A DNA stretch of 64,000 nucleotides from Perkinsus olseni (taxonomy: Eukaryota; Perkinsozoa; Perkinsida; Perkinsidae), in NCBI GenBank assembly GCA_013115135.1, contig JABANP010000150.1, positions 1 to 64,000 on the forward strand, read 5' to 3'. A program made the translations under genes and the position numbers. How positions within the stretch are numbered: the stretch's first letter is position 1; the number at the start of each line of letters is the position of its first letter. Below are positions 1 to 64,000 of the stretch, in pieces. The notes beneath the pieces were generated by a model. That model searched no databases. It was given only the letters and a program-made list of their open reading frames with translations, and was not told the DNA's origin.

Positions 1-2458
1 AAGCTCCTCCGGATGCAGCCAATGACCTGATCAATAAGTCCAGCAACTCGAGGATGTTGAACCAATGTCAGAAGTATCTCGGAGCATGCTGACACAGCTC
101 TGGCCTACCAATGCTGACAGGTCATTCCAATACAGCGTAATCTCTCGGTGGCGAAGGCCGACCGTGGGAAGCTTCATCAGAGTCCCATAGGAAGGCGGTA
201 ATCTTCCACCCACCAGACATTCCGGAACTGGCCTCGACCATGAGGGCAGGAAGTCACAGGTAGCGTAGACCTTAGGAGCGATATCACGTCAGCAGGCGTT
301 AAAGGAGGAACCCTCTAACCCAGCGGCGGCGAGATACTGGCCTCTATGTCAGTATCAGTATACCGTGAGACATCAGCCCTAAAGGAAGTAGACGTCGAAG
401 ACGGAGCCGGCACTGGCCTGAGTGTCAGTGGTACCCTCAGTCAAAGTTGAGAGACCTCAGTGGACGGAACCACGAACGAAGAGACACTAGCCTCGTCGCT
501 GGCCCTAGGAGAAGTCGTAGGACTGAAGAACGTCCTGGATCAATCAACCAACCTTGATGTCATCATCATCAAGGGACGATACCGCAATCTGGCCGAGGTC
601 AGCAACAAAGAACCACGCCGTCGTTCCGAACCTGGCCATCCTCAGGTCCATCCACCGCAAGAACGGGAAACGGACAAGGAGGCGAACTCATCAGTGAAAC
701 TCAGATCCACAAGGGACAGGTTGCGAAGACAGCGAGGCGGGCCGAGGATGGAAACAGTCCATCCGGGATCAGCCGGAGCCACAAAGGAACTCACGAACTC
801 GAGGTAGACGATGCCACAGGAACCGGAGCCGCAGTGTCGGGACCAGAGCTCGTGGAGCAGTACCAGGCGGCGCTGAAGCCAGCTGGCCTGATAGCAGTAA
901 CCACGGGAAGTCTCTCGGCGGAGGTCGTTGAGGTGGAGGCAGGACGAGGCGGATGCTGAGGCTTCGATCGGGCGGAAGAGAGGAGCACCTCCTGGCCCAG
1001 GTAGCAACTACTGCAGACGATCTGGCTGGAGCCGGAGGCACCGTCGACGATGACGAACTGACGACGGTTCATCCGCAGCAGGACGTGGATAAGCAACTGG
1101 CCTCGCCTCAAACCTAGCACACACTGCAGGGAATAAGCTCTACCAGCCTGAGACAAACCCCTGCGGAATCTTATTGAGCTCCCTGATCAAACGGGACTGG
1201 CCGTGGACCCAGCAAAGGCTCTTGCGACGAAGGGACTGAAACGACGTAAGCTGGCCGCATTGGGTCCAACAGATGAGACGACCAATCCTAGGCTGCAGAG
1301 TACACCCAAATTTCTGGCCAAACTTAGCTTCTAAGCGATCTAGCGAGAGCTAACAAACGCCGAAGGACAGAAGGAATATCCTTCTCTCCTGGCCGGAAAA
1401 CCTCGAAGACCATCGACCGTGACTCCAATCAGTCCGGGTGGTCGAGATAAAATGCGAAGCTGAGCGGACTTCTTACCGAGAGATCGAAACAACGACAAAT
1501 GCTGGCCAGTCGAATGGCTCACGACACGACGAACCAAACGATCAAGAATCGCTTCATCATCACGCTGGCCTAGCAACGCCGAAACAGACGACACGGACTG
1601 CACACCGAGTCGCTTTAAATAGAGAGCGACAAGCATTGCAGAAAAGGACTCCGCTCTCGGGATAATAAAGGTGCTGGCCAAGAAATTAAAAAGAGTCTGA
1701 GCGCTCAATATGAGAGCCGAGATCTGGCCCGAAGGTCGGCACAACCTCCGCACCATGTACAGCCACATGATAAGTCCCAAACCAACTTCATCTGGCCCAG
1801 GACACCACCCAGCCACAAGACTCATGAACTCTTTGTGTCGGCGAACGGAGAGCCGTAGGCAACGACGCAACGCCTCAACGCAGACTTGCTGGCCGCATAC
1901 ACCCATCTTGGCGTAGAACGAGCCGATAGCGCAGGAGCAGTAGCCAAAGCCTGACTATGACGATCATGAGACTGGCCTGAACCACAACCCGGAATGAGAG
2001 GACGTTCCCGAGGGTGTACCAGGGTTGGCGAACATATCCGACCCTGGGTCATACACTGGCCTGGTGGCGACGGGGGTGCCTGGATCCCACAATAGGTATT
2101 CCGCAACGGTGGTGGCTGGCCCAAGACCCAGGTAACGCAGCGCCTTCGAGCAATACATCTTCAATTGCTGGAAGCACGGACATCAGTACAATGACGCTGC
2201 GAAAGAGAAATAATAAACATCTCGAGCAGTTCAATGCACACGCGTGCAACAATTCCAAGTGACGCAGACCGAGCAACGACAATCACTCTGGCCTTACACG
2301 CAGATCGAACCACGAGATCCAATAATAACGTAATCGCCACGTGTCAAGATTCCGGACTCTAAAACACGTCAATGCGAAGACTAGGGAGCCCGTAAACGAA
2401 CGAAACGAACAGAGATATCGCTCGCCCGGCGCCCGGCGGTTACGATTCACAATAACCG
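1..2458 (-). other. Noncoding 3' region of the LTR retrotransposon
   Basis: No convincing ORF lies downstream of pol; the longest candidates are short and lack recognisable motifs. The stretch still belongs to the element because it keeps the hexamer CTGGCC, which I find at about 24 places between 100 and 2288, mostly 50-130 bases apart. No copy of the presumed LTR at 8847-9160 is visible here, so the 3' LTR is either outside the window or has diverged beyond recognition. A 3' noncoding region of at least 2.4 kb is long for this class of element. Nothing else functional is seen. Confidence 0.55.
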
Positions 2459-5400
2459 TTACTCCTCCTCGCTCGAGGACTTCCTCAAGGCAAGGGGAAC
2501 GTAAGTCGATGGATCAAACCTCGAAGGTGGAGGACGTCTGGCCCGAAACGGGCGGGGGCTGCTAGCTGGCCTCTGCGGACTGGGCTCTTCTGCTGGCGCG
2601 GCAACGTGTGCTTCCTCGACAGCATCTTGATTGACATTATCCTCCTCTGGAAGCATGGATGGCGGATGCGACGAACTGGACTGAGAACCAGAACTGCCAT
2701 GCCTAGCTTCATCGTTACCTTCGATGACCTCCCTCGCAGGATCAGAACCCCCATCTCCCGACTCATGAGACGAAGAAGTTCCTGACCCTGAGGTAGGTGG
2801 CGATCCTTCACTTCCATGACTGGCCTGAACACCAGCCACTTCAGGTACAGCTTCCGGATCGTCTGGAGACTGGCCAGGCGAACCTTCAGCTCGTGAGGAG
2901 GGTTCCGACGGCACCGACCGGAAGTCTTCGTCAGGGACGGAGACATCAGCGGCGTCAATGTCAGAGTGCTCCTCAACCGGTGCTTGAGGGGGTTGTTCCA
3001 CAACCTCTTCTTCAACCTCGTCGTGGTTATCAATGTCCTCCGGACCTTCATCACATCGATCATCTTCTTGCTCGTCTATCTGAGCCTCCAGAACACCATC
3101 TTCTGGCCACGCCCAACGCACGCGACGCTCAGAATCCGCACGATCACTAGCTCTACTCACAGCACGAGCAATATCAAAATTTTCAATCCTGCTACCCCGC
3201 GACTCACCGCTAGCAATCGTCGCATTCTCACCATCAACCAACCTCTCCCCTCCCTCACCAAACGAAGACCCAACAAAATCAGAAGGAGCCGGCGGAATAG
3301 CTGGCCCCGACGCTCCGTCGTGCACAGAAACAGATTTATCATCAAGAATAACAATATCACTGTGATGCACTGTTGAAGGGGGAGCAAGTGGATGACGTGG
3401 GAGATCCTCAGGTTGAGGTGGTGGCGGTGGATGTCGAACGATGCCCAAGTGAGCGGGTATCTGAGCAGGTTGAATAGGATCAATATGCAAATGATCAACC
3501 GAGATGATACGAGACTGGCCAGAGGTTTCATGAAGAACCTCAACAGACTTCGTAATCGGTCCTGGCAGAATCCTTCGAATATACCATCCCGTCTGCCAAA
3601 CAGGAGACAGCTTGTTGGCACGTCCCCGAGGGTTCGGAAACGTCTTAAGCTGAACTCTTTGGCCAACAAAGAATACACGTGCTCTGGCCTTACGATCATA
3701 GAAATACTTCTGACGACTACCCGCGTAGGACACATACATATCAACAGTATCCTGAATCCGAGCACGAGTTCGACGAAGCTCTTCAGTCCACGACAGTGGA
3801 TCATGAAGCCGTAACGAATCATGAAACACTGGGAAGGGACCAATAGGTGGTTCTCTTCCGAACATAAGGAAGAAAGGCGTCTGGCCAGTACTAGCATGAA
3901 CACTAGTATTATAAGCCCATAACAGTGGACGAAGCCTGGCCAACCAATCACCCGAATGATCAACATGAGTGCGAAGCATAGCTAATAGAGTTTGATTAAA
4001 CCTCTCTACTAGTCCGTTGCCTTGCGGATGATAAACCGAGCATTGCACATGCTTACAGCCGAGATCCGACAAGACGTGCTTAAAGATGCGACTCTCGAAC
4101 GCTGGCCCAGAGTCACTCATTACCCTGACCGGCGGACCGAAATGAGCAAATAAAGCATACAACGGCGCTAAAGCACTCATAGCCGTTTCATCCGTGACCG
4201 GAAAAGCTTCACCGAATTTAGTAAAATAATCTATGACCACCAGTAACTTAGAAAACTGGCCAACCGGCGAGGTCAGTGATAAGAAATCTATAGCAACAGT
4301 GTGCCAAGGACGCCCTACCGGAATAGTCACCAGATCCATCGGGGGTACTGGTGCATTCTTAGCTGCTAGGCATCGAGCACAACGACAAGTATAATTCTCT
4401 ACATCACTGGCCATGTTGGGCCAATAACACGTATATCCCAACTTCTCAGAAACACGCTTCTTTCCAAAATGACCATCCTCGTCATGGAACTGGCCTAGTA
4501 CCGCGGGCCTAAGCCCTTCTGGCACAACCGGAACCAATCGAGGCATATCATCCGGAAGAGGTCGAACACGACGAACGAGGACTCCGTCAATAACGTCTAA
4601 CTGGCCCCAGACCTTACGATATGGCACATATTCCGTGCCCGGCAATTCATTACGAGCTAGAGGGCTAGGGTCTAGACGACGATGTAGAACAACCGATAGA
4701 AGAGGATCCAATTCCTGAGACCGACGCACCTCATCAGCAGTCCATCGAGAAACGAGCGTAAGAATACACAAGAGACTCGGGCCGAAGAATCGACTCTGGC
4801 CAGCAGCGGGCTCCCCTCGGGATGCCACCGCAGCGGCTGACGACACATGAGGCTTAGAAACAGAATCAGCGGCTAACAACTTAGAAGCCTGGCCCTTCGG
4901 TGAGCCAGGTGGTGCTGTCGAAGGGTTATACACCACACGAGATAAAGCATCTGCATTGATGTTCTTGGCACCTTCCTTATAACGCACGGTAAACTTAAAT
5001 GCTTGTAGTGCGAGCAACCATCTGGCCACCTTGGGACTGCAGGACTTCTTAATCCACGAAAGAGGGCGATGATCAGAGAAGCAAATGACCTCGAGGGGGT
5101 AACCTAGAATAAAATGCTCAAAGTGCAGTAAGCTCTTGAGAAGCGCGTAGGCCTCTTTCTCATACACTGGCCAATTGAGCTGTGACCCCGACAATGCTTG
5201 ACTGTAATAGCCAACCGGTCTACCATTTTGTTCTAGGACCCCTCCTATAGCATAGTCACTAGCGTCTGTACACAACTGGAATGGTTGATCAAAGTCCGGA
5301 TATGCCAAATAAGGCAATATAGCTAGAGCCGCTTTTAATTCATAAAAACTGGCCTCATGTTCGTCACTCCAAGTGTCTTCTAATTTCGGATCATCATTCT

Positions 5401-7729
5401 TACACAACGTTAAAATACGCTGAAGAGGTCTAGCGTGGTCCGGAAAATCAGGAATGAATTCTCTATAGTAACCAGCTAACCCCAAGAAGGAGCGCAACTC
5501 CACAGCATTCTGCGGAGCTGGCCACTTCGTAATTGCTTCAACCTTATTAATAGCTGGTCTCATACCTTCACCATCGAAGACGTGAGCGAGGTACTCCACC
5601 TCAGGCATACCGAAGTCGCACTTCTCGGCCGACAAGGTCAAATTGTACCTGGCCAAGCGTTGAAACACAATACGCAGGTGCTCCAAGTGCGTCTCCGGAT
5701 CAGGAGAAAAGACGAGGATGTCGTCCAAATAAACCTTCACAAATGGCAAGTCGGCGAGGATGCGGTCCATACCCTTCTGAAATCTGGCCGGCGCATTGGA
5801 CAATCCGAATGGCATCCTTTTCCATTGGTACAACGGAAACCCTGGCCCGGGACAGAACGCCGTTTTATGGCGATCCTCCGGAGCCACTCGGAACTGCCAA
5901 TAGCCTGATTTCAGATCTAGAGTTGAAAATACTTTGGCGCCTTGGAGGTGCTCCTGCACGTCATCTGGCCTTGGAATCAAATATGAATCCAAGACTGCGA
6001 CATCATTGAGCTTGCGGTAGTCAATGCACATCCGACATTTCCCATTCTTCTTAGGCACATACACACACGGGAAACGATAAGGGGACGATGACAACTCGAT
6101 AACGTCGCTGGCCAACATGTCGTCGAGCATCGCTTGCACCTCCTCCCTCCACTTGTGAGGTATCCTTCTTATCTTCTCCGCAATGGGGACATCCGTCAGC
6201 AGGGGGATCTGATGATCCATCTCCGTAAATTCTCCTGGCCTGACTGTAAACAATTGCGCATACTCATTGCACAACCGTCTATAAGGCTCATAACGAGGCT
6301 CATCCGGAAAAGCAGGCATTTCTAGCGCTTCATCTTGGAAGTCAGGGACGGCAAAGCGCATAGGACCCGCAATGTCGTCATCCTTCATATCATCCGGATC
6401 TACGTCCTCATCTGGCCAAGTCTCAGGCGGAGTCAACCCCTCTAACGGCACACGCGAAGGTAATTGCGTAGGGCCTGTCACTTCCGGCGTCCGGGCTTCA
6501 CGGACCGTACAAATAACTGGCCGTGACCGTCCGTCGTGAGTCGGAACAGAGCCCAACAAAATGTCATAATTATGGGTAACCTGGCCTGGCGCTCCAGGAG
6601 ATATAACTCCTGGCCCCTCCGAGGCCTGTGCTGAGCCCAGGTTGTCCACTTGCACACCTTGCTCGCAATAACTTGCGACTGGCGATGTTGTGGAGTTCCC
6701 CGGCCCCAGCAAGGTACCCTCTACAAACTCAACATGGCCCTTGGGCTGACAACCCAACGGAGCCACAAGATCTTCACCAGTCTGAATGGCAACCGTTGCC
6801 ACAACCGGTGACATCATCGATGGTACCGATGAATCTGTCGAATACTCCTCATAATTAGCCTCAATACTAGCTCGGCGTCGACGCTGACGACGTTCACGTC
6901 GATTACCGTGGTGTCCAGGTCTCCGACCTCGTCGCTTGGGCAGAGACGACTCTTGATCAGACACCAACTCCGTAGCCTTCGGTACCACATTGGCTACTGG
7001 CCGAGCAGGGCGTAGTACAACAGAGGGAGAATAATGGGTCGTGTCCACAACCGACTTCGGGGGCTGGCCTAACGCTCGTACCAACCCACCCAATGACGTA
7101 GTAAACCACGGCATAGGAGACTTCTCTTCGGTAGGCACAACCAATACTGGGGGGTTACCACTGGTAAGAAGGTCAATACCAAAATGACATAAAAAATCGT
7201 GTCCAAGAACCACATCATAGTACAGCTCTTCCACCACCATAGCTGATATCGTAAAACCCACACTGGCCATCTCCTCCTCGCTTCCCTGAGGCTGCCACTC
7301 GCCCCAGGGGTCCTTGAACACAGCGGTGTCATACAATAAATAATTAATTACCATACCTCCCACCAGACGACATGGAGTCTGATCCACCGTAATCAATTCC
7401 ATACCTGGAATCGAACGAATCTGGCCCCACATAGCCCGCGGGACTGCGTCCTTTGAGACTATAGTGTGGCAACTCCCTGTATCAACCAGAGTCCGCAACA
7501 ACGGGCTACGAGCTCCAGACACAGGGCAACTCAGCACTCCACGTACGAAGGAACCACCCTTCCCTCCAAAGGTAGATATAACAATACTTTTACTCTCAGA
7601 TACATTACGAGTCAGAAAATCAATTACAGGCGAAACTGTCGCAGAAATGTTACAGCCGGTAGCCGGCGGTCGCTGGCCAGGCGGCCGCCCTACTCGTTTC
7701 CCTGGCCCTTGCGGGCCCTCTGAGGACAC
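2459..7729 (-). CDS. pol: Ty3/gypsy-type pol polyprotein (PR-RT-RNaseH-IN)
   Basis: Single open frame of about 1756 residues encoding the replication enzymes of an LTR retrotransposon. Order seen: aspartic protease with DTG at residues 83-85; reverse transcriptase with YLDD at 667-670; RNase H with a TDAS motif (Asp 822); integrase with an H/C zinc-binding segment near 1075-1120; and catalytic D1148, D1206 and E1242, the last two exactly 35 residues apart (DD35E). PR-RT-RH-IN is the Ty3/gypsy order. The last ~300 residues are acidic, Ser/Pro-rich low complexity with no chromodomain seen. The frame opens just after a TAG near 7740 with no ATG start, so it is probably reached from gag by -1 frameshifting. 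The frame is intact, so the copy may be young. Confidence 0.95.
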   Translation of the reverse strand: MSSEGPQGPGKRVGRPPGQRPPATGCNISATVSPVIDFLTRNVSESKSIVISTFGGKGGSFVRGVLSCPVSGARSPLLRTLVDTGSCHTIVSKDAVPRAMWGQIRSIPGMELITVDQTPCRLVGGMVINYLLYDTAVFKDPWGEWQPQGSEEEMASVGFTISAMVVEELYYDVVLGHDFLCHFGIDLLTSGNPPVLVVPTEEKSPMPWFTTSLGGLVRALGQPPKSVVDTTHYSPSVVLRPARPVANVVPKATELVSDQESSLPKRRGRRPGHHGNRRERRQRRRRASIEANYEEYSTDSSVPSMMSPVVATVAIQTGEDLVAPLGCQPKGHVEFVEGTLLGPGNSTTSPVASYCEQGVQVDNLGSAQASEGPGVISPGAPGQVTHNYDILLGSVPTHDGRSRPVICTVREARTPEVTGPTQLPSRVPLEGLTPPETWPDEDVDPDDMKDDDIAGPMRFAVPDFQDEALEMPAFPDEPRYEPYRRLCNEYAQLFTVRPGEFTEMDHQIPLLTDVPIAEKIRRIPHKWREEVQAMLDDMLASDVIELSSSPYRFPCVYVPKKNGKCRMCIDYRKLNDVAVLDSYLIPRPDDVQEHLQGAKVFSTLDLKSGYWQFRVAPEDRHKTAFCPGPGFPLYQWKRMPFGLSNAPARFQKGMDRILADLPFVKVYLDDILVFSPDPETHLEHLRIVFQRLARYNLTLSAEKCDFGMPEVEYLAHVFDGEGMRPAINKVEAITKWPAPQNAVELRSFLGLAGYYREFIPDFPDHARPLQRILTLCKNDDPKLEDTWSDEHEASFYELKAALAILPYLAYPDFDQPFQLCTDASDYAIGGVLEQNGRPVGYYSQALSGSQLNWPVYEKEAYALLKSLLHFEHFILGYPLEVICFSDHRPLSWIKKSCSPKVARWLLALQAFKFTVRYKEGAKNINADALSRVVYNPSTAPPGSPKGQASKLLAADSVSKPHVSSAAAVASRGEPAAGQSRFFGPSLLCILTLVSRWTADEVRRSQELDPLLSVVLHRRLDPSPLARNELPGTEYVPYRKVWGQLDVIDGVLVRRVRPLPDDMPRLVPVVPEGLRPAVLGQFHDEDGHFGKKRVSEKLGYTCYWPNMASDVENYTCRCARCLAAKNAPVPPMDLVTIPVGRPWHTVAIDFLSLTSPVGQFSKLLVVIDYFTKFGEAFPVTDETAMSALAPLYALFAHFGPPVRVMSDSGPAFESRIFKHVLSDLGCKHVQCSVYHPQGNGLVERFNQTLLAMLRTHVDHSGDWLARLRPLLWAYNTSVHASTGQTPFFLMFGREPPIGPFPVFHDSLRLHDPLSWTEELRRTRARIQDTVDMYVSYAGSRQKYFYDRKARARVFFVGQRVQLKTFPNPRGRANKLSPVWQTGWYIRRILPGPITKSVEVLHETSGQSRIISVDHLHIDPIQPAQIPAHLGIVRHPPPPPQPEDLPRHPLAPPSTVHHSDIVILDDKSVSVHDGASGPAIPPAPSDFVGSSFGEGGERLVDGENATIASGESRGSRIENFDIARAVSRASDRADSERRVRWAWPEDGVLEAQIDEQEDDRCDEGPEDIDNHDEVEEEVVEQPPQAPVEEHSDIDAADVSVPDEDFRSVPSEPSSRAEGSPGQSPDDPEAVPEVAGVQASHGSEGSPPTSGSGTSSSHESGDGGSDPAREVIEGNDEARHGSSGSQSSSSHPPSMLPEEDNVNQDAVEEAHVAAPAEEPSPQRPASSPRPFRARRPPPSRFDPSTYVPLALRKSSSEEE

Positions 7730-8802
7730 CTCCTAGCCATGTGTCCTTCCTTCCCACAGATGAAGCAACCCTTCTCATGCTTCTTCTTCGTACACAGGTG
7801 GGTCAAGTGTGGACCCTCACATATGCCACACTTCCTCAATCCTTGCGGACGACCTTGTCCTTGCTGACCCTGCTGCTTTTTCACAGTCTGCAAGACCTGG
7901 CCAAGTCCTTCCGTCACAGGCTGAAATATCTCTCGGAGGGACCTAGTCATCATAGCCTCGAACTCCGCTTGCGTCGGTACGGGCTTCTCCGGGCCCGTCT
8001 TATCATTGGGCAAGCCCGCAGCCACTGCCTTGCTGGCCTGTGCCGAAGCCTTGTAGTCATCCACAATATCGCAGATATCCTTGATAGTCCGTGGCGATCT
8101 CTTCCTAAGCTCTGGTTGCGCCGCCAGTGGCGCAGCTTCCACGCAACGATCAAATATCTGTCGATCCATAACCTCCTTAGGCAACTTGCTCGTATCTGGA
8201 AGGGCCCTGTTATAATCCTTCATATACCTACTTAATCTGGCTGCGAACGCCGAAAAGGGTTGGCGACCATCCCAGGATAATCCATGGAACGCCTTCAAAA
8301 TCTCATCCGGTTGCCAACGCGCGAACAGCCCGAGGAGCATCTCCTTATCACTGGCCCAGTCCTCCTTGGTAGCCAACGTCTCCCAGGAGTCGAAATAATC
8401 ATCCTCCAGGTACAATCCAAGAGTAGCTGCACGGACTTCGTTAGGCCAGTGAGCCGCCTCGGCCGCCGCCTCATAGCGTTTCAACCATACGCGAAAATCA
8501 GTAGTCCCATCGTACCCAGCAGGCATACGATTAGTAATCTGGACGTTCACAGAGCTCCTCACTCTTGCGGGATCATTCTGTCTTGCTGGGGTCGTGTCCT
8601 GCGTGGCTGGTGCCGTGGAACTGGCCGCCCGACTGGCCGCGACCTCCTCAAGGAGTTCGTTGTACTGCTGTGCTGCGGTTCTGGCCATGTCGGTGAGTTG
8701 TGCCATCTGCTCGTCAGTAAGACCCCACGCTTGACCCCGTTCTGTCGCTTCATTAGCGGCAACGTCAACATCAATCGGTGATCTAGCCGATCCAGAACTC
8801 AT
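7690..8802 (-). CDS. gag: Retrotransposon Gag with zinc knuckles
   Basis: A 370-residue ORF preceding pol. It forms the particle and binds element RNA. Near the C-terminus are two Cys/His clusters: residues 325-337 (C-x2-C-x3-H-x4-C, a variant spacing) and 346-359 (C-x2-C-x4-H-x4-C, the canonical CCHC knuckle). The upstream part matches the general Gag layout: a charged N-terminus, then a helical W-rich region with LF-x-RWQPDE. The gene overlaps pol by about 40 bases in the -1 frame, and its stop TAG lies one codon after a GGGAAAC heptamer. Start: ATG at 8802, about 45 bases downstream (element sense) of the presumed LTR end and primer-binding site. Confidence 0.92.
   Translation of the reverse strand: MSSGSARSPIDVDVAANEATERGQAWGLTDEQMAQLTDMARTAAQQYNELLEEVAASRAASSTAPATQDTTPARQNDPARVRSSVNVQITNRMPAGYDGTTDFRVWLKRYEAAAEAAHWPNEVRAATLGLYLEDDYFDSWETLATKEDWASDKEMLLGLFARWQPDEILKAFHGLSWDGRQPFSAFAARLSRYMKDYNRALPDTSKLPKEVMDRQIFDRCVEAAPLAAQPELRKRSPRTIKDICDIVDDYKASAQASKAVAAGLPNDKTGPEKPVPTQAEFEAMMTRSLREIFQPVTEGLGQVLQTVKKQQGQQGQGRPQGLRKCGICEGPHLTHLCTKKKHEKGCFICGKEGHMARRCPQRARKGQGNE
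7696..7702 (-). promoter_or_regulatory. -1 ribosomal frameshift slippery heptamer GGGAAAC
   Basis: In gag sense the sequence reads CAG GGA AAC GAG TAG, so G GGA AAC is an X XXY YYZ heptamer in exactly the zero-frame register needed for -1 slippage. After slippage the ribosome reads AAA CGA GTA in the pol frame. GC-rich sequence follows directly, including GGCGG...CCGCC and GCCGG-CTA-CCGGC pairings that could form the stimulatory structure. GGGAAAC is a known slippery class in retroelements. The structure is inferred by eye. Confidence 0.8.
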
Positions 8803-8835
8803 ATTCGTTGTTGTGCTTGGTGTCAGAACAAGGAG

Positions 8836-8844
8836 CTGCTACCA
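8836..8844 (-). other. Putative primer-binding site (initiator-Met tRNA type)
   Basis: Element sense reads TGGTAGCAG two bases after an LTR-like ...CACA end. This is complementary to the CTGCTACCA 3' end common to eukaryotic initiator Met tRNAs. Only nine bases match before the similarity breaks down. Confidence 0.55.
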
Positions 8845-8846
8845 AT

Positions 8847-9160
8847 TGTGAGGGTTTCAACACAACAACGCTTGTTATCTGATATACGTTAACAGATAAT
8901 AGTCCAGAGTCTGAGCCAAACCAATGCCACCAGAATACCCAAGTGGTACGATACCACAGAAGAGAAGAGAGAAAGGCTACTCTTCCTAGACGGTCTGTCT
9001 ATCTGGCCTCAGCCACGCAAGGCGCCTCACGCTATGCGCATGCGTGCTGGCCTAAAGGGGACAGCGAAGCACAATAAGGATACTGGCCTCGAATGAGTAG
9101 ACGGAAAGAGACTATAGAGACTCAGTCTGATAATTATAGTAATGGTAGGACTGGCCCTGG
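8847..9160 (-). repeat. Putative 5' LTR of the retrotransposon (right boundary uncertain)
   Basis: Inferred from position: it lies between gag and the Ran gene, ends in CA (element sense) two bases before the primer-binding site, and still carries CTGGCC at 9003, 9047, 9083 and 9151, after which the hexamer stops. It contains a perfect 7-bp inverted repeat, TTATCTG...CAGATAA, at 8875-8899. The outer boundary and target duplication cannot be set because the partner LTR is not in the window. Confidence 0.4.
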
Positions 9161-9273
9161 CGTGCGCGCAATACACCAAGGGAGTGACTGCCATCACACG
9201 TCTAGCGCATAATCGTCTTTCCCATCATGGACTTTCTGGAGAACGAAGATTCCTTGCTCAGTTGGTGTTAACT

Positions 9274-10230
9274 ATGGCTCAACAACAGAGTGGAGTACCT
9301 GAGTTCAAACTGCTGTTGGTCGGCGATGGTGGCGTTGGGAAGACTACCTTGGTGAAGCGTCATCTTACAGGAGAGTTCGAGAAGAAGTACATCCCGACGC
9401 TCGGGGTTGAGGTAAAACAACATCCATTTGCTTGACGACAGAAGGGGGAACTAATCTGACCTGTTTTGTATCTTGTATCTTTCAACTAAAGATACGTTTC
9501 ACTTCTCAGGTTCATCCGCTGAAGTTCATGACTAATTGCGGCGAGATCATCTTCAACGTATGGGATACCGCCGGGCAAGAAAAGTTCGGAGGCCTTCGCG
9601 ATGGCTACTACATCCAAGTGAGCGTCTTTCTCTCAATCACGCGTCAATCTCCTAATCCGAGTACCTGTCGTCATCCTTCAGGGCCAATGCGCCATCATCA
9701 TGTTCGACGTGACATCTCGCATTACCTACAAGAACGTTCCCAACTGGCACAGGGACATCGTCCGAGTGTGCGAGAACATCCCAATCGTCCTCGTCGGCAA
9801 CAAGGTTGATGTGAAGGACAGACAGGTAGGTTGATGAAGGTGAAGATCCGCCGGAACTCTGCTTCGGTGTTCAGGTCAAGGCTCGGAATATTCAGTTCCA
9901 CCGCAAGCGCAATCTGCAGTACTATGATCTCTCTGCTCGCTCCAATTACAACTTTGAGAAACCTTTCCTCTGGCTCGCAAGGAGGCTCACTAACCAGCCT
10001 CAGCTTGTTTTCCAGGTGGGTATAGTTCAGTGGGTAATTTTCTCGTCTTCCATTCGATAGAACGCGGGTTCTAATCCGAGGTAGAACATATTAGTATACC
10101 TTCTATCCTTCAGGGTGAGTTCGCCAAGGCCCCCGAGTTCCAGATCAACCCCGAGCTCGTTGCACAACACGAAAGAGAGCTCCAGGCCGCTCAGGACCAG
10201 GCCATTGATGACGATGATGACGACTTGTAA
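9274..10230 (+). CDS. RAN: Ran small GTPase
   Basis: Five exons, 9274-9411, 9510-9617, 9682-9825, 9875-10015 and 10114-10230, join in phase 0 to a 215-residue protein, the normal Ran length. It drives nucleocytoplasmic transport by cycling between GDP and GTP. Seen: P-loop GDGGVGKT (residues 17-24), switch II WDTAGQE, NKVD and SAR guanine-binding motifs, and the acidic C-terminal tail ending in DDDDDL that is specific to Ran. Introns are 98, 64, 49 and 98 bases. Intron 1 holds a GTATCTTT...AAAGATAC hairpin; intron 4 is almost entirely a tRNA-like sequence. The upstream neighbour is the retrotransposon, whose end lies only about 120 bases from this ATG. A CAG just before the start could be a trans-splice acceptor, but no leader is visible. 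Confidence 0.97.
10016..10088 (+). other. tRNA-like element forming Ran intron 4
   Basis: The intron (10016-10113) begins GTGGGTATAGTTCAGTGGGT, where TATAGTTCAGTGGG is an A-box (D-arm) match and GGGTTCTAATCC a T-arm/B-box match, with a degenerate anticodon arm around TCTTCCA between them. The donor GT is the first dinucleotide of the tRNA-like unit. Flanking exons are conserved Ran sequence, so the intron limits are secure. Confidence 0.8.
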
Positions 10231-10532
10231 ATCACCATTGTTATGCTCCTTCCCCTCTGGGGATATATCGATAATTGCAGAGAAGAGCTTCACCTCGAGA
10301 GGCATCATCATCATCATCATCGTAACATTCGCTTCACATACATCTGGCTCTTGGGTTTGAGAGGTTTTATTGGGGAGTCACTGGTGGGCGATCCAGGCTC
10401 GCCGAGTGGACGTCTTGGGGCAGGGTTCGGCCAGGGCTTCAGAGCCATCCTGGAAGATAGGCTGGCTCGCGTGGGATCTGTACCACCTTTGTCGCTTGGA
10501 CTTGGTCCGCGTGGTGATGATGGATTCGCCCC
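10231..10532. other. Ran 3' flank, no gene seen
   Basis: Probably Ran 3' UTR and intergenic sequence. It contains a short CAT trinucleotide run near 10302-10320. No ORF with recognisable motifs. Confidence 0.5.
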
Positions 10533-11624
10533 ATGAGGTTGGTTGATGTAGTTTCTTCTAACCGTCAATATATGAGTGACAAAAACTCAGGCCTAGAGAG
10601 TCCAACCAAATGTTCGAGACAGACTCTACGCCTACCCCCAGAAGCCTTCGCTGTGGTGACACCGCCGACCGGCGGCGATCTCCTGTCGCCTCTCAGTGCT
10701 CCGTCCGCGACTCCTGCTGCAACCAGCACTCCTGGAAGCGCACTATCATCGTTACAAAGAAGCTATGATATGCGCTGTGGGGAGCGGATTGCAGTGGGTG
10801 GGTTTGGTACGGTTTACACCGCTTTATGTCGAAGCTCCGGTGAGACTGTTGTTGTGAAGAACGTGAACAAGCCACCTTACGAAGGAAGGTTCAGCGAGAC
10901 GCCTAAGTGCGACGAAGAAGCTCAACTTCTTCGGATCTGCAAGGACCTCGGCTTGGATGACATCAAGTCCTGTGGTGGTGGTGTTACGACAGTCCTGGAT
11001 GCTTACTCTGACGTTGATTCATTTTATATGGTTTGCCAACATGAAGGAGAAGACCTACAGCAAATTGTCGCGTCGGGCGACGATGCTGACGAATGTCGAC
11101 AGTCGTTGAATTGGTCTCGAATAGCCCAATCGCTTTCGAGCACGCTGACTGCACTGCACCACTGCGGCATCCTTCACAATGACATACGACCAGAAAACAT
11201 CGCCTACTCTCACGATGGTGATTCCTCTTGGCATTCCACTGTTAAACTTATTGATCTCGGCCTTGCTTCAACCTGCCATTGCCCGGCGCATTCTGAGCTC
11301 TTGCATCACTCTTCTCGATATGCTGATGCTGGCGAGGGGGCTCGACGCGAAGCCATCCGACGTGCATGGGATAGCTGCACTGATGCCGACTTCAAGGCCC
11401 GCTGTGAGACAGAGCTCAGTGACGCTGCGGATATGGTCGAGAATCTTGCTGAGATTAACAGTGGCGAAGATCCAGTTGAATGCTCAACAACGAGCGTCTA
11501 CACACCCACTGTTAATACACCAGGTTGTGCGTCCTCAAGACAACAGTCATTTTCTACAGACTGTACCACCAACCGCGGAGTGAATGAGTCAACAGACTCA
11601 GTGCAGTTGAAGAAACTGGTATGA
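10533..11624 (+). CDS. Divergent protein-kinase-like ORF, N-lobe to activation segment
   Basis: A 363-residue ORF with a Ser/Pro-rich N-terminus (possible alternative start at 10572), then a kinase fold: glycine loop GGFGTVY, VVKNV with the ATP-binding Lys, HNDIRPENI in place of HRDLKPEN, and LIDLGLA in place of DFG. The C-lobe motifs (APE, DxWxxG) are not visible before the stop; CTG|GTATGA at the end may be a splice donor, so a downstream exon could exist, but I cannot find it. HND and DLG changes suggest an atypical kinase or pseudokinase. Substrate unknown. Confidence 0.6.
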   Translation: MRLVDVVSSNRQYMSDKNSGLESPTKCSRQTLRLPPEAFAVVTPPTGGDLLSPLSAPSATPAATSTPGSALSSLQRSYDMRCGERIAVGGFGTVYTALCRSSGETVVVKNVNKPPYEGRFSETPKCDEEAQLLRICKDLGLDDIKSCGGGVTTVLDAYSDVDSFYMVCQHEGEDLQQIVASGDDADECRQSLNWSRIAQSLSSTLTALHHCGILHNDIRPENIAYSHDGDSSWHSTVKLIDLGLASTCHCPAHSELLHHSSRYADAGEGARREAIRRAWDSCTDADFKARCETELSDAADMVENLAEINSGEDPVECSTTSVYTPTVNTPGCASSRQQSFSTDCTTNRGVNESTDSVQLKKLV

Positions 11625-12512
11625 AGCCTTCGATTGTCGTTTCACTTTTATGGAGTTCCGGAGGGTGTCCGTGGTTACCGATTTGTCCTTCGCCTACTCT
11701 ATTGGAAGGCGAGGGTCCGACATCGTCATTATTCGACATGTGATTTTTATTTTTGGCTACTCTGGTCATTCAAGTTTTGCTATAATTGCCGTTGCAATGA
11801 CCGCAAGTACCATTATGACCGTCATTTTGTAGACTGTGGTGAAAGCATCCGTCCTCAAAGTGGACGGTATATATCAAGGTTATGTGCCAATGATGAGGTT
11901 CGAACCTGGTTGCTACGGATGTTAAATGAACTCCTCAACCGTTGCACTATTTGTCCGCTTTTCCCATTCTATTCACAACCCGAAGTGCTGAGGCGACTGA
12001 AGACCACTCGAATGAACCCGTGTAGGAGAGGGTGGCTTGAGACGCTTGAGACGCACGTATTCAGCATCGCCTTTAGGATCGGCATTTTCTCTCTCAGATC
12101 GCCGTTGGTGAGCTCTTGCATTCGACGCCATCCAGTCCGCGATGATCGACAGTCACCGAGAAGACGGAGAAGGGAGAACAGAACATATATCCTCTTTATA
12201 ATTTATTATCTCTGCTTTGTTTCAAGAGAACAGCTTTTGTGTTCTCCCCAGTCCGAGCAACATTTATAGTCTCCTCCGGACGATCATTGACGTCTGACGA
12301 TGCCACGCCTCCCTGAGGAGCCCGTAATATTCCCCTTGGAGGGGAATCCCCTCAACCTATTGGCCAAGATGCGGTGCTCGGCAGTCGTCGTATTGTTCTA
12401 GATTCGGACTCCGAATTTCGGATCTTTCTGTGTGCCTAACAGCCAAGTGTATACTGTCACTGGAACACAAGGAACCGTACACGGACAACAACAACAACAG
12501 CAGACATGAAAT
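11625..12512. other. Intergenic, no gene recognised
   Basis: ORFs up to 211 codons are present but lack motifs and look like chance frames. A 12-bp palindrome AGGTTCGAACCT near 11896 also resembles an isolated tRNA T-arm. Confidence 0.4.
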
Positions 12513-13765
12513 TCATAAGCTCTTTCCACCTCCTAGAAAACTGTGCAGCCAGTGTCTGCACATACTGAATTCACGACGAGAGGCGACGTGAGAGATATAT
12601 CTTCGTCCTCTTTTCCAGCTTTTTTCATTTCCTCTAGACGTATCTTGTCCGAGCTCCCGCCAGCGTAAATAAGTTAGGCCAGCTTTCGTATCGCCATTGT
12701 GTTTGTGATTGGCGCAGAGGGATACCTTCGTGGATTGGGGAAAGTCGGCCAGCCTCTGTTCGAGTTCCCAGGCCTTGAAAAGGAGGAAATGGCGGCACGC
12801 CTCCCGAGACTCTTCGAAATCTGGAATATTTTCGGTGGTCACGTAATGTGGCAAACAGCGTAAATCCCTATCCAGCCTTCGGACGGCGTCTTTGTCGGAT
12901 TCTTCTTGTCTGAGAAACTCGAAAATGAGCAAATGCCTTCAGTGAGCTACTCACTTCTTCGTTGTCAACTTGCTAACATGGACGCTTTTCGACGCGAAGA
13001 CGTATCCCGCTGATACAGTTACTTCTCGGTGCTTGTGAACGGACAGCCTTCTCCTTTTCCTCTGGTCTGTTACGCATAATTCCGCGTTGACATCACAGCC
13101 CTATGAGAAACAGACAACCCATCTCCGCCACGTCCCATCTCGGCAAATACGCAGTCACCCACCCATTTGGACACGGATGGATCCTTATGATAATGAGCGT
13201 AGGCTCTCTCCAGTTTGAGGTTGAGGATGCTCCAAGCAATGAAAGCGTCGCTCCTCGGCGTGATTCCGAGGCTCATCGCGTCCTCCTGATATCTTCTCGA
13301 TGCTTTTGTACATGTAGTTACCGAAGACATTCAAGGCGCTCTCGCAAAAAGTCGCGTTATCAACGTGATCTGCAATTGGGTTCGCGTGTAAGGCACGGGT
13401 CATATCAGCGTCCATCAAATCCAGGACCTCTTCACCAGAGTATTTCTCCGTCGTCCCGACGCTGAGAAAAGCAATTGTTCGTTGCCTGGGTGTTGCACAC
13501 TTACTCTGAAGAAAATACTCGATCGACTTGACACGCGCGACTCTCATGTCTTGGAACAGTTCGAAGGGGTTCCTGATTTTGTCCACGAAAGCCTCAACGG
13601 TAACCCGTCTGTGGTCACCGACGCTGTTCCAGCTAACTGAGCATTCAACCTGGGACTCGTCAGATGAGGGTTGAACAACAGTGGGGAGCCATCGTCGACC
13701 CAGGAGGTCGCCGCTGAGCCCAGCCCGATGACGAGGGCACAGAAGAAGGCTTGACGGAACATCAT
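12513..13765 (-). pseudogene. Tandem secreted-protein family, copy 1 (frameshifted)
   Basis: Same four-exon plan as copies 3 and 4: a signal peptide (FFCALVIGLGSAATS), a middle exon with AFIAWSILNLKLERAY, a short exon starting GCD, and a C-terminal exon with LPHYVTTEN...FKAWELEQ. Splice sites are at equivalent places (for example the exon 2 donor after SKW). The reading frame breaks inside exon 1 after the signal peptide, again at the end of exon 1, and in exon 2 around the MYKS segment. Function unknown; the family's function would be extracellular or host-directed if the signal peptide works. Either a pseudogene or an error-rich stretch of assembly. Confidence 0.65.
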
Positions 13766-14744
13766 TAACGCGAAAGAACTGTGGAAATTTTCTTTAGTCA
13801 CAATATCGAGCGTGGGCGAGCGAAATCATCCGCAACGTCCATAGCGTGATGTGTGGATTACGATCGTCTGCTTCCGGCTGCCTCGCAGTGCGTTACCGAG
13901 GTACTGACCAGTGTGAATACATGCTTGATGTTGAAGCATGCAAGCTTAATACATATTCCCGTAAATTCAGATGTTGCTAAACCGTCCGGGCGTGGCGTGC
14001 GTAGGAGACGTTTGTTGTCGCTCGCCACATATCGAGAGTCGTCCCAAAAAGCACGAGAACACAACCAGCGTATCAGGACTAAGAGCTGATGGGATGACCA
14101 CTGGTGTCACCTATTTACCATCACCCATACCACCATAATTGGTCGAAGCGTGCGTTAGGACGACGGAGAATTGAAAGCTCCTAGCTAGAACATGAGTCAA
14201 CCGCCCACAACACGCAAAGACGCCACTGTGGGGACAGCACGCGCCCGTGCCACAGAGTGAAGGTGAAGTGCACTCAGGCGGAGTAGATCACAAAGAGAGT
14301 GGTCGCCCATTAGGCTCACTTCCAGAAACGTCTGAAGCAAGTCGTGCTTCAGTCCAGAGGGCTCATAGTAATGAGCGTTTTTCCCGATTCACCCGCTGAG
14401 ACACTGGCGGCGTCTCTTCTGCAAGTCGCTCATCTTCGCACCTTCGGTCATCACCTCCCGGCAGCCCATCCAGCTTGCCACAGGTGCACGGCAACACACC
14501 TTCCTCCCATAATGTTAGCATTCCTCGGCAGTGAGATTCCAGTGTCTAAGAAATTACCGAGAAGTGACCCAAAGCTCGTGAGAGCAACGTATTGTACTTC
14601 TGTAGAACGAGTTAAGGCGTGCGTTGTATGCCGTGACAATGTGACCGGTAATCTGCGGACAATTGCCCACTCGACTCGTGCCGACGCGGAGCCTCCAAAA
14701 CACCGCTGAACGCAACAAAAGTCCGTACTCTGATAGCATCAACA
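13766..14744. other. Intergenic between family copies 1 and 2
   Basis: No ORF with recognisable motifs. It probably contains the promoter of copy 1 and the 3' flank of copy 2. Confidence 0.4.
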
Positions 14745-16031
14745 TCAGACACACTGATAAGTCAGGAGACATGGAATGTTTTTTCTTTCATCTCCTACAG
14801 CATCGTACATGGCGGTTTTCGCCCCGCGTGCGGTATTCCCACCCGCAGACGAACGCAGCGCAGCGTCTACTCCCCTCTTCTTTGCTTCCTGTTCACCGTT
14901 CTGCCGAATTTCGTCGCACTCTCGCCAACGTAGGTAAGTGAGGCAGACCTTAGCATCTGTAGAACCCTCGTGCTCAGGGCAGAGTGAGATCGGTGGAGAG
15001 TGTAGGAAGCCCGAAATCATCTGGTCGAGTTCCCACGCTTTGAAGAGTAGATAATAGCGGCACACCCCCGATGGGCTCTCGAGGTTCGGAGCATTCTCGG
15101 TGGTCACGAAATGAGGCAAAGACCGTAAATCCTTATTCAGCCTGGCGACGACGTCACTGTCAGATTTTTGTTTTCTGAAAAATTGGAAGGTAAGTTCATC
15201 TCATCCGAGAGCTACTCACTTCTTCGTAGTAAACTGGCTGACGTCGACGCTTTTTGTCCCGAAAACATAGCCTGCTGATATGGTGACTTCTTGTGTCTTG
15301 TGCGTGGAAGATTTTTTCTTCGTTCTCTTATCCACCACGCATATTTCCTCCTTGACAGAACAGCCCTACACCAAACGAACGGTTACAACAAGGGCGCGCG
15401 CTCATAACCCCTCACCCATTTAGAAAGAGACGGGCTGCTGAAGTGACGAGTGTAGGTTCTCTCTAGTTTGAGGTTGAGGATGCTCCAGGCGATGAAGGAA
15501 TCGCTCCCCGGCATGATCCCAAGGCTCATCGCGTCGTATCGGTAGCGGCCCGATCTTTTGTATAAGTAGTCGCCGAAGACCTTCAACGCTCTTCCGCAGA
15601 AAGTCTTGTTACCCATGTAGTCAGGAACAGGTTTATCACGCAAGGCACTAACCATCTCAGAGTCTAACAAATCCACGATATCCTCGCCGGAAGTCTTCTC
15701 CAGTGGTTCAATCCTACGACGAGGAACCCCCGTGGCGACCAAACCTTTCAAGCGTCACCCACTTACTTCGGGGTGTACTCCAAGGATTTGATGCGCACAA
15801 TTCTCATGTTATGGAGAGGGAATAACGGGTTTTTATAATGTCGACGAAAGCCTCGACCGTAACCTTTCTGGGGTCACGAAGACTAACCCAGCTGACTGTG
15901 CAGTCGCTCCGGTGCTCCGTACCCCCCACGGAAGGTTCCACGGCAGTGTTGTCATCACCATTCACTCTGGAGGTCGCGGCTGACCCCAACTCGATGATGA
16001 GAGCCAAAATACCGATTCGACGGAGCACCAT
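14745..16031 (-). pseudogene. Tandem secreted-protein family, copy 2 (one frameshift)
   Basis: Exons read as 15767-16031, 15416-15713, 15220-15365 and 14745-15173. Signal peptide GILALIIELGSAATS, then DCTVSWVSL...VTVEAFVD as in copies 3 and 4, AFIAWSILNLKLERTY in exon 2, CSVKEEICV in exon 3 and FKAWELDQM in exon 4. All four exons and their splice sites are kept, but exon 1 loses frame near 15803-15825: its length is one base off the phase shared by the other copies. Otherwise it looks intact, so a recent lesion or a single sequence error. Function unknown. Confidence 0.7.
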
Positions 16032-16293
16032 TCAAAGGGAAAGAGCCATGGAAACTCTGAATGACCTTATCGAGCCGCGCGATCTTCGCGTGGGCGAGCG
16101 AAACCCTCGCACAAATCGTACTGACCCTCGCTTGTTCTATGCCTAGTGAAGTGTAGCGCATATTGTAAGATTCATGGTGGGTTCGTTGGCACAGTGCCTG
16201 GCGCAGTGACTGCCAGGGTCTGTCAGTAAATTCTCAAAACCTGCCACTGTATTCAGCGCGCGCACATGATCGACAGATCAAGATGCAACGGAT

Positions 16294-16338
16294 GCAACTG
16301 AGTAAAGCCGGTTTTGAAAACCTGCTTTACTCAGTTGC
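16294..16338. repeat. 45-base foldback (hairpin)
   Basis: GCAACTGAGTAAAG pairs perfectly with CTTTACTCAGTTGC, and the inner GGTTTT pairs with AAAACC, leaving almost no loop. No surrounding ORF. It could be a foldback element or a terminator-like structure. Confidence 0.8.
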
Positions 16339-16445
16339 AATCGGCTTTCCTCAGAAGTTCTGAGGAAAAAGCTGAAGACGTGAGGAATGGTATCTCGCCC
16401 GCCTTGGATTGAAGTATTCTGACTTCACGCGGCAGTAGAATGAGC

Positions 16446-16506
16446 GTGTTCGTAGCTCAATTTGTAGAATTTAGTGACACAGCCTGTTTGTTCCGGGTTC
16501 GTAAGG
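16446..16506 (+). other. tRNA-like sequence, intergenic
   Basis: TTCGTAGCTCAATTTGTAGAA resembles an A-box/D-arm and CCGGGTTCGTAAGG an imperfect T-arm. It is degenerate and has no paired acceptor stem, so a functional tRNA is unlikely. Confidence 0.4.
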
Positions 16507-18875
16507 GTTCTGTGTTCTCCTGACTCAGCATAGAAGCAGGCTGAGCCAACAGTGCTGAGTCTCTGATGGAGTGTTGAGCACTCGATGGAACATTCAGTGT
16601 TCCAGTCCTATCCGTTTCAAACACTTAACAATTGACATGATAGAGGGACCGTATATTGTGTCGATCGGTGAACGTGGGGTTTTCCCAGAACTTCGTTTTT
16701 TTCGTCTGACATTGTTCGGGAGAGATTTTATCACACTGCCTTGGATGATGCCAGCCTAGCAGCCCCCCATGCTGAGGCTGGTTAACCAACGTCTCGAATG
16801 CTGGAATGGCGACAGCTAACAAGTTGCCCATCCTCGTTGCGGATATGCTCTTGTCTAGTGATCTAGCGACGAAGCCCACGTCTTTAACGTGGAGCCAATC
16901 TTCAACTTTGAATCATCGAATCATCAGTATAGTAGAAGTATCGTAAGCATCGTCCATGGAAGGAGACGAGAACGAATGACACTAGGGTCGCCCTACTAGG
17001 GCGAACAGGTGCGCCGCGCAACGAATAGGATTGCTGGGGAGTGGCCCCGCTCGACGTCGGGTTATGTTTACGGATCGGGTCGAAAAGGTGAGGTAAGGCT
17101 TCTACGAGAACCTCAGCGAAAGGCTCCTTGCACGAGGAGGGCTAACGAGGCGCTCCTAAACTTGAGTTAATTCGCACATCTCGGCACGCCTGTCTAGTCT
17201 AGAGAGTCACTGGGGTCCTTGCGTGAGGGGCCATAGGGCGGCACCTTACTATGAAATCACCTCAAAAGATTTCCGTGACCCCCCTCGGCTCGAGGACGTC
17301 GAGCGGGTATCCACGGAGAGAGTTCAATTGAATTGAACTCAATTGGATCAATTCGACCCCAACGTCGTTGGGTCATCGACATCTTTCGCAAATTTCTGAC
17401 TTCGAGGAATTTGCTATCGGTTCCATTCAGATGTAATAAGAAGGCAAGCACCGCCTCCTTTATTGGTCATTCAGCGTTCGAAACGCTGTGTCGATAGCAG
17501 TCAGGGTTAACTGCACATTGTCAACTATCGTAGTTTCATCCTGCTTAGCTTCAGCAACGGGTGAAACCTTTCAGACTACTAGTTGCTTTTTGCGCTTCCA
17601 CTTCCGTAAAATGTGTGGTTAAGAATCTTGATCAGCAGACCCCTCCAACACTGTTGGTTTCGTTGAACACAATTTTGATGCAATTTCTTGCGCTAGTCTT
17701 GTTTGGCTACGCTCTACTTCATTCGCGATCACGTCGCAACTATACAAAGAGTTCTTACCTGTGGGCCTTTCCCTGGGCCATCGGTCATTGAGGCTGCCTC
17801 CGAGTTGGTCGCAGCGCATGAATTCAATAGGTACACGGCCTTACCCGGGGGCCGCCTTGTCCTTCGTATACTCCTTCATTTGATGGCCCGCCAACCTGGC
17901 GGCGACAACCCGCACCATACAAATCTGGGAGGATGGTCCCCACAGTGCGGGGTCAACGCGATCCTTTGGGTGGGTCACCCACCGTGGGTGCCGAAGCTCA
18001 CAGGTGTAGAGTTCCCGCACATAGTTGTGTCTCTATGCCTCGACCCTCACCATCCCCCAGAATAGCTGTGCTTCTTTTTGCCGCCCATCCGCTTATCTGT
18101 TGCATCCTCGTCCCCACGGATGACGACGTGTCTACAACATTTCCTGTGCAAGTTTGGCTAGTGAGCCGGCAAGAATAACAGCGCTGAAAACGAGAATAAG
18201 GCTGAGATTTCAAAAAGATTAAACGTGGTTACCACGTCGTGGTATCGGAGGACGTAAGTTTGACAATAAGTATTAAAAATTGTCATACCAATGACATGAC
18301 CAGTTTCAGATCGACACTGTGAAGCTCAACAGCTTTGACAGGTCTATTTTCGTGCCATTCAACAGTTAGTCAACATATTCAATTCAAGAATGACATCGAT
18401 CACCCAAGGTTGACAATACGCATTCGCGTTGGACTCTGCAACGCAATGCCTCAGATGGGCGGGCAGGTGTCTACGTGCCACAGACGAGAAGAAGTCGGCC
18501 TAAATTGAGTGCTTGCCTGAGAAAACGATGTCTCTCAAACGGCAAGACGATCGGGCTGATTAGGGGAAGAGTGATGTTACAGATGTTCCGAGATTTGACA
18601 CTTGGGAGACTCAGTACTAGTGCCACCACACAAGAGGTAAACTGACGAACTAAAAACCAAAGCCAGGGATGAGAAAGAACCAGTAATGGCGTCAACTCTC
18701 TCCCGAGCGCGAGGCCTCGGAGGGGAAGGATCAGGGAGCCAATAAAAATGTCATTCATAGCAATGATGTATCGAAAGAATTTCAGCGAATCCACGCGAAG
18801 TGTTCCCATCTAAGGGCGTTAACTGTCTCACACATCATCCTACTGAGGGCCTAGACGATCGCTGCCCCCCAAAAG

Positions 18876-19689
18876 TTACAATAGGATGAAGTGTGAGCTC
18901 GATCTATAGTTCGCTCTGAGAGCTATCACCTCACCGGGATTGGGTACTCGCCGAGTGGATGCTCCCAAGTGATACGCCTCCCAGCAATTCCGCGCCATCA
19001 TTTCGCCCCGCGGGCTCAGCTCGTGCTTACCGCGATAGCTACTTTCCATCGAAGCATCGTAATCAACCTTCGTTACGAACTCGAAGGTGTTACTTCTGTG
19101 GCCAAAAAGTGTAAACTCGGCCTCGAAGTAGATATCGAAGGCTACTATCTGCTCTGTGCTAGGTAAACTGTGCAGGCAAAGGTATCCACCCTCGCACACA
19201 TCGACTAGCGGGACCTTCGCAGCGAATGAGAGTGTTCCATCCTCGCTGATAGCAGCGCCATCGGTGAAGAAACTGGCTAAGGCTGGACCGAAAGCTCTCA
19301 TCTGCACAGAAAAGACTTCGACCTTCAACCAACGCGGATTATTTTCGACCATGAGAGTCAACGAGAAATTGGCATACTCGTCTGACCCGGGGAGGCAGGT
19401 GGAGGAAGTCCTCTGGAGGGTCATCCAACCATGCCGGTGGAGGGCCCATACTGAAGCTTCGCAACTCCATCCTCCATCTTGAAATATAAGCTTCGATGAT
19501 AAAGTCTTTCGCAACCAACAGCCCCAGATTGAAAAAGGCGTAGAGGATGCTCGCAGTGAGAATAAGCATCATCAGCAGCAGACGGAAAGTCTTCCCAATA
19601 GAGACACCGGAAATCGGGTGGTTCCTGGGTGATGATAGGGGCTTTGGCGTGTCGCTTTCTGGAACGACCCTCCGAGGTGCAGTGGGCAT
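18876..19689 (-). CDS. Single-pass membrane protein with LEA2/WHy-like domain
   Basis: The N-terminal part (from 19689) has a cytoplasmic Pro/Ser-rich stretch and one hydrophobic segment (LLLMMLILTASILYAFFNLG). The second frame (from about 19400 down to 18876) continues with NFSLTLMVENNPRW...VEVFSVQMRAFGP and alternating hydrophobic residues reminiscent of LEA2/WHy domains seen in type II membrane proteins. The two frames meet at a run of four C bases in CCTCCCCGGGTC; dropping one C joins them cleanly as HLPPGSDEYANF. A short intron is the alternative. Function unknown. Confidence 0.5.
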
Positions 19690-21022
19690 TACACTCCTCG
19701 AGGGTGGTCTGATGATGACACTGTAAGGATGCGAACATAGTACGGAGATCTTGAGACGAAGAGTGATCTAATCCACGCCACGATGTACCCACGCCAAGCG
19801 AGCGGTCCATCGATGGTTGAGGATTGAGACAGAAGCTGTCGGATGGGCCAACGCGGCACTTTACGCGTGCGAAGTTCACACTGTGAACGTGAATTGGGAC
19901 TTTCAGAACGCGAAAAATGTACCAAAGTTTGACCAAACAGCCCCTTATCCTCTCGGCTTATCATGTGCCTCCCACTGAGAGACTCCCGGACGGGAAAGAC
20001 GGTGGAGCTGGTAGCATGCGCGTGACGGGCGTGTTCGCGCCGTGCTCATAGCAAAGTCAACGCGCGCAGCCTTCATATGTCGAGCTCCGATCGCACTTTC
20101 AGGAGGAAACTACTTGAGCGGAGGCCTCCTAGCACACAGACCCACCAGAAGGAAGGATAGTGGCGTCTATTCGAGGTATGATTAAGCTGGGCCAGTCCCT
20201 CAGCTAGAGACACCCTCGCGCGCGGACCTATGAGCCATGGTGCGCATTTTGGGCATGGTGCTCTCTCTCGCCTCGGTCGCTTGATGACGGGTACCGCTTG
20301 ACAATGGTACTAAAACTTGATCGAAAAAGGATTATCATTTTAGGCAGCTCGTCTTAGACTTGTCGCATCCGTACTCTAATAGAGTCTCCGGGCCTTGATC
20401 GACCCTGTGTATAGCTCAAACTGCGGACAACAGCGACGGAAAAGACAAACTAGCAAACACAAAACTCGTGATTCACAAGTTGTGAACCATTAGAGGACTG
20501 TCGAGTGATATGGGCTTTCGAATGTCTCCGAAGTTCGAAGGCACGAAAATAGAAGTTCCGCAAAACGTTTTGGGCGAGATCTAATGCATGATCTAGACTC
20601 TAGATCATGCATAAGATTTATGAGGCCAGGGAACGCGAAACCGGACTTCTCAGTTCCGAAAGCAGTTCCTGTTCCGACAGAAGCGATTCTGATCCTCGAC
20701 TTACGGACTTCCACCTTAGGGAGCTGAGACCATGCCGTGCATGGACAACTTGGCTATGGCGAGGAGCAGATTCCGGAAACTGGTTTCTCAACCTTTAAAA
20801 GCACACTCTCCGAGTAACGACATGCACACTGTGTATCACGCAGGACGGCGAAGGAGGCTGTTGTACAACTGAAGGCGCATGATCTAACCCCGAGGAGAAA
20901 ACCCCAAAGTCCTTGCGCCTTCATTAGACTGCGACAACGCCACAACTTGGACGACACTGCCATCATGACAGTACATCAACATTAAACATCATGTTGTGAA
21001 CTTCGTCAGCTCGCCCCGTCTC
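19690..21022. other. Intergenic, 3' flank of family copy 3
   Basis: The 20754-21000 part is similar to 23930-24190 (AAACTGGT-TCTCAA...AAAAGCACA, ACACTGTGTA, ACATCATGTTGT), so the duplicated unit of the family includes about 250-300 bases of 3' flank. A perfect hairpin lies at 20584-20612. No gene recognised. Confidence 0.5.
20584..20612. repeat. 29-base perfect hairpin
   Basis: ATGCATGATCTAG and CTAGATCATGCAT form 13-bp arms around a 3-base loop. Confidence 0.8.
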
Positions 21023-22225
21023 TCACAACAGCACACATCTCGAATCTGCTCCCTCCCTCAAGCGCTTCTCCCTCCTCTGCCGCGTTGTATCAAAATTTCG
21101 CCAGCGCAGGAAGGCCAGAGGAACTTGAGAACCTCCAAAGTGCGCATGCAGGATGCAGACTCGGACTTTAGGGGTATGCGAGAGCATCTGATTGAGCTCC
21201 CAGGCCTTGAATTGGAAGAAAGATTCGCAAATCTCCTCAGAGTTAACAATATCTGGAGCGTTTTCAGTGGTCACGTAATGTGGCATGGTCTGTAGATCCC
21301 TGTTGAGCCTGCAGGCCATGTCCTCCTTGGACTTCCTCCCCCTAAGAGATTCAAAAGGAGCTCATCTGATGGGAGGGCGGGACAGCAGCGCGAGATCGCT
21401 GAGCGTTCACTCACCCCTTGACTGTGAATGATTTGATGGCCAGATTGTTGGTTGGGGGAATACTGCCGGCTGTTAAGTTCACTCTCAAGAACCGGTGAAT
21501 TGGAGGCACTTTGTCGTTCGCTCTTACATCTATGCATGTTCCCTCATCAATGTAACAACTCTGACAAGTCAGAACAAGGCAATGCACCCTCGACACACAG
21601 TCGTCATCACAGTTACCCACCAGTTCAGGGTCCGTATTGGCGAAGTGACGAGTGTAGGCTCTCTCCAGTTTGAGATTGAGGATGCTCCAAGCGATGAATG
21701 AGTTGCTCCCCGGCATGATTCCAAGGCTCCTCGCGTCGGACTGGTATCTTTCCGAAGTCCGGTACATGTATTCACCGAAGTCTCTCAAAAGTCCTTCGCA
21801 TAAGGCCTTGTTATCAGGGTAATCAGGAAGGCTCTTCCCTTCCAAGGCACGGAGCATGTCTGAGTCCAACAAGTCCTCGACCTCGCTACCAGAGGTTCTC
21901 TCCACGGCACCCGTCCTGAAATAAAAGATACCCATTGCTGGCCTACCGTATCAGGCACCCACTCTGAAGTGTACTCGATAGATCTGATACGCGCAACCTT
22001 CATGTTCTGGCCTAGCACTGGCGGTTCTACGGTTTTTAGCCCGTCAACGAAAGCCTCGACTGTAACGCTTCTGGGATCGTCGAGATTAGCCCAGCTAACG
22101 ATGCAGTGAGCCTGACGTGGCGTTTCCACAGAGCTCACGAGCGTACGAACGGCGTCATCAACACTGGAGGTTGCAATGGACCCGAACTCGGCGATGACGG
22201 CGACGACGAGGACTTGATGGTGCAT
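21023..22225 (-). CDS. Tandem secreted-protein family, copy 3 (intact)
   Basis: Four exons, 21963-22225, 21621-21915, 21415-21560 and 21023-21341, join in consistent phases (2, 0, 2) to 340 residues. N-terminal signal peptide (VLVVAVIAEFGSIATS), then CIVSWANLDDPRSVTVEAFVD, a helical exon 2 ending in IAWSILNLKLERAY, exon 3 starting SCYIDEGTCID, and exon 4 with CRLNRDLQTMPHYVTTEN and FKAWELNQM. Paired cysteines suggest disulfides. No membrane segment beyond the signal, so probably secreted. No known family recognised. Exon 2 and the neighbouring part of exon 1 are nearly identical to copy 4, whereas the rest has diverged. Confidence 0.8.
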
Positions 22226-24192
22226 TGGTTATGGGAAGGTTCTCACAATGACGACGACTCGGTCAGTGTAAGACGCGGCCAACCCCAACTTGATGAAAAC
22301 AACAAGGACTCCAATTTTCAGAGGCAGCTTTTAACGGGGAGCCGCGGAAATTCTGAGTAAACAAAATAGTGCGGCGCGCAATGTGCACAGGGCGCGCGAA
22401 GACGTTGCACATGCGATAGAAGTGAACCGTCCCGACTGAGCGAAGAACGGACCCAGCACGCTTAGGGCAAAGAAGTCAAAGTTGTCCGTGCTAGGACCAA
22501 TGCTAGCGAGAACCTACAGCATCGGCGAACCGTACGAACTAGAGATGATCAGCTTCACGCCTGCACGTGCCTATGACTATGCTTGAAAGCCACGTACCAT
22601 CCGTAGATACTAGTTGAAGGTAGGCGAAGCTACTGCAGCACCCAAAGATACCATTTTGAGGCTCAAAATTTGAGCGCACAGTGAAGGATACGTCACAGGA
22701 AGAGAGAGATTACGCAGGGCGCAGCGCGGCCCATCACACATATCTGAGATGTGGCATCTGGCGGTGTATCCCCTTCTCCATGGCGACCTGCTTCGTGGTG
22801 AGTAGGCTTGTAGGAATCTCACAAGCCAACGAGATCCTGCAGAAGATGATAGGATAGGATTATTCTCACTGCTCGTCTCGAACCACATCATCTCATTTCG
22901 TACTCCTATCTGTTTTACCTTGTGCGCATCGTGTGAAGTGCACAGTAATGCCGTGGTCTAGCAATAACATGGTGGAGAGCCCGTTCTGAGTCAGCACTGC
23001 CGACCGAAGTCTCTTTCGTGCCGAGCGGCTCCACTCGACATACCGAGCGCCGCGAAGGATGCATATTGTAAGATTCATGATGAGTTCATGAATCTGTGTT
23101 CTGCCGATGCAAGATGGAAGAGTGTTGAGTCAGTAGAGCTGTGTTGTCGTGTCCGCTGTCGCTCGCCACGCAATGCATTGTGATATTGTCTACTGCTAGG
23201 CCTAAGTGATCTATCATTCAGCTGTGGATGATAGATTGAGATTGACGTCTCCTACATCTGGGTAGTGTGTCATCCGGATTGCATGCTGACTATGTGATGA
23301 AGGGCTCCAGTCATCATGTCAGCTCTACACAATTCCCGATCCAAGTGATAAACGGACCATCAGTTATGTCGATCGGTGACCGCGGAGTCTTCCAAAACCC
23401 TCGCTTTTCCTAACCCGAAGTGGGGTGCGAAACAATTCACGACAGTGGCTTGGATGATGGTTCTGCAGTATCCGCCAGCCCCAGCAGCCGCCGGTGCTCA
23501 GTCTGGTTGTCAAATGTCTCAGATAGCTGAAATAGCCGTACCCTGCGTTAAGGCGCGCTGGAATTATTCGTGAAAGAGCTCTCCTTATATTCTGAGGCAC
23601 AGTGCTCCTTGTAACTCACCGTAGTGGAGGTGCTGCGAGAGAAGTTTTTCCCGCGTAATGGCCCCTGAGATTCTATAAGATTCACCAGACTAGGAACCGG
23701 GGAAATTCTTCGGTGCCGACGATGGTCGTGTCAAAGTTTTGACCAACTCCGCTACAACTGCCGTAGCACAATTTCTCACCACAAGACTCCCGGAAGCCTG
23801 ATCGCCTCTGCTCGGGGTCGATATCTCGCCCTGGGGACCAGCTCTCAAGGCAATTCATAAACCACAAATCAACAGCGGAAGCGAGTTTGATCCGCAGCTT
23901 GAAGACTCTCTCCTCGAGAAGATGAGACCACCCAGAGCATCTGCATGCTACCTCGCAGTGGCGAAAAGCTTGAAACTGGTCTCTGAAGCATCAAAAGCAC
24001 ATGCTTCCCAGCTTACAATATACACACTGTGTACCCCAAAGGTGAATGGAGAAGGCTGCTACGCATCAAGCGATGGATGAACTACCCCTGGAAAGAACAA
24101 CCCGCAGTGATTGCGCGTTCATGAGACTGTGAGAACACCACAACAATGATGACAGCACATTGACATCAAACATCATGTTGTCGCTCCACCCT
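22226..24192. other. Intergenic between family copies 3 and 4, with duplicated flanks
   Basis: Contains the second copy of the 16.6 kb repeat (23290-23560), the shared GCATATTGTAAGATTCATG upstream phrase (~23061), a small hairpin at about 23211-23240 (ATCTATCAT/ATGATAGAT), and the 3' flank of copy 4. No gene recognised. Confidence 0.45.
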
Positions 24193-25403
24193 TCACGACA
24201 CGACACAACCCGACTTCTCGGCCTTCCTCAAGCGCTTCTGCCCGCTATTCTGTCGCATTATATCAAAATTTCGCCAACGCAGGAAGGCCAGAGGAACTTC
24301 AGAATCTCCAGAGTGATCATCCTTGAGGCAGAACTTCACCCTAGGGATATGGGAGAGCATCTGGTCGAGCTCCCAGGCCTTGAATTGGAAGAAAGATTCG
24401 CAAGTCTCTTCTGAGTTTCCCAAATCAGGAGCGTTTTCAGTGGTCACGTAGTGTGGCATGGTTTGTAGATCCCTGTTGAGCCTGCATACCATGCCCTCAT
24501 CGGACTCCGGCTCCTTCTTCCTGAGGATTTGAGAAGGAGCTCATCTGATCGGAGGGTGCGACAGCACCGTGAGATCGCTGAGCGTTCACTCACCCCTTGA
24601 CTGTGAATGATTTGATGGCCACATTGTTGGTAGGGGGAATACTGCCGGCTGATAAACTTACTCTAAAGTAACTGTGGCCGGGAAAACCACTTCTCGGTCT
24701 CTCATCTACGCATACTCCCTCCTTGATATCACAACCCTAACAACGAGAAGACGGTAGTAAACTTCCGACACCTAGCACGCTGGGAAACTTAACTACCCAC
24801 CAGTTCAGGAGGAGATGTTTCGGTAGAATAGTGATTGTAGGCTCTCTCCAGTTTGAGATTGAGGATGCTCCAAGCGACGAATGAATTGCTCCCCGGCATG
24901 ATTCCAAGGCTCCTCGCGTCGTGTTGGTATCTTTCCGAAGTCCGGTACATGTATTCACCGAAGTCCCTCAAAAGTCCTTCGCATAAGGCCTTGTTATCAG
25001 GGTAATCAGGAAGGCTCTTCCCTTCCAAGGCACGGAGCATGTCTGAGTCCAACAAGTCCTCGACCTCGCTACCAGAGGTTCTCTCCACGGCACCCGTCCT
25101 GAAATAAAAGATACCCATTGCTCGGCCTACCGTATCAGGCACCCACTCTGAAGTGTACTCGATAGATCTGATACGCGCAACCTTCATGTTCTGGCCTAGC
25201 ACTGGCGGTTCTACGGTTTTCAGCTCGTCAACGAAAGCCTCGACTGTAACGCTTCTGGGATCGTCGAGATTAGCCCAGCTAACGGTGCAGTGGCGTGGCG
25301 CCTCCTCAGAGCTCGCGAGAGTAGGGACGGTGCCATCGACCGTGGAGGTCGCGATAGACCCGAACTCGGCGAAGATGGCGAAGGCGAGGACTTGATGGAG
25401 CAT
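24193..25403 (-). CDS. Tandem secreted-protein family, copy 4 (intact)
   Basis: Exons 25147-25403, 24801-25098, 24594-24736 and 24193-24520 join to 341 residues with phases 2, 0, 2 as in copy 3. Signal peptide VLAFAIFAEFGSIATS, HCTVSWANLDDPRSVTVEAFVD, exon 2 ending VAWSILNLKLERAY, exon 3 GCDIKEGVCVDE, exon 4 CRLNRDLQTMPHYVTTEN with FKAWELDQM. The first intron (25099-25146) ends GGGTATCTTTTATTTCAG, a form of the AAGATAC repeat. Near-identity with copy 3 over roughly 350 bases of exon 2 and late exon 1 indicates recent duplication or gene conversion. Predicted to be secreted; partner unknown. Confidence 0.8.
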
Positions 25404-25925
25404 TGATTATGCGAAGGAGGGACAGGGCGTCACCGGACAGGTCCGAAACTCACTAATATACACCTCTTCAGTCTGGAACCGCTTCCCGGGTACATCCCAA
25501 GGTCAATTCTGAGAGCGCAGCCCCTTGCGGGTTCCATCTCGGGGAAAAATCGGAGGGGAAAGCGCTTATTCCTTAGGAAAAAATTTATTATCTTAGCGCG
25601 CAGCACGATCTTGATTTTAGGCGAGCGAGTTGTTTTCGAACATTCGAAGATTCGACACATTGTGGTAGGGTCTTTTTCCGCCGCTTCCTTCGTTTGGATC
25701 CTCGACGAGGATCCCTCGTACATGCTTCGTCACAACAGCGTCTTCTCGGCCCGGCCGGCAATGCTCGGGGCGAGTGGCAGCCGACGGTGGGTCTCAAAGC
25801 TCAGCCACAAGTACTCCCAGGGAGGTAGTATCTTGGAGCTCACTCTCGTAAGATGCAAAATAGGTCAACGTTAGTACCATCTCCGCAACCCCTTAAAGTC
25901 TCATTTGCTCTCTCTTTAGTTCAAA
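25404..25925. other. Intergenic, no gene seen
   Basis: AT-rich patch near 25540-25610 and a GATCCTCGACGAGGATC palindrome near 25696. Probably the promoter side of family copy 4. Confidence 0.4.
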
Positions 25926-26618
25926 ATGGAGTACCCTCCGAAGAACCGTTCGAAGCTGTGGCTGCTACAGCCCTACCGGAAGCTCTTCTTCGTAGCCAAC
26001 GGATGGTGGTACCCCGAGCTGTTAACCCGACGGTAATGCCCACGGGACGCGCATCGAACAAAACCTTCGGCGAGTCGCGAGGTCCTGCGGGATTCGGGTA
26101 ATGCCCAAAATCCAAGGGAAGAGCAAAAATCCCAAGAAAGCTTCTTCGGGTTTCTGGTTGCCCTGAGCAAGAACCCTGGGTTCTGCTTGTCGGTATCAAT
26201 CGCGGGTATCACTCAACCGACGCGTTGATCGTCGAAGCCATCAGGCGATCTCGAGACCCTCCCGAGAAGGTTGAGCTCACTTTGATATGTTTCGCCAAAG
26301 GAGGACAGAATAAAGTGCTGGAGTACTTCACTAAGGAAGAAATGCAGTTCATATGGGAGAATGGTAGTATCTTTGCTACCCGTTTGTGACAAGCTTGAAC
26401 CTAGGATACCTGCTTCGACAAATAATTCCACGTCAGCTCGTCCTGTTCGCCATGAATCTTTTCGCACTGCACGATGTGAATCTTCGGGTCGGAGTAGCCA
26501 TAGGTCGAGATGGTGTTTGACAGGCGATAAGATACGTAAGATGTTCGATGAACAGGAGAAGCTGCGAGGAAGCTTGGAGGAGCGCGATCGAGGCAGAGAG
26601 CATGAGTGCAGATGACAT
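25926..26618 (+). CDS. Unrecognised gene fragments (several short exons)
   Basis: Open segments on the plus strand look coding but I cannot assemble one gene: an ATG at about 25926 opening MEYPPKNRSKLWLL; a segment around 26185-26365 with TDALIVEAIRRSRD and KVLEYFTKEEMQFIWENG followed by a GTAGTATCTTTG donor-like site; then VNLRVGVAIGRDG and a charged KMFDEQEKLRGSLEERDRG end. No family recognised. Confidence 0.3.
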
Positions 26619-26669
26619 CATGTTAACGTTTCTGACACCTCTAGCTCAGACTTGCCTTCACAACCCATT

Positions 26670-26690
26670 CGTCACTGCGCCACGAAATTA
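26670..26690 (-). repeat. 20-bp intron-associated repeat M1, copy 1
   Basis: Complement of TAATTTCGTGGCGC-AGTGACG, one base from the consensus TAATTTCGTGGCGCGTGACG. It lies just upstream of the PTH2 start. Confidence 0.75.
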
Positions 26691-26709
26691 TTGAAAAGGG
26701 TTTGTAGTA

Positions 26710-28112
26710 ATGCCTTCCTCCCGCTTCTGCTCCGTCCGAGGGCGTCGTCGACAGTGTAACCAACTTCCCTTGGTGGACGTAGCAAAAGCAAGTCCAGTGA
26801 GCGGCCCGCAGCGTTCTATTTCAGATTACTATTAGTTTTCGGCATCACGAAGTTGATCAGTGGAACGACAGGTCGCCGAGTAGCTCGAAGAGTGGCTCGG
26901 ATGCTCGGCAAAGATACTCAGGTAAGCTCACCCGACCCATCCTGTCGGACTGTGAGCGTAGGCACCTCCGAAGTTGGAGGGTCGGCGGCCCAGAGTTCCG
27001 TCGAGCGCCTCGAGCGATGCGAGCGAGACTTCCTCGGCATGTAGTGATGGTGAAATTAATGGAGAAGAGCTGAAGATGGTCATCGCCGTACGAATGGATT
27101 TGCAAATGGGCAAAGGGAAGGTAAAATGAGGGGGCTGGGAATTGAACCCGGGATGTTGAACCATCACTTTCGAAGGAACTAAGTAGAGTGAAGTCCTGAC
27201 TTATTCATCGCTTGGTTGAAGCGTTTGGCGCGTTTGGGGCGCGGAGGTCGGCTTAAAACTGGCTCTCTAGGGCTGTTTGATTGTAGAAGGGTTTGTTGCA
27301 TCTCCGATGCAACAAAAGACATCAGTTTGATTCGAACCTGGCTCGTCTGGTGATGGGATTTGTGCTCTCCCCTGTTAGATTGCAGCACAGTGCTGTCACG
27401 CGGCAGTTAGAAGCTACCAGAAGCTCTGCACTCCAAGTAACGCTCCGTCTTCAACTGCCTTCTCTATTCCATCGCTCCCTTCTCAGCCGGAGACTCTGCG
27501 AGTGATGCCTACTGGGATCGAGTCAGAGACGCCTGGGAGAACGGTGGCCAGAGGAAGGTCGTCGTCAAGGTGAGACTGCCGGCATAAGTTGTAGGGAGAG
27601 CCGCTTTCCGAAACACGATACGCTCTCCGCAAGCGTATCGTGTTATTCATAGCTCGCGATAAATATCATGCGAACTGTGGAAGGCTGTCAGAGTAAATGT
27701 GGTGAATTAGTAGCGAGTGAATGGTATGATGGGGAAATGGCTGATGGTGCACAAGATGCAGCTAAATGGTATTGTCAAACGCCCTGACACAACTTATGGT
27801 TTTGTACCACTACACGGTATGCAGTTTCAACGGCAACTAGCGGTTCTGTCATGGTAGTTGCGGCTTTTCCTATCCCATGTGCGTGCGTGCATACCACTCC
27901 TTTCGTGCAACCTCTGTTATCCTCCTAGGTACCAAACGAGGAGGTGTTGAACGAGGTCGTCGCTGCTGGTCGGGAGGCTGGCCTACTCGTCAGCACTATT
28001 CGCGATGCCGGTCGAACGCAGATCGCTGCTGGGTCCAAAAACCGTGGCAGCCTTCGGCCCAGGTCCCGAGAGTGCGATTGACGAAGTGACCGGACACTTG
28101 AAACTACTGTAG
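26710..28112 (+). CDS. PTH2: Peptidyl-tRNA hydrolase 2 (PTH2 type)
   Basis: Exons 26710-26753, 26825-26921, 26962-27120, 27379-27436, 27487-27569 and 27929-28112. The enzyme releases peptides from prematurely dropped peptidyl-tRNA. Seen: KMVIAVRMDLQMGKGK, IAAQCCHAA, a W-E-x-G-GQRKVVVK segment, and the hallmark DAGRTQIAAGS...GPGPESAIDEVTGHLKLL C-terminus. The N-terminus adds a hydrophobic stretch (LLLVFGITKL) that may anchor it in a membrane, as in mitochondrial PTRH2. The last exon has one extra A in a run of five A at about 28035 that breaks frame; with four A the frame runs to the stop, giving about 207 residues. Intron 3 holds an antisense tRNA-like element and intron 5 a 33-base hairpin. 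Confidence 0.85.
27127..27184 (-). other. tRNA-like element in PTH2 intron (antisense)
   Basis: On the minus strand CCCGGGTTCAATTCCC is a T-arm/B-box match, preceded by AGTTCCTTCGAAAGTG. The PTH2 donor GTAAAATGAG lies right at the acceptor-stem end of this unit. Flanking exons are conserved PTH2. Confidence 0.7.
27612..27644. repeat. 33-base perfect hairpin inside a PTH2 intron
   Basis: AACACGATACGCT and AGCGTATCGTGTT form 13-bp arms around a 7-base loop, within the 359-base intron 27570-27928. Confidence 0.85.
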
Positions 28113-31100
28113 TTCCTTATCCACGTTAAGCTCTCTGTACGGTGGTTTCACCCCCTTTTACTGTTTCTGAGTTGGATCCCTCAATTCGGGCAGGTGATTG
28201 CTCCTCATGTCGAGACAACTGAGTAGCTCTGCGGCCCGTGGCGACGGGAAGGAGCTGCTGCCTCGAGGACCGATCTCTGGACCAGGTGAAGCCTGTGGAA
28301 AGATTGCTGTCATTGGCGAAGCCTCAGGTGCTGGCAATGGCCGGAAAGGCAGCTGTCTACCGCTACTGTACGCCATGAGTCGCTCTCTCCGATGGTCCTG
28401 ACCAGCCGGGTAGCGGCACTGGATGATGCCTTCGGATGGCTGGTGGATCATCTGCCTACTATGAGGCCTTTACTGTGTCTCATCAAGGGGTAAGGGGCTG
28501 TTCTGATCCGTACTCGGCCCACCAATGCGTTGTAATGGCGATAGAGATTCTCGCAGAATGAATTTCTCGATCATTTTGCGCTATCTTCACAGCGGAACAT
28601 CAGTTCGGCTCTGCTGTTGTGACTCACCGGCGCCAGTCGCGACCATGGACTGATTCTATTCATTCCCTCTCCCAGTGAGTACGATTCATGCATTCGCCGC
28701 CTGTGCCGTTCCCTGGAGGTGGCAGCTCTCGCTGCGAACCGTCTCGACCTTGTGGATGTCGAGATGGCCGTCAAGTTGGAGCACGTACGCTCCCAGCATG
28801 ATTCAGTCGTGGTAGGCGGGGCCGTGCTGCAGCGGCCACGAGTTCCTGACGCACCCTCAGGAGGAACTGAAAGCGCAGCTTGAGAAGCTTGGTGCCAGGG
28901 GAAAGGACATGAGGGAATTGGTCGGCCAAAAGGCTGAAGAATTAAAGACGAAAGACTCGGAGCTTGAGAGACTCCGGCGTGAAAAATACCGACAGCACAG
29001 GTCCTAATCACCAGCACTTCGATGATGCTACTGTAGTAGTACTGCTACAGTGAATCCTCGGAATGGTCACGTCGCCGGCTGTTGATGTATGAGCACGCTT
29101 CGGACTGGTCGGGCTAGGCCAGTCGGTAACGTACTATCATCGTGCAGCACAGCCGAGCATGCTTCAGGCAGAATTACGACCTAGTGAAGGGACACAATAG
29201 GCTGATGGCTGAGCTAACGGCTACAGCGGAAAGGGAGCAAAACGTCGCATCAGAATGTGAGAGCCGCTCAGACGTCGGAAAGTAGTAGAACGACTTGAGG
29301 TAGAGCTAGGTATAAGGTTGAGTCACGAAGTGAAGCATCACGAGCAGCAAGCTCGAAGTACGGAAGAGCAAATTCAAGTACTGAACGATAAGATATCCAG
29401 TAGGACACCCCAGGCAGCAGCCTTAGGATACTGAAGCAGGTATGGTGACCGCTGAGGTCCACTCGAGATTGGTGGAAGAAAAGAATGTTGCCTTGAGAGA
29501 ACTGGAAGATATAAGAAAGAAGTGAGCTATTAACTCTCTAAGACGTGTGCTCATCTCCCACTTGGCGCAGTACTGACTGGTGAGCACTGCTTGAATATCG
29601 AGATCGTCAGTGGTCTCTGTTGGTAGTCTAGACAGTGTAAGATATCATCGAAGTGGTCGCATCAGTGGAACTCTTCCCCTAGCGGATGGGGAGACGGTCC
29701 TGGCCCGTGTGGCCCCGTGCCATCCTCCATCACAGCCGTTGACTGCCGCCTAGCGTCGAAGGTCCTCGTGCTGTCTGACGTGCGTCGCCGATAATGGAAG
29801 GTACAGTAGCCTTTCCGTGGAGTACAAAAACCTCTCGCGTTCGTACGCAGCAGTCTCAGGGAAAGGCCATGGCCAGATTCCACGTCCAGACGGTACTGAC
29901 GACGGAAGTGTAGGTCTATTCACGCCTTATTATCGGCGTGGGCCCCGGGCACAATCCTGGCTCGTTCAGATCTGCCGCCCTCTGACACCCCGTCCAGTGT
30001 GGGAGGATGCGGCCGGTGTAGTTGACTGGCAACTGGAGGCTGCTGAGGACAGTGACATCTGTCGGCCTGATGAGGATGACCATGACCAGCCACAATCCGC
30101 TGCGGGGGCCGACATGATGCACTTAGTGGCGAGCGTCTCTCGGATGAGCAGCCTGTCACTGGGCCGGACTCTACTGAGCGAGCTCGAACGGCGAGAAGCT
30201 GAGGGCTTGCGAATCATGCACGCGTGAGCTCAGGACAGGCGCCGAGCTCGATTCTACAATCAGACCGTCTAGCGCATCGGGGAGACCATCAGTGGACGTT
30301 AATTCTGTTGGCTCAGCGTTTGCGTGACGGTACCGCTGTACCGAGGGCTACTCCCCCATCATAGGTACGGTGGAGCTGCAGCACTGCTGGGGTGCAGAAT
30401 ACTAGGACACTACAAGGCAATCCTTGAGGTTCCACCTATCCTAGATTGGGCGAGCTTTGGAGCCTCTCGTCGGGTTCAGGCCGGGCCTCCGACCGCACGA
30501 AGTGGACTCCGGCCTTTCCAGGACATCGCTGGTGAACTGCAACCATGGGGCGAGGTACCACCTGAATTCCAGAGACGTTGTACAGACCGCTGTTGCAGGC
30601 CCTTAACTGCAACAGTCTTGAATACAGCGGTGTCCACTCTAGCAAGGGAGCTCGGCAGAGGACGGGACACTCGGCCTGTCCGATGAGGAAGTGGTGAGGT
30701 CCATGGTTGTGAATGGTATCTTGAGGTCGTCATGGTAGATTGTGATGATCAGCGAGTTCGCGACGGACGAGCCACCGAGCAGCTGTCGCAACATGTCTTT
30801 GTCAACAACCAGTGTATGGGAGTTCCTCTACGGGGTAGCGACGATCTACGCCTCGCGTCAAAATCATGAGTCTACCTTCGTTGCTGCCATCCTGAAGGCT
30901 GTGGTGAAGCAGTCCTCGATTTACACTGGTAGCCCTCGTTCGACTTGTCCCCGTGAGCGACCATGGCAGGCTCTAGCGGCTTGCTAGACCGCTGGAATCT
31001 AGCGATGGCGGAGTGCTTGCGGAACTCCTCCAGCTCCGGGACTGCCTCGACTCGCACTATGAAGGATACATGGGAAGTCTTACAAGTAAATTCCCGCAAG

Positions 31101-31600
31101 GCTGTGACTGCGAGCATCAATCGCTTTTAGTCTTCTCTCTGGAGCCTCGTCCTCTCCATTATGTTCGTAGTCCGACGTGAAGTCATCAGTATGACGGGGG
31201 TAACACCACTAATGCTGGCCATGACGATGTTGATACGCGAGGAGGTATACCAAGAGACGAGGCTGTCTGGAGGGAAGCTTCCAGATAACAGTATGGGCGC
31301 TGATGGATAACTGCCACCTTCCTCGAGACATCTGCGCGGCGTTCGACCGGGGAGGCTGCTTCCGACAGTAGGTCAAGCTTGGCCGAGTCGCAAGGGTCTC
31401 AGCTGATGACCTCAGCCGACTCGGTTCAGGGCCCCTCTCAGTCTCCTTGTTGCACCAAGCGTGACCTCTTCTTTGGTCTGCAAGAACTCATACCATGGAA
31501 AAACACAAATCGCTGGCAAGACCTTCAGCAGTATGTTCCAGCTGGTGAGGATATCTTCTGCGCAGTAGGAATATTTTTGGTGCGATAAGATTCGCTTCAG
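28113..31600 (+). pseudogene. Decayed coding sequence, coiled-coil-rich
   Basis: Plus-strand open segments with protein-like composition are broken by many stops and frame changes. Examples: about 28680-28880 (RRLCRSLEVAALAANRLDLVD), 28870-29008 (ELKAQLEKLGARGKDMRELV, coiled-coil), 29160-29520 (charged coiled-coil pieces), 29817-30227 (136-codon ORF) and 30324-30686 (120-codon ORF). No enzymatic motif. It could be a dead host gene or the remains of a mobile element's structural gene. Confidence 0.35.
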
Positions 31601-31619
31601 GAGGTCCAGACACACTTAT

Positions 31620-31983
31620 AGACTATAACTCGCTATTCCAGCCCGACAGGGACATCTCTATTGCGAGATCTGTGACCTCCCCGCTGACCCTTGGCCTTCG
31701 ATTGCAGCATTTGGATGAGCATCGAGAACGGGTCGATTTCCTCCGGAGTTGCCTTTCCCGTGTCGCCATTGATGGGCGCATCACATACGGTGACACGGTG
31801 GCAATGATATCAGTGAATCCAGCATTCTCGTCCATCACCCCTGAACTCATACAAGCTGCTTTCATAGAGGGGAAGGAAGAGCAAGGGCCCGCAATGGTGC
31901 CGGCGGAAGCCAGCATCGAGTTGGACGTCTTGTTGGATCGACTTCTCACCAGCAACATCTTCCCTGCCACCATTGCCGATTAG
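31620..31983 (+). CDS. ORF of unknown function, duplicated at 33.1 kb
   Basis: Open from 31672 for 103 codons, with a protein-like composition and the end ASIELDVLLDRLLTSN. The region about 33420-33540 repeats its end (EGREK-QAPAI..., LDALLDRLPTS) with frame changes. The two copies precede the duplicated secreted genes at 32.3 and 34.4 kb, so the pair moved as one tandem unit. Function unknown. Confidence 0.4.
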
Positions 31984-32256
31984 GGTTCCTAGTCTAGGAA
32001 GGACTCCGCCCTCGCATGCCTGTGCGTTCGCGTGGTCTCACCGTCTGCTCCGAGGGCAGCACAAGCCCACGTGCAGTGTTAATCATAGCTGTACGAATAT
32101 TCGCAACAACTCGAGGTTTCTTGGGTCTCTTGTGTAGCAACTTTAGTTGCTATGCTCAGTGTAGTCCTCACTGAACCCCCTGACGACTCCCTGCTCGACA
32201 GTGTCCTCGGTGAACATCAACATCAGAACAATCGTGATAGAGAAATATGGGCTGCT

Positions 32257-32892
32257 ATTTTAAAGGTAACCCTTCATTACTCGGTATTGTTTGGCTAAGC
32301 TCAATGCCGCAGCCATGTTGCCATTAACGAAGGACTTGATCCAGTCGTCTTCATCCTGGTACCCCTCGGGTGGGATTGTCTCAATGAGATTGATCAGAGC
32401 TACACACTGACTGTAACCCCGAGTTATAGGGATGTTTTCAAAAGATCTCATCCTTCAGGTGAGCGAAAGGGAAGACTTTAGCGAACATACGGTCGATGTC
32501 AGCCACGGGCCTTCTCGCGTTTTCCTCACGTCCGCCGCTTCCATACGAGATCTCGGCTTCCCGTCCGTTGGTCCTGAAGTTGACCATCATCCGTCAAAGT
32601 TGCTGACCGTGAGCATCACCAGTAAGTGAATAAATTCTCCGTCGTCACGTCCTCCCAATAAATATTCTTCCCGGGATATACAACTGATCGGTGGACGTTC
32701 AAGAAGGTATCTGGACGCGTCGATGTGCATTGGGTACCGTAGGGGTTGACTTCCCACCTTCAACAGATACCGTTCGAGTCAGTGTTGCTCCCGTTCTTGC
32801 AGCAGGGCACTGTGCAAGGCCACCGCGGAGGACAGGGCCGAGGTGAAGATCAGGGAGAAGGCGAAGAAGGCGACCATGATGACGAGGTGAGT
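32257..32892 (-). pseudogene. Degenerate copy of the small secreted gene at 34.4 kb
   Basis: Contains a signal peptide (MVAFFAFSLIFTSALSSAVA), VNFRTNG, FAKVFPFAHLK, and the near-identical CVALINLIETIPPEGYQDED and IKSFVNGNMAAALSLA. The exon 1 donor present in the intact copy is missing (GAG|CA instead of CAG|GT), and the frame does not hold across the short intron, so it is probably dead. Confidence 0.6.
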
Positions 32893-33129
32893 ATTAATGC
32901 AAACCCCGCTAGCACACGATCTACATTTATCTGTATACCCAATGATCGATATGCGAACTTTATGGCCGACCTCAAGGGGGCGTTTGTGAAAGTGAGTTCT
33001 TAATTCAGCGGAAAACGAAAATTCAGTCTCGTTCTTTCGAAATCACGCCACGCTGATCGATATCATTTCGCGCGCTTTCCTGTTGTCACGTAAAATTTTA
33101 GACTCTTAGAGCGCCAGGGAGGTGGTCTT

Positions 33130-33560
33130 CCGATAATGGCTGAGTATTAGCCGTAATCTACGCCTCCCGGATGAGCCGGGACTGTCGGGAAGCGTGTCGT
33201 GACGTTATTCCTTCCCTGCGGCAGACTGCCGCCGGCAGACTCGTTGGCCCGCTCCTTCGCAACAGCGTGGCAGAACCTCTATACGTTTTCATGACGACGG
33301 CCGAGTCCATGCGGATGGAAATAGAGGCTGGCCAACAAGCCCAACCCTCGAGGTGGGGGCCCACAGTCTCCGTCGTGGAGTGCAGCCAATCAATGTCGGT
33401 GCCTCCCGGGGTTGAACTGCCTAGCAGCTTCTGTAGAGGGAAGGGAAAAGCAAGCGCCTGCAATTCTGCCGTCGAGGGTCCGAGGGTGCATCCATCGACT
33501 TGGATGCATTGTTGGACCGACTTCCCACCAGCATAGTTGCCAATGACGGACTCCATCCAT
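33130..33560 (+). pseudogene. Frameshifted duplicate of the 31.6 kb ORF
   Basis: Shares AGAGGGAAGG-AAAGCAAG and LDALLDRLPTS with the ORF ending at 31983 but needs frame changes to align. Most of the 5' half has diverged. Confidence 0.4.
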
Positions 33561-34447
33561 CAGGTGGAGCGGTTGCAGCCCCTTCTCTCCCCTGTGCTTC
33601 TACTCCACCACCGTTTGCCGAGCCAATTTTCCTTCGAAGTCCGCCGTTACACGAGTGTAGATTGCCTCTCGCGCTTCATAACACTTATGTGGCCCCTCGG
33701 TGTTCTCAATCTCGGCGTCTCAACGTCGTAGCCAAGTTGGCTAAGCCAACACTACCTTCGCCCTGATGCTCCTTACGGGAGTTACCGAAGTCCAGTAATA
33801 TTCCTATCGGCAAATTGTCGATGGCAATCAGGCACTTGTCTATACTAATCTCTACTCACTAATCTCTATCTAATCCTATCTTCGGGACGCACTGAGGAGC
33901 TGAACGCTGTTGTCTTGTGAGCTCATTCCCCCAACTGAACACTCCCGCGACACCCAGGCTTCCGGCTCCTCTTGAGCTTGCCACCTGTGCTAACGCTATG
34001 TCGGATGTGGAACACTCAGAAAATGAGGAGTAGGCCAAAGATACCGACTGGGTCGGTTGGAGCACCCATCCCAGGGCTCCCTTAGAGCGAAGCTCCTCTT
34101 TGCTGTCTGCAGGAGGCGGACATCCTCGTGGATGGGAGGGAGGTAGATCCATGACTGCTGCTACAATTGCTGCGGATGTTGATGCAAATTAAGGTATCAT
34201 CGTCGCTAGCAATACCCGTAGTCCTCCCAGCCCAAGAGTGCGTCCTCAGATAGGGTTCCGAGGCTCGGACTCCGACCCCGACGCCGAGTAATGGGTATTC
34301 ACATGCCTGCGGGATTCTGGCAGTTGTTACGGGCCGTGTGACTTCTCTTCTATGTAGTTCTCACTGAATCTTCCGCCGACTCCCAACTCGGAAATTGTCT
34401 CAATAAACATCATCACACATCACATGAGATAGATATTATGCGGTTTA
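33561..34447. other. Intergenic, no gene recognised
   Basis: Short ORFs without motifs. Probably intergenic remnants of the 31.6-35.1 kb tandem duplication. Confidence 0.35.
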
Positions 34448-35102
34448 TTACTCTTGGTCGAACTCCTCCACGCTCCCATTCTCTCGAGCTAGGCTCAATG
34501 CCGCGGCCATGTTGCCATTAACGAAGGACTTGATCCAGTCGTCTTCATCCTGGTACCCCTCAGGAGGGGTTGTCTCAATGAGATTAATCAGAGCTACACA
34601 CTGAACGTAACCATCCGTCAAAGGGATGCTTTCCAGGATTCTCCTCTTCAAGTGAGCGAAAGGAAAGACTTTAGCGAATGTGCGGTCGATATGCCTCGTC
34701 CGCCCCTGGGCTACTCCTGCGCGCGCATCACCTTCTGTGTATGTGATTCGGGCCATACTACCGTTTGTCCTGAAGTTGGCACGCTCAGTGTTACCCGTGA
34801 AAGCTGATGACGATGAATATCACCGGTAAGCGAATGAGTTTTGTGCGAGGTCTCATCCTCCCAGAAAATCTCCCTAATGAAGCCGTCAAACCCTTGAAAC
34901 TGTTGGAGCACGTTCAAGATGGTATCTGGATACCTTGCCGTGCATTGGTCATTGCTAGCCTCTATCTGCGACACATACCGCTGTAATCAAGCTCACATTG
35001 TCGATTTCGTACCTGCCGTTGACGCTGAACGGTGGTCGGCAAGGCCATCGCTGAGGACAGGCCCGAGTGGAAGATCAGAGAGTACGCGAAGAAGGCTACC
35101 AT
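34448..35102 (-). CDS. Small secreted protein (intact copy), unknown function
   Basis: Exons 35013-35102, 34824-34980 and 34448-34803 join to 200 residues. The first exon is a signal peptide (MVAFFAYSLIFHSGLSSAMA). The mature part holds RYVSQIEASNDQCTARYPDT, FDGFIREIFWED, then FAKVFPFAHLKRRI and CVALINLIETTPPEGYQDED. The second intron (34804-34823) would be only 20 bases, GT...AG, and is needed to keep the frame; the degenerate paralogue has a matching 17-base gap. Intron 1 is 29 bases. No known family. Probably secreted. Confidence 0.65.
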
Positions 35103-37010
35103 GATGATGGGGTGAATACTGATACGAACTCCGGTAGCGTTGGGTTCCCTCCTTCCCCAGCAGCATCTCACGTACGATAAACCTTTCCTGCTCCTTCGAA
35201 GAGGGCCTCTTTACGCCTTAATGCGGGGTTCAGCAGGCATGGAATGCCTTTTGTTCGCTTTAAAAGCGCGCGGCACGCTGATCGATACATAATACGTGCG
35301 CGCATTTTCATACTGCCGTAGGGAGTGCGCTGTATGATTGCACTTTTCCTGGATGGCTCACGGATGAGTCCGGGCTATACGGTAGAGGACTTCGGGGTCA
35401 CGACGTTGACTCTTCACCAACCAGTTCCTCCGAGTCGGAGGCTCCGACTATTTCTGCTCGTCAATCTACCAGTGGAAGGAAACGGGCTCGTCGGATGTCT
35501 ATTATTGACGAAGATAAACGACGGGATCTGCTGCACGTCACTGCTGAGCCTATGGGTGGCCTTGGATTCGCTAGCCTGACCCTGACAAGGTCACCTTGTC
35601 TGAGCTGACCTCGCTCGAGATTCTCACCGTGAGAATCATACTCGCGTGAACTCGGAGATTTTGGTCCACAAGGACTCTGCCACCGTTCCTGAAAACCTCG
35701 AAGTACGATGGTCCGAGCTTGTTGATTCTATCGTGGTTGCATTCATGACTACTGGTCCAGGAGCACCGGCTAAGTTGCCACCCTGGTGAGAGACCAAGAC
35801 CAGGAGTCCTGGTTCATTTGGCGGGTGTGGGCGCCTGCCGTTAGGCTTGGCCTCGGCTCTATCAAGGTGGCATTTCTCCAGTCGGAAACTTCACCTGGGA
35901 AATATTACTCTGTGCACATGCACGGACTGTGGAAGAGAGCTGTGGCGTCAGCAGCCGTTTCGTCGCAACAGGCTGTTGCCAACAGCCCTGCCTGGAGCGC
36001 AGCAGCAGCTGACATGGTAAATCAGGATGATTACCGAATATACTTCGGAAGGTCCGTCAAACGGCCGGTACCTATCACTGATAGGCTATCAGGCTGATAG
36101 TGCCAACCAGGTAACATATGACACGTACCATACGTGACTTGTAGGAGTTATTGTACTGTACAAAAACTGAACAAGTTGTACACTATAGCGAGGAAGCGAG
36201 TTGATGAATCCACCTTGACAGTCATGACACCAACGGCCTTCCCATTGCGGCAGTCAAGGCTTGACTGCCGGAATGGGAAGGCTGTTGCGAACAATGTCTT
36301 CGGTATGTACCGCCAGCCACCGTTTTTGCTATCATGACAATCGTCGCAGCAAGCTCCAGCCCGCTGTTGGGTGGCGGCGTGCGAGTCTCTGAGCGCGTTA
36401 TGAAGCAGGCGAAACCGGCCAACTCGGAATTAAATCTCGAATGCTCTCGTTTGGGGACTGCCTTCGAACCTGCATCTTCCCATGCTTAGTACAACCTGCA
36501 TCTGTCGGTGATAGAGGGGCGTCGCCGTTATCTCTATCAATGACGACGCTGAGTCGAGCAAAGAGATTTCACGGGATTCCCTCCACCTAGAGACTATCAT
36601 CAGGCCCCGTGGTATTGGAAATCTGCGCCACTTTCGATGTTCTCAGTTTCCATTACAGCGTGATACCGGCCGGAGTGATGCCGTCGGTTAAGTCGAGTAT
36701 CACTCGTCGGGCTTCCTCTGGAGAAGCCCCGCTCGCGTTCCTCATAGCGAGCATCTCTTTCCCGCTGTCAGTGTCATTATCATACAATAGCGTTTATCCC
36801 AATGAATACTTATGCGAGCCCCGCTTTGATGGTGGCAGCAGATGGAAGTGCCTCTCGAATGAGCAGCACGGAGCTGAATGTGTTGCTGTAGCGACTGCCG
36901 ACCGGAAACGTCTTCACGGCTATTCGTATTCCCATGTCTCGACGGTGGATAAATATTCAGTCTATTGCGTTGGTCGGCTGCGTCGATTACTGTAATCTAT
37001 TCAAACCTCC
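35103..37010. other. Gene-poor stretch with coding remnants and a large palindrome
   Basis: Plus-strand remnants at about 35400-35580 (SSSESEAPTISARQSTSG...KRRDLLHVTAEPMGG) and 35670-35790 (VPENLEVRWSELVDSIVVAF) end in stops and do not join. A near-perfect palindrome lies at 36231-36287. No intact gene seen. Confidence 0.4.
36231..36287. repeat. 57-base near-perfect palindrome
   Basis: Arms of about 28 bases, core CTTCCCATTGCGGCAGTCAAG with its complement, with two mismatches and essentially no loop. Not inside a recognisable gene. Confidence 0.85.
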
Positions 37011-37544
37011 ATGGACCCTCTCAACGACGCCATGTTCCCCCCTCCCTCCTCTATCCACGGCGATCGATCACATCTCCAGTTGAAGTTAAGTCGATACTCG
37101 GCCGTCATCATACCAATAGGGGATTTTCTTCTGGGCATGGTACCACCCAACCTTCCCGAGACAAACCCACATCAATCTCATTTTCAGGGCCCTCCTCAAC
37201 GTCCTGTCTGGGAAGGTCCCCTTCGACCTCGGCCTGGTCAGCTTCGCTTTGATAATTCTCACCGGGGTTGTCGGGGCTACCGGCGATCAGCAATGGTACG
37301 ATCCACCTCTCCGTTGCCAGTCCGGATTCACAATTGCAGGACTCACAAGAAGGCTCGACGATATCGCCTTCTAATTTACCTCTCCCATGGCTTCCTTTCC
37401 TTCAACTACCTCCTGGGAGTCATCGTCGGCCGATCTCGTCTCGGTTTTGCGATCTACTGTGCTGTCTTCATGGCCATCTGGTGTGCCCTCATGATCGTCG
37501 TGGGAAGGATGGCGAGGGAATGTGAAAGATCTCTCGAGACTTGA
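37011..37544 (+). CDS. Multi-pass membrane protein, unknown
   Basis: The best reading uses two frames joined by an intron at about 37296-37340 (ATG|GTACGATCC...TTGCAG|G). It gives FFWAWYHPTF, LIFRALLNVL, LGLVSFALIILTGVVGATGD and, after the intron, KARRYRLLIYLSHGFLSFNY, LGFAIYCAVFMAIWCALMIV, ending RMARECERSLET. That is about three or four hydrophobic segments. The N-terminal exon from ATG 37011 is uncertain. No family recognised. Confidence 0.45.
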   Translation: MDPLNDAMFPPPSSIHGDRSHLQLKLSRYSAVIIPIGDFLLGMVPPNLPETNPHQSHFQGPPQRPVWEGPLRPRPGQLRFDNSHRGCRGYRRSAMVRSTSPLPVRIHNCRTHKKARRYRLLIYLSHGFLSFNYLLGVIVGRSRLGFAIYCAVFMAIWCALMIVVGRMARECERSLET

Positions 37545-37591
37545 ACGTTTCATTCCACTCGTCTCTGAGGTTTGGTTGAAAGATGACATGT

Positions 37592-37647
37592 GCAGGGATC
37601 GAACCGGGGGTCTTTCGGTTCTAGTTCGAGCCTTTACTACCGGTTCG
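37592..37647 (-). other. tRNA-like sequence upstream of eIF4E (antisense)
   Basis: The minus strand reads CCCCCGGTTCGATCCCTG (T-arm) preceded by GGTAGTAAAGG and an arm around CTAGAACCGAAAG. It ends just before the eIF4E ATG at 37650, so it is in the 5' leader or a 5' intron. Confidence 0.6.
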
Positions 37648-37649
37648 TT

Positions 37650-38849
37650 ATGGCAACTACGACAGACTCCTCGTCAATTGCCTCTGACGATCCCTCTGGC
37701 GTCCCCTTCTTCTCACTCGCTGATGAAGACTTCACCAGTAAGCTGCTAGAGGTCGCCGCAGATCAGGACATTCAAGACCAAATGCTCCAGTAGTTGCGAT
37801 TGGAGTGGTATGCAGTCTCACGCACGCCCTCAGGCAAAAGTGGGTTCTGTGGGAGCAGCTTCAGGCCAATCAGAAAGACAAGCCCAGCTGACTGGAAGGA
37901 TCTCTCTCGCTCCGTAAGATCGCTCATGCTACCCATCACCAGCCTCCTTCAACCTCAGATATGCGCCTTTGAAACCGTTGGAGAATTCTGGAGATACTGG
38001 CGTCACGTCCCTCAGCCCAGTGAGCTCTTCTCTGAGCCGGCAGGCTGCCGATTCGTTCGGGAGGGGTCGGGCGGAGGGCTCCGGGTCGTCGAAAGTAAGG
38101 CTCGGTGTGGTACGGACTCCCGATCGGTCCAGCTAGGTATGATGATATTCCGTGATGGTGTGACGCCGGAGTGGGAGCATCCCCTCAACGCTGTTGGCGG
38201 ACATCTTCAATTCTCCTTGTCGCCTCATATCGGTGCCAAGCAGATTGACGAGTAAGCCTACCTTACTTCTTCCATCCGTAATATTGAATCAACAACAACA
38301 ATCAACTTTCAGTGGTTATTTCGTCCGTCAGAATATCGTATCTTTGGCCATGCTCTGTAGGTACTGGAATAACCTCGTCCTTGCAGTCGTCGGAGGATCC
38401 CTCGCCCCTCATGATATGGTCACCGGCCTTCGTCTATGTGACAAGCTGTGATAAGCAGCCTCTTGTCTCCCCCTCTTCATCACCATAAAAACTCTCTCAG
38501 ATTCTCCAAGCGCGGCGGGCCCAGCCATCAAGGATGCGTCCGTATCGAGCTGTGGTTCACAGAGGCCTCCGATGAGGGTAAGGTCGAGGCTCTGTGCAGC
38601 TCCGTGGAGAAGTGCATGATCACTCGTCTCGACGGTAAGGCTTCCTCCTCGCCTCGGCCGTTCTCAGCTGTTGATAGGCACTGTGGTGGACCCTTGCCCC
38701 AAGTACGATATAAAATATCACGGAGGCAAGCATTGAAGTTGCTATCAAGTTCGCAGCGGGACAAGTTGATAACACAAGTATTGAAGCCAGGCGTCGCGCC
38801 TGTTGTTATTCATCATTACGCTTCATCAAAGCACGTAAAGTTGAGTTAG
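37650..38849 (+). CDS. eIF4E-family cap-binding protein
   Basis: Exons 37650-37789, 37816-37913, 37959-38094, 38137-38251, 38361-38447 and 38501-38849 (a 33-base in-frame segment at 38635-38667 may be a further intron). It binds the mRNA 5' cap. Seen: KWVLWEQLQ (first cap Trp), FETVGEFWRYWRHV, FRDGVTPEWEHPLNAVGGHL (Trp-Glu pair of the cap pocket), NNLVLAVVGG and MVTGLRLC before the C-terminal strand RIELWF. The long insert LFSEPAGCRFVREGSGG and an extended C-terminus resemble the divergent eIF4E families of dinoflagellates. Intron 1 is only 26 bases. One extra base at CCC (about 37892) must be skipped to keep frame between QKDK and DWKDLSRS. Confidence 0.85.
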
Positions 38850-39394
38850 TGCCATACACGAATACGCTGTGATGCACTTGGAAATTGCCGCATGATATTT
38901 CCCCGTTCTATGAGCCGATACTGCAACTCAGAATCGATTTTTATGCGTGAATATGGTTTTCTAAAGTTGGGTCATTGAACACCTCCATCATCAACATCAT
39001 CGTGTATACACCATCCCGATCGTCCAGGAGAGCCCGCGAAGGTCTATGCCATGCAGATGTCTCTGTTGTGATGCACACAATCACCCCACGACTTACACAA
39101 GGTGCATCCTGTTGAAGGTTGGTCGTGAGCGGACCTCGTTGTTCCCCACAACAACTTGACTTTAACTCAACAACAAGACAAGAGACTACCGCCCTCTGCT
39201 ACGTTTGTTGATGGTATTGTACGCCGGGCTCGATCGTCGTCGTCTGCCAAGATGCCAATAAAACTCCCGAACACGAACGAACAACAGCGACTCACTTGGC
39301 TTGTTTGCGGCCTGGCATCGCTGCTAATGCTAGGGGACCCACCATGGCCACTTCTGAAGGGAAAGTAGCGCTCGCCCAAACGATCGATTTGGCC
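38850..39394. other. Intergenic, no gene recognised
   Basis: A 70-codon ORF at 39156 lacks motifs. Probably eIF4E 3' flank and convergent intergenic sequence. Confidence 0.4.
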
Positions 39395-40109
39395 CTACAT
39401 AGAACTCCCAGATTGTAATTCTGCAGGTTGTCGAATGGCGCTGTTGAGCTTAGCATCGATGAACTCTATCAGTTGATCAGTTTTCTGCAGACACTGAGCA
39501 GCATCGTCCCGCGCCTTCACCGCACGCTCGGCTTTTTCCTTTTGTTTTTCGATACACCTGAGAGCACACAATCATAACGAGACGATCATTTCGGTCGTCT
39601 CACGTCTCGAAGCCTTCCCGGGCATCAGCGACGCCGTTGAGCAATTTGGTGAGCTTCTTAGCTCTTGCTTCGGTTATGTACTCCCCTCCACGAGACTTTG
39701 TCTTGGACAGCCTGCCAAGATGAACTCAACTCCGTGGCGCCATTCAGCCTTACTCTTTTATTTCGCCGACCAGTTGTTGGTATCGACCCTCGGCCATCTG
39801 TAACGATTCCCGTGCGGCGCCTCCGAGGGTTTCCATTTCTCGCAAGGAGCGTCGGAAATCTGGGAGTGCGATCATCACTACGAAGACGAACGCCGTTTAT
39901 GCTCACTCGTCGGCTGCAACGGCAAATTCCACCTTCTCGGTGTTGGTAGAACCACTGGTGGGGAATTCTGTTGTCACCAGCGCCTTGGCGAGGGCCGTCA
40001 TGCGATGGACGTCCTCCGACCTAAGATACTCAGATTTGGGGTCGATTCGAAACTGGGATGAGTACGTGAGAGTGACGTATGCGTCGAGTATCGCTGGGGA
40101 CTGCTCCAT
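39395..40109 (-). CDS. Coiled-coil protein, unknown
   Basis: The start exon (from 40109) reads MEQSPAILDAYVTLTYSS...LRSEDVHRMTALAKALV. Further exons give LREMETLGGAARESLQMAEG, ITEARAKKLTKLLNGVADAR and KQKEKAERAVKARDDAAQCL with QPAELQSGSS near the stop (39395-39397). Heptad-like charge spacing suggests coiled coils. The first junction does not keep frame with the splice sites I can see, so the model is incomplete. No family recognised. Confidence 0.45.
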
Positions 40110-40321
40110 AGAGGTTGTTAACCTGATGGAGTTTTATAAAAAAGGCGGAGCGAAGCTGCCAGGGTAGTTTTCCTTCGACTGCAATTGATGAACACAAGAC
40201 GAGGAGAAAGGAGGGGTGAATGTATATTAATGGGTAGAGTGGAACAACGATAGACAGTAATGAACACAACACGGCTACGACAATTATGATGTTTACGAAA
40301 GCAACTACTGTAGGAGGTACG

Positions 40322-40401
40322 ACTCGATACTCCAGTAGGGAGGTTAAACGCACATACTTCCTTCGTGCAGAAGGTCCCTGGTTCTACCCCAGCCCGTAGC
40401 A
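40322..40401 (+). other. tRNA-like sequence, TIM44 3' flank
   Basis: TACTCCAGTAGGGAGG (A-box-like), GCAC...GTGC anticodon-arm pairing around ACTTCCTTC, and CCTGGTTCTACCCCAG (T-arm with four paired bases). The 5' acceptor strand is not clearly paired, so probably a tRNA-derived repeat rather than a working gene. Confidence 0.55.
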
Positions 40402-40599
40402 TAAATTAATAACAATAATTATTTAAATTCACCAGGGGCGCAGCAGCAGAGACCATCATAAACTAACGTCTTTTCCTTCTTCGTTTCGTCGTCACCTTCT
40501 CACCAGCAGGGCTGATTACCCAGGATGGCAATCTCTTGCATTCGCCACGGGAATTTAAGACCCTGAAAATGTTAATAATACCAGGTCCTTCCTAACGAA

Positions 40600-40683
40600 T
40601 TGGCGGAGCCCGCTCAGCCAAATCTAGAAAGTGGAGTTTTTACGGCACGCGAGGGTCCCCGGTTCGAATCCCGGTCCCGGCAT
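40600..40683 (+). other. tRNA-like sequence, TIM44 3' flank
   Basis: The strong 3' half CCCCGGTTCGAATCCCGG (perfect B-box GGTTCGAATCC) is followed by TCCCGGCA. The 5' half (GGCGGAGCCCGCTCAGCC) does not complete the acceptor stem. Confidence 0.55.
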
Positions 40684-40744
40684 TTTTCCGAAGAAATGAT
40701 TTTTGCGCATAACTCACGATGGCCACCTTGTCGGGAAGCTTCGC

Positions 40745-43662
40745 TTATTCTCCCGAGTTGCTGAGACATAGTGAGTCCGTTTGGTGTCCGAATTGGCTTC
40801 CTTTACGCTTTGGTCGGAGAGAAATAATCCGTACGCATGGACACTCGAAATGATGATCCGATTTGACATAATAAAGCTCCGCTCGCAAATAACAATCGCT
40901 CCACGGCCACCCCGCGTACAGGAGTGTTTGGTTCGGGGTGTTTCTGAACAGCCATTGCGTAGAAGACTTGTCGAATATCATCGATCGCTCCCTCCACGAC
41001 CTCGTCTGAACAACAACAACATCACAACAACGACGACACTGGAGGGCGCTGATCCCTTCTTACCCTTCTCATTACGAAGGCAGTTGATCTGCTGAGTGCT
41101 GAAGGTAAAGATAAAGCAAGGGGAGTCGACCTCTCCGCCAGACTTGGCACCCTTCAATTCCAAATCTTCCGGGCCCTGAACACCATAGCCGATCACTATA
41201 CCATCGGGAGCGCCTCAGCCGACCTGTAGAATTGTAGGGTCCAAACTGAGCTTCTGATTCTTCCTCGCTTCGATGGACGCGTTAACGGCGGCAAAGGCGG
41301 CCTCTCCACAGTGGAGTTTGAGATCTTCGGCGTCTCCCTGAGGCAGGAGAGGAATATCCTTCGCTGTGCGAGGATTATCTTCTCCCTCCACCAACCTCAA
41401 GGAACCACTTGATGAGGCTCGGCGCCACGACGTTCTCAACATCCTCCACCAGTTGGGAGAGTCGGAAATGAGGGTCTGTCTCCTTCATCTCTCGAATCGA
41501 CTGAGCTATCTCGGTCTCGCCAAATACCCTAAAATCAGCGGGAAGAATCGTCATACACAAAATGGTATTTAACGAACGCAGCGCGATCGAGGACTGCTCT
41601 CTCATCTCAACCACACTTGCAAAGACCACACCCGAAGCCGCAAACTTTCGAACGGGCTGTCTTTCGGGTTGCTCTTGGCGAGAAGTCTGTCAAATGGCCC
41701 CCAATCCATCAGAATTTTTCAGTATTCCTGCGAAGATACTCTTTCGTGGCGCGACGTAAGGATAGAATTTTTCCAATCATCGATTGGTAATTATCGTCGC
41801 ATGTGGATACTGATCAGCGTCAGCGGGCAACGGGCGGAAGCCCAGAGTGGAGTTTGGAAACTCACCTGTCGAGCATCGGGTTATCGAAGAATCCACCGAG
41901 GAATTTGGAGTCCTCAGAATCACTAGTGTTGAAGCCAAACCTCTCCCAAGTGGATCGCTGCTTGTCGGACACCACCAGAGCGTTGGCGTGGGGATGCTCG
42001 GGGATCGGTGCCGCCTGACCACAACATCATTAGGAACTCCCGTCGGCCAAGAGACGAAAATAGAAGCCCTGCAAAAGCGATGAGAACCATCTCTACTAAT
42101 GAGGGTGAACTATGGTGAGCGACACGAATGCGATCGCAAGCTGTGACCGGCAGACCCCTGCGGAAAACGGCATATTCAATAATTTTTCCCGATCACAGCG
42201 GAGCGTAGCATCTCCAAATTCAAGCATCGGATAACATCACGTCCGAGCCGACGTCGAAGTGCTTCTCCCGAGGACTCACGTCGGGGTCCTCCGCGGCTGC
42301 CTCTCGGATGGCCTCGTCTTTAGCTGCTTGGCGGGCCGCCTGAAAAGATACGTCGATGGGGACAGGAAGGATGGGAGGCGCACCTCTTGTGACCGATGGA
42401 ACTCCTCTTGTCGTTTGGCTGTGCCTTCCTTGCTTTCTTTAGTCATCATATTAACAAACGCTGTTGTACGGTCGAGAACCTGGTGGAGAAATGCACCTCG
42501 GGGGATCGAACCCGCGACCTTAGGGATAACTACCTTCACTCCAACCTTCTTAGCACTCTCTCCTGCCGACTTCATCCAATCAGGAACATGTACTAAAAGA
42601 AAGCTTATGACAGGCAGTCACCAAACAGTCGGCGTCCATAGTCGAAGTGACTCATCGTGCGTGCCAAAGAATCAGGAAAGACGCGCCAAAAATGAAGATA
42701 CTTCTGTGAAGGCCGAACCAACGAGCGAGAAAGTTGAACAACCACAGGGTCAGCTACCCGGACCACCGAAGCCACACAAACAACGATACCGAGACGACTA
42801 CGATCGCAATCCCGAAAGAATGCCATCTGAACGTGATGCCCTAGATGCTGTCATCGACGAGCCACTGCCATTGATACTCCTCCTCGCCGGTGCTCCCATC
42901 GACCCCCCATTACATTGGCTCAATCTCGATGGCTTGGCGGCGGTGCTGCCTTCCTTCGCCTCATCAGCGTGTGGCATCTGTTTCCGGAGCTCTTCAAAAA
43001 GATTCTTAGTACGCTGCCTGAGACAAGCATCGCCCCGTGATGGAAATACCCAGTACCCCTCCGCCAGTACTGTGCGTTCGACATGTGTTGCCGCATGGCC
43101 CTCATCTTAGCCTCCTGGGCCTCTGCACGCGTACGCAGCTGCTCACCTGGTATCAGATACCTGCATAGCAACACCAACGATCATCGTCACGCGCCACGAA
43201 ATTAGAGCTCCAACAGCCGGCCATCCCTGACCAAGCTAGGCAACACCTCCGCTGCGTGAGAGCGAATTATTCTTATCGGAAATGATAATCAGTGAAAGAC
43301 CACACGAGATCCGCGGCCCTGTTGTTCCGAACTCCGTCACTGCGCCACGAAATTATTACTACCCTCGTTTTCGTCTTGCTCATATCATCCAAGGCCTTCT
43401 TCAACTCAGGGTCGCTCTCGGCGTCTTTTCGAACTTGCTCCATGACCTGCGGATTGTAAAAAACGCCGGGAGGAATTGAACCCACGACCTAGGCAATGCT
43501 AGTCAGCCGCTCTACCTGTCGGATAAACGAGGACTCGTTTCGCCGAGGCATGACGAAGACTGGCGGCGACCGGGCGGTGCGACCAACTATTGCACTACTT
43601 GCGGCCAACTGACTTGCGAATGCCGCCGACCCAGACCGCATCATACAGGCCTTACTGAGCAT
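40745..43662 (-). CDS. TIM44: TIM44-like mitochondrial import motor subunit
   Basis: Many-exon gene. The first exon (43516-43662) is Arg/Ser-rich like a mitochondrial presequence (MLSKACMMRSGSAAFASQLA). Exon 2 (43363-43446) reads VRKDAESDPELKKALDDMSK. Later exons give SKEGTAKRQEEFHRSQ, AARQAAKDEAIREAAAEDPD, then the TIM44 core: ALVVSDKQRSTWERFGF, GGFFDNPMLDR, FGETEIAQSIREMKETDPHF, LVEDVENVVAPSLIKWFLE and EGAIDDIRQVFYAMAVQKHP. TIM44 tethers mtHsp70 to the TIM23 channel at the matrix face of the inner membrane. Two introns (43447-43515 and 42480-42533) are sense tRNA-like sequences and two others hold the M1 repeat. The 3' end is approximate. Confidence 0.75.
41742..41756 (+). repeat. M1 repeat, partial copy, TIM44 region
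   Basis: TTTCGTGGCGCGACG matches the consensus core with a two-base deletion. Confidence 0.5.
42487..42548 (-). other. tRNA-like element in TIM44 intron (sense)
   Basis: Intron 42480-42533 runs GTAGTTATCCCTAAGG...CGCGGGTTCGATCCCCCG...CCACCAG. The T-arm/B-box GGGTTCGATCCCC is strong; the D-arm is truncated at the donor. Flanking exons read GESAKKVGVK and VLDRTTAFVN. Confidence 0.75.
43185..43204 (-). repeat. M1 repeat, TIM44 intron region
   Basis: Exact complement of TAATTTCGTGGCGCGTGACG. Confidence 0.9.
43335..43354 (-). repeat. M1 repeat at a TIM44 intron donor
   Basis: Minus strand: exon ...ACGAGG then GTAGTAATAATTTCGTGGCG, so the repeat starts within eight bases of the donor GT (43362). 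Confidence 0.85.
43464..43530 (-). other. tRNA-like element forming TIM44 intron 1 (sense)
   Basis: Intron 43447-43515 starts at the D-loop: exon ...CCGACAG then GTAGAGCGGCTGACTAGC, with GTGGGTTCAATTCC (B-box) about 20 bases before the CCGCAG acceptor. CAGGTAGAGC is the usual D-arm sequence of tRNAs, here doubling as exon end and splice donor. Confidence 0.8.
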
Positions 43663-43826
43663 AATGGGGAGGAAAGAGAGGGAAGGAGGAGGAGGGAGAA
43701 AAAACAACAACTACCAGCAGCAAGTTCCCGATACAGCCAAGGGAGAATCTTAAACAACTACGCCAACTCAACCAGAGAATCTTTCAAGATACCATCAACC
43801 ATGATTCGACCGACCTCGGCCCTACC

Positions 43827-44454
43827 TCACCACCGAATTCTCTTCAGCTTCCGCAGGCCCCGCGCCACGGTCTGTGAGTATTTTTCTGACACCTCTAGCT
43901 TCGCCTCGTAGGCAAGCAAGACCCATTCAAACACTACTGCCGCCGCCGGGTGAATCATAGCCACATCAGAGGAGCTCGCCATCCCCCGACCTCGAAGATT
44001 CTCTATCACTTCCTGCATCGCTCCGTCGGACTTTTCTTCGCTTTTTTCAATTTTAGGAGCATACATCGCCATCTCCAAAATGAGCTCATCGCCGAGCCCC
44101 AGGAGCTCCTGTCTGAGGGTTTGCCAGGGCAGAAGTCGGTCAACTCCCCCAGAGGAGGATCGGCAGACATGAGACGACCAAATGCACCACCGGATGGGGC
44201 CTCGGCAAGGACTTGAGTTCTCTTAGATGATGCCTCTTGACGTTGCAGTTGACGGTGGATTCTACCGCGCGCCGCGAAATTGGACTGATCTCATCGGCTA
44301 TCGGAGGGGCGAGTTTGCCCAGTGATAGCAAAAGCGGTCTCGCGGGCATCTCGGAGGCAATTGGCGGGGAATCTTTTTGGATACTTTTGATGCACTCACG
44401 CATGCACATCACAGAGACATAAGATATTTCTGATAGCTCTGAAGGTTGGATCAC
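43827..44454 (-). CDS. Hypothetical protein exons
   Basis: A C-terminal exon reads WQTLRQELLGLGDELILEMA, APKIEKSEEKSDGAMQEVIE, HPAAAVVFEWVLLAYEAKLE and ends LRKLKRIRW with a stop at 43827. An upstream exon from about 44454 carries MPARPLLLSLGKLAPPIADEI. No family recognised; helical and charged. It may be a separate gene or the end of the LRR gene upstream. Confidence 0.4.
44265..44281 (-). repeat. M1 repeat, divergent copy
   Basis: Complement reads CAATTTCGCGGCGCGCGG, three or four differences from consensus. Confidence 0.5.
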
Positions 44455-44551
44455 AGCGGGTTGCCGCCACAGAGCGGGACAGGGGACTTTGTGTCGAAGA
44501 TCCGGCCGAACTGAGAATGAAAATTTCCATCAACAAAGCTGGCCACCCTTC

Positions 44552-47500
44552 CTACTCACTGAAGACTGCGACACTTGCAAGCACTTGCAAAACTTGCATT
44601 TTCTCCAACAATCTCAATAACCTCTTCCTCAAAATATCCACCAGGTCATCCATAGCTTCCGCAGTGAAATAAGATACGCCCTCACTCTCACTACGGTGCT
44701 GGTTAAAGTAGGTTCTCCCATCGGAAGATATCGCACACCCGACGACCACCAATACCCCACTGAGAATGACGAGGGACTCCCTCCCAGCGAAGCACGCTAA
44801 ATGGAAGGCTCATGACAGCCAGCAACTGGAATGAATACTTTATCGACCAGTAAGGCAGGAAGGACATCCCACACCTTTTGCCGCCCGAAATGACGCCGTT
44901 TTCCATTAGAACATTTCCGCTAATTCCCATCACGATCCCCTCCGACAGAGAAATCACAGCCTTCTAACCTGTCAAGATGTCCCTCCGCGGAAGCCGCCGC
45001 CAGGAAGGCCTCCACGATGTAATCAAACGCACAGTTGGTAACCTCCACTGATGAACTCATCTGATCGCCATCAACTGCCCCTACAGTGACAAGGCGAAGA
45101 TATCCTACTGCGCACAGCGAAGATTTATGCCACACCCGCCAACGATCCATTCTCGATTCCCAAGCCTCTGCGTCGTAGTAAGTTCGGAGGAGCTCCGCGA
45201 CCGCAGAGCCTGCCCAAGGCAAACATAAAATAACCACTAGCCGCCAAAAATTCAATTTTCCGGCAAAAATTTTCAGATTTTGTCTATGAAACCGCGATAT
45301 CAAGGCCCTAGCGCAAAATGGTGCGATAATAAATAATTTTTGTGAGCCACGCGAGTCAGAAGAAAATGGTAATCTCGCCCCCTTAGCAACTCGGCATGTA
45401 CTGCTGTCCAACGAAATTGATGGTAACGAGTAGAAGCCGGCAAGGCGGAAGGCTGATACTACCCGGTGGTGGCAACTTGCCAATGGATGCTGAGGCGGTG
45501 AGGAAGGCGGGCTCTGATGACATATCTTAATAACTTGACAGATGCACGGGTCAACCTAAGATATCTCCCATTAGATCCACTTCAACTCGATACCTCGCCT
45601 CCAATAGAACAGCAACAACAAGGAGAACACATCTGAGCATGTATATTTCACTGGGAAGAAATCATCGCGAATCTTGCAATCTTGCTCCTCCTTGACAGAT
45701 TCTCTCCGCGATCAACCCCAACTCTCTATTGCCTTCGGAACCCAACGCCCAGTTGCCACCCACACAAGCGTCGTCCAGAAAATTACCTTCCGAAAAATTT
45801 TCTGGTGGAAAATTTCCGCTTTTTACTACATTTTTCAAGAATTTTCCGTAAAATTTCTCCTCCTCGCTGCCCAACCGCCCCCACAGCTCGCACCTGAGAT
45901 TATTAGTTTCCGAAAACGTCACGCGCCACAAAATTACCGAAATTGAAGATCTTTTGCCTCTCGCCAGGGCCGACCCGAAGATACCATATCCAACAACATC
46001 CAAGAACCTTTGCAAGCCGTCATTGCCAAGTTGATTATTATCAAAGCTAACACGCTCGATGGCCGCAGACCCTCCCTCATCCTCAGCCAGCATCAGCAGC
46101 TGAACCTGCCTACTGTGATGACGGGAGGTGGTGAGAGAGCAATCCCTCGACCGACTATAAGATATCAATACCGGGAGCTCCCCTACGACCGCACGGCGAA
46201 GGAATTTTATATTCACTTGTCTCCCCAATCGACCTATTCTCGGCCATGCGCCGACGCTGGGCTTGATGCAACTACTCTCTCGATCGTTTTATATTATTGT
46301 ATACACCAATGTGCATACCACTCCACCTCCAACTTCCCAACAAATGCTACGTAACACCCCCTGATACACCAGCGACTAACACTCAGTACCGAATCTACAC
46401 TACGAGGTCTACCATCACCGAAGAGCTTCACGCGCCAACGCCATCCGGTAAACGCCTTCGAGGTCGCCTCTACCCGCACTACCATGCTGCCGAGTATTTC
46501 TCCGCCCTCAGCTCCGAGGATTCCCGCAACGGGCCACATTGAGGTGATGCAGACGAGGCAAGGATGAGTCCTCCGCTGATCGAGAGGTTGTCGATCTACT
46601 CCTGACAAACCTTGAGCCGGCCTGCCAAACAACACCGTTTGGCCTAGTGGTAGAGTGCTCAACCGCCATCACATAGATCCCGGGTTCTACCCCACCTATT
46701 ATCTCTTTAAATGCATCATTTCCCATCTCGCTATTGTCGCTCAGATCCAACCTCTTCAACTTTGGACACCTTCCCCTCAAAAAACTTCCCACCACCCCAC
46801 CGCAGTCTGCCGTCAAACGCCTGCCAAAATCATCGATCGAAACTCGCTTCGCTCCGCTAAGAAAATATCCAAGCCACCTATCCTACACAGCGCTGAGGTT
46901 GAGGACCACCAATTGAGGATAGTCTCCAGATAGCAAAGATTGTAATCTCCTTCGACCAACAAACGCGCTGCTTCTGGAGACGTCCAGGATCTCCAAGGTG
47001 GTATCTGACCCGACATCCTTGCTCATCACGGAAAAAAAGATACGCCATGCGGCGCTTATTAGCTTCTCATCGAATCGTGTTACTCCCGAATACATGCCGA
47101 GAAGAAAACGATCAAAATCGATCACGCGATCGATTTCCAGCCTCGACGTGGCCCGTCTTATTACGGCTGCTCTCCCCTATCACCGACAACATCTCTTCCG
47201 GTGACAAATTGATAAACCTCAGTTTCTTGAGGCGTATCTTAGGTTGATCCTGGCCTTCCACGAAGAGTCTAGATTCCTCCACACTCTCTTCCGCATTCTC
47301 CGACATCACCTCAACATATCGCCGCACTGTAAGGTCCAACTAAAGCCGACAAGATTCCCACCGGGCGAGCGAGATTTACATTCGAACAAACTGAGTTTTT
47401 CGCAATATTATGCCACCTCATCGCATCACTTACTACCTCTTCAAGGGTCGATGACGCTCGCTTGATTATCTCTCCAAGCCACCCAAGATACTCCCGCCGG

Positions 47501-49076
47501 GCGGATATCAAACTCCCACAAGATTCCATAGTAACCGCCAACTTCTTCAACTTGGGCAGACGGCCACGAGAACCGGTAAGGAGATGATGGAGAGCGTCAA
47601 CGCTCTGAGGAAGATAAAAAATTTTTCCCGGAAAAATCCACTACAGAACCCACTACTTGAGCGGCTGCAAAGTTGACGGTGACATTCTCCCTCTTTCGCA
47701 AATGTCGCAAAAATAATAAATTGTTTTTTCGCTAAATTTACCCATTTTTTCCTATTTTCCCAAAATTTGTCCGAATAAAATTTCACCACAATACCTCCCG
47801 TACAATATCGTCTCTAAAATCAGTCGAGCTCAAGAAGGTAACCCGACCGGCAGGCTACATTATACACTACGTAATAAACCATCACCATCTCTTAGCGGAG
47901 CGAAGCAGTCCACATTTCTACTTTTAAATGGGCACTCTGGAGGAGTTGCCAGTCGAGACGCATCTTCATGCAGTCCTCGTCTTCTATAAAGTGAACAACT
48001 TCCCACCTTCCATCTAACCAATATTGAGGAAATGCAAGATTGCAAGATTTTCCTCTATTACTATCATCCACGCCGAGCCTTCAACATGAGACGCTCGCCT
48101 GGCCCAGCCTGTAGAAGTCAGCTGAGGTCATATACTCCGCTACCACCTACACCCACGCTCTAGCAAGAGCAAATCTTGCAATCTTGCATTTTCTCAATTT
48201 ACCTCGGCAGCCATTCTAAATGCCTGCTGCAAAAGTCCTTCTCCGAACCGACACGCCCACTCAGACTTCGCCTGAAATGACGTAGAAGAGCAATCCTCAA
48301 CGACAACGAAAAAAATTTCACACAAAAATCGGACCAAAAATTTCCCTCACCGTTCGCTGCCTTCAGCTGAATTTTACTACTCAGCAGCAAGAGAAGAAAC
48401 AAGATCTACACAAATGAGAATCCTCAAGTCAAGTTCGTGTATAGCGTAGCTGCTTGTCATAATATAAATGAAAAAAAATAAATTTTTCCCGTCATAATTT
48501 GCGGGGGATGGTGACGAGTTTTTCGAGCAAGATGGAGGAGCTCGAGGGAAAAGCGTATAACAACGCTGAGCAATGAAACCCTCACAAAAATCTGAAAATT
48601 GGGGAAAACTGTGAAGTTTTCCGGAAAAACATGAAAACGCAAAAAGATACAATACGCCCAATTTGGATGATTATGATGCTGAATACAGCTGACCCAAGAA
48701 CCTCCCCCCTTCTCGGGTGTACTACTCACCTGTTTGAGGGCCCCTTCAAGCAACAAGACATCCCTCCTCTCTAGTGCCACTCTCTTCATCGTAGCCTCCA
48801 GCTGCTGCCGAGCAGTGGTTAATAACTGTACCGTAGCATAAGGATGATAACAGGGCAACGCAGTTTGAACAATCTCCCATTTTTGTTGTGAAGAAAATTT
48901 CGACCATTCACCCTCGCGCGCCACGAAATTATTACCTTCTCCTTTCGCTGTATATAATCGGCCAAGTCCTGATCACTGATGGTCCGTATCGGATGATTGC
49001 CGTCCAGCAGCTCGGTGAGGGCCTCCGGGAGGCCGTAGCGGCGGCGCTCCGATACAGTCGGGAGAGGTGGCTTCAT
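44552..49076 (-). CDS. Leucine-rich-repeat (RNI-like) protein, many exons
   Basis: Exon 1 (48936-49076) encodes 47 residues starting MKPPLPTVSERRRYGLPEAL; exon 2 (48730-48873) reads IVQTALPCYHPYATVQLLTT. Further exons carry LRR consensus pieces: LPKLKKLAVTMESCG, IRLKKLRFINLSPEEML, TTLEILDVSRSSAFVG with YPQLVVLNLS, CPKLKRLDLSDNSEMGNDAF, AIERVSFDNNQLGNDGLQRF, and a last exon EAMDDLVDILRKRLLRLLEK. The repeats resemble ribonuclease-inhibitor-type LRRs, so a protein-binding scaffold. Introns are rich in M1, M2 and other short repeats and one antisense tRNA-like element. The boundary with the downstream gene is uncertain. Confidence 0.55.
44669..44685 (-). repeat. M2 repeat (AAGATACGCCCTCAC)
   Basis: The minus strand reads GTGAGGGCGTATCTTATTTC, which supplies a GTGAG donor for a possible 30-base intron ending CGGAAG. 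Shares AAGATACGCCCTCAC with the copy at 54591. Confidence 0.6.
45917..45937 (-). repeat. M1 repeat at an LRR-gene intron donor
   Basis: The intron reads GTAATTTTGTGGCGCGTGAC... and ends TAATAATCTCAG. The GT of the repeat is the donor itself. Confidence 0.85.
46629..46694 (+). other. tRNA-like element in LRR-gene intron (antisense)
   Basis: The plus strand reads GGCCTAGTGGTAGAGTGCTC (A-box) ... CCCGGGTTCTACCCC (B-box), almost a full tRNA length. The gene runs on the minus strand: intron 46622-46695 starts GTGGGGTAGAACCCGGG, that is, at the outer end of the reversed T-arm. Exons on either side read GNDAFKEIIG and AGSRF. Confidence 0.75.
46845..46861 (-). repeat. Short repeat CTTAGCGGAGCGAAGCG
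   Basis: CGCTTCGCTCCGCTAAG here recurs in direct or reverse form at 47891-47906, 49582-49595 and 50323-50339, all in or beside introns. Confidence 0.6.
48172..48190 (+). repeat. Short repeat AATCTTGCAATCTTGC
   Basis: The same phrase occurs at about 45670-45685 and reversed at 48033-48050; a related CTTGCAA run is at 44573-44600. All are within introns of the LRR gene. Confidence 0.55.
48914..48935 (-). repeat. M1 repeat at LRR-gene intron 1 donor
   Basis: Exon 1 ends ...CAAAGGAGAAG-type codons (QRKEK), and the 62-base intron 48874-48935 begins GTAATAATTTCGTGGCGCGC. Confidence 0.9.
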
Positions 49077-49287
49077 AATAGATATAAAAATAAGAAACAA
49101 CTTGGTATGACAGCCCACTTTCACTATCACGGTCACTTCAAAAAAGCCTTCCGCGCGGTACTGGGAGTCTCAAAAGGTGGCCAGGGAGTATGTGTGTAGG
49201 CCTGTAGTCCAACGCCACCGGTAGTACCGGTTAGGTTGTTAGATTTGCCTCTCAGATAAGCGCTCAAAGAGAGCGTTGTCCACGGTC

Positions 49288-49620
49288 TTATATACGGCGA
49301 TTCTCGGACGGGCTGCCATTGAGATTCGACCAACCAATACCGTGTACGCTGCGGCAGAGTTGATGGGGAGAGCAGAGAGAGCAAAACGATCGAACAACCA
49401 ACCCTTCCATCAATAACACGGGTAACCTCAAGATACGCCGAAATAGCCTCCAATGGCGGGGGACATCAGATTCATCATAATCATCATCAGCATGGTGAGG
49501 GTCATCAGCCTCCTTCAACAGGGACTCCTCTCTCACAGGATCGACAATCCGCAAAGATACGCCCTTGCTCAGCGGCAAAAACTTCGCTCCGCTAGATTCA
49601 TTCTCAATTTCCTCGCTCAT
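49288..49620 (-). CDS. Short hypothetical protein
   Basis: Opens MSEEIENESSGAKFLPLSKG, acidic, then an Asp/His stretch and VPRHWRLFRRILRLPVLLMEG; an alternative frame from 49453 (AISAYLEVTRVIDG) may take over after a short intron. Contains the M2-like GGGCGTATCTTTG in frame. No family recognised. Lies 92 bases downstream of DNAAF11. Confidence 0.4.
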   Translation of the reverse strand: MSEEIENESSGAKFLPLSKGVSLRIVDPVREESLLKEADDPHHADDDYDESDVPRHWRLFRRILRLPVLLMEGLVVRSFCSLCSPHQLCRSVHGIGWSNLNGSPSENRRI

Positions 49621-49711
49621 TCCAGAGCTTGACGGGACTTGAGGTGGGGGACCAGTCTACGGAGGAAACTTGCAGTCACTTGCTCTCTTGCTCGATTCCT
49701 CAACGCTCGAT

Positions 49712-52265
49712 CTATACCACCTTCGCTTCGCCGTTTCTCCGATCATTCTTGTCGCTCTCTTTCACCCGTAGGAATCCCGATCGGTCCGCACGCGGCATTT
49801 CTATCCTGAAATGAGAAAATATGCCGCATGGAAGGATCGAACCAGGGACCTCCCTATATGAAGACCAGCACACGAACCTGTTGACGTATCCCACCTCAAA
49901 GCACCCGTTGTACTGCTCCGTTTCACTGTAGACGCGTGCACTACGACCTCACACGGCGTCCTCAACTGCGTCAGCTTCTCCTTGATGATACACCTACCGC
50001 GACCATCCAGGATCTAGGGGAAGTTATGGTATGCACGCATGCACAAAAGATACCTGACGTAATTGGGTTGAACGTCCACGTCTATCAGGCTCGTCTCCAG
50101 GAAAGCCGGCACATGTATTTCCATGATCACCATTCCAGGCGTACCGAACTCATCAATATGGAAGTTATATTTACCCTCATTACACTGCCGTATCTAAACC
50201 CGAAGGTCCCTGGTTCGAACCCCAGCGCCGTCAACAAAAAAGAGGCCACTACCTCCCCTCGCTGATTCATAGGCTCCGGCACTCTACGCGGTGGTTTCGG
50301 TTCCAAACCTATTATTAAACATTCTTAGCGGAGCGAAGCACCTCCTTTTACCAAGCCTTTTCTTCTCCCTTTTCTCCTTCTCCTCCTTAGCCGCCGCTTG
50401 CTCTCGGTACATCTCCAGACGGGACTCGACCGTGTATGCATCTGCAAGATGGAAATAATAGTTTCAACCATTACTCTATTGTGTCAGTAACTCAACTTAT
50501 TTTTTCCACACCCATAGAAAATTTTCTCCTTTTTTCAACTATTTCGTTTTTTCCATATTTTTTCAATTTTTCCATTTTTCCCTTTTTTCCCACATTATTT
50601 CCAAATTTTTTTCCATTTACTTTTTTTCCCTATTTCCCATATTTTTTTCCTATTTTCCCGTCTTTTTTCCATATTATTCAATTTTCTCCATATTTGTTTT
50701 TTTCATATTTTCCAATTATTTCCTTTTTTTATTTTTCATGACGATCCCAATTCTTTTATATTTATGTTTTTTTCGATATTTCCCAACTTTTCTATCTTTC
50801 ACTACTCGTTTACACTATTACAAACATCATTCGAGAGCAGCAACAGCTCACTTTCAAAACGATGGTGATAGAAGAGGTTCTCACTTCGGCAAGATTATTA
50901 CCAAAATTTCACCTAACTATTACTGGGGCGACACCGATCCCCGGGGAGCACCATCGACCGAGGCGATCAATATCAATACCGTAACTTCACTAAATCACAA
51001 GTATCCGAGTCATGCCATCGATACTTTGGTCACGTAATTGCTTTGTGATCCCTCCGTTGATTCAAAAGATATCTCACTATCACACCCTAGTACTCGACGA
51101 GGTCGAAAGATTCTCCTCATCAGTCTCTTCAGTAGGTCCAGACAATCAGGAATAACGTCTCGTTGATGTATAGATTTGTCGGGTGCGACCAAATAATCAA
51201 TACCACACCTTCACCAAATCCTGTTACCTTCATGCGGTTTGATGCCATGCTCTCTTTCGTAGTTCTTCTTCTTTAATAGAATAATCCGACAACTTCTCCA
51301 ACTCCTTTTCAAGCATCGGAAGATCTCTTTTGGCCTGAACCATAATCGACCTAAGATATTCTTCCGCGTGCGCCCCAAGACCTGGATCCTCTCGCTCGGA
51401 GTAACCAGAGTGCCGTCCAGCTGCAGCAAGCCAGGCAGTCTCGCCACCACGTACTTCCTAAAAAGGAAGTCACCACTCGAGCACGATTAGCGGAAGTTGT
51501 GGTATGAGATATCACTACCTCGCCTTCGGCCAGTCCATGCAGGGGTTTCCCAGAAGATACAAATCTTCAAGATTATAATTACACTGAAACGGCCAGCGAA
51601 GAATCTATCATGTGCATGCGTGCAAAAGATACCTCCAAATTAGTAATGGAATCTTTCAAGTTCTCAATGTCAATGAAGTTCACAGTCAAGTCCAGCTTCC
51701 TCAAACTCTCACAACGCTCCAATCCTAACAAGAACACCACCAGCTCCTACTTCCGTCACGCGCCACGAAATTACTCCTCCCAAGGAGCTCAGAGATCTTC
51801 GCGCCAGTCATTTGACAACATTTCAAAGTTCACCACGGTGCACCCGGGTTCGATTCCCCCAGCTACTACCCTCGATTTTTTCTATATTATTCACAGCAAC
51901 GTTAAGATATTCCAACTCCTTGAGTTTGTTAAGATTCTCCAACCTCCCAATGACGTTGTTCTGCAGCAGAAGTATCTTGATCCTCCGGCACCGGTTCCCC
52001 AGGCACTTCTCGATTTTTTCTATCTCTTCTTGGTGCAGTGCTACCTGAAAGATGGTCCATACCATCCACAAAGAATTTCGTGGCGCGCGGTCAGAACGGA
52101 GAAGTCCATCCGCAGTGTCAGCTCATCCGTATCGTGCAAGAGTCGAGCTAAGATACCACCTTGAAGTATCTTTCCAACCTCATCTATTACCTCCTCGAGA
52201 TCAGCCAAGATTCCCTCGTTATGCTCCGCGCGTTTCCTAATCAACTCCTCCGTTAGCGGTGGCAT
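49712..52265 (-). CDS. DNAAF11: Dynein axonemal assembly factor 11 (LRRC6/TILB)
   Basis: Exons 52191-52265, 51870-52044, 51633-51724, 51519-51583, 51382-51457, 51334 downward, then others ending at 49712. It helps pre-assemble axonemal dynein arms in the cytoplasm. Seen: MPPLTEELIRKRAEHNEG start, ALHQEEIEKIE, LRR segments (IKILLLQNNVIGRLENL, LEYLNVAVNNIEKIEG, LRKLDLTVNFIDIENL, LYLLGNPC), the LRR cap RLPGLLQLDGTLVTPSERIQ, a charged linker VESRLEMYREQAAAKEEKEK, then the CS-like domain (DVDVQPNYVR, TPCEVVVHASTVKRSSTTG). Introns carry three tRNA-like elements and two M1 copies. Mid-region exons (about 50.4-51.2 kb) are only partly resolved, and exon 6 may hold a frame error. Implies a motile flagellum. 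Confidence 0.88.
49815..49894 (-). other. tRNA-like element forming the last DNAAF11 intron (sense)
   Basis: Intron 49806-49894 starts GTGGGATACGTCAACAGG (acceptor strand and D-arm) and continues through TCTTCAT (anticodon-loop-like) to CCCTGGTTCGATCCTTCC (T-arm), ending TTCTCATTTCAG. As in Ran intron 4, the donor is the first base of the tRNA-like unit. Flanking exons: STTGAL and RIEMPRADRSG. Confidence 0.8.
50195..50232 (+). other. tRNA-like 3' half in DNAAF11 intron (antisense)
   Basis: AGGTCCCTGGTTCGAACCCCAGC is a T-arm with four to five paired bases. The minus-strand intron ends just beyond it at ATACGGCAG (50185). Confidence 0.6.
50480..50800 (-). repeat. T/C-rich low-complexity tract in a DNAAF11 intron
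   Basis: Roughly 300 bases of irregular TTTTTTCC repeats on the plus strand (GGAAAAAA on the gene strand), unlike the balanced composition around it. It has no fixed unit length. Confidence 0.7.
51754..51774 (-). repeat. M1 repeat in DNAAF11 intron 2
   Basis: The minus strand reads GTAATTTCGTGGCGCG then TGACGG, a perfect consensus in the middle of intron 51725-51869, which also holds a tRNA-like sequence. Confidence 0.9.
51838..51866 (+). other. tRNA-like 3' half in DNAAF11 intron 2 (antisense)
   Basis: GCACCCGGGTTCGATTCCCCC is a T-arm/B-box match. The gene-strand donor GTAGTAGCTGGGGG lies at the outer end of this arm. Confidence 0.65.
52074..52092 (+). repeat. M1 repeat in DNAAF11 intron 1
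   Basis: AATTTCGTGGCGCGCGGTC inside intron 52045-52190, opposite orientation to the copies that form donors. The same intron also has AAAGATAC...GTATCTTA inverted. Confidence 0.85.
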
Positions 52266-52369
52266 GAAGGACAAAATCGACAACCCCTGCCGGAGACCGT
52301 CCACTGACTAGAATAACCCGAGAGGCACTCAGAAGGAGAGAGAAAAGCTACATACGACGAGTCAGACAG

Positions 52370-53009
52370 TCACATGCCGAAGACTCTGTAAAGCAGTGCA
52401 AAAAACATCGCCGCGCCAGCTCCGAACATCGCGCTGTTACCTGAGGGTTGGGGAGGTCTCCGCGACGACCGAACGATGAGTCTCCCAGAAGGCCCACCTA
52501 GCGCCCTCATGAGGGTCTCAGGCTTGCCGCTACCGATGGGAGTGGTTGCATTAGACCTAGGATGCCACCAGTACCTGATAAATATGCTCTTGCGAGGATT
52601 TGAACCCGCGACCTCCCTCGTATGAGCCAAAGCCTCTACCGTCCCGACTAAAGTTGAGTATTACACCCCTCCGGAGTTGACATCTCGAATTGGCAGCCAA
52701 GAATCTTCCTCTTTCGCCTTATCGACCACAGACTGCGGGATGCTGTCCGCTGAATAGAGCTTGTTGGAATCCTCAGGGGGAGCCCACTGACAAAGTTGGG
52801 GGAGGAGTGGTATGAGCGCACCCCCACCTCGATACTACCGGTTGGTTCGCCTCCGGAGGGGCCTTGTACGTGAGCCCTCCTTTGATATCACCGCTCGACT
52901 TCCTCTTCGTACAGAAACTTCTCCCCTCCCCCCACAGAGAAATCGACCGGTTGAAAGAACAGCCGGTCAGAAGCCGCAAACCTGACGGGACAAAATCCGG
53001 GTAGATCAT
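52370..53009 (-). CDS. Small tail-anchored membrane protein, unknown
   Basis: Exons 52839-53009, 52665-52786 and 52370-52574 join in phase to 165 residues. Middle part: KGGLTYKAPPEANQPWAPPED and YWWHPRSNATTP. The C-terminus is a single hydrophobic segment, AMFGAGAAMFFALLYRVFGM, with no N-terminal signal, so a tail anchor. The second intron (52575-52664) is a tRNA-like sequence. Lies 104 bases upstream of DNAAF11 on the same strand. No family recognised. Confidence 0.6.
52583..52648 (-). other. tRNA-like element (Met-CAT-like) forming an intron (sense)
   Basis: GTCGGGACGGTAGAGGC (D-arm), CTCATAC (CAT-containing anticodon-loop-like) and GCGGGTTCAAATCCTCGC (T-arm) in tRNA order and spacing. The intron 52575-52664 starts GTAATACTC about 20 bases before it and ends ATATTTATCAG. 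Confidence 0.75.
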
Positions 53010-53018
53010 AGCAAGCCT

Positions 53019-53273
53019 ATGATACAGGGCATGGCCCTACGAGCTGTAATAAGTCATTATAATAAAATAGTGAGTTTCCGTAATGAAGTACCGCCGTCAT
53101 TGAGACAACGCCTGAGATTCATAAGGGGTCAGGCATCCGCCAAGAGTCCACGTGGTACCCAGAAGAAGAAAAAGCACTACGAGATCAGTGCCAACGCTTC
53201 TCAACCTCGTGAAGAAAAACGTCCCATCCCGACGGAGCCAGCCCCGAAGAGGTATCTTCGGCCCACGCATTGA
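53019..53273 (+). CDS. Short basic ORF, possibly real
   Basis: 84 codons, Lys/Arg-rich (GTQKKKKHYEI), starting only 10 bases from the divergent tail-anchored gene. No motif; could be chance. Confidence 0.25.
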   Translation: MIQGMALRAVISHYNKIVSFRNEVPPSLRQRLRFIRGQASAKSPRGTQKKKKHYEISANASQPREEKRPIPTEPAPKRYLRPTH

Positions 53274-53859
53274 ATTCATTCTAAAATCACGTGGCGGGTA
53301 AGAATTGATGCAACGAGTGCAGCAGCCAATAGTCAATACCACACCACTCCCAACTCCTTCAGCTTCACTGCTACACCTCCCTGACCTAAAGATACTTCTA
53401 AATTCTTCGCCGTGCGAGTTATACAATGATCCCTAGTCAGAAAGCCATCATCTTTGAACCCTCTCATTTTGCCTTTACTACGATCACCATGAGTTGGCCA
53501 CTATAAAGTACATTCCGCAGGCCCCATGAAAGACGGGCCTGCAGACCGGGGCAAAACGCGGGTGCCGTGTTCTCCGGTCTCAGTCGGCTTCTAACAACCC
53601 CTAGTGATCCTTCCGACACCTCGTCCCTTTGGACCACAGAAGCGACACCGCCGTCACCCAGCCAGTACTACCACTCGCGTAGCTGCTCAGTCGTCCTACG
53701 GTTTGGATGGGAAGCCGAGGCATCAGTACGGGAAGAAAATAAAAAACAAAATTGCAAACTTGCAGCGAATCGCTCCGCCGTTGAGGAAGTGCAAGTGTTC
53801 GTAAGTGCGCAAGATTCGAGCACACTTCCCTTTGTCCAGCTCCCATCTTCCAGCTCAAC

Positions 53860-56763
53860 ATGAGATCAAAGCGAGCTTTACTCCGCCATGTGGGGCTGCT
53901 GTCTGCTGCCTCCGTCATCGCTCTCACACTATCCAGGGGCCAGCCGGTCCGAAGATACCCCAACCATGGAGCGAACGTAAGAGGTTAACCTATCGTCAAA
54001 AGATACGCCCAAAAGATTCGTTTAGCAGCCCCCTGGGTGAGATCAGCGCTGCTGTTGAAGGGAAGCTGCAGGAGACCATCAGCCTGTTGGTGGACCAGAA
54101 AATAGCTGAGGAGCTCGAGGTAAACTAAGATACGCTTTTTAGAAATCTTCGCTGTGCGCAAGTCTCGGAATGGTTAGGGGTTGAAGGAGGAAAATGCCCG
54201 TCTGCGCGAGAAAGTTGAGGAGCTGGATGATAACCGAAGGTACACTTGCATATCTTGGGTTGAAGCGAGGAAGATACAAAATAGGTCAAGGTGACAGCCT
54301 TCGAATTCTCAGGGCGCTCGAGGAAGACTCCAACCGGCGACACTTGTACTTGAGTGAATCGCAGCGGACCGACACCATCACAGGGGAGCTAATGAGCACC
54401 ATGTGGAGGATCCTAACAGGCGCCATGATCATGTTTATGCAGGTGGGACGACGACTGCTGCTTCCGATCCAGTACCACACTTCGCCCTCCTCAGGCCGGT
54501 TTCGCTATGCTGGAGGCTGGCTCGGTGAGGGTCTACAACGTCCAAGCTATCCTTATGAAGAATCTTTTAGACGTCTGCATCAGTAACTAGCATCAACCTA
54601 AGATACGCCCTCACTTAGCGCTTATCAGGCCCAATGATTTGGTGGCTGATGGGCTGGGGCCTCGCCTTGGGTTACACAACCGACCCTGTTACCGGCGAGC
54701 TCACCAGTGGCTCCCAGTTCAGTGGTAACCGAAAGGTCCCGGGTTCGAATCCCCGCGACGACACCATCCAATCTCAGGTGGGAGTGGTTATGCTGGTACT
54801 GGCCTTACTGAGTACTGCGTTGAATTCGACCCGGCCACCGGAGACTGCATCGACAACGCGCCGGCGCCCCTCGGCAGACCCAAGTTCAGCCCGGACGAGT
54901 TCTTCTTCTTCTGGACATTCTCCGCAGCTGCTTCGACCATCGTCAGTGGTGGTGTCGCCGAACGAGTAACGACAATCCTCCATCATCTAATTTCGTGGCG
55001 CGTGACGATTCACTCTATCAGGTCCGCTGCTCCTCCTACTTCCTCTTCTCCTCCCTCATGTCTGGGTTCATCTACCCCGTCCTGGTCGCCTGGCTCTGGA
55101 GCGGCCACGGATGGCTCAGCAAACCAGCCGACGGAATCGACGCGAGCTTCTATGATTTCGCCGGTAGCAATCCCCTCCTCGAAAGCCGCTGAACAGAAGC
55201 GTCTGATACCTCAGGGTCGGGTGTGGTCCATTTGACCGGAGGCATCGCAGCCTTGGTTGGAGCTAAGATACTCGGCCCGAGGAAGGGACGCTTCGACGAA
55301 ATGGTGGACCAGACAGAGTTCGTTCCGCATTCAATACCCCTAATTGTGCTTGGTAAGCCGTAGGTCCCGGGTTCGATCCCCAGGCCCTCCTATTTCAGGC
55401 ACCATGATCCTCTGGTTTGGATGGATCGGCTTCAACGCTGGATCCACCAGCACCTTCGAGTCCATCGTCGACTCCAACAAGGCCGCCCGTTCTGCCATGA
55501 ACACCGTCCTCTCGGGAGCCGCCGGTAGGATGCGCCCCTCCTTCGCCGCTGACAGCAGGCCCCTCCCTTCAGGTGGCTTCACACTCTTCATCATCCGTTT
55601 GGTCTTCTTCAACATGTACGACGTCGCCGGGGTCTGTAACGGCTGCCTGGCCGGGCTGGTGGGCTGCTCGGCTACCCTAGAGGGCTCTTACTGCTACTTC
55701 AGGTGTCCATCACTGCTGGGTCGGCTAACGTGACCTCATTCAGTGCCATCATCATTGGCATCATCGGTGGGTCCCTGTAAGTACATCAACTTATCATAAG
55801 GAACTGAAGGAGTTTTTATCAGCTACCAGACAGCTTCCCGCATGGTTGCCCAACGTCGCATTGACGATCCGATCGACGCCTTCGCCGTCCACGGCATGGG
55901 TGGCATCTGGGGTTCCATCGCCTGCGTCCTCTTCGACTACGGCAGCGGATTCAGGTTAACAGCAACAAGGGTGTTGGCCTACTGCCCATTCCCCTTCTTT
56001 CAGTGTATTCAGTCAAGGTGAAATCACCCGGATCGGACCTAACAACTACGAAGCCGCTGTTAGCGTCGGCACTCAGCTCGGGGTAACAACCTAAGATACG
56101 CCTCACCGGGACGATAGTCGTCTGGGATGATCCGCGCATTTCCGAGGAGTCGCGGAATTATACGAGGCACGAGTGAAACGGTTGCAGCCTTGAAGAGGTT
56201 GACCCTTGCATTTCACAGTTGTAAAAGATACTTCATTTCTACTGGGGATAAATATCTTTACCGTAAAAGTCTTTTCATAGTGGAAACGGAATTATACCCG
56301 TCTGCCATGCTCGATTCTACGAGACACGTGAGGAACGTCTATCAACAACAGCGTTCATGATAAATTAGAATAATTTCATTGGAATCTTATTTTCTGTTTC
56401 TTGCCAGGTCAACATCCTCGGCATCCTAATGATTATACTATGGTCTGGTTTCTGGAGCTCCCTGGTCTTCCTCATCTTCCGAAGGGTAACCAATCTCCTC
56501 ATCGCCCCGTGGTCTTAATTTTCTTTTTCCAGTTCGACCTCCTCCACGCCACTGAAGAGAATGAAGTTTTCGCTCCCGACGACTACATGCAGTTCTCCTC
56601 GAGAAGGAAGCCCGGGGCCGTCCACCCCGATGACGTATCGGATTTCTCTGAAGGGAAGTCTAACAAATCCAGGGTGTCCGACTCCAACAGAAACAACAAC
56701 AGTCGGGCGTTGAAGGAGATGATTGACGGGTCGAGAGAGGAGTTGGATAATGGTGATGATTAG
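53860..56763 (+). CDS. AMT: Ammonium transporter (AMT/Mep/Rh family)
   Basis: Sixteen exons: 53860-53976 (uncertain), 54029-54119, 54178-54239, 54313-54442, 54495-54582, 54629-54724, 54778-54965, 55022-55163, 55215-55352, 55399-55524, 55573-55658, 55703-55776, 55823-55954, 56004-56082, 56408-56485, 56533-56763; about 618 residues. Moves ammonium across a membrane. Hallmarks: MFMQAGFAMLEAG, NLLDVCI, SGYAGTGLTEYC, WTFSAAASTIVSGGVAER, LTGGIAALVGAKILGPR, LGTMILWFGWIGFNAGS, and DDPIDAFAVHGMGGIWG with the pore His. Before TM1 it carries an unusual N-terminal extension with a coiled coil (EENARLREKVEELDDN). Introns are mostly 43-74 bases. Two hold tRNA-like sequence, one M1, several M2. Frame at exon 2 needs one C of five removed. 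Confidence 0.93.
54591..54614 (+). repeat. M2 repeat in AMT intron
   Basis: CATCAACCTAAGATACGCCC then TCAC, inside the 46-base intron 54583-54628. Confidence 0.8.
54706..54766 (+). other. tRNA-like element across an AMT exon-intron junction (sense)
   Basis: CCCAGTTCAGTGGTAACC (A-box) then CCCGGGTTCGAATCCCCG (perfect B-box). The donor is inside the D-loop, exon ...TTCAGTG then GTAACCGAAAGG; the intron 54725-54777 ends CAATCTCAG. Exons on both sides are conserved AMT (SQFSG / GSGYAGTGL). Confidence 0.8.
54988..55007 (+). repeat. M1 repeat in AMT intron
   Basis: Exact TAATTTCGTGGCGCGTGACG within the 56-base intron 54966-55021, between GGVAER and VRCSSYF. Confidence 0.95.
55357..55387 (+). other. 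tRNA-like 3' half forming an AMT intron (sense)
   Basis: Intron 55353-55398 (46 bases): GTAAGCCGTAGGTCCCGGGT then TCGATCCCCAGG, ending TATTTCAG. The T-arm/B-box fills the intron; the D-arm is missing. Confidence 0.75.
56086..56107 (+). repeat. M2 repeat in AMT intron
   Basis: AACAACCTAAGATACGCCTC then ACC, right after the donor GTAAC of intron 56083-56407. Confidence 0.8.
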
Positions 56764-57239
56764 TACAGATGCTGTTGCCAGAGATCAGTACCATTACCAC
56801 CTTATTAACCATGTTCGACGATAATACGCTGTACACAATCGTTGTGAAGAGAACAAGGCGGCTTCAGTTTAAAGGTGTTAATAACGACCACCTCGCTAAC
56901 GACCATTTCGGAGAGTTATGTAGAAAACAAGCGCAACGGAAACCAAGTGAGGGAGTTGTCATGAATAGTCTATCCGTTAGGAAACGAAAAAGGATCAGCA
57001 TCAGTTGCTCTATCAGCAGGACTGAAAAGATCTCTCACTGCCAATAATAATCCGTCTGCTGTACATTTGAAATGCGCGAGTTTTCTAACACGGGGTTGGA
57101 ACAAGTCGCCGCGCCGTCAGCGGTGAGAACCCCTCCCCGCCTCAACAGCCCATCGCCCATCCCTCAGCCCGATCGATACTGGACAACGCAACCTCTGCCA
57201 TTACTACCCTGGTAGTAGTAGTAGTACGTGTAGCAATTT
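56764..57239. other. Convergent 3' flanks, no gene recognised
   Basis: A 92-codon ORF at 56769 lacks motifs. A GTAGTAGTAGTA run sits near 57212. Confidence 0.4.
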
Positions 57240-57530
57240 ACTTCTTAGATTGCTTCCCTCCACCGGACTTCTTCCGCTGCGAGGATCCCTTTCTCTTCAT
57301 CGCCTTGGCCGACCCCAACAGTTGCTTATCAACCTGTCAGCCACGTACCACACCTTCACCTACTCGCACCTCTTTCTACCTTAACAACGCTCGGCCGAGC
57401 TCCGCCGCCCAGACCCAGATCCGTGCTGCCCTGCGCCGCATTGGTCTGAGTGGCTTCTGCCGCCAACTGGGCCTCCATCACTCGCTGCCGAGTACCGCCG
57501 ATTCTCTGAAAAGCTCCAAGTAAACATATC
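57240..57530 (-). CDS. C-terminal exons of a small basic protein, unknown
   Basis: An upstream exon reads RQRVMEAQLAAEATQTNAAQ and LGLGGGARPSVVK with a GTAGAAAG donor; the last exon reads MKRKGSSQRKKSGGGKQSKK and stops at about 57240. Lys-rich tails are common in nucleolar and ribosome-associated proteins, but no family is recognised. Confidence 0.35.
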
Positions 57531-57896
57531 CCTATGCCTTTCAAAAATCTATTAGGCTAGTCACGTGCTTGAAAATACCATATTACCGAGTTGAGACAGG
57601 GAATTGGCGGTAGCGTCGAAGTAGGAACATGAAGCTCGCGAATTGAGGAGCCATTTTACCGGCCAGCCTCGAGTGAGGAATTTAATTCCGCGGATAAAGC
57701 CCTCCAGCTGTGTACTAAGAAGACCGAACCAGCTGGTGACTGGAAGAGATTTTGAAGACCAGTATTCTTTATTATTGGCGTGACAGCAGCGGGGCTCTTT
57801 GGGCTGAGAGACGTGGCGATTGCACCATGTACAGCATGATTTTCAGAGGAAAGCTTCTACCGATTAAGACCCTCAATTTCCAAGATAATTCACTAC
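57531..57896. other. Intergenic or intronic, no gene seen
   Basis: No ORF with recognisable motifs. May hold further exons of the small basic protein that starts at 58004. Confidence 0.3.
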
Positions 57897-58004
57897 ATGC
57901 ATGATCTTATCAGCCACTGATCTCGCCTTCCCCTGCTTCGGTTTGTTGACCCTCTGGGTGGCGGACTTGCCGGACTTCTTCTTCCCGAGGGGCTTCTGTA
58001 CCAT
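57897..58004 (-). CDS. First exon of a small Lys-rich protein
   Basis: 36 codons from ATG 58004: MVQKPLGKKKSGKSATQRVN, ending SVADKIMH at a GTAGTG donor. The pattern resembles the short DUF2462/C19orf53-like nucleolar proteins, but this is weak. Downstream exons not found. Confidence 0.4.
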
Positions 58005-58636
58005 CACCAACAAAGTAGAATCGCTACAGCCAGGCACACATCCCCCGATCAACCCAACCACCAACCATCCCTCAGGAAACCACACCCTCCGATGTTGTTG
58101 TCGATTCCGAAGGCTCTCCCTCCTCCTCGTCATCATCGCTCTCATCCTCACTCGGGCCGAACACGACGAAACGAATGATCCGAATTATCAAGTAAATATA
58201 CCTGCGAAGGAGCAAACATCACACTGCTCCGTCGGCTGATGACGGTCATGGCGGCTCTGAGGGGACCGTCGCTGCCCTCTCATTTTGCCACAGTGTATCC
58301 CCGCTGCATTCTGAGGCCCGTCGGAACTGGATCGGCGGATCTGGGGTTCACTCCACCACTATGCTCTACTCCCAAACATGCCCCTCAGCTTTGCACGCCT
58401 ATGCTCGGCAAAGGATTGAGACCGACAAGAGCCTCCCCTACGACTAGCCCTCTACTCACTCTAACTGCATGTTGGTGGCGACACATGTAGCTCGGCAGAT
58501 GGCGGCAAATGTATGATACTCGCCTTCGGTTGGATCGAGGTAGTTCAATACTCGAAGATTAGCCGACAGGGGCAACTGAAAAACCGCAGTGATCAACGGG
58601 GGAAATGCAATCGAATTTGGAAAAAAATCGGAAAAT
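58005..58636. other. Intergenic, no gene recognised
   Basis: Both strands have short ORFs (longest 112 codons at 57901 +, antisense to the basic exon). None has a recognisable motif. Confidence 0.35.
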
Positions 58637-59005
58637 CTAATTTACTTCGGAGAAAAATCCATCATGACAGAATCCCTCCTGCTCCTCCTCCTCAGCGGAG
58701 CTCTCGTCTGTTGCACGCTTCAACCTCGGATGCGCCTCCAATTTCCTCTGCACTGCCGCTGCCACTCGAACTGTCGTAGCTTCCCCTTCCGAAGCGGCTA
58801 CATTGCCAGCCATCAAGCGACAGGCACTTACCTACAGAATTTCGTGGCGCGTGACGCAGAAGGGGCCCTGTAATACCACATTACGCGTTTCTCCTGTCCA
58901 GTCCGTGTCGGCCTCCTCCCCAGCAGAGACATCCGCTCGACTCAGCATGTCAATAACTTCCTCCGCGAGGTTATCTATCCGCTCGGCAGATTCCGGTTTT
59001 TCCAT
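58637..59005 (-). CDS. Small acidic protein, unknown
   Basis: Two exons, 58880-59005 (42 codons, MEKPESAERIDNLAEEVIDM) and 58637-58831 (RLMAGNVAASEGEATTVRVA, then an EEEEQEGF stretch), total 106 residues. The 48-base intron 58832-58879 contains M1. No family recognised. Confidence 0.5.
58838..58856 (+). repeat. M1 repeat near the acceptor of a short intron
   Basis: AATTTCGTGGCGCGTGACG on the plus strand. On the gene (minus) strand it reads CGTCACGCGCCACGAAATT followed by CTGTAG acceptor. Confidence 0.9.
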
Positions 59006-59392
59006 CAGAATTAAAGATAACTGCCATCAAGCTCCGCAGAATCCCTCAACTGCCCCTCCCCAACGCAACCCAGCACAACGCTGAACAACACTAGTTCCTT
59101 CACGCATGCTGCACACGACCGAAACTCTCCTCGCTTCATTCAAACGACGCTCAACCTCCTCCCTAAAAATAGCGATTAATCCACGTGGGTTCACATTCCC
59201 GACTCCCCGGTACTACCGCAGGCCTGTCCACGCCGAAACACTCCCCCGGCTCCAACAGAGGATACCGAGCGGCGACCTCACTGTCCTTCATGAAGCCAGG
59301 GGTAAGCGCTATAAGATCGATACTGATCCGGATAGTACCTGAAAGCCAGCCGGCGTGCTTCGCTCCGCCTACTCAGCCGTGCCTTTTTTCCA

Positions 59393-61192
<1,800 letters not shown>

Positions 61193-61858
61193 ATTCATCG
61201 CCACCACACGCGGACTTCCTCACTACACTCACGACGGTATCGTACTTCTGCCTCACCCCAGCCGAGCTCAGCAACGGAGCGCCAACTTCCTCCTTCAACC
61301 GGCTGGCGACCACGTGTGGCGGCGGAGGCGCTGCAGCACTGCCGACAGCCATCACTGACACGACCAACCGTCCCGTATTGAGAAGATAATGAACACAAGA
61401 GGGTGGTAGTGGTAGCCAGAGACTTTCGCTTGAAATGGTCGAGGGTTGGTATTATTATCTTATTCGCTCCTCCAGTTGCCGTTGCTGTTGTCGACCTGAC
61501 AGGAGACCGTCCTCGACCACAGACAAAGCAACTTGTACTATTACCACAACGACTGGTAGAACGGTCGGGACGACCGCGTGACCAGTGGACCTTACTGCTG
61601 TTGCTTCGACGACGGGCCATCAGGGCTGCTACATCATCATCATCCACTGGAATTGTAAAAAGAGAGAGGGAAATTGTTGTTAAGGCAAAGTCAGAAGGAG
61701 TAGTAGTAGCGGAGAATATCACAACGACGGCGTAAACGACGAAGGAGAAGAAGGAGACAGAGTAACACCAACTACACATACATCAGACCACAGCAATGAT
61801 GATGAGAAGAAGATAACAATTAGTCGACATAGAAAGCCAGGCAAATATCTTCCAATCA
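61193..61858. other. 5' flank of MAPK / 3' flank of next gene
   Basis: Contains a 194-codon minus ORF (61195-61779) rich in Ser/Thr/Arg with trinucleotide-like runs. It may be leader or chance; no motif seen. Confidence 0.35.
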
Positions 61859-64000
61859 TCATGCCTTTACTGTAGTAGAGGTAGTAGCCGTAGCCTTATC
61901 CCCTTTACTAGCCGTTGCCGTCTTCTTGGCCGCAGCAGCAGCGGTGGTGGTGGGTGATGATGGTGCATGGAACCATTCCCTATTGGGAGTCTTGCGGAAC
62001 ACACCCTCACCGAGTTGCCTTTCAATCTGATGATAATAATGATGATAGCGTTGTAGATGTTTGTGAGTATCCTACCTTGACCATGGCATCAGGCTTGTAC
62101 AGGGCTGATGCCTTCATGCCGTCACAGATGGCCTCTATCTCCTTACGAGTGTATTTACGATAGTCATAGCTGTATTTAGTCTCATCACCGGTGATGTCCG
62201 GATACTTCTCCTGAAGGGAGGAAATGCTACCAACACGATGATAACCTCTATATGCTACTACTACCAACACGATGATAACCTCTATATGCTACTACTACTA
62301 CCAACACGATGATAACCTCTATATGCTACTACTACTACCAACACGATGATAACCTCTATATGCTACTACTACTACCAACACGATGATAACCTCTATATGC
62401 TACTACTACTACCAACACGATGATAACCTCTATATGCTACTACTACTACCAACACGATGATAACCTCTATATGCTACTACTACTACCAACACGATGATAA
62501 CCTCTATATGCTACTACTACTACCAACACGATGATAACCTCTATATGCTACTACTACTACCAACACGATGATAACCTCTATATGCTACTACTACTACCAA
62601 CACGATGATAACCTCTATATGCTACTACTACCAACACGATGATAACCTCTATATGCTACTACTACTACCAACACGATGATAACCTCTATATGCTACTACT
62701 ACTACCAACACGATGATAACCTCTATATGCTACTACTACTACCAACACGATGATAACCTCTATATGCTACTACTACTACCAACACGATGATAACCTCTAT
62801 ATGCTACTACTACTACCAACACGATGATAACCTCTATATGCTACTACTACTACCAACACGATGATAACCTCTATATGCTACTACTACTACCAACACGATG
62901 ATAACCTCTATATGCTACTACTACTACCAACACGATGATAACCTCTATATGCTACTACTACTACCAACACGATGATAACCTCTATATGCTACTACTACTA
63001 CCAACACGATGATAACCTCTATATGCTACTACTACTACCAACACGATGATAACCTCTATATGCTACTACTACTACCAACACGATGATAACCTCTATATGC
63101 TACTACTACTACCAACACGATGATAACCTCTATATGCTACTACTACTACCAACACGATGATAACCTCTATATGCTACTACTACCAACACGATGATAACCT
63201 CTATATGCTACTACTACTACCAACACGATGATAACCTCTATATGCTACTACTACTACCAACACGATGATAACCTCTATATGCTACTACTACTACCAACAC
63301 GATAATTACCTTAATTTCCTTCTCCGACTCCGGCAGACTGGTCGGCCCCGCAGCAGGGCTCTTATGCTCCTGCGGTGGTGGAGTACTCAGACTGTAGGAC
63401 ACAATGGCAGAGTCCATCTCCACCGCAGACAGACCGCCCGAAGACATAACCTGCACATGAGGTAAGGAGGGAGGGAGGCTGCTCACGACGCACCTGTGGG
63501 GCGACGGGGGTCGCTGACTCAGGATACTTCAACCCGTATGATACCACTGCTGAGTCGACCTCTACCACCGATATCCTGCTGCCGTACTGAAGACGACAGC
63601 ACGTCAAGCGAGCACTACACAGAAGGCCCTTACCTGCTCGACTGGTCCATTCATACGCCTGTTGCCTTTTCCCTTTCCCTTGCCCTTACCCTTGCCTGAA
63701 GCGAACACATCATCGGGCAGACTCTCAAGCGTAGCTTCTACCCTTTCCCTTGCCCTTCCCTTTGCCGTGGTAGAATCCAAATTCGTCTACACCGGAATAG
63801 GGGTTGTAGAGGTTGTACCTTAGAAAGTAGCATAAAATTCTCAGCACAGAGTTCAAGTCCTCACCCTTGCTGGACAGTTTGCGGCTTACCGTAACCAAGA
63901 GCACCTACAGAGAGATGAAGCTTCACCGCGCCACGAAATTATGGACCTACTGGTAGGCGTTCGAGTGGCAGGCATCTGCTGCTGCTGTTTCTCGAGATCA
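61859..64000 (-). CDS. Gly/Lys-rich protein with tandem VDSA repeats (5' end outside window)
   Basis: Exons seen in gene order: GFYHGKGKGKGKG, KGKGKGKGNRRMNGPVEQ, a repeat pair RISVVEVDSAVVSYGL and LSAVEMDSAIVSYSL followed by PTSLPESEKEIK, then (after the minisatellite intron) KYPDITGDETKYSYDYRKY, EIEAICDGMKASALYKPDAM, and a last exon QLGEGVFRKTPNREWFHAP with a Thr/Ala/Lys tail to the stop at 61859-61861. Basic low-complexity ends suggest nucleic-acid binding, but no family is recognised. The 5' end is cut by the window edge. Confidence 0.6.
62225..63304 (-). repeat. 37-bp minisatellite, about 30 units, filling one intron
   Basis: Units contain (CTA)4 then CCAACACGATGATAACC and TCTATATG. I count 30 units by the phrase CAACACG from 62231 to 63295, nearly all exactly 37 bases. 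Three units (62231, 62598, 63150) lack one CTA and are 34 bases. On the gene strand the array begins at the donor GTAATTATCGTGTTGG and ends at CTCCCTTCAG, so the array is the intron. Confidence 0.95.
63923..63942 (-). repeat. M1 repeat in a 3'-edge intron
   Basis: The minus strand reads ATAATTTCGTGGCGCGGTGA within GTAGGTCC...CTCTCTGTAG, a plausible short intron of the Gly/Lys-rich gene. Confidence 0.8.

Follow-up and report, generated by a model that had tools for sequence, protein, structure and literature searches.

Do introns of Perkinsus olseni contain sequence built from tRNAs? The question arises from a 64,000-nt stretch of contig JABANP010000150.1 (the window), in which a sequence-only reading had named eleven introns in at least seven genes as carrying a tRNA D-arm/A-box and/or T-arm/B-box, and had taken them for tRNA-derived mobile sequences that became introns. 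We find that many introns of P. olseni include a stretch similar to the final third of a tRNA gene, and that in some short introns this stretch makes up most of the length. This association of introns and units is genome-wide, and the claim about tRNAs needs narrowing.

A short unit with the spacing of a tRNA 3′ end

Three B-box patterns gave 7, 11 and 7 matches in the window, and 0 in its reversed sequence. Across the 61.5-Mb assembly, GGTTCGANYCC occurs 4,071 times versus 284 times for its reversed control, in a count in which a palindromic variant can register twice. The B-box followed by nine bases and CATTTT, a spacing that matches tRNA exactly, is present in 313 copies, compared with 9 copies when the spacer is 8 bases, 11 when it is 10 bases and 0 for the reversed controls. 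Alignment of 63 hits yields the consensus AGGTCCCG-GGTTCGAATCC-nine bases-CA-T run, in which the tRNA-typical bases C48, C72 and A73 are found in 89%, 73% and 63% of hits, respectively.

The aligned hits have no consensus beyond about −8 to +26, leaving a shared part of only ~35 nt at low identity. The terminator end is often absent: CATTT stands at the exact offset in 14/63 hits and, of 12 protein-supported introns in which it was measured, is intact in 2. Bases 66, 67 and 69 of the acceptor are nearly random, and the acceptor hexamers are highly diverse (82 distinct among 91 distinct strings). A single SINE family as the whole story was rejected on these two grounds, the short common stretch and the diverse acceptor bases; the shared body or tail outside the tRNA part that would mark a tRNA-derived SINE was not found.

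The unit is concentrated in introns

Intron bias was measured in 264 kb with our own crude gene finder, which was given no tRNA information, was trained on the same DNA, accepts only GT-AG introns and imposes a 35-nt intron minimum (5th percentile of its predicted introns, ~43 nt). Enrichment in introns had been set beforehand as the test of the idea, and it was found: 29 of 39 non-anchored hits lie in predicted introns, which make up 34% of bases (P = 4e-7). For non-coding hits alone the figure is 29/31 (P = 3e-5), and introns of ≤80 nt, with 6% of bases, hold 12 of the 39 non-anchored hits. The gene finder took at least two unit introns (42480–42533 and 54725–54777) for coding sequence, an error that works against the measured enrichment. 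Both orientations occur, as had been noted: of 42 intronic hits, 23 are antisense and 19 sense (ambiguous in 4/42).

Protein-supported introns

Thirteen unit-bearing introns have protein-aligned junctions, in six genes: Ran, PTH2, AMT, DNAAF11, eIF3c and an SNF2 helicase. Judged from sequence, all 13 appear to be spliceosomal, with GT-AG boundaries and a protein predicted to be intact after their removal. Seven are 46–59 nt long, with a unit span of 29–35 nt and a remainder of 11–24 nt, in keeping with the proposal that the unit is nearly the whole intron in several cases. Related sequences recur as introns in unrelated genes, as in introners.

Within the window, all eleven introns named at the outset hold a B-box/T-arm-like sequence, and protein alignment supports the proposed boundaries in Ran, PTH2, AMT (two introns) and two introns of DNAAF11. 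The Ran intron (10016–10113, forward strand), a gene finder prediction, carries the unit in sense, with the B-box-like GGTTCTAATCC at 10067–10077; the spliced protein aligns through QLVFQ/GEFAK (slash, junction) to Ran chains in the PDB (E 3e-17). The PTH2 intron (27121–27378, forward strand) has an antisense B-box at 27138–27148 and another B-box-like site, also antisense, at 27328–27338; its junction MGKGK/IAAQC matches PTH2-family structures (best E 9e-6), and the gene finder differs in placing it at 27121–27286.

DNAAF11, on the reverse strand, contains three such introns. Those at 49806–49894 (sense unit, B-box 49833–49843) and 51725–51869 (antisense unit at 51847–51857, second motif at 51754–51773; junction KIEG/LERCES) have identical boundaries in the gene finder and gap-free junctions in 7/7 homologues examined. 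The other, with an antisense unit, had been described as ending at 50185; the gene finder and homologue alignment place it instead at 50194–50252, where the junction QRGE/IRQCNEG is gap-free in 6/7 homologues, the seventh having one nearby gap. The transcript-derived homologues P0124 and P0134, from other organisms, are gap-free over all three junctions.

In AMT (forward strand), the sense unit at 54725–54777 lies in an intron that the gene finder did not call; the junction QFSG/GSGYAG is gap-free in 3/6 homologues, the close Perkinsus ones, and gapped in the other 3. The 46-nt intron at 55353–55398, also with a sense unit, has identical gene finder boundaries, and its junction IVLG/TMILWFGW is gap-free in 5/6 homologues, with one nearby gap in the sixth.

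The remaining named introns are defined by reading frame or motif. In the putative TIM44 gene (reverse strand), intron 1 (43447–43515), with identical gene finder boundaries, holds a sense unit running from the D-arm remnant GTAGAGC through TTTTTT, and a single frame is open across the junction FIRQ/VMEQVRKDAESDPELKKAL. Support is weaker for its intron 2 (42480–42533, boundaries from the sequence-only reading; sense unit, B-box 42502–42512), because the frame is open both spliced, from shortly before the junction onward, and unspliced. A single frame is likewise open across 52575–52664 in a tail-anchored gene (reverse strand; sense unit, B-box 52596–52606, GGTAGAG remnant), for which the gene finder gave 52575–52827. 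The LRR-gene intron (46622–46695, reverse strand; antisense unit, B-box 46683–46693 on the forward strand) has uncertain boundaries, set at 46644–46751 by the gene finder.

Further copies had been listed at four places. Three were recovered, at 37595–37605 (reverse strand, inside a predicted 144-nt intron), 40380–40390 (forward, predicted intergenic) and 40661–40671 (forward, predicted intergenic, within a dispersed repeat that is longer than the unit and distinct from it); the patterns used gave none at 16.4 kb.

tRNA likeness in primary sequence and spacing

ARAGORN found zero tRNAs in the window, and cmscan of the window and four unit-bearing stretches gave no match to RF00005 with an E value of 10 or lower; intact tRNAs were rejected on both counts. 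Chance-level cmscan matches were to mascRNA and 11 bases of tmRNA in one unit-bearing stretch, and to a plastid 5′UTR family in two.

The stems give the same picture. T-stem pairing is not above that of shuffles (65/183 versus 77.2 ± 5.3), including in 34 units whose 3′ end is intact (44/102 versus 41.9 ± 3.7). Anticodon-stem pairing above chance was found neither in all units nor in these 34, and a search for an upstream acceptor partner found none, again including the 34. The units therefore lack the cloverleaf of a functional tRNA gene, in which the T, anticodon and acceptor stems are paired, and the original judgement that they have no clean acceptor stem and are not housekeeping tRNAs holds. 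Its term 'tRNA-derived' finds support in primary sequence and in the exact tRNA spacing, and none in secondary structure.

An A-box remnant occurs in 7/61 units versus 0–4/61 in nine control windows (mean 1.7), which makes the D-arm/A-box, ascribed earlier to the named introns, a minority feature. Of the two internal boxes of a tRNA-derived SINE, the units have the B-box by selection and, in these seven, an A-box remnant. With a stricter A-box pattern the count is 4/61, versus 0–3 in six control windows. Units agree with nine real tRNA isotypes at 10.8/19 flank positions (shuffled, 8.1) and with one another at 13.5/19, a value that has no shuffled control. Linkage across all 81 units is strong within halves and weak across them (49–51 versus 63–65, z = 2.4, P = 0.01); in 64 unit-like copies the cross-half linkage has z = 1.3 (P = 0.11). 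Chimerism of the halves may be taken as a lead only, as the right-half linkage is perhaps partly trivial T-loop alignment.

Origin of the unit-bearing introns

Our tentative reading, to which we give a probability of roughly 0.45, is that the units are what remains of very short retroposons, of Pol III type and derived from tRNA, that turned into spliceosomal introns. Their ancestor would be the 3′ part of tRNA genes or a tRNA-SINE: variable loop, B-box, acceptor strand and Pol III terminator. Units would have spread through the genome, with reverse transcription of Pol III transcripts as the most likely route, and copies landing in genes would have become introns or most of their length, creating new introns and not rebuilding old ones. 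Reverse transcriptase domains are plentiful in the genome (150 scored matches of 421 candidates). We count against this reading that we saw no source element, no polymorphic site and no clean gain.

A rather improbable alternative is that units inserted into, or replaced parts of, existing introns, which simply collect them while coding insertions are purged. It accords with the 24/42 intronic hits in predicted introns >80 nt and with some intergenic hits. It also accords with the lack of a target-site duplication spanning the splice sites, where in-register identity is 0.31 (12 sense) and 0.23 (14 antisense) versus 0.25 (n = 425); sense units show a slightly longer identity run over the junction (2.75 versus 1.90). 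Inspection of the aligned units by eye revealed no terminal repeats. Against pre-existing introns, the 11–24 nt outside the unit in 7/13 supported introns seems too little, an argument resting on the sizes of supported introns and on the ~43-nt percentile, itself subject to the imposed minimum. Moreover, the 46-nt AMT intron is exactly missing from a contiguous paralogue (L055, on C112), where gain and loss are both possible.

This paralogous site is the one intronless site that bears on mobility, which the sequence-only reading had inferred. Among the duplicate loci compared, three large indels were seen, none of them a unit. No polymorphic insertion was seen, and a search for a second copy of the AMT region gave nothing beyond short matches. 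At the end of C44, a copy of eIF3c has units at the same places amid many indels and is uninformative.

That the unit is not tRNA-derived at all, but either a short motif in DNA or one end of some unrelated mobile element with a likeness to a B-box and terminator, we consider unlikely. The missing stem pairs, the near-random acceptor bases and the CATTT end intact in a minority only would all fit, as would the over-representation of other short motifs in non-coding DNA, three of which showed little or no longer shared element when aligned. Counting against the retroposon reading, a second short intron-borne family (TAATTTCGTGGCGCGTGACG) accompanies the units and is likewise placed in introns, without tRNA likeness, so that the resemblance to tRNA may not be the feature of importance. 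Its example in AMT (54966–55021, forward strand; core 54988–55007, called coding by the gene finder) has a junction, GVAER/VRCSS, that is gap-free in 6/6 homologues examined, its start coming from an open-frame check and its end being read off the sequence. Against this alternative, B-box, C48, C72-A73 and an immediate T-run coincide at exact spacing, and a minority of units keep A-box remnants.

A bolder form of the retroposon reading, which we regard as doubtful, has Pol III transcripts that end in a tRNA 3′ part reverse-transcribed into exons genome-wide as RNA-mediated introners, perhaps as T-loop template-switch chimeras, with the terminator T-run serving some of the sense insertions as a ready polypyrimidine tract. 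Such switching would explain tRNA-like halves that do not pair mutually.

Ordinary decayed pseudogenes of a large tRNA gene set, unrelated to introns, are very improbable: the genome does hold tRNA gene clusters and arrays, but the same 264 kb has just 2 ARAGORN tRNAs versus 61 other hits, the hits favour introns, and T-stem pairing is not above chance though most of the conserved flanking positions persist at ~60–90%, whereas in decayed copies of many intact tRNAs its pairing should have survived about as well.

Relation to known sources of introns

The origin of new spliceosomal introns is a long-standing question. Large-scale sources are described as mostly consistent with DNA transposition, from introns grouped by sequence similarity (Gozashti et al. 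2022, PMC9860276). As presented there, introners share with the P. olseni units their dispersal as related short introns, mostly in aquatic organisms, and show diverse splice-site recruitment, some families likewise being without target-site duplications; the main text of that paper mentions neither 'Perkinsus', 'tRNA' nor 'SINE'. The introner elements described for Amoebophrya (PMC7789003), also a parasitic alveolate with invasive intronic elements, carry both inverted and direct repeats, and their splice sites are non-canonical. Unlike these, the protein-supported unit introns of P. olseni are GT-AG, a point on which the gene finder is no test. Mammalian tailless tRNA/SINE retropseudogenes are, as the units would be, truncated tRNA-related retroposons that lack an A-tail; they are not known to form introns. 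The intron case that Iwamoto described in catalase genes is reportedly a SINE. In the account of plant intron gain by transposon insertion in PMC3443670, which cites Iwamoto 1998 on catalase genes, an intron likewise comes from an inserted element, in single events and not as a genome-wide class.

The P. olseni units differ from introners in having only ~35 nt in common, at low identity, with tRNA 3′-end spacing, so surveys in which introns are grouped by overall similarity could overlook them. A large alveolate intron class with such spacing would point to an RNA-based route to new introns, and would also suggest an ever-present raw material for them, tRNA-like transcripts.

Enrichment and location of the tRNA-like unit

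In the mollusc parasite Perkinsus olseni, the B-box pattern G[GA]TTC[GA]ANYCC occurs 11 times in the window and never in its reverse. Across 20 stretches of ten kb from the same assembly, picked around GGTTCGAATCCC matches, it occurs 60 times, including the anchors used for choosing the stretches, against once in reverse. In the whole assembly, which comprises 61.5 Mb in 968 contigs and has the window at the start of contig C58, GGTTCGAATCCC has 562 matches versus 11 in the control, and GGTTCGANYCC has 4,071 versus 284 in the reversed control. B-box words are also near the top of the 11-mer count for the non-coding part of the 264-kb sample (window plus stretches), a ranking that is not independent because the 20 stretches were selected for that word. 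A tRNA-family genome search gave scores to 63 out of 7,618 first-look candidates, every one of those listed being a strong tRNA match, which leaves the search uninformative on weak ones. Stretches L001–L030 hold tRNA gene clusters and tandem arrays (Arg, Thr, Ile, His and others), many lacking an immediate T-run.

The sequence-only reading had placed tRNA-like sequences in introns, and our own simple gene finder, which uses five-base coding statistics, generic splice matrices and GT-AG junctions only, with no tRNA information, bears this out: 29 of 39 strict non-anchor matches lie in predicted introns, which make up 34% of bases (P = 4e-7), with 8 in predicted coding sequence and 2 intergenic. 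Introns of ≤80 nt hold 12 of the 39 on 6% of bases (P = 2e-6), and with a looser pattern 44 of 72 matches are intronic. Introns proposed earlier at 43447–43515, 49806–49894, 51725–51869 and 55353–55398 agree with the prediction to the base, and a Ran intron is predicted at 10016–10113. Both orientations occur, with 23 antisense and 19 sense among 42 intronic matches (anchors included; four palindromic matches are ambiguous). Multiplying the genome-wide excess by 29/39 extrapolates, from a small sample partly chosen by motif, to a few thousand unit-bearing introns.

Protein support for splice junctions

Spliced products of unit-bearing genes were aligned to database proteins, and 13 unit-bearing introns were counted as supported. 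Against the closest counterparts in P. olseni and P. marinus, no gap falls at any junction of AMT (two introns with the unit and one from a second motif family described below), DNAAF11 (three unit introns) or eIF3c in stretch L046 (five unit introns, of which one has a diverged B-box, and one second-family intron); the DNAAF11 junctions are gap-free also in two transcript-derived proteins, P0124 and P0134. The window's spliced AMT product shares 98% identity with a protein of P. olseni and 88% with one from P. marinus; the top matches of DNAAF11 (84%) and eIF3c (92%) are from P. olseni. Gaps lie near AMT 54725–54777 in 3 of 6 homologues, all three more distant and including a P. marinus paralogue, near AMT 55353–55398 in 1 of 6, near DNAAF11 50194–50252 in 1 of 7, and near 5 of 6 junctions in the distant eIF3c homologue P0243. 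The Ran and PTH2 products align through their junctions to solved structures, and one Pfam match runs through the junction of a SNF2-type helicase (L037). Among the eight products searched with Pfam, the short proteins 1 and 8 went unmatched and the matches of proteins 3 and 6 stop ahead of the junction, so none was counted; also excluded from the Pfam count were protein 4, whose match ends at about the junction, and protein 5 (eIF3c), counted by alignment. The P. olseni database proteins, some named hypothetical, are probably gene predictions themselves, and the junction alignments are therefore not direct proof of splicing.

The assembly seems to retain some haplotype or unpolished duplicates: L001 and L002 (contigs C118 and C121) are 96% identical over 3 kb, and L056, at the end of contig C44, carries a second, indel-rich eIF3c copy. 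Within the window, up to four related block copies at ~12.8–25.4 kb (68–98% identity over longer blocks) are probably a tandem gene family, and a 37-bp tandem array of 29.6 copies (98% matches) spans 62227–63311.

Anatomy of the unit

Aligned in tRNA orientation, the sample's 63 B-box matches (anchors included) share AGGTCCCG ahead of the B-box. On its 3′ side they have an 11-base stretch of constant length with C-A at its end, then a T-run in which each T reaches 46–70%; there is no conservation before about −8 or beyond about +26. The 63 include two genuine tRNA-Arg genes, the sole ARAGORN tRNAs in the 264 kb, which were dropped, giving n = 61 in most later counts. The distance is exact genome-wide: 313 copies have nine bases between the B-box and CATTTT, against 9 with eight and 11 with ten. 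This is the layout of a tRNA: the T-stem's 3′ strand, then an acceptor strand of seven bases, the discriminator A and a Pol III terminator. However, just 14 of the 63 sample matches have CATTT at precisely this offset, as do 2 of the 12 protein-supported introns that were measured, one in PTH2 and the other a 47-nt eIF3c intron.

Pairing was not above chance in the outer T-stem (65/183 pairs versus 77.2 ± 5.3 shuffled), in the anticodon stem (74/305 versus 75.0 ± 7.3) or in copies with an intact 3′ end, 20 further ones plus 14 from the sample (44/102 versus 41.9 ± 3.7), and acceptor complements showed no excess at the distance expected of a tRNA over other distances. At the correct distance, 7 of 61 units carry the A-box remnant GGYAGH (0–4 of 61 in nine control windows), and 4 of them match under a stricter definition (0–3 in six). 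The D-arm noted earlier is therefore genuine in only a minority of units.

The unit as the probable intron

The unit is probably the intron itself and not a guest within one. Short introns of 46, 47, 47, 51, 53, 58 and 59 nt make up seven of the 13 with protein support. In each the unit spans 29–35 nt, leaving 11–24 nt; the span refers to position, not identity, some parts matching the consensus poorly (18–22 of 26 fixed positions). The 46-nt AMT intron is exactly missing from a contiguous paralogue on contig C112, 71–72% identical, in which visual reading shows two neighbouring unit-free introns to be missing as well; the difference is compatible with a gain on one side and with a loss on the other.

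A retained 3′ end and a variable 5′ extent are the traces to be expected of Pol III transcripts copied by reverse transcription. Reverse transcriptase domains are abundant in the genome (150 scored matches of 421 candidates); one of the 150, RVT_1 at 5582–6058, lies in a 1,756-aa open frame at 2459–7729 (−). In some sense insertions the T-run sits where it could act as a polypyrimidine tract, as in CATTTTTTCAG, which ends a predicted L049 intron; several supported sense introns lack a T-run, and this role cannot apply to antisense insertions. No target-sequence duplication was found around splice sites, so the insertions would be either old or made by a different route, such as capture during break repair. 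A longer dispersed repeat with a tRNA-like unit inside (40585–40757; L036 4867–5067, L040 4971–5131, L045 4972–5142; pairwise matches of ~100–180 bp at 70–77% identity) is a possible SINE and source of the unit.

The nearest known systems are introners by mode of action and tRNA-derived retroposons by sequence; unit-bearing introns fail or leave open defining features of both. Among the papers listed from the open-licence literature, none on tRNA-like introns in Perkinsus was found, a weak absence, and 'Perkinsus' and 'introner' came together only in an Amoebophrya paper.

Other short repeats in introns

The second family, TAATTTCGTGGCGCGTGACG, is not tRNA-like and has 410 genomic copies (≤1 mismatch) versus 0 in the reversed control. 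With ≤3 mismatches, 15 of 18 matches lie in predicted introns, in both orientations; window sites are 54988–55007 (+), 51754–51773 (−), 43185–43204 (−), 45917–45936 (−), 48912–48931 (−) and 58837–58856 (+). No longer common element emerged from 39 aligned matches. Two of its introns have protein support, one in eIF3c and AMT 54966–55021, whose core the gene finder labelled coding.

Two dispersed motifs were also seen: the hairpin-like GTATCTTAGGTTGAA...AAGATAC (54249–54290, L041, L042 and L051–L054), followed in several copies by AAAATAGGTCAA-like sequence, and AGCGGAGCGAAGC, with 36 matches in the 264-kb sample (≤2 mismatches; window sites 47893, 50326, 46858 and 49593) and local repeats in L042 at 7194–7397.

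Further short motifs are enriched in non-coding DNA, three of which were aligned. Given these and the second family, the introns of P. olseni may be built in good part from short repeats, the tRNA-like one being the easiest to recognise.
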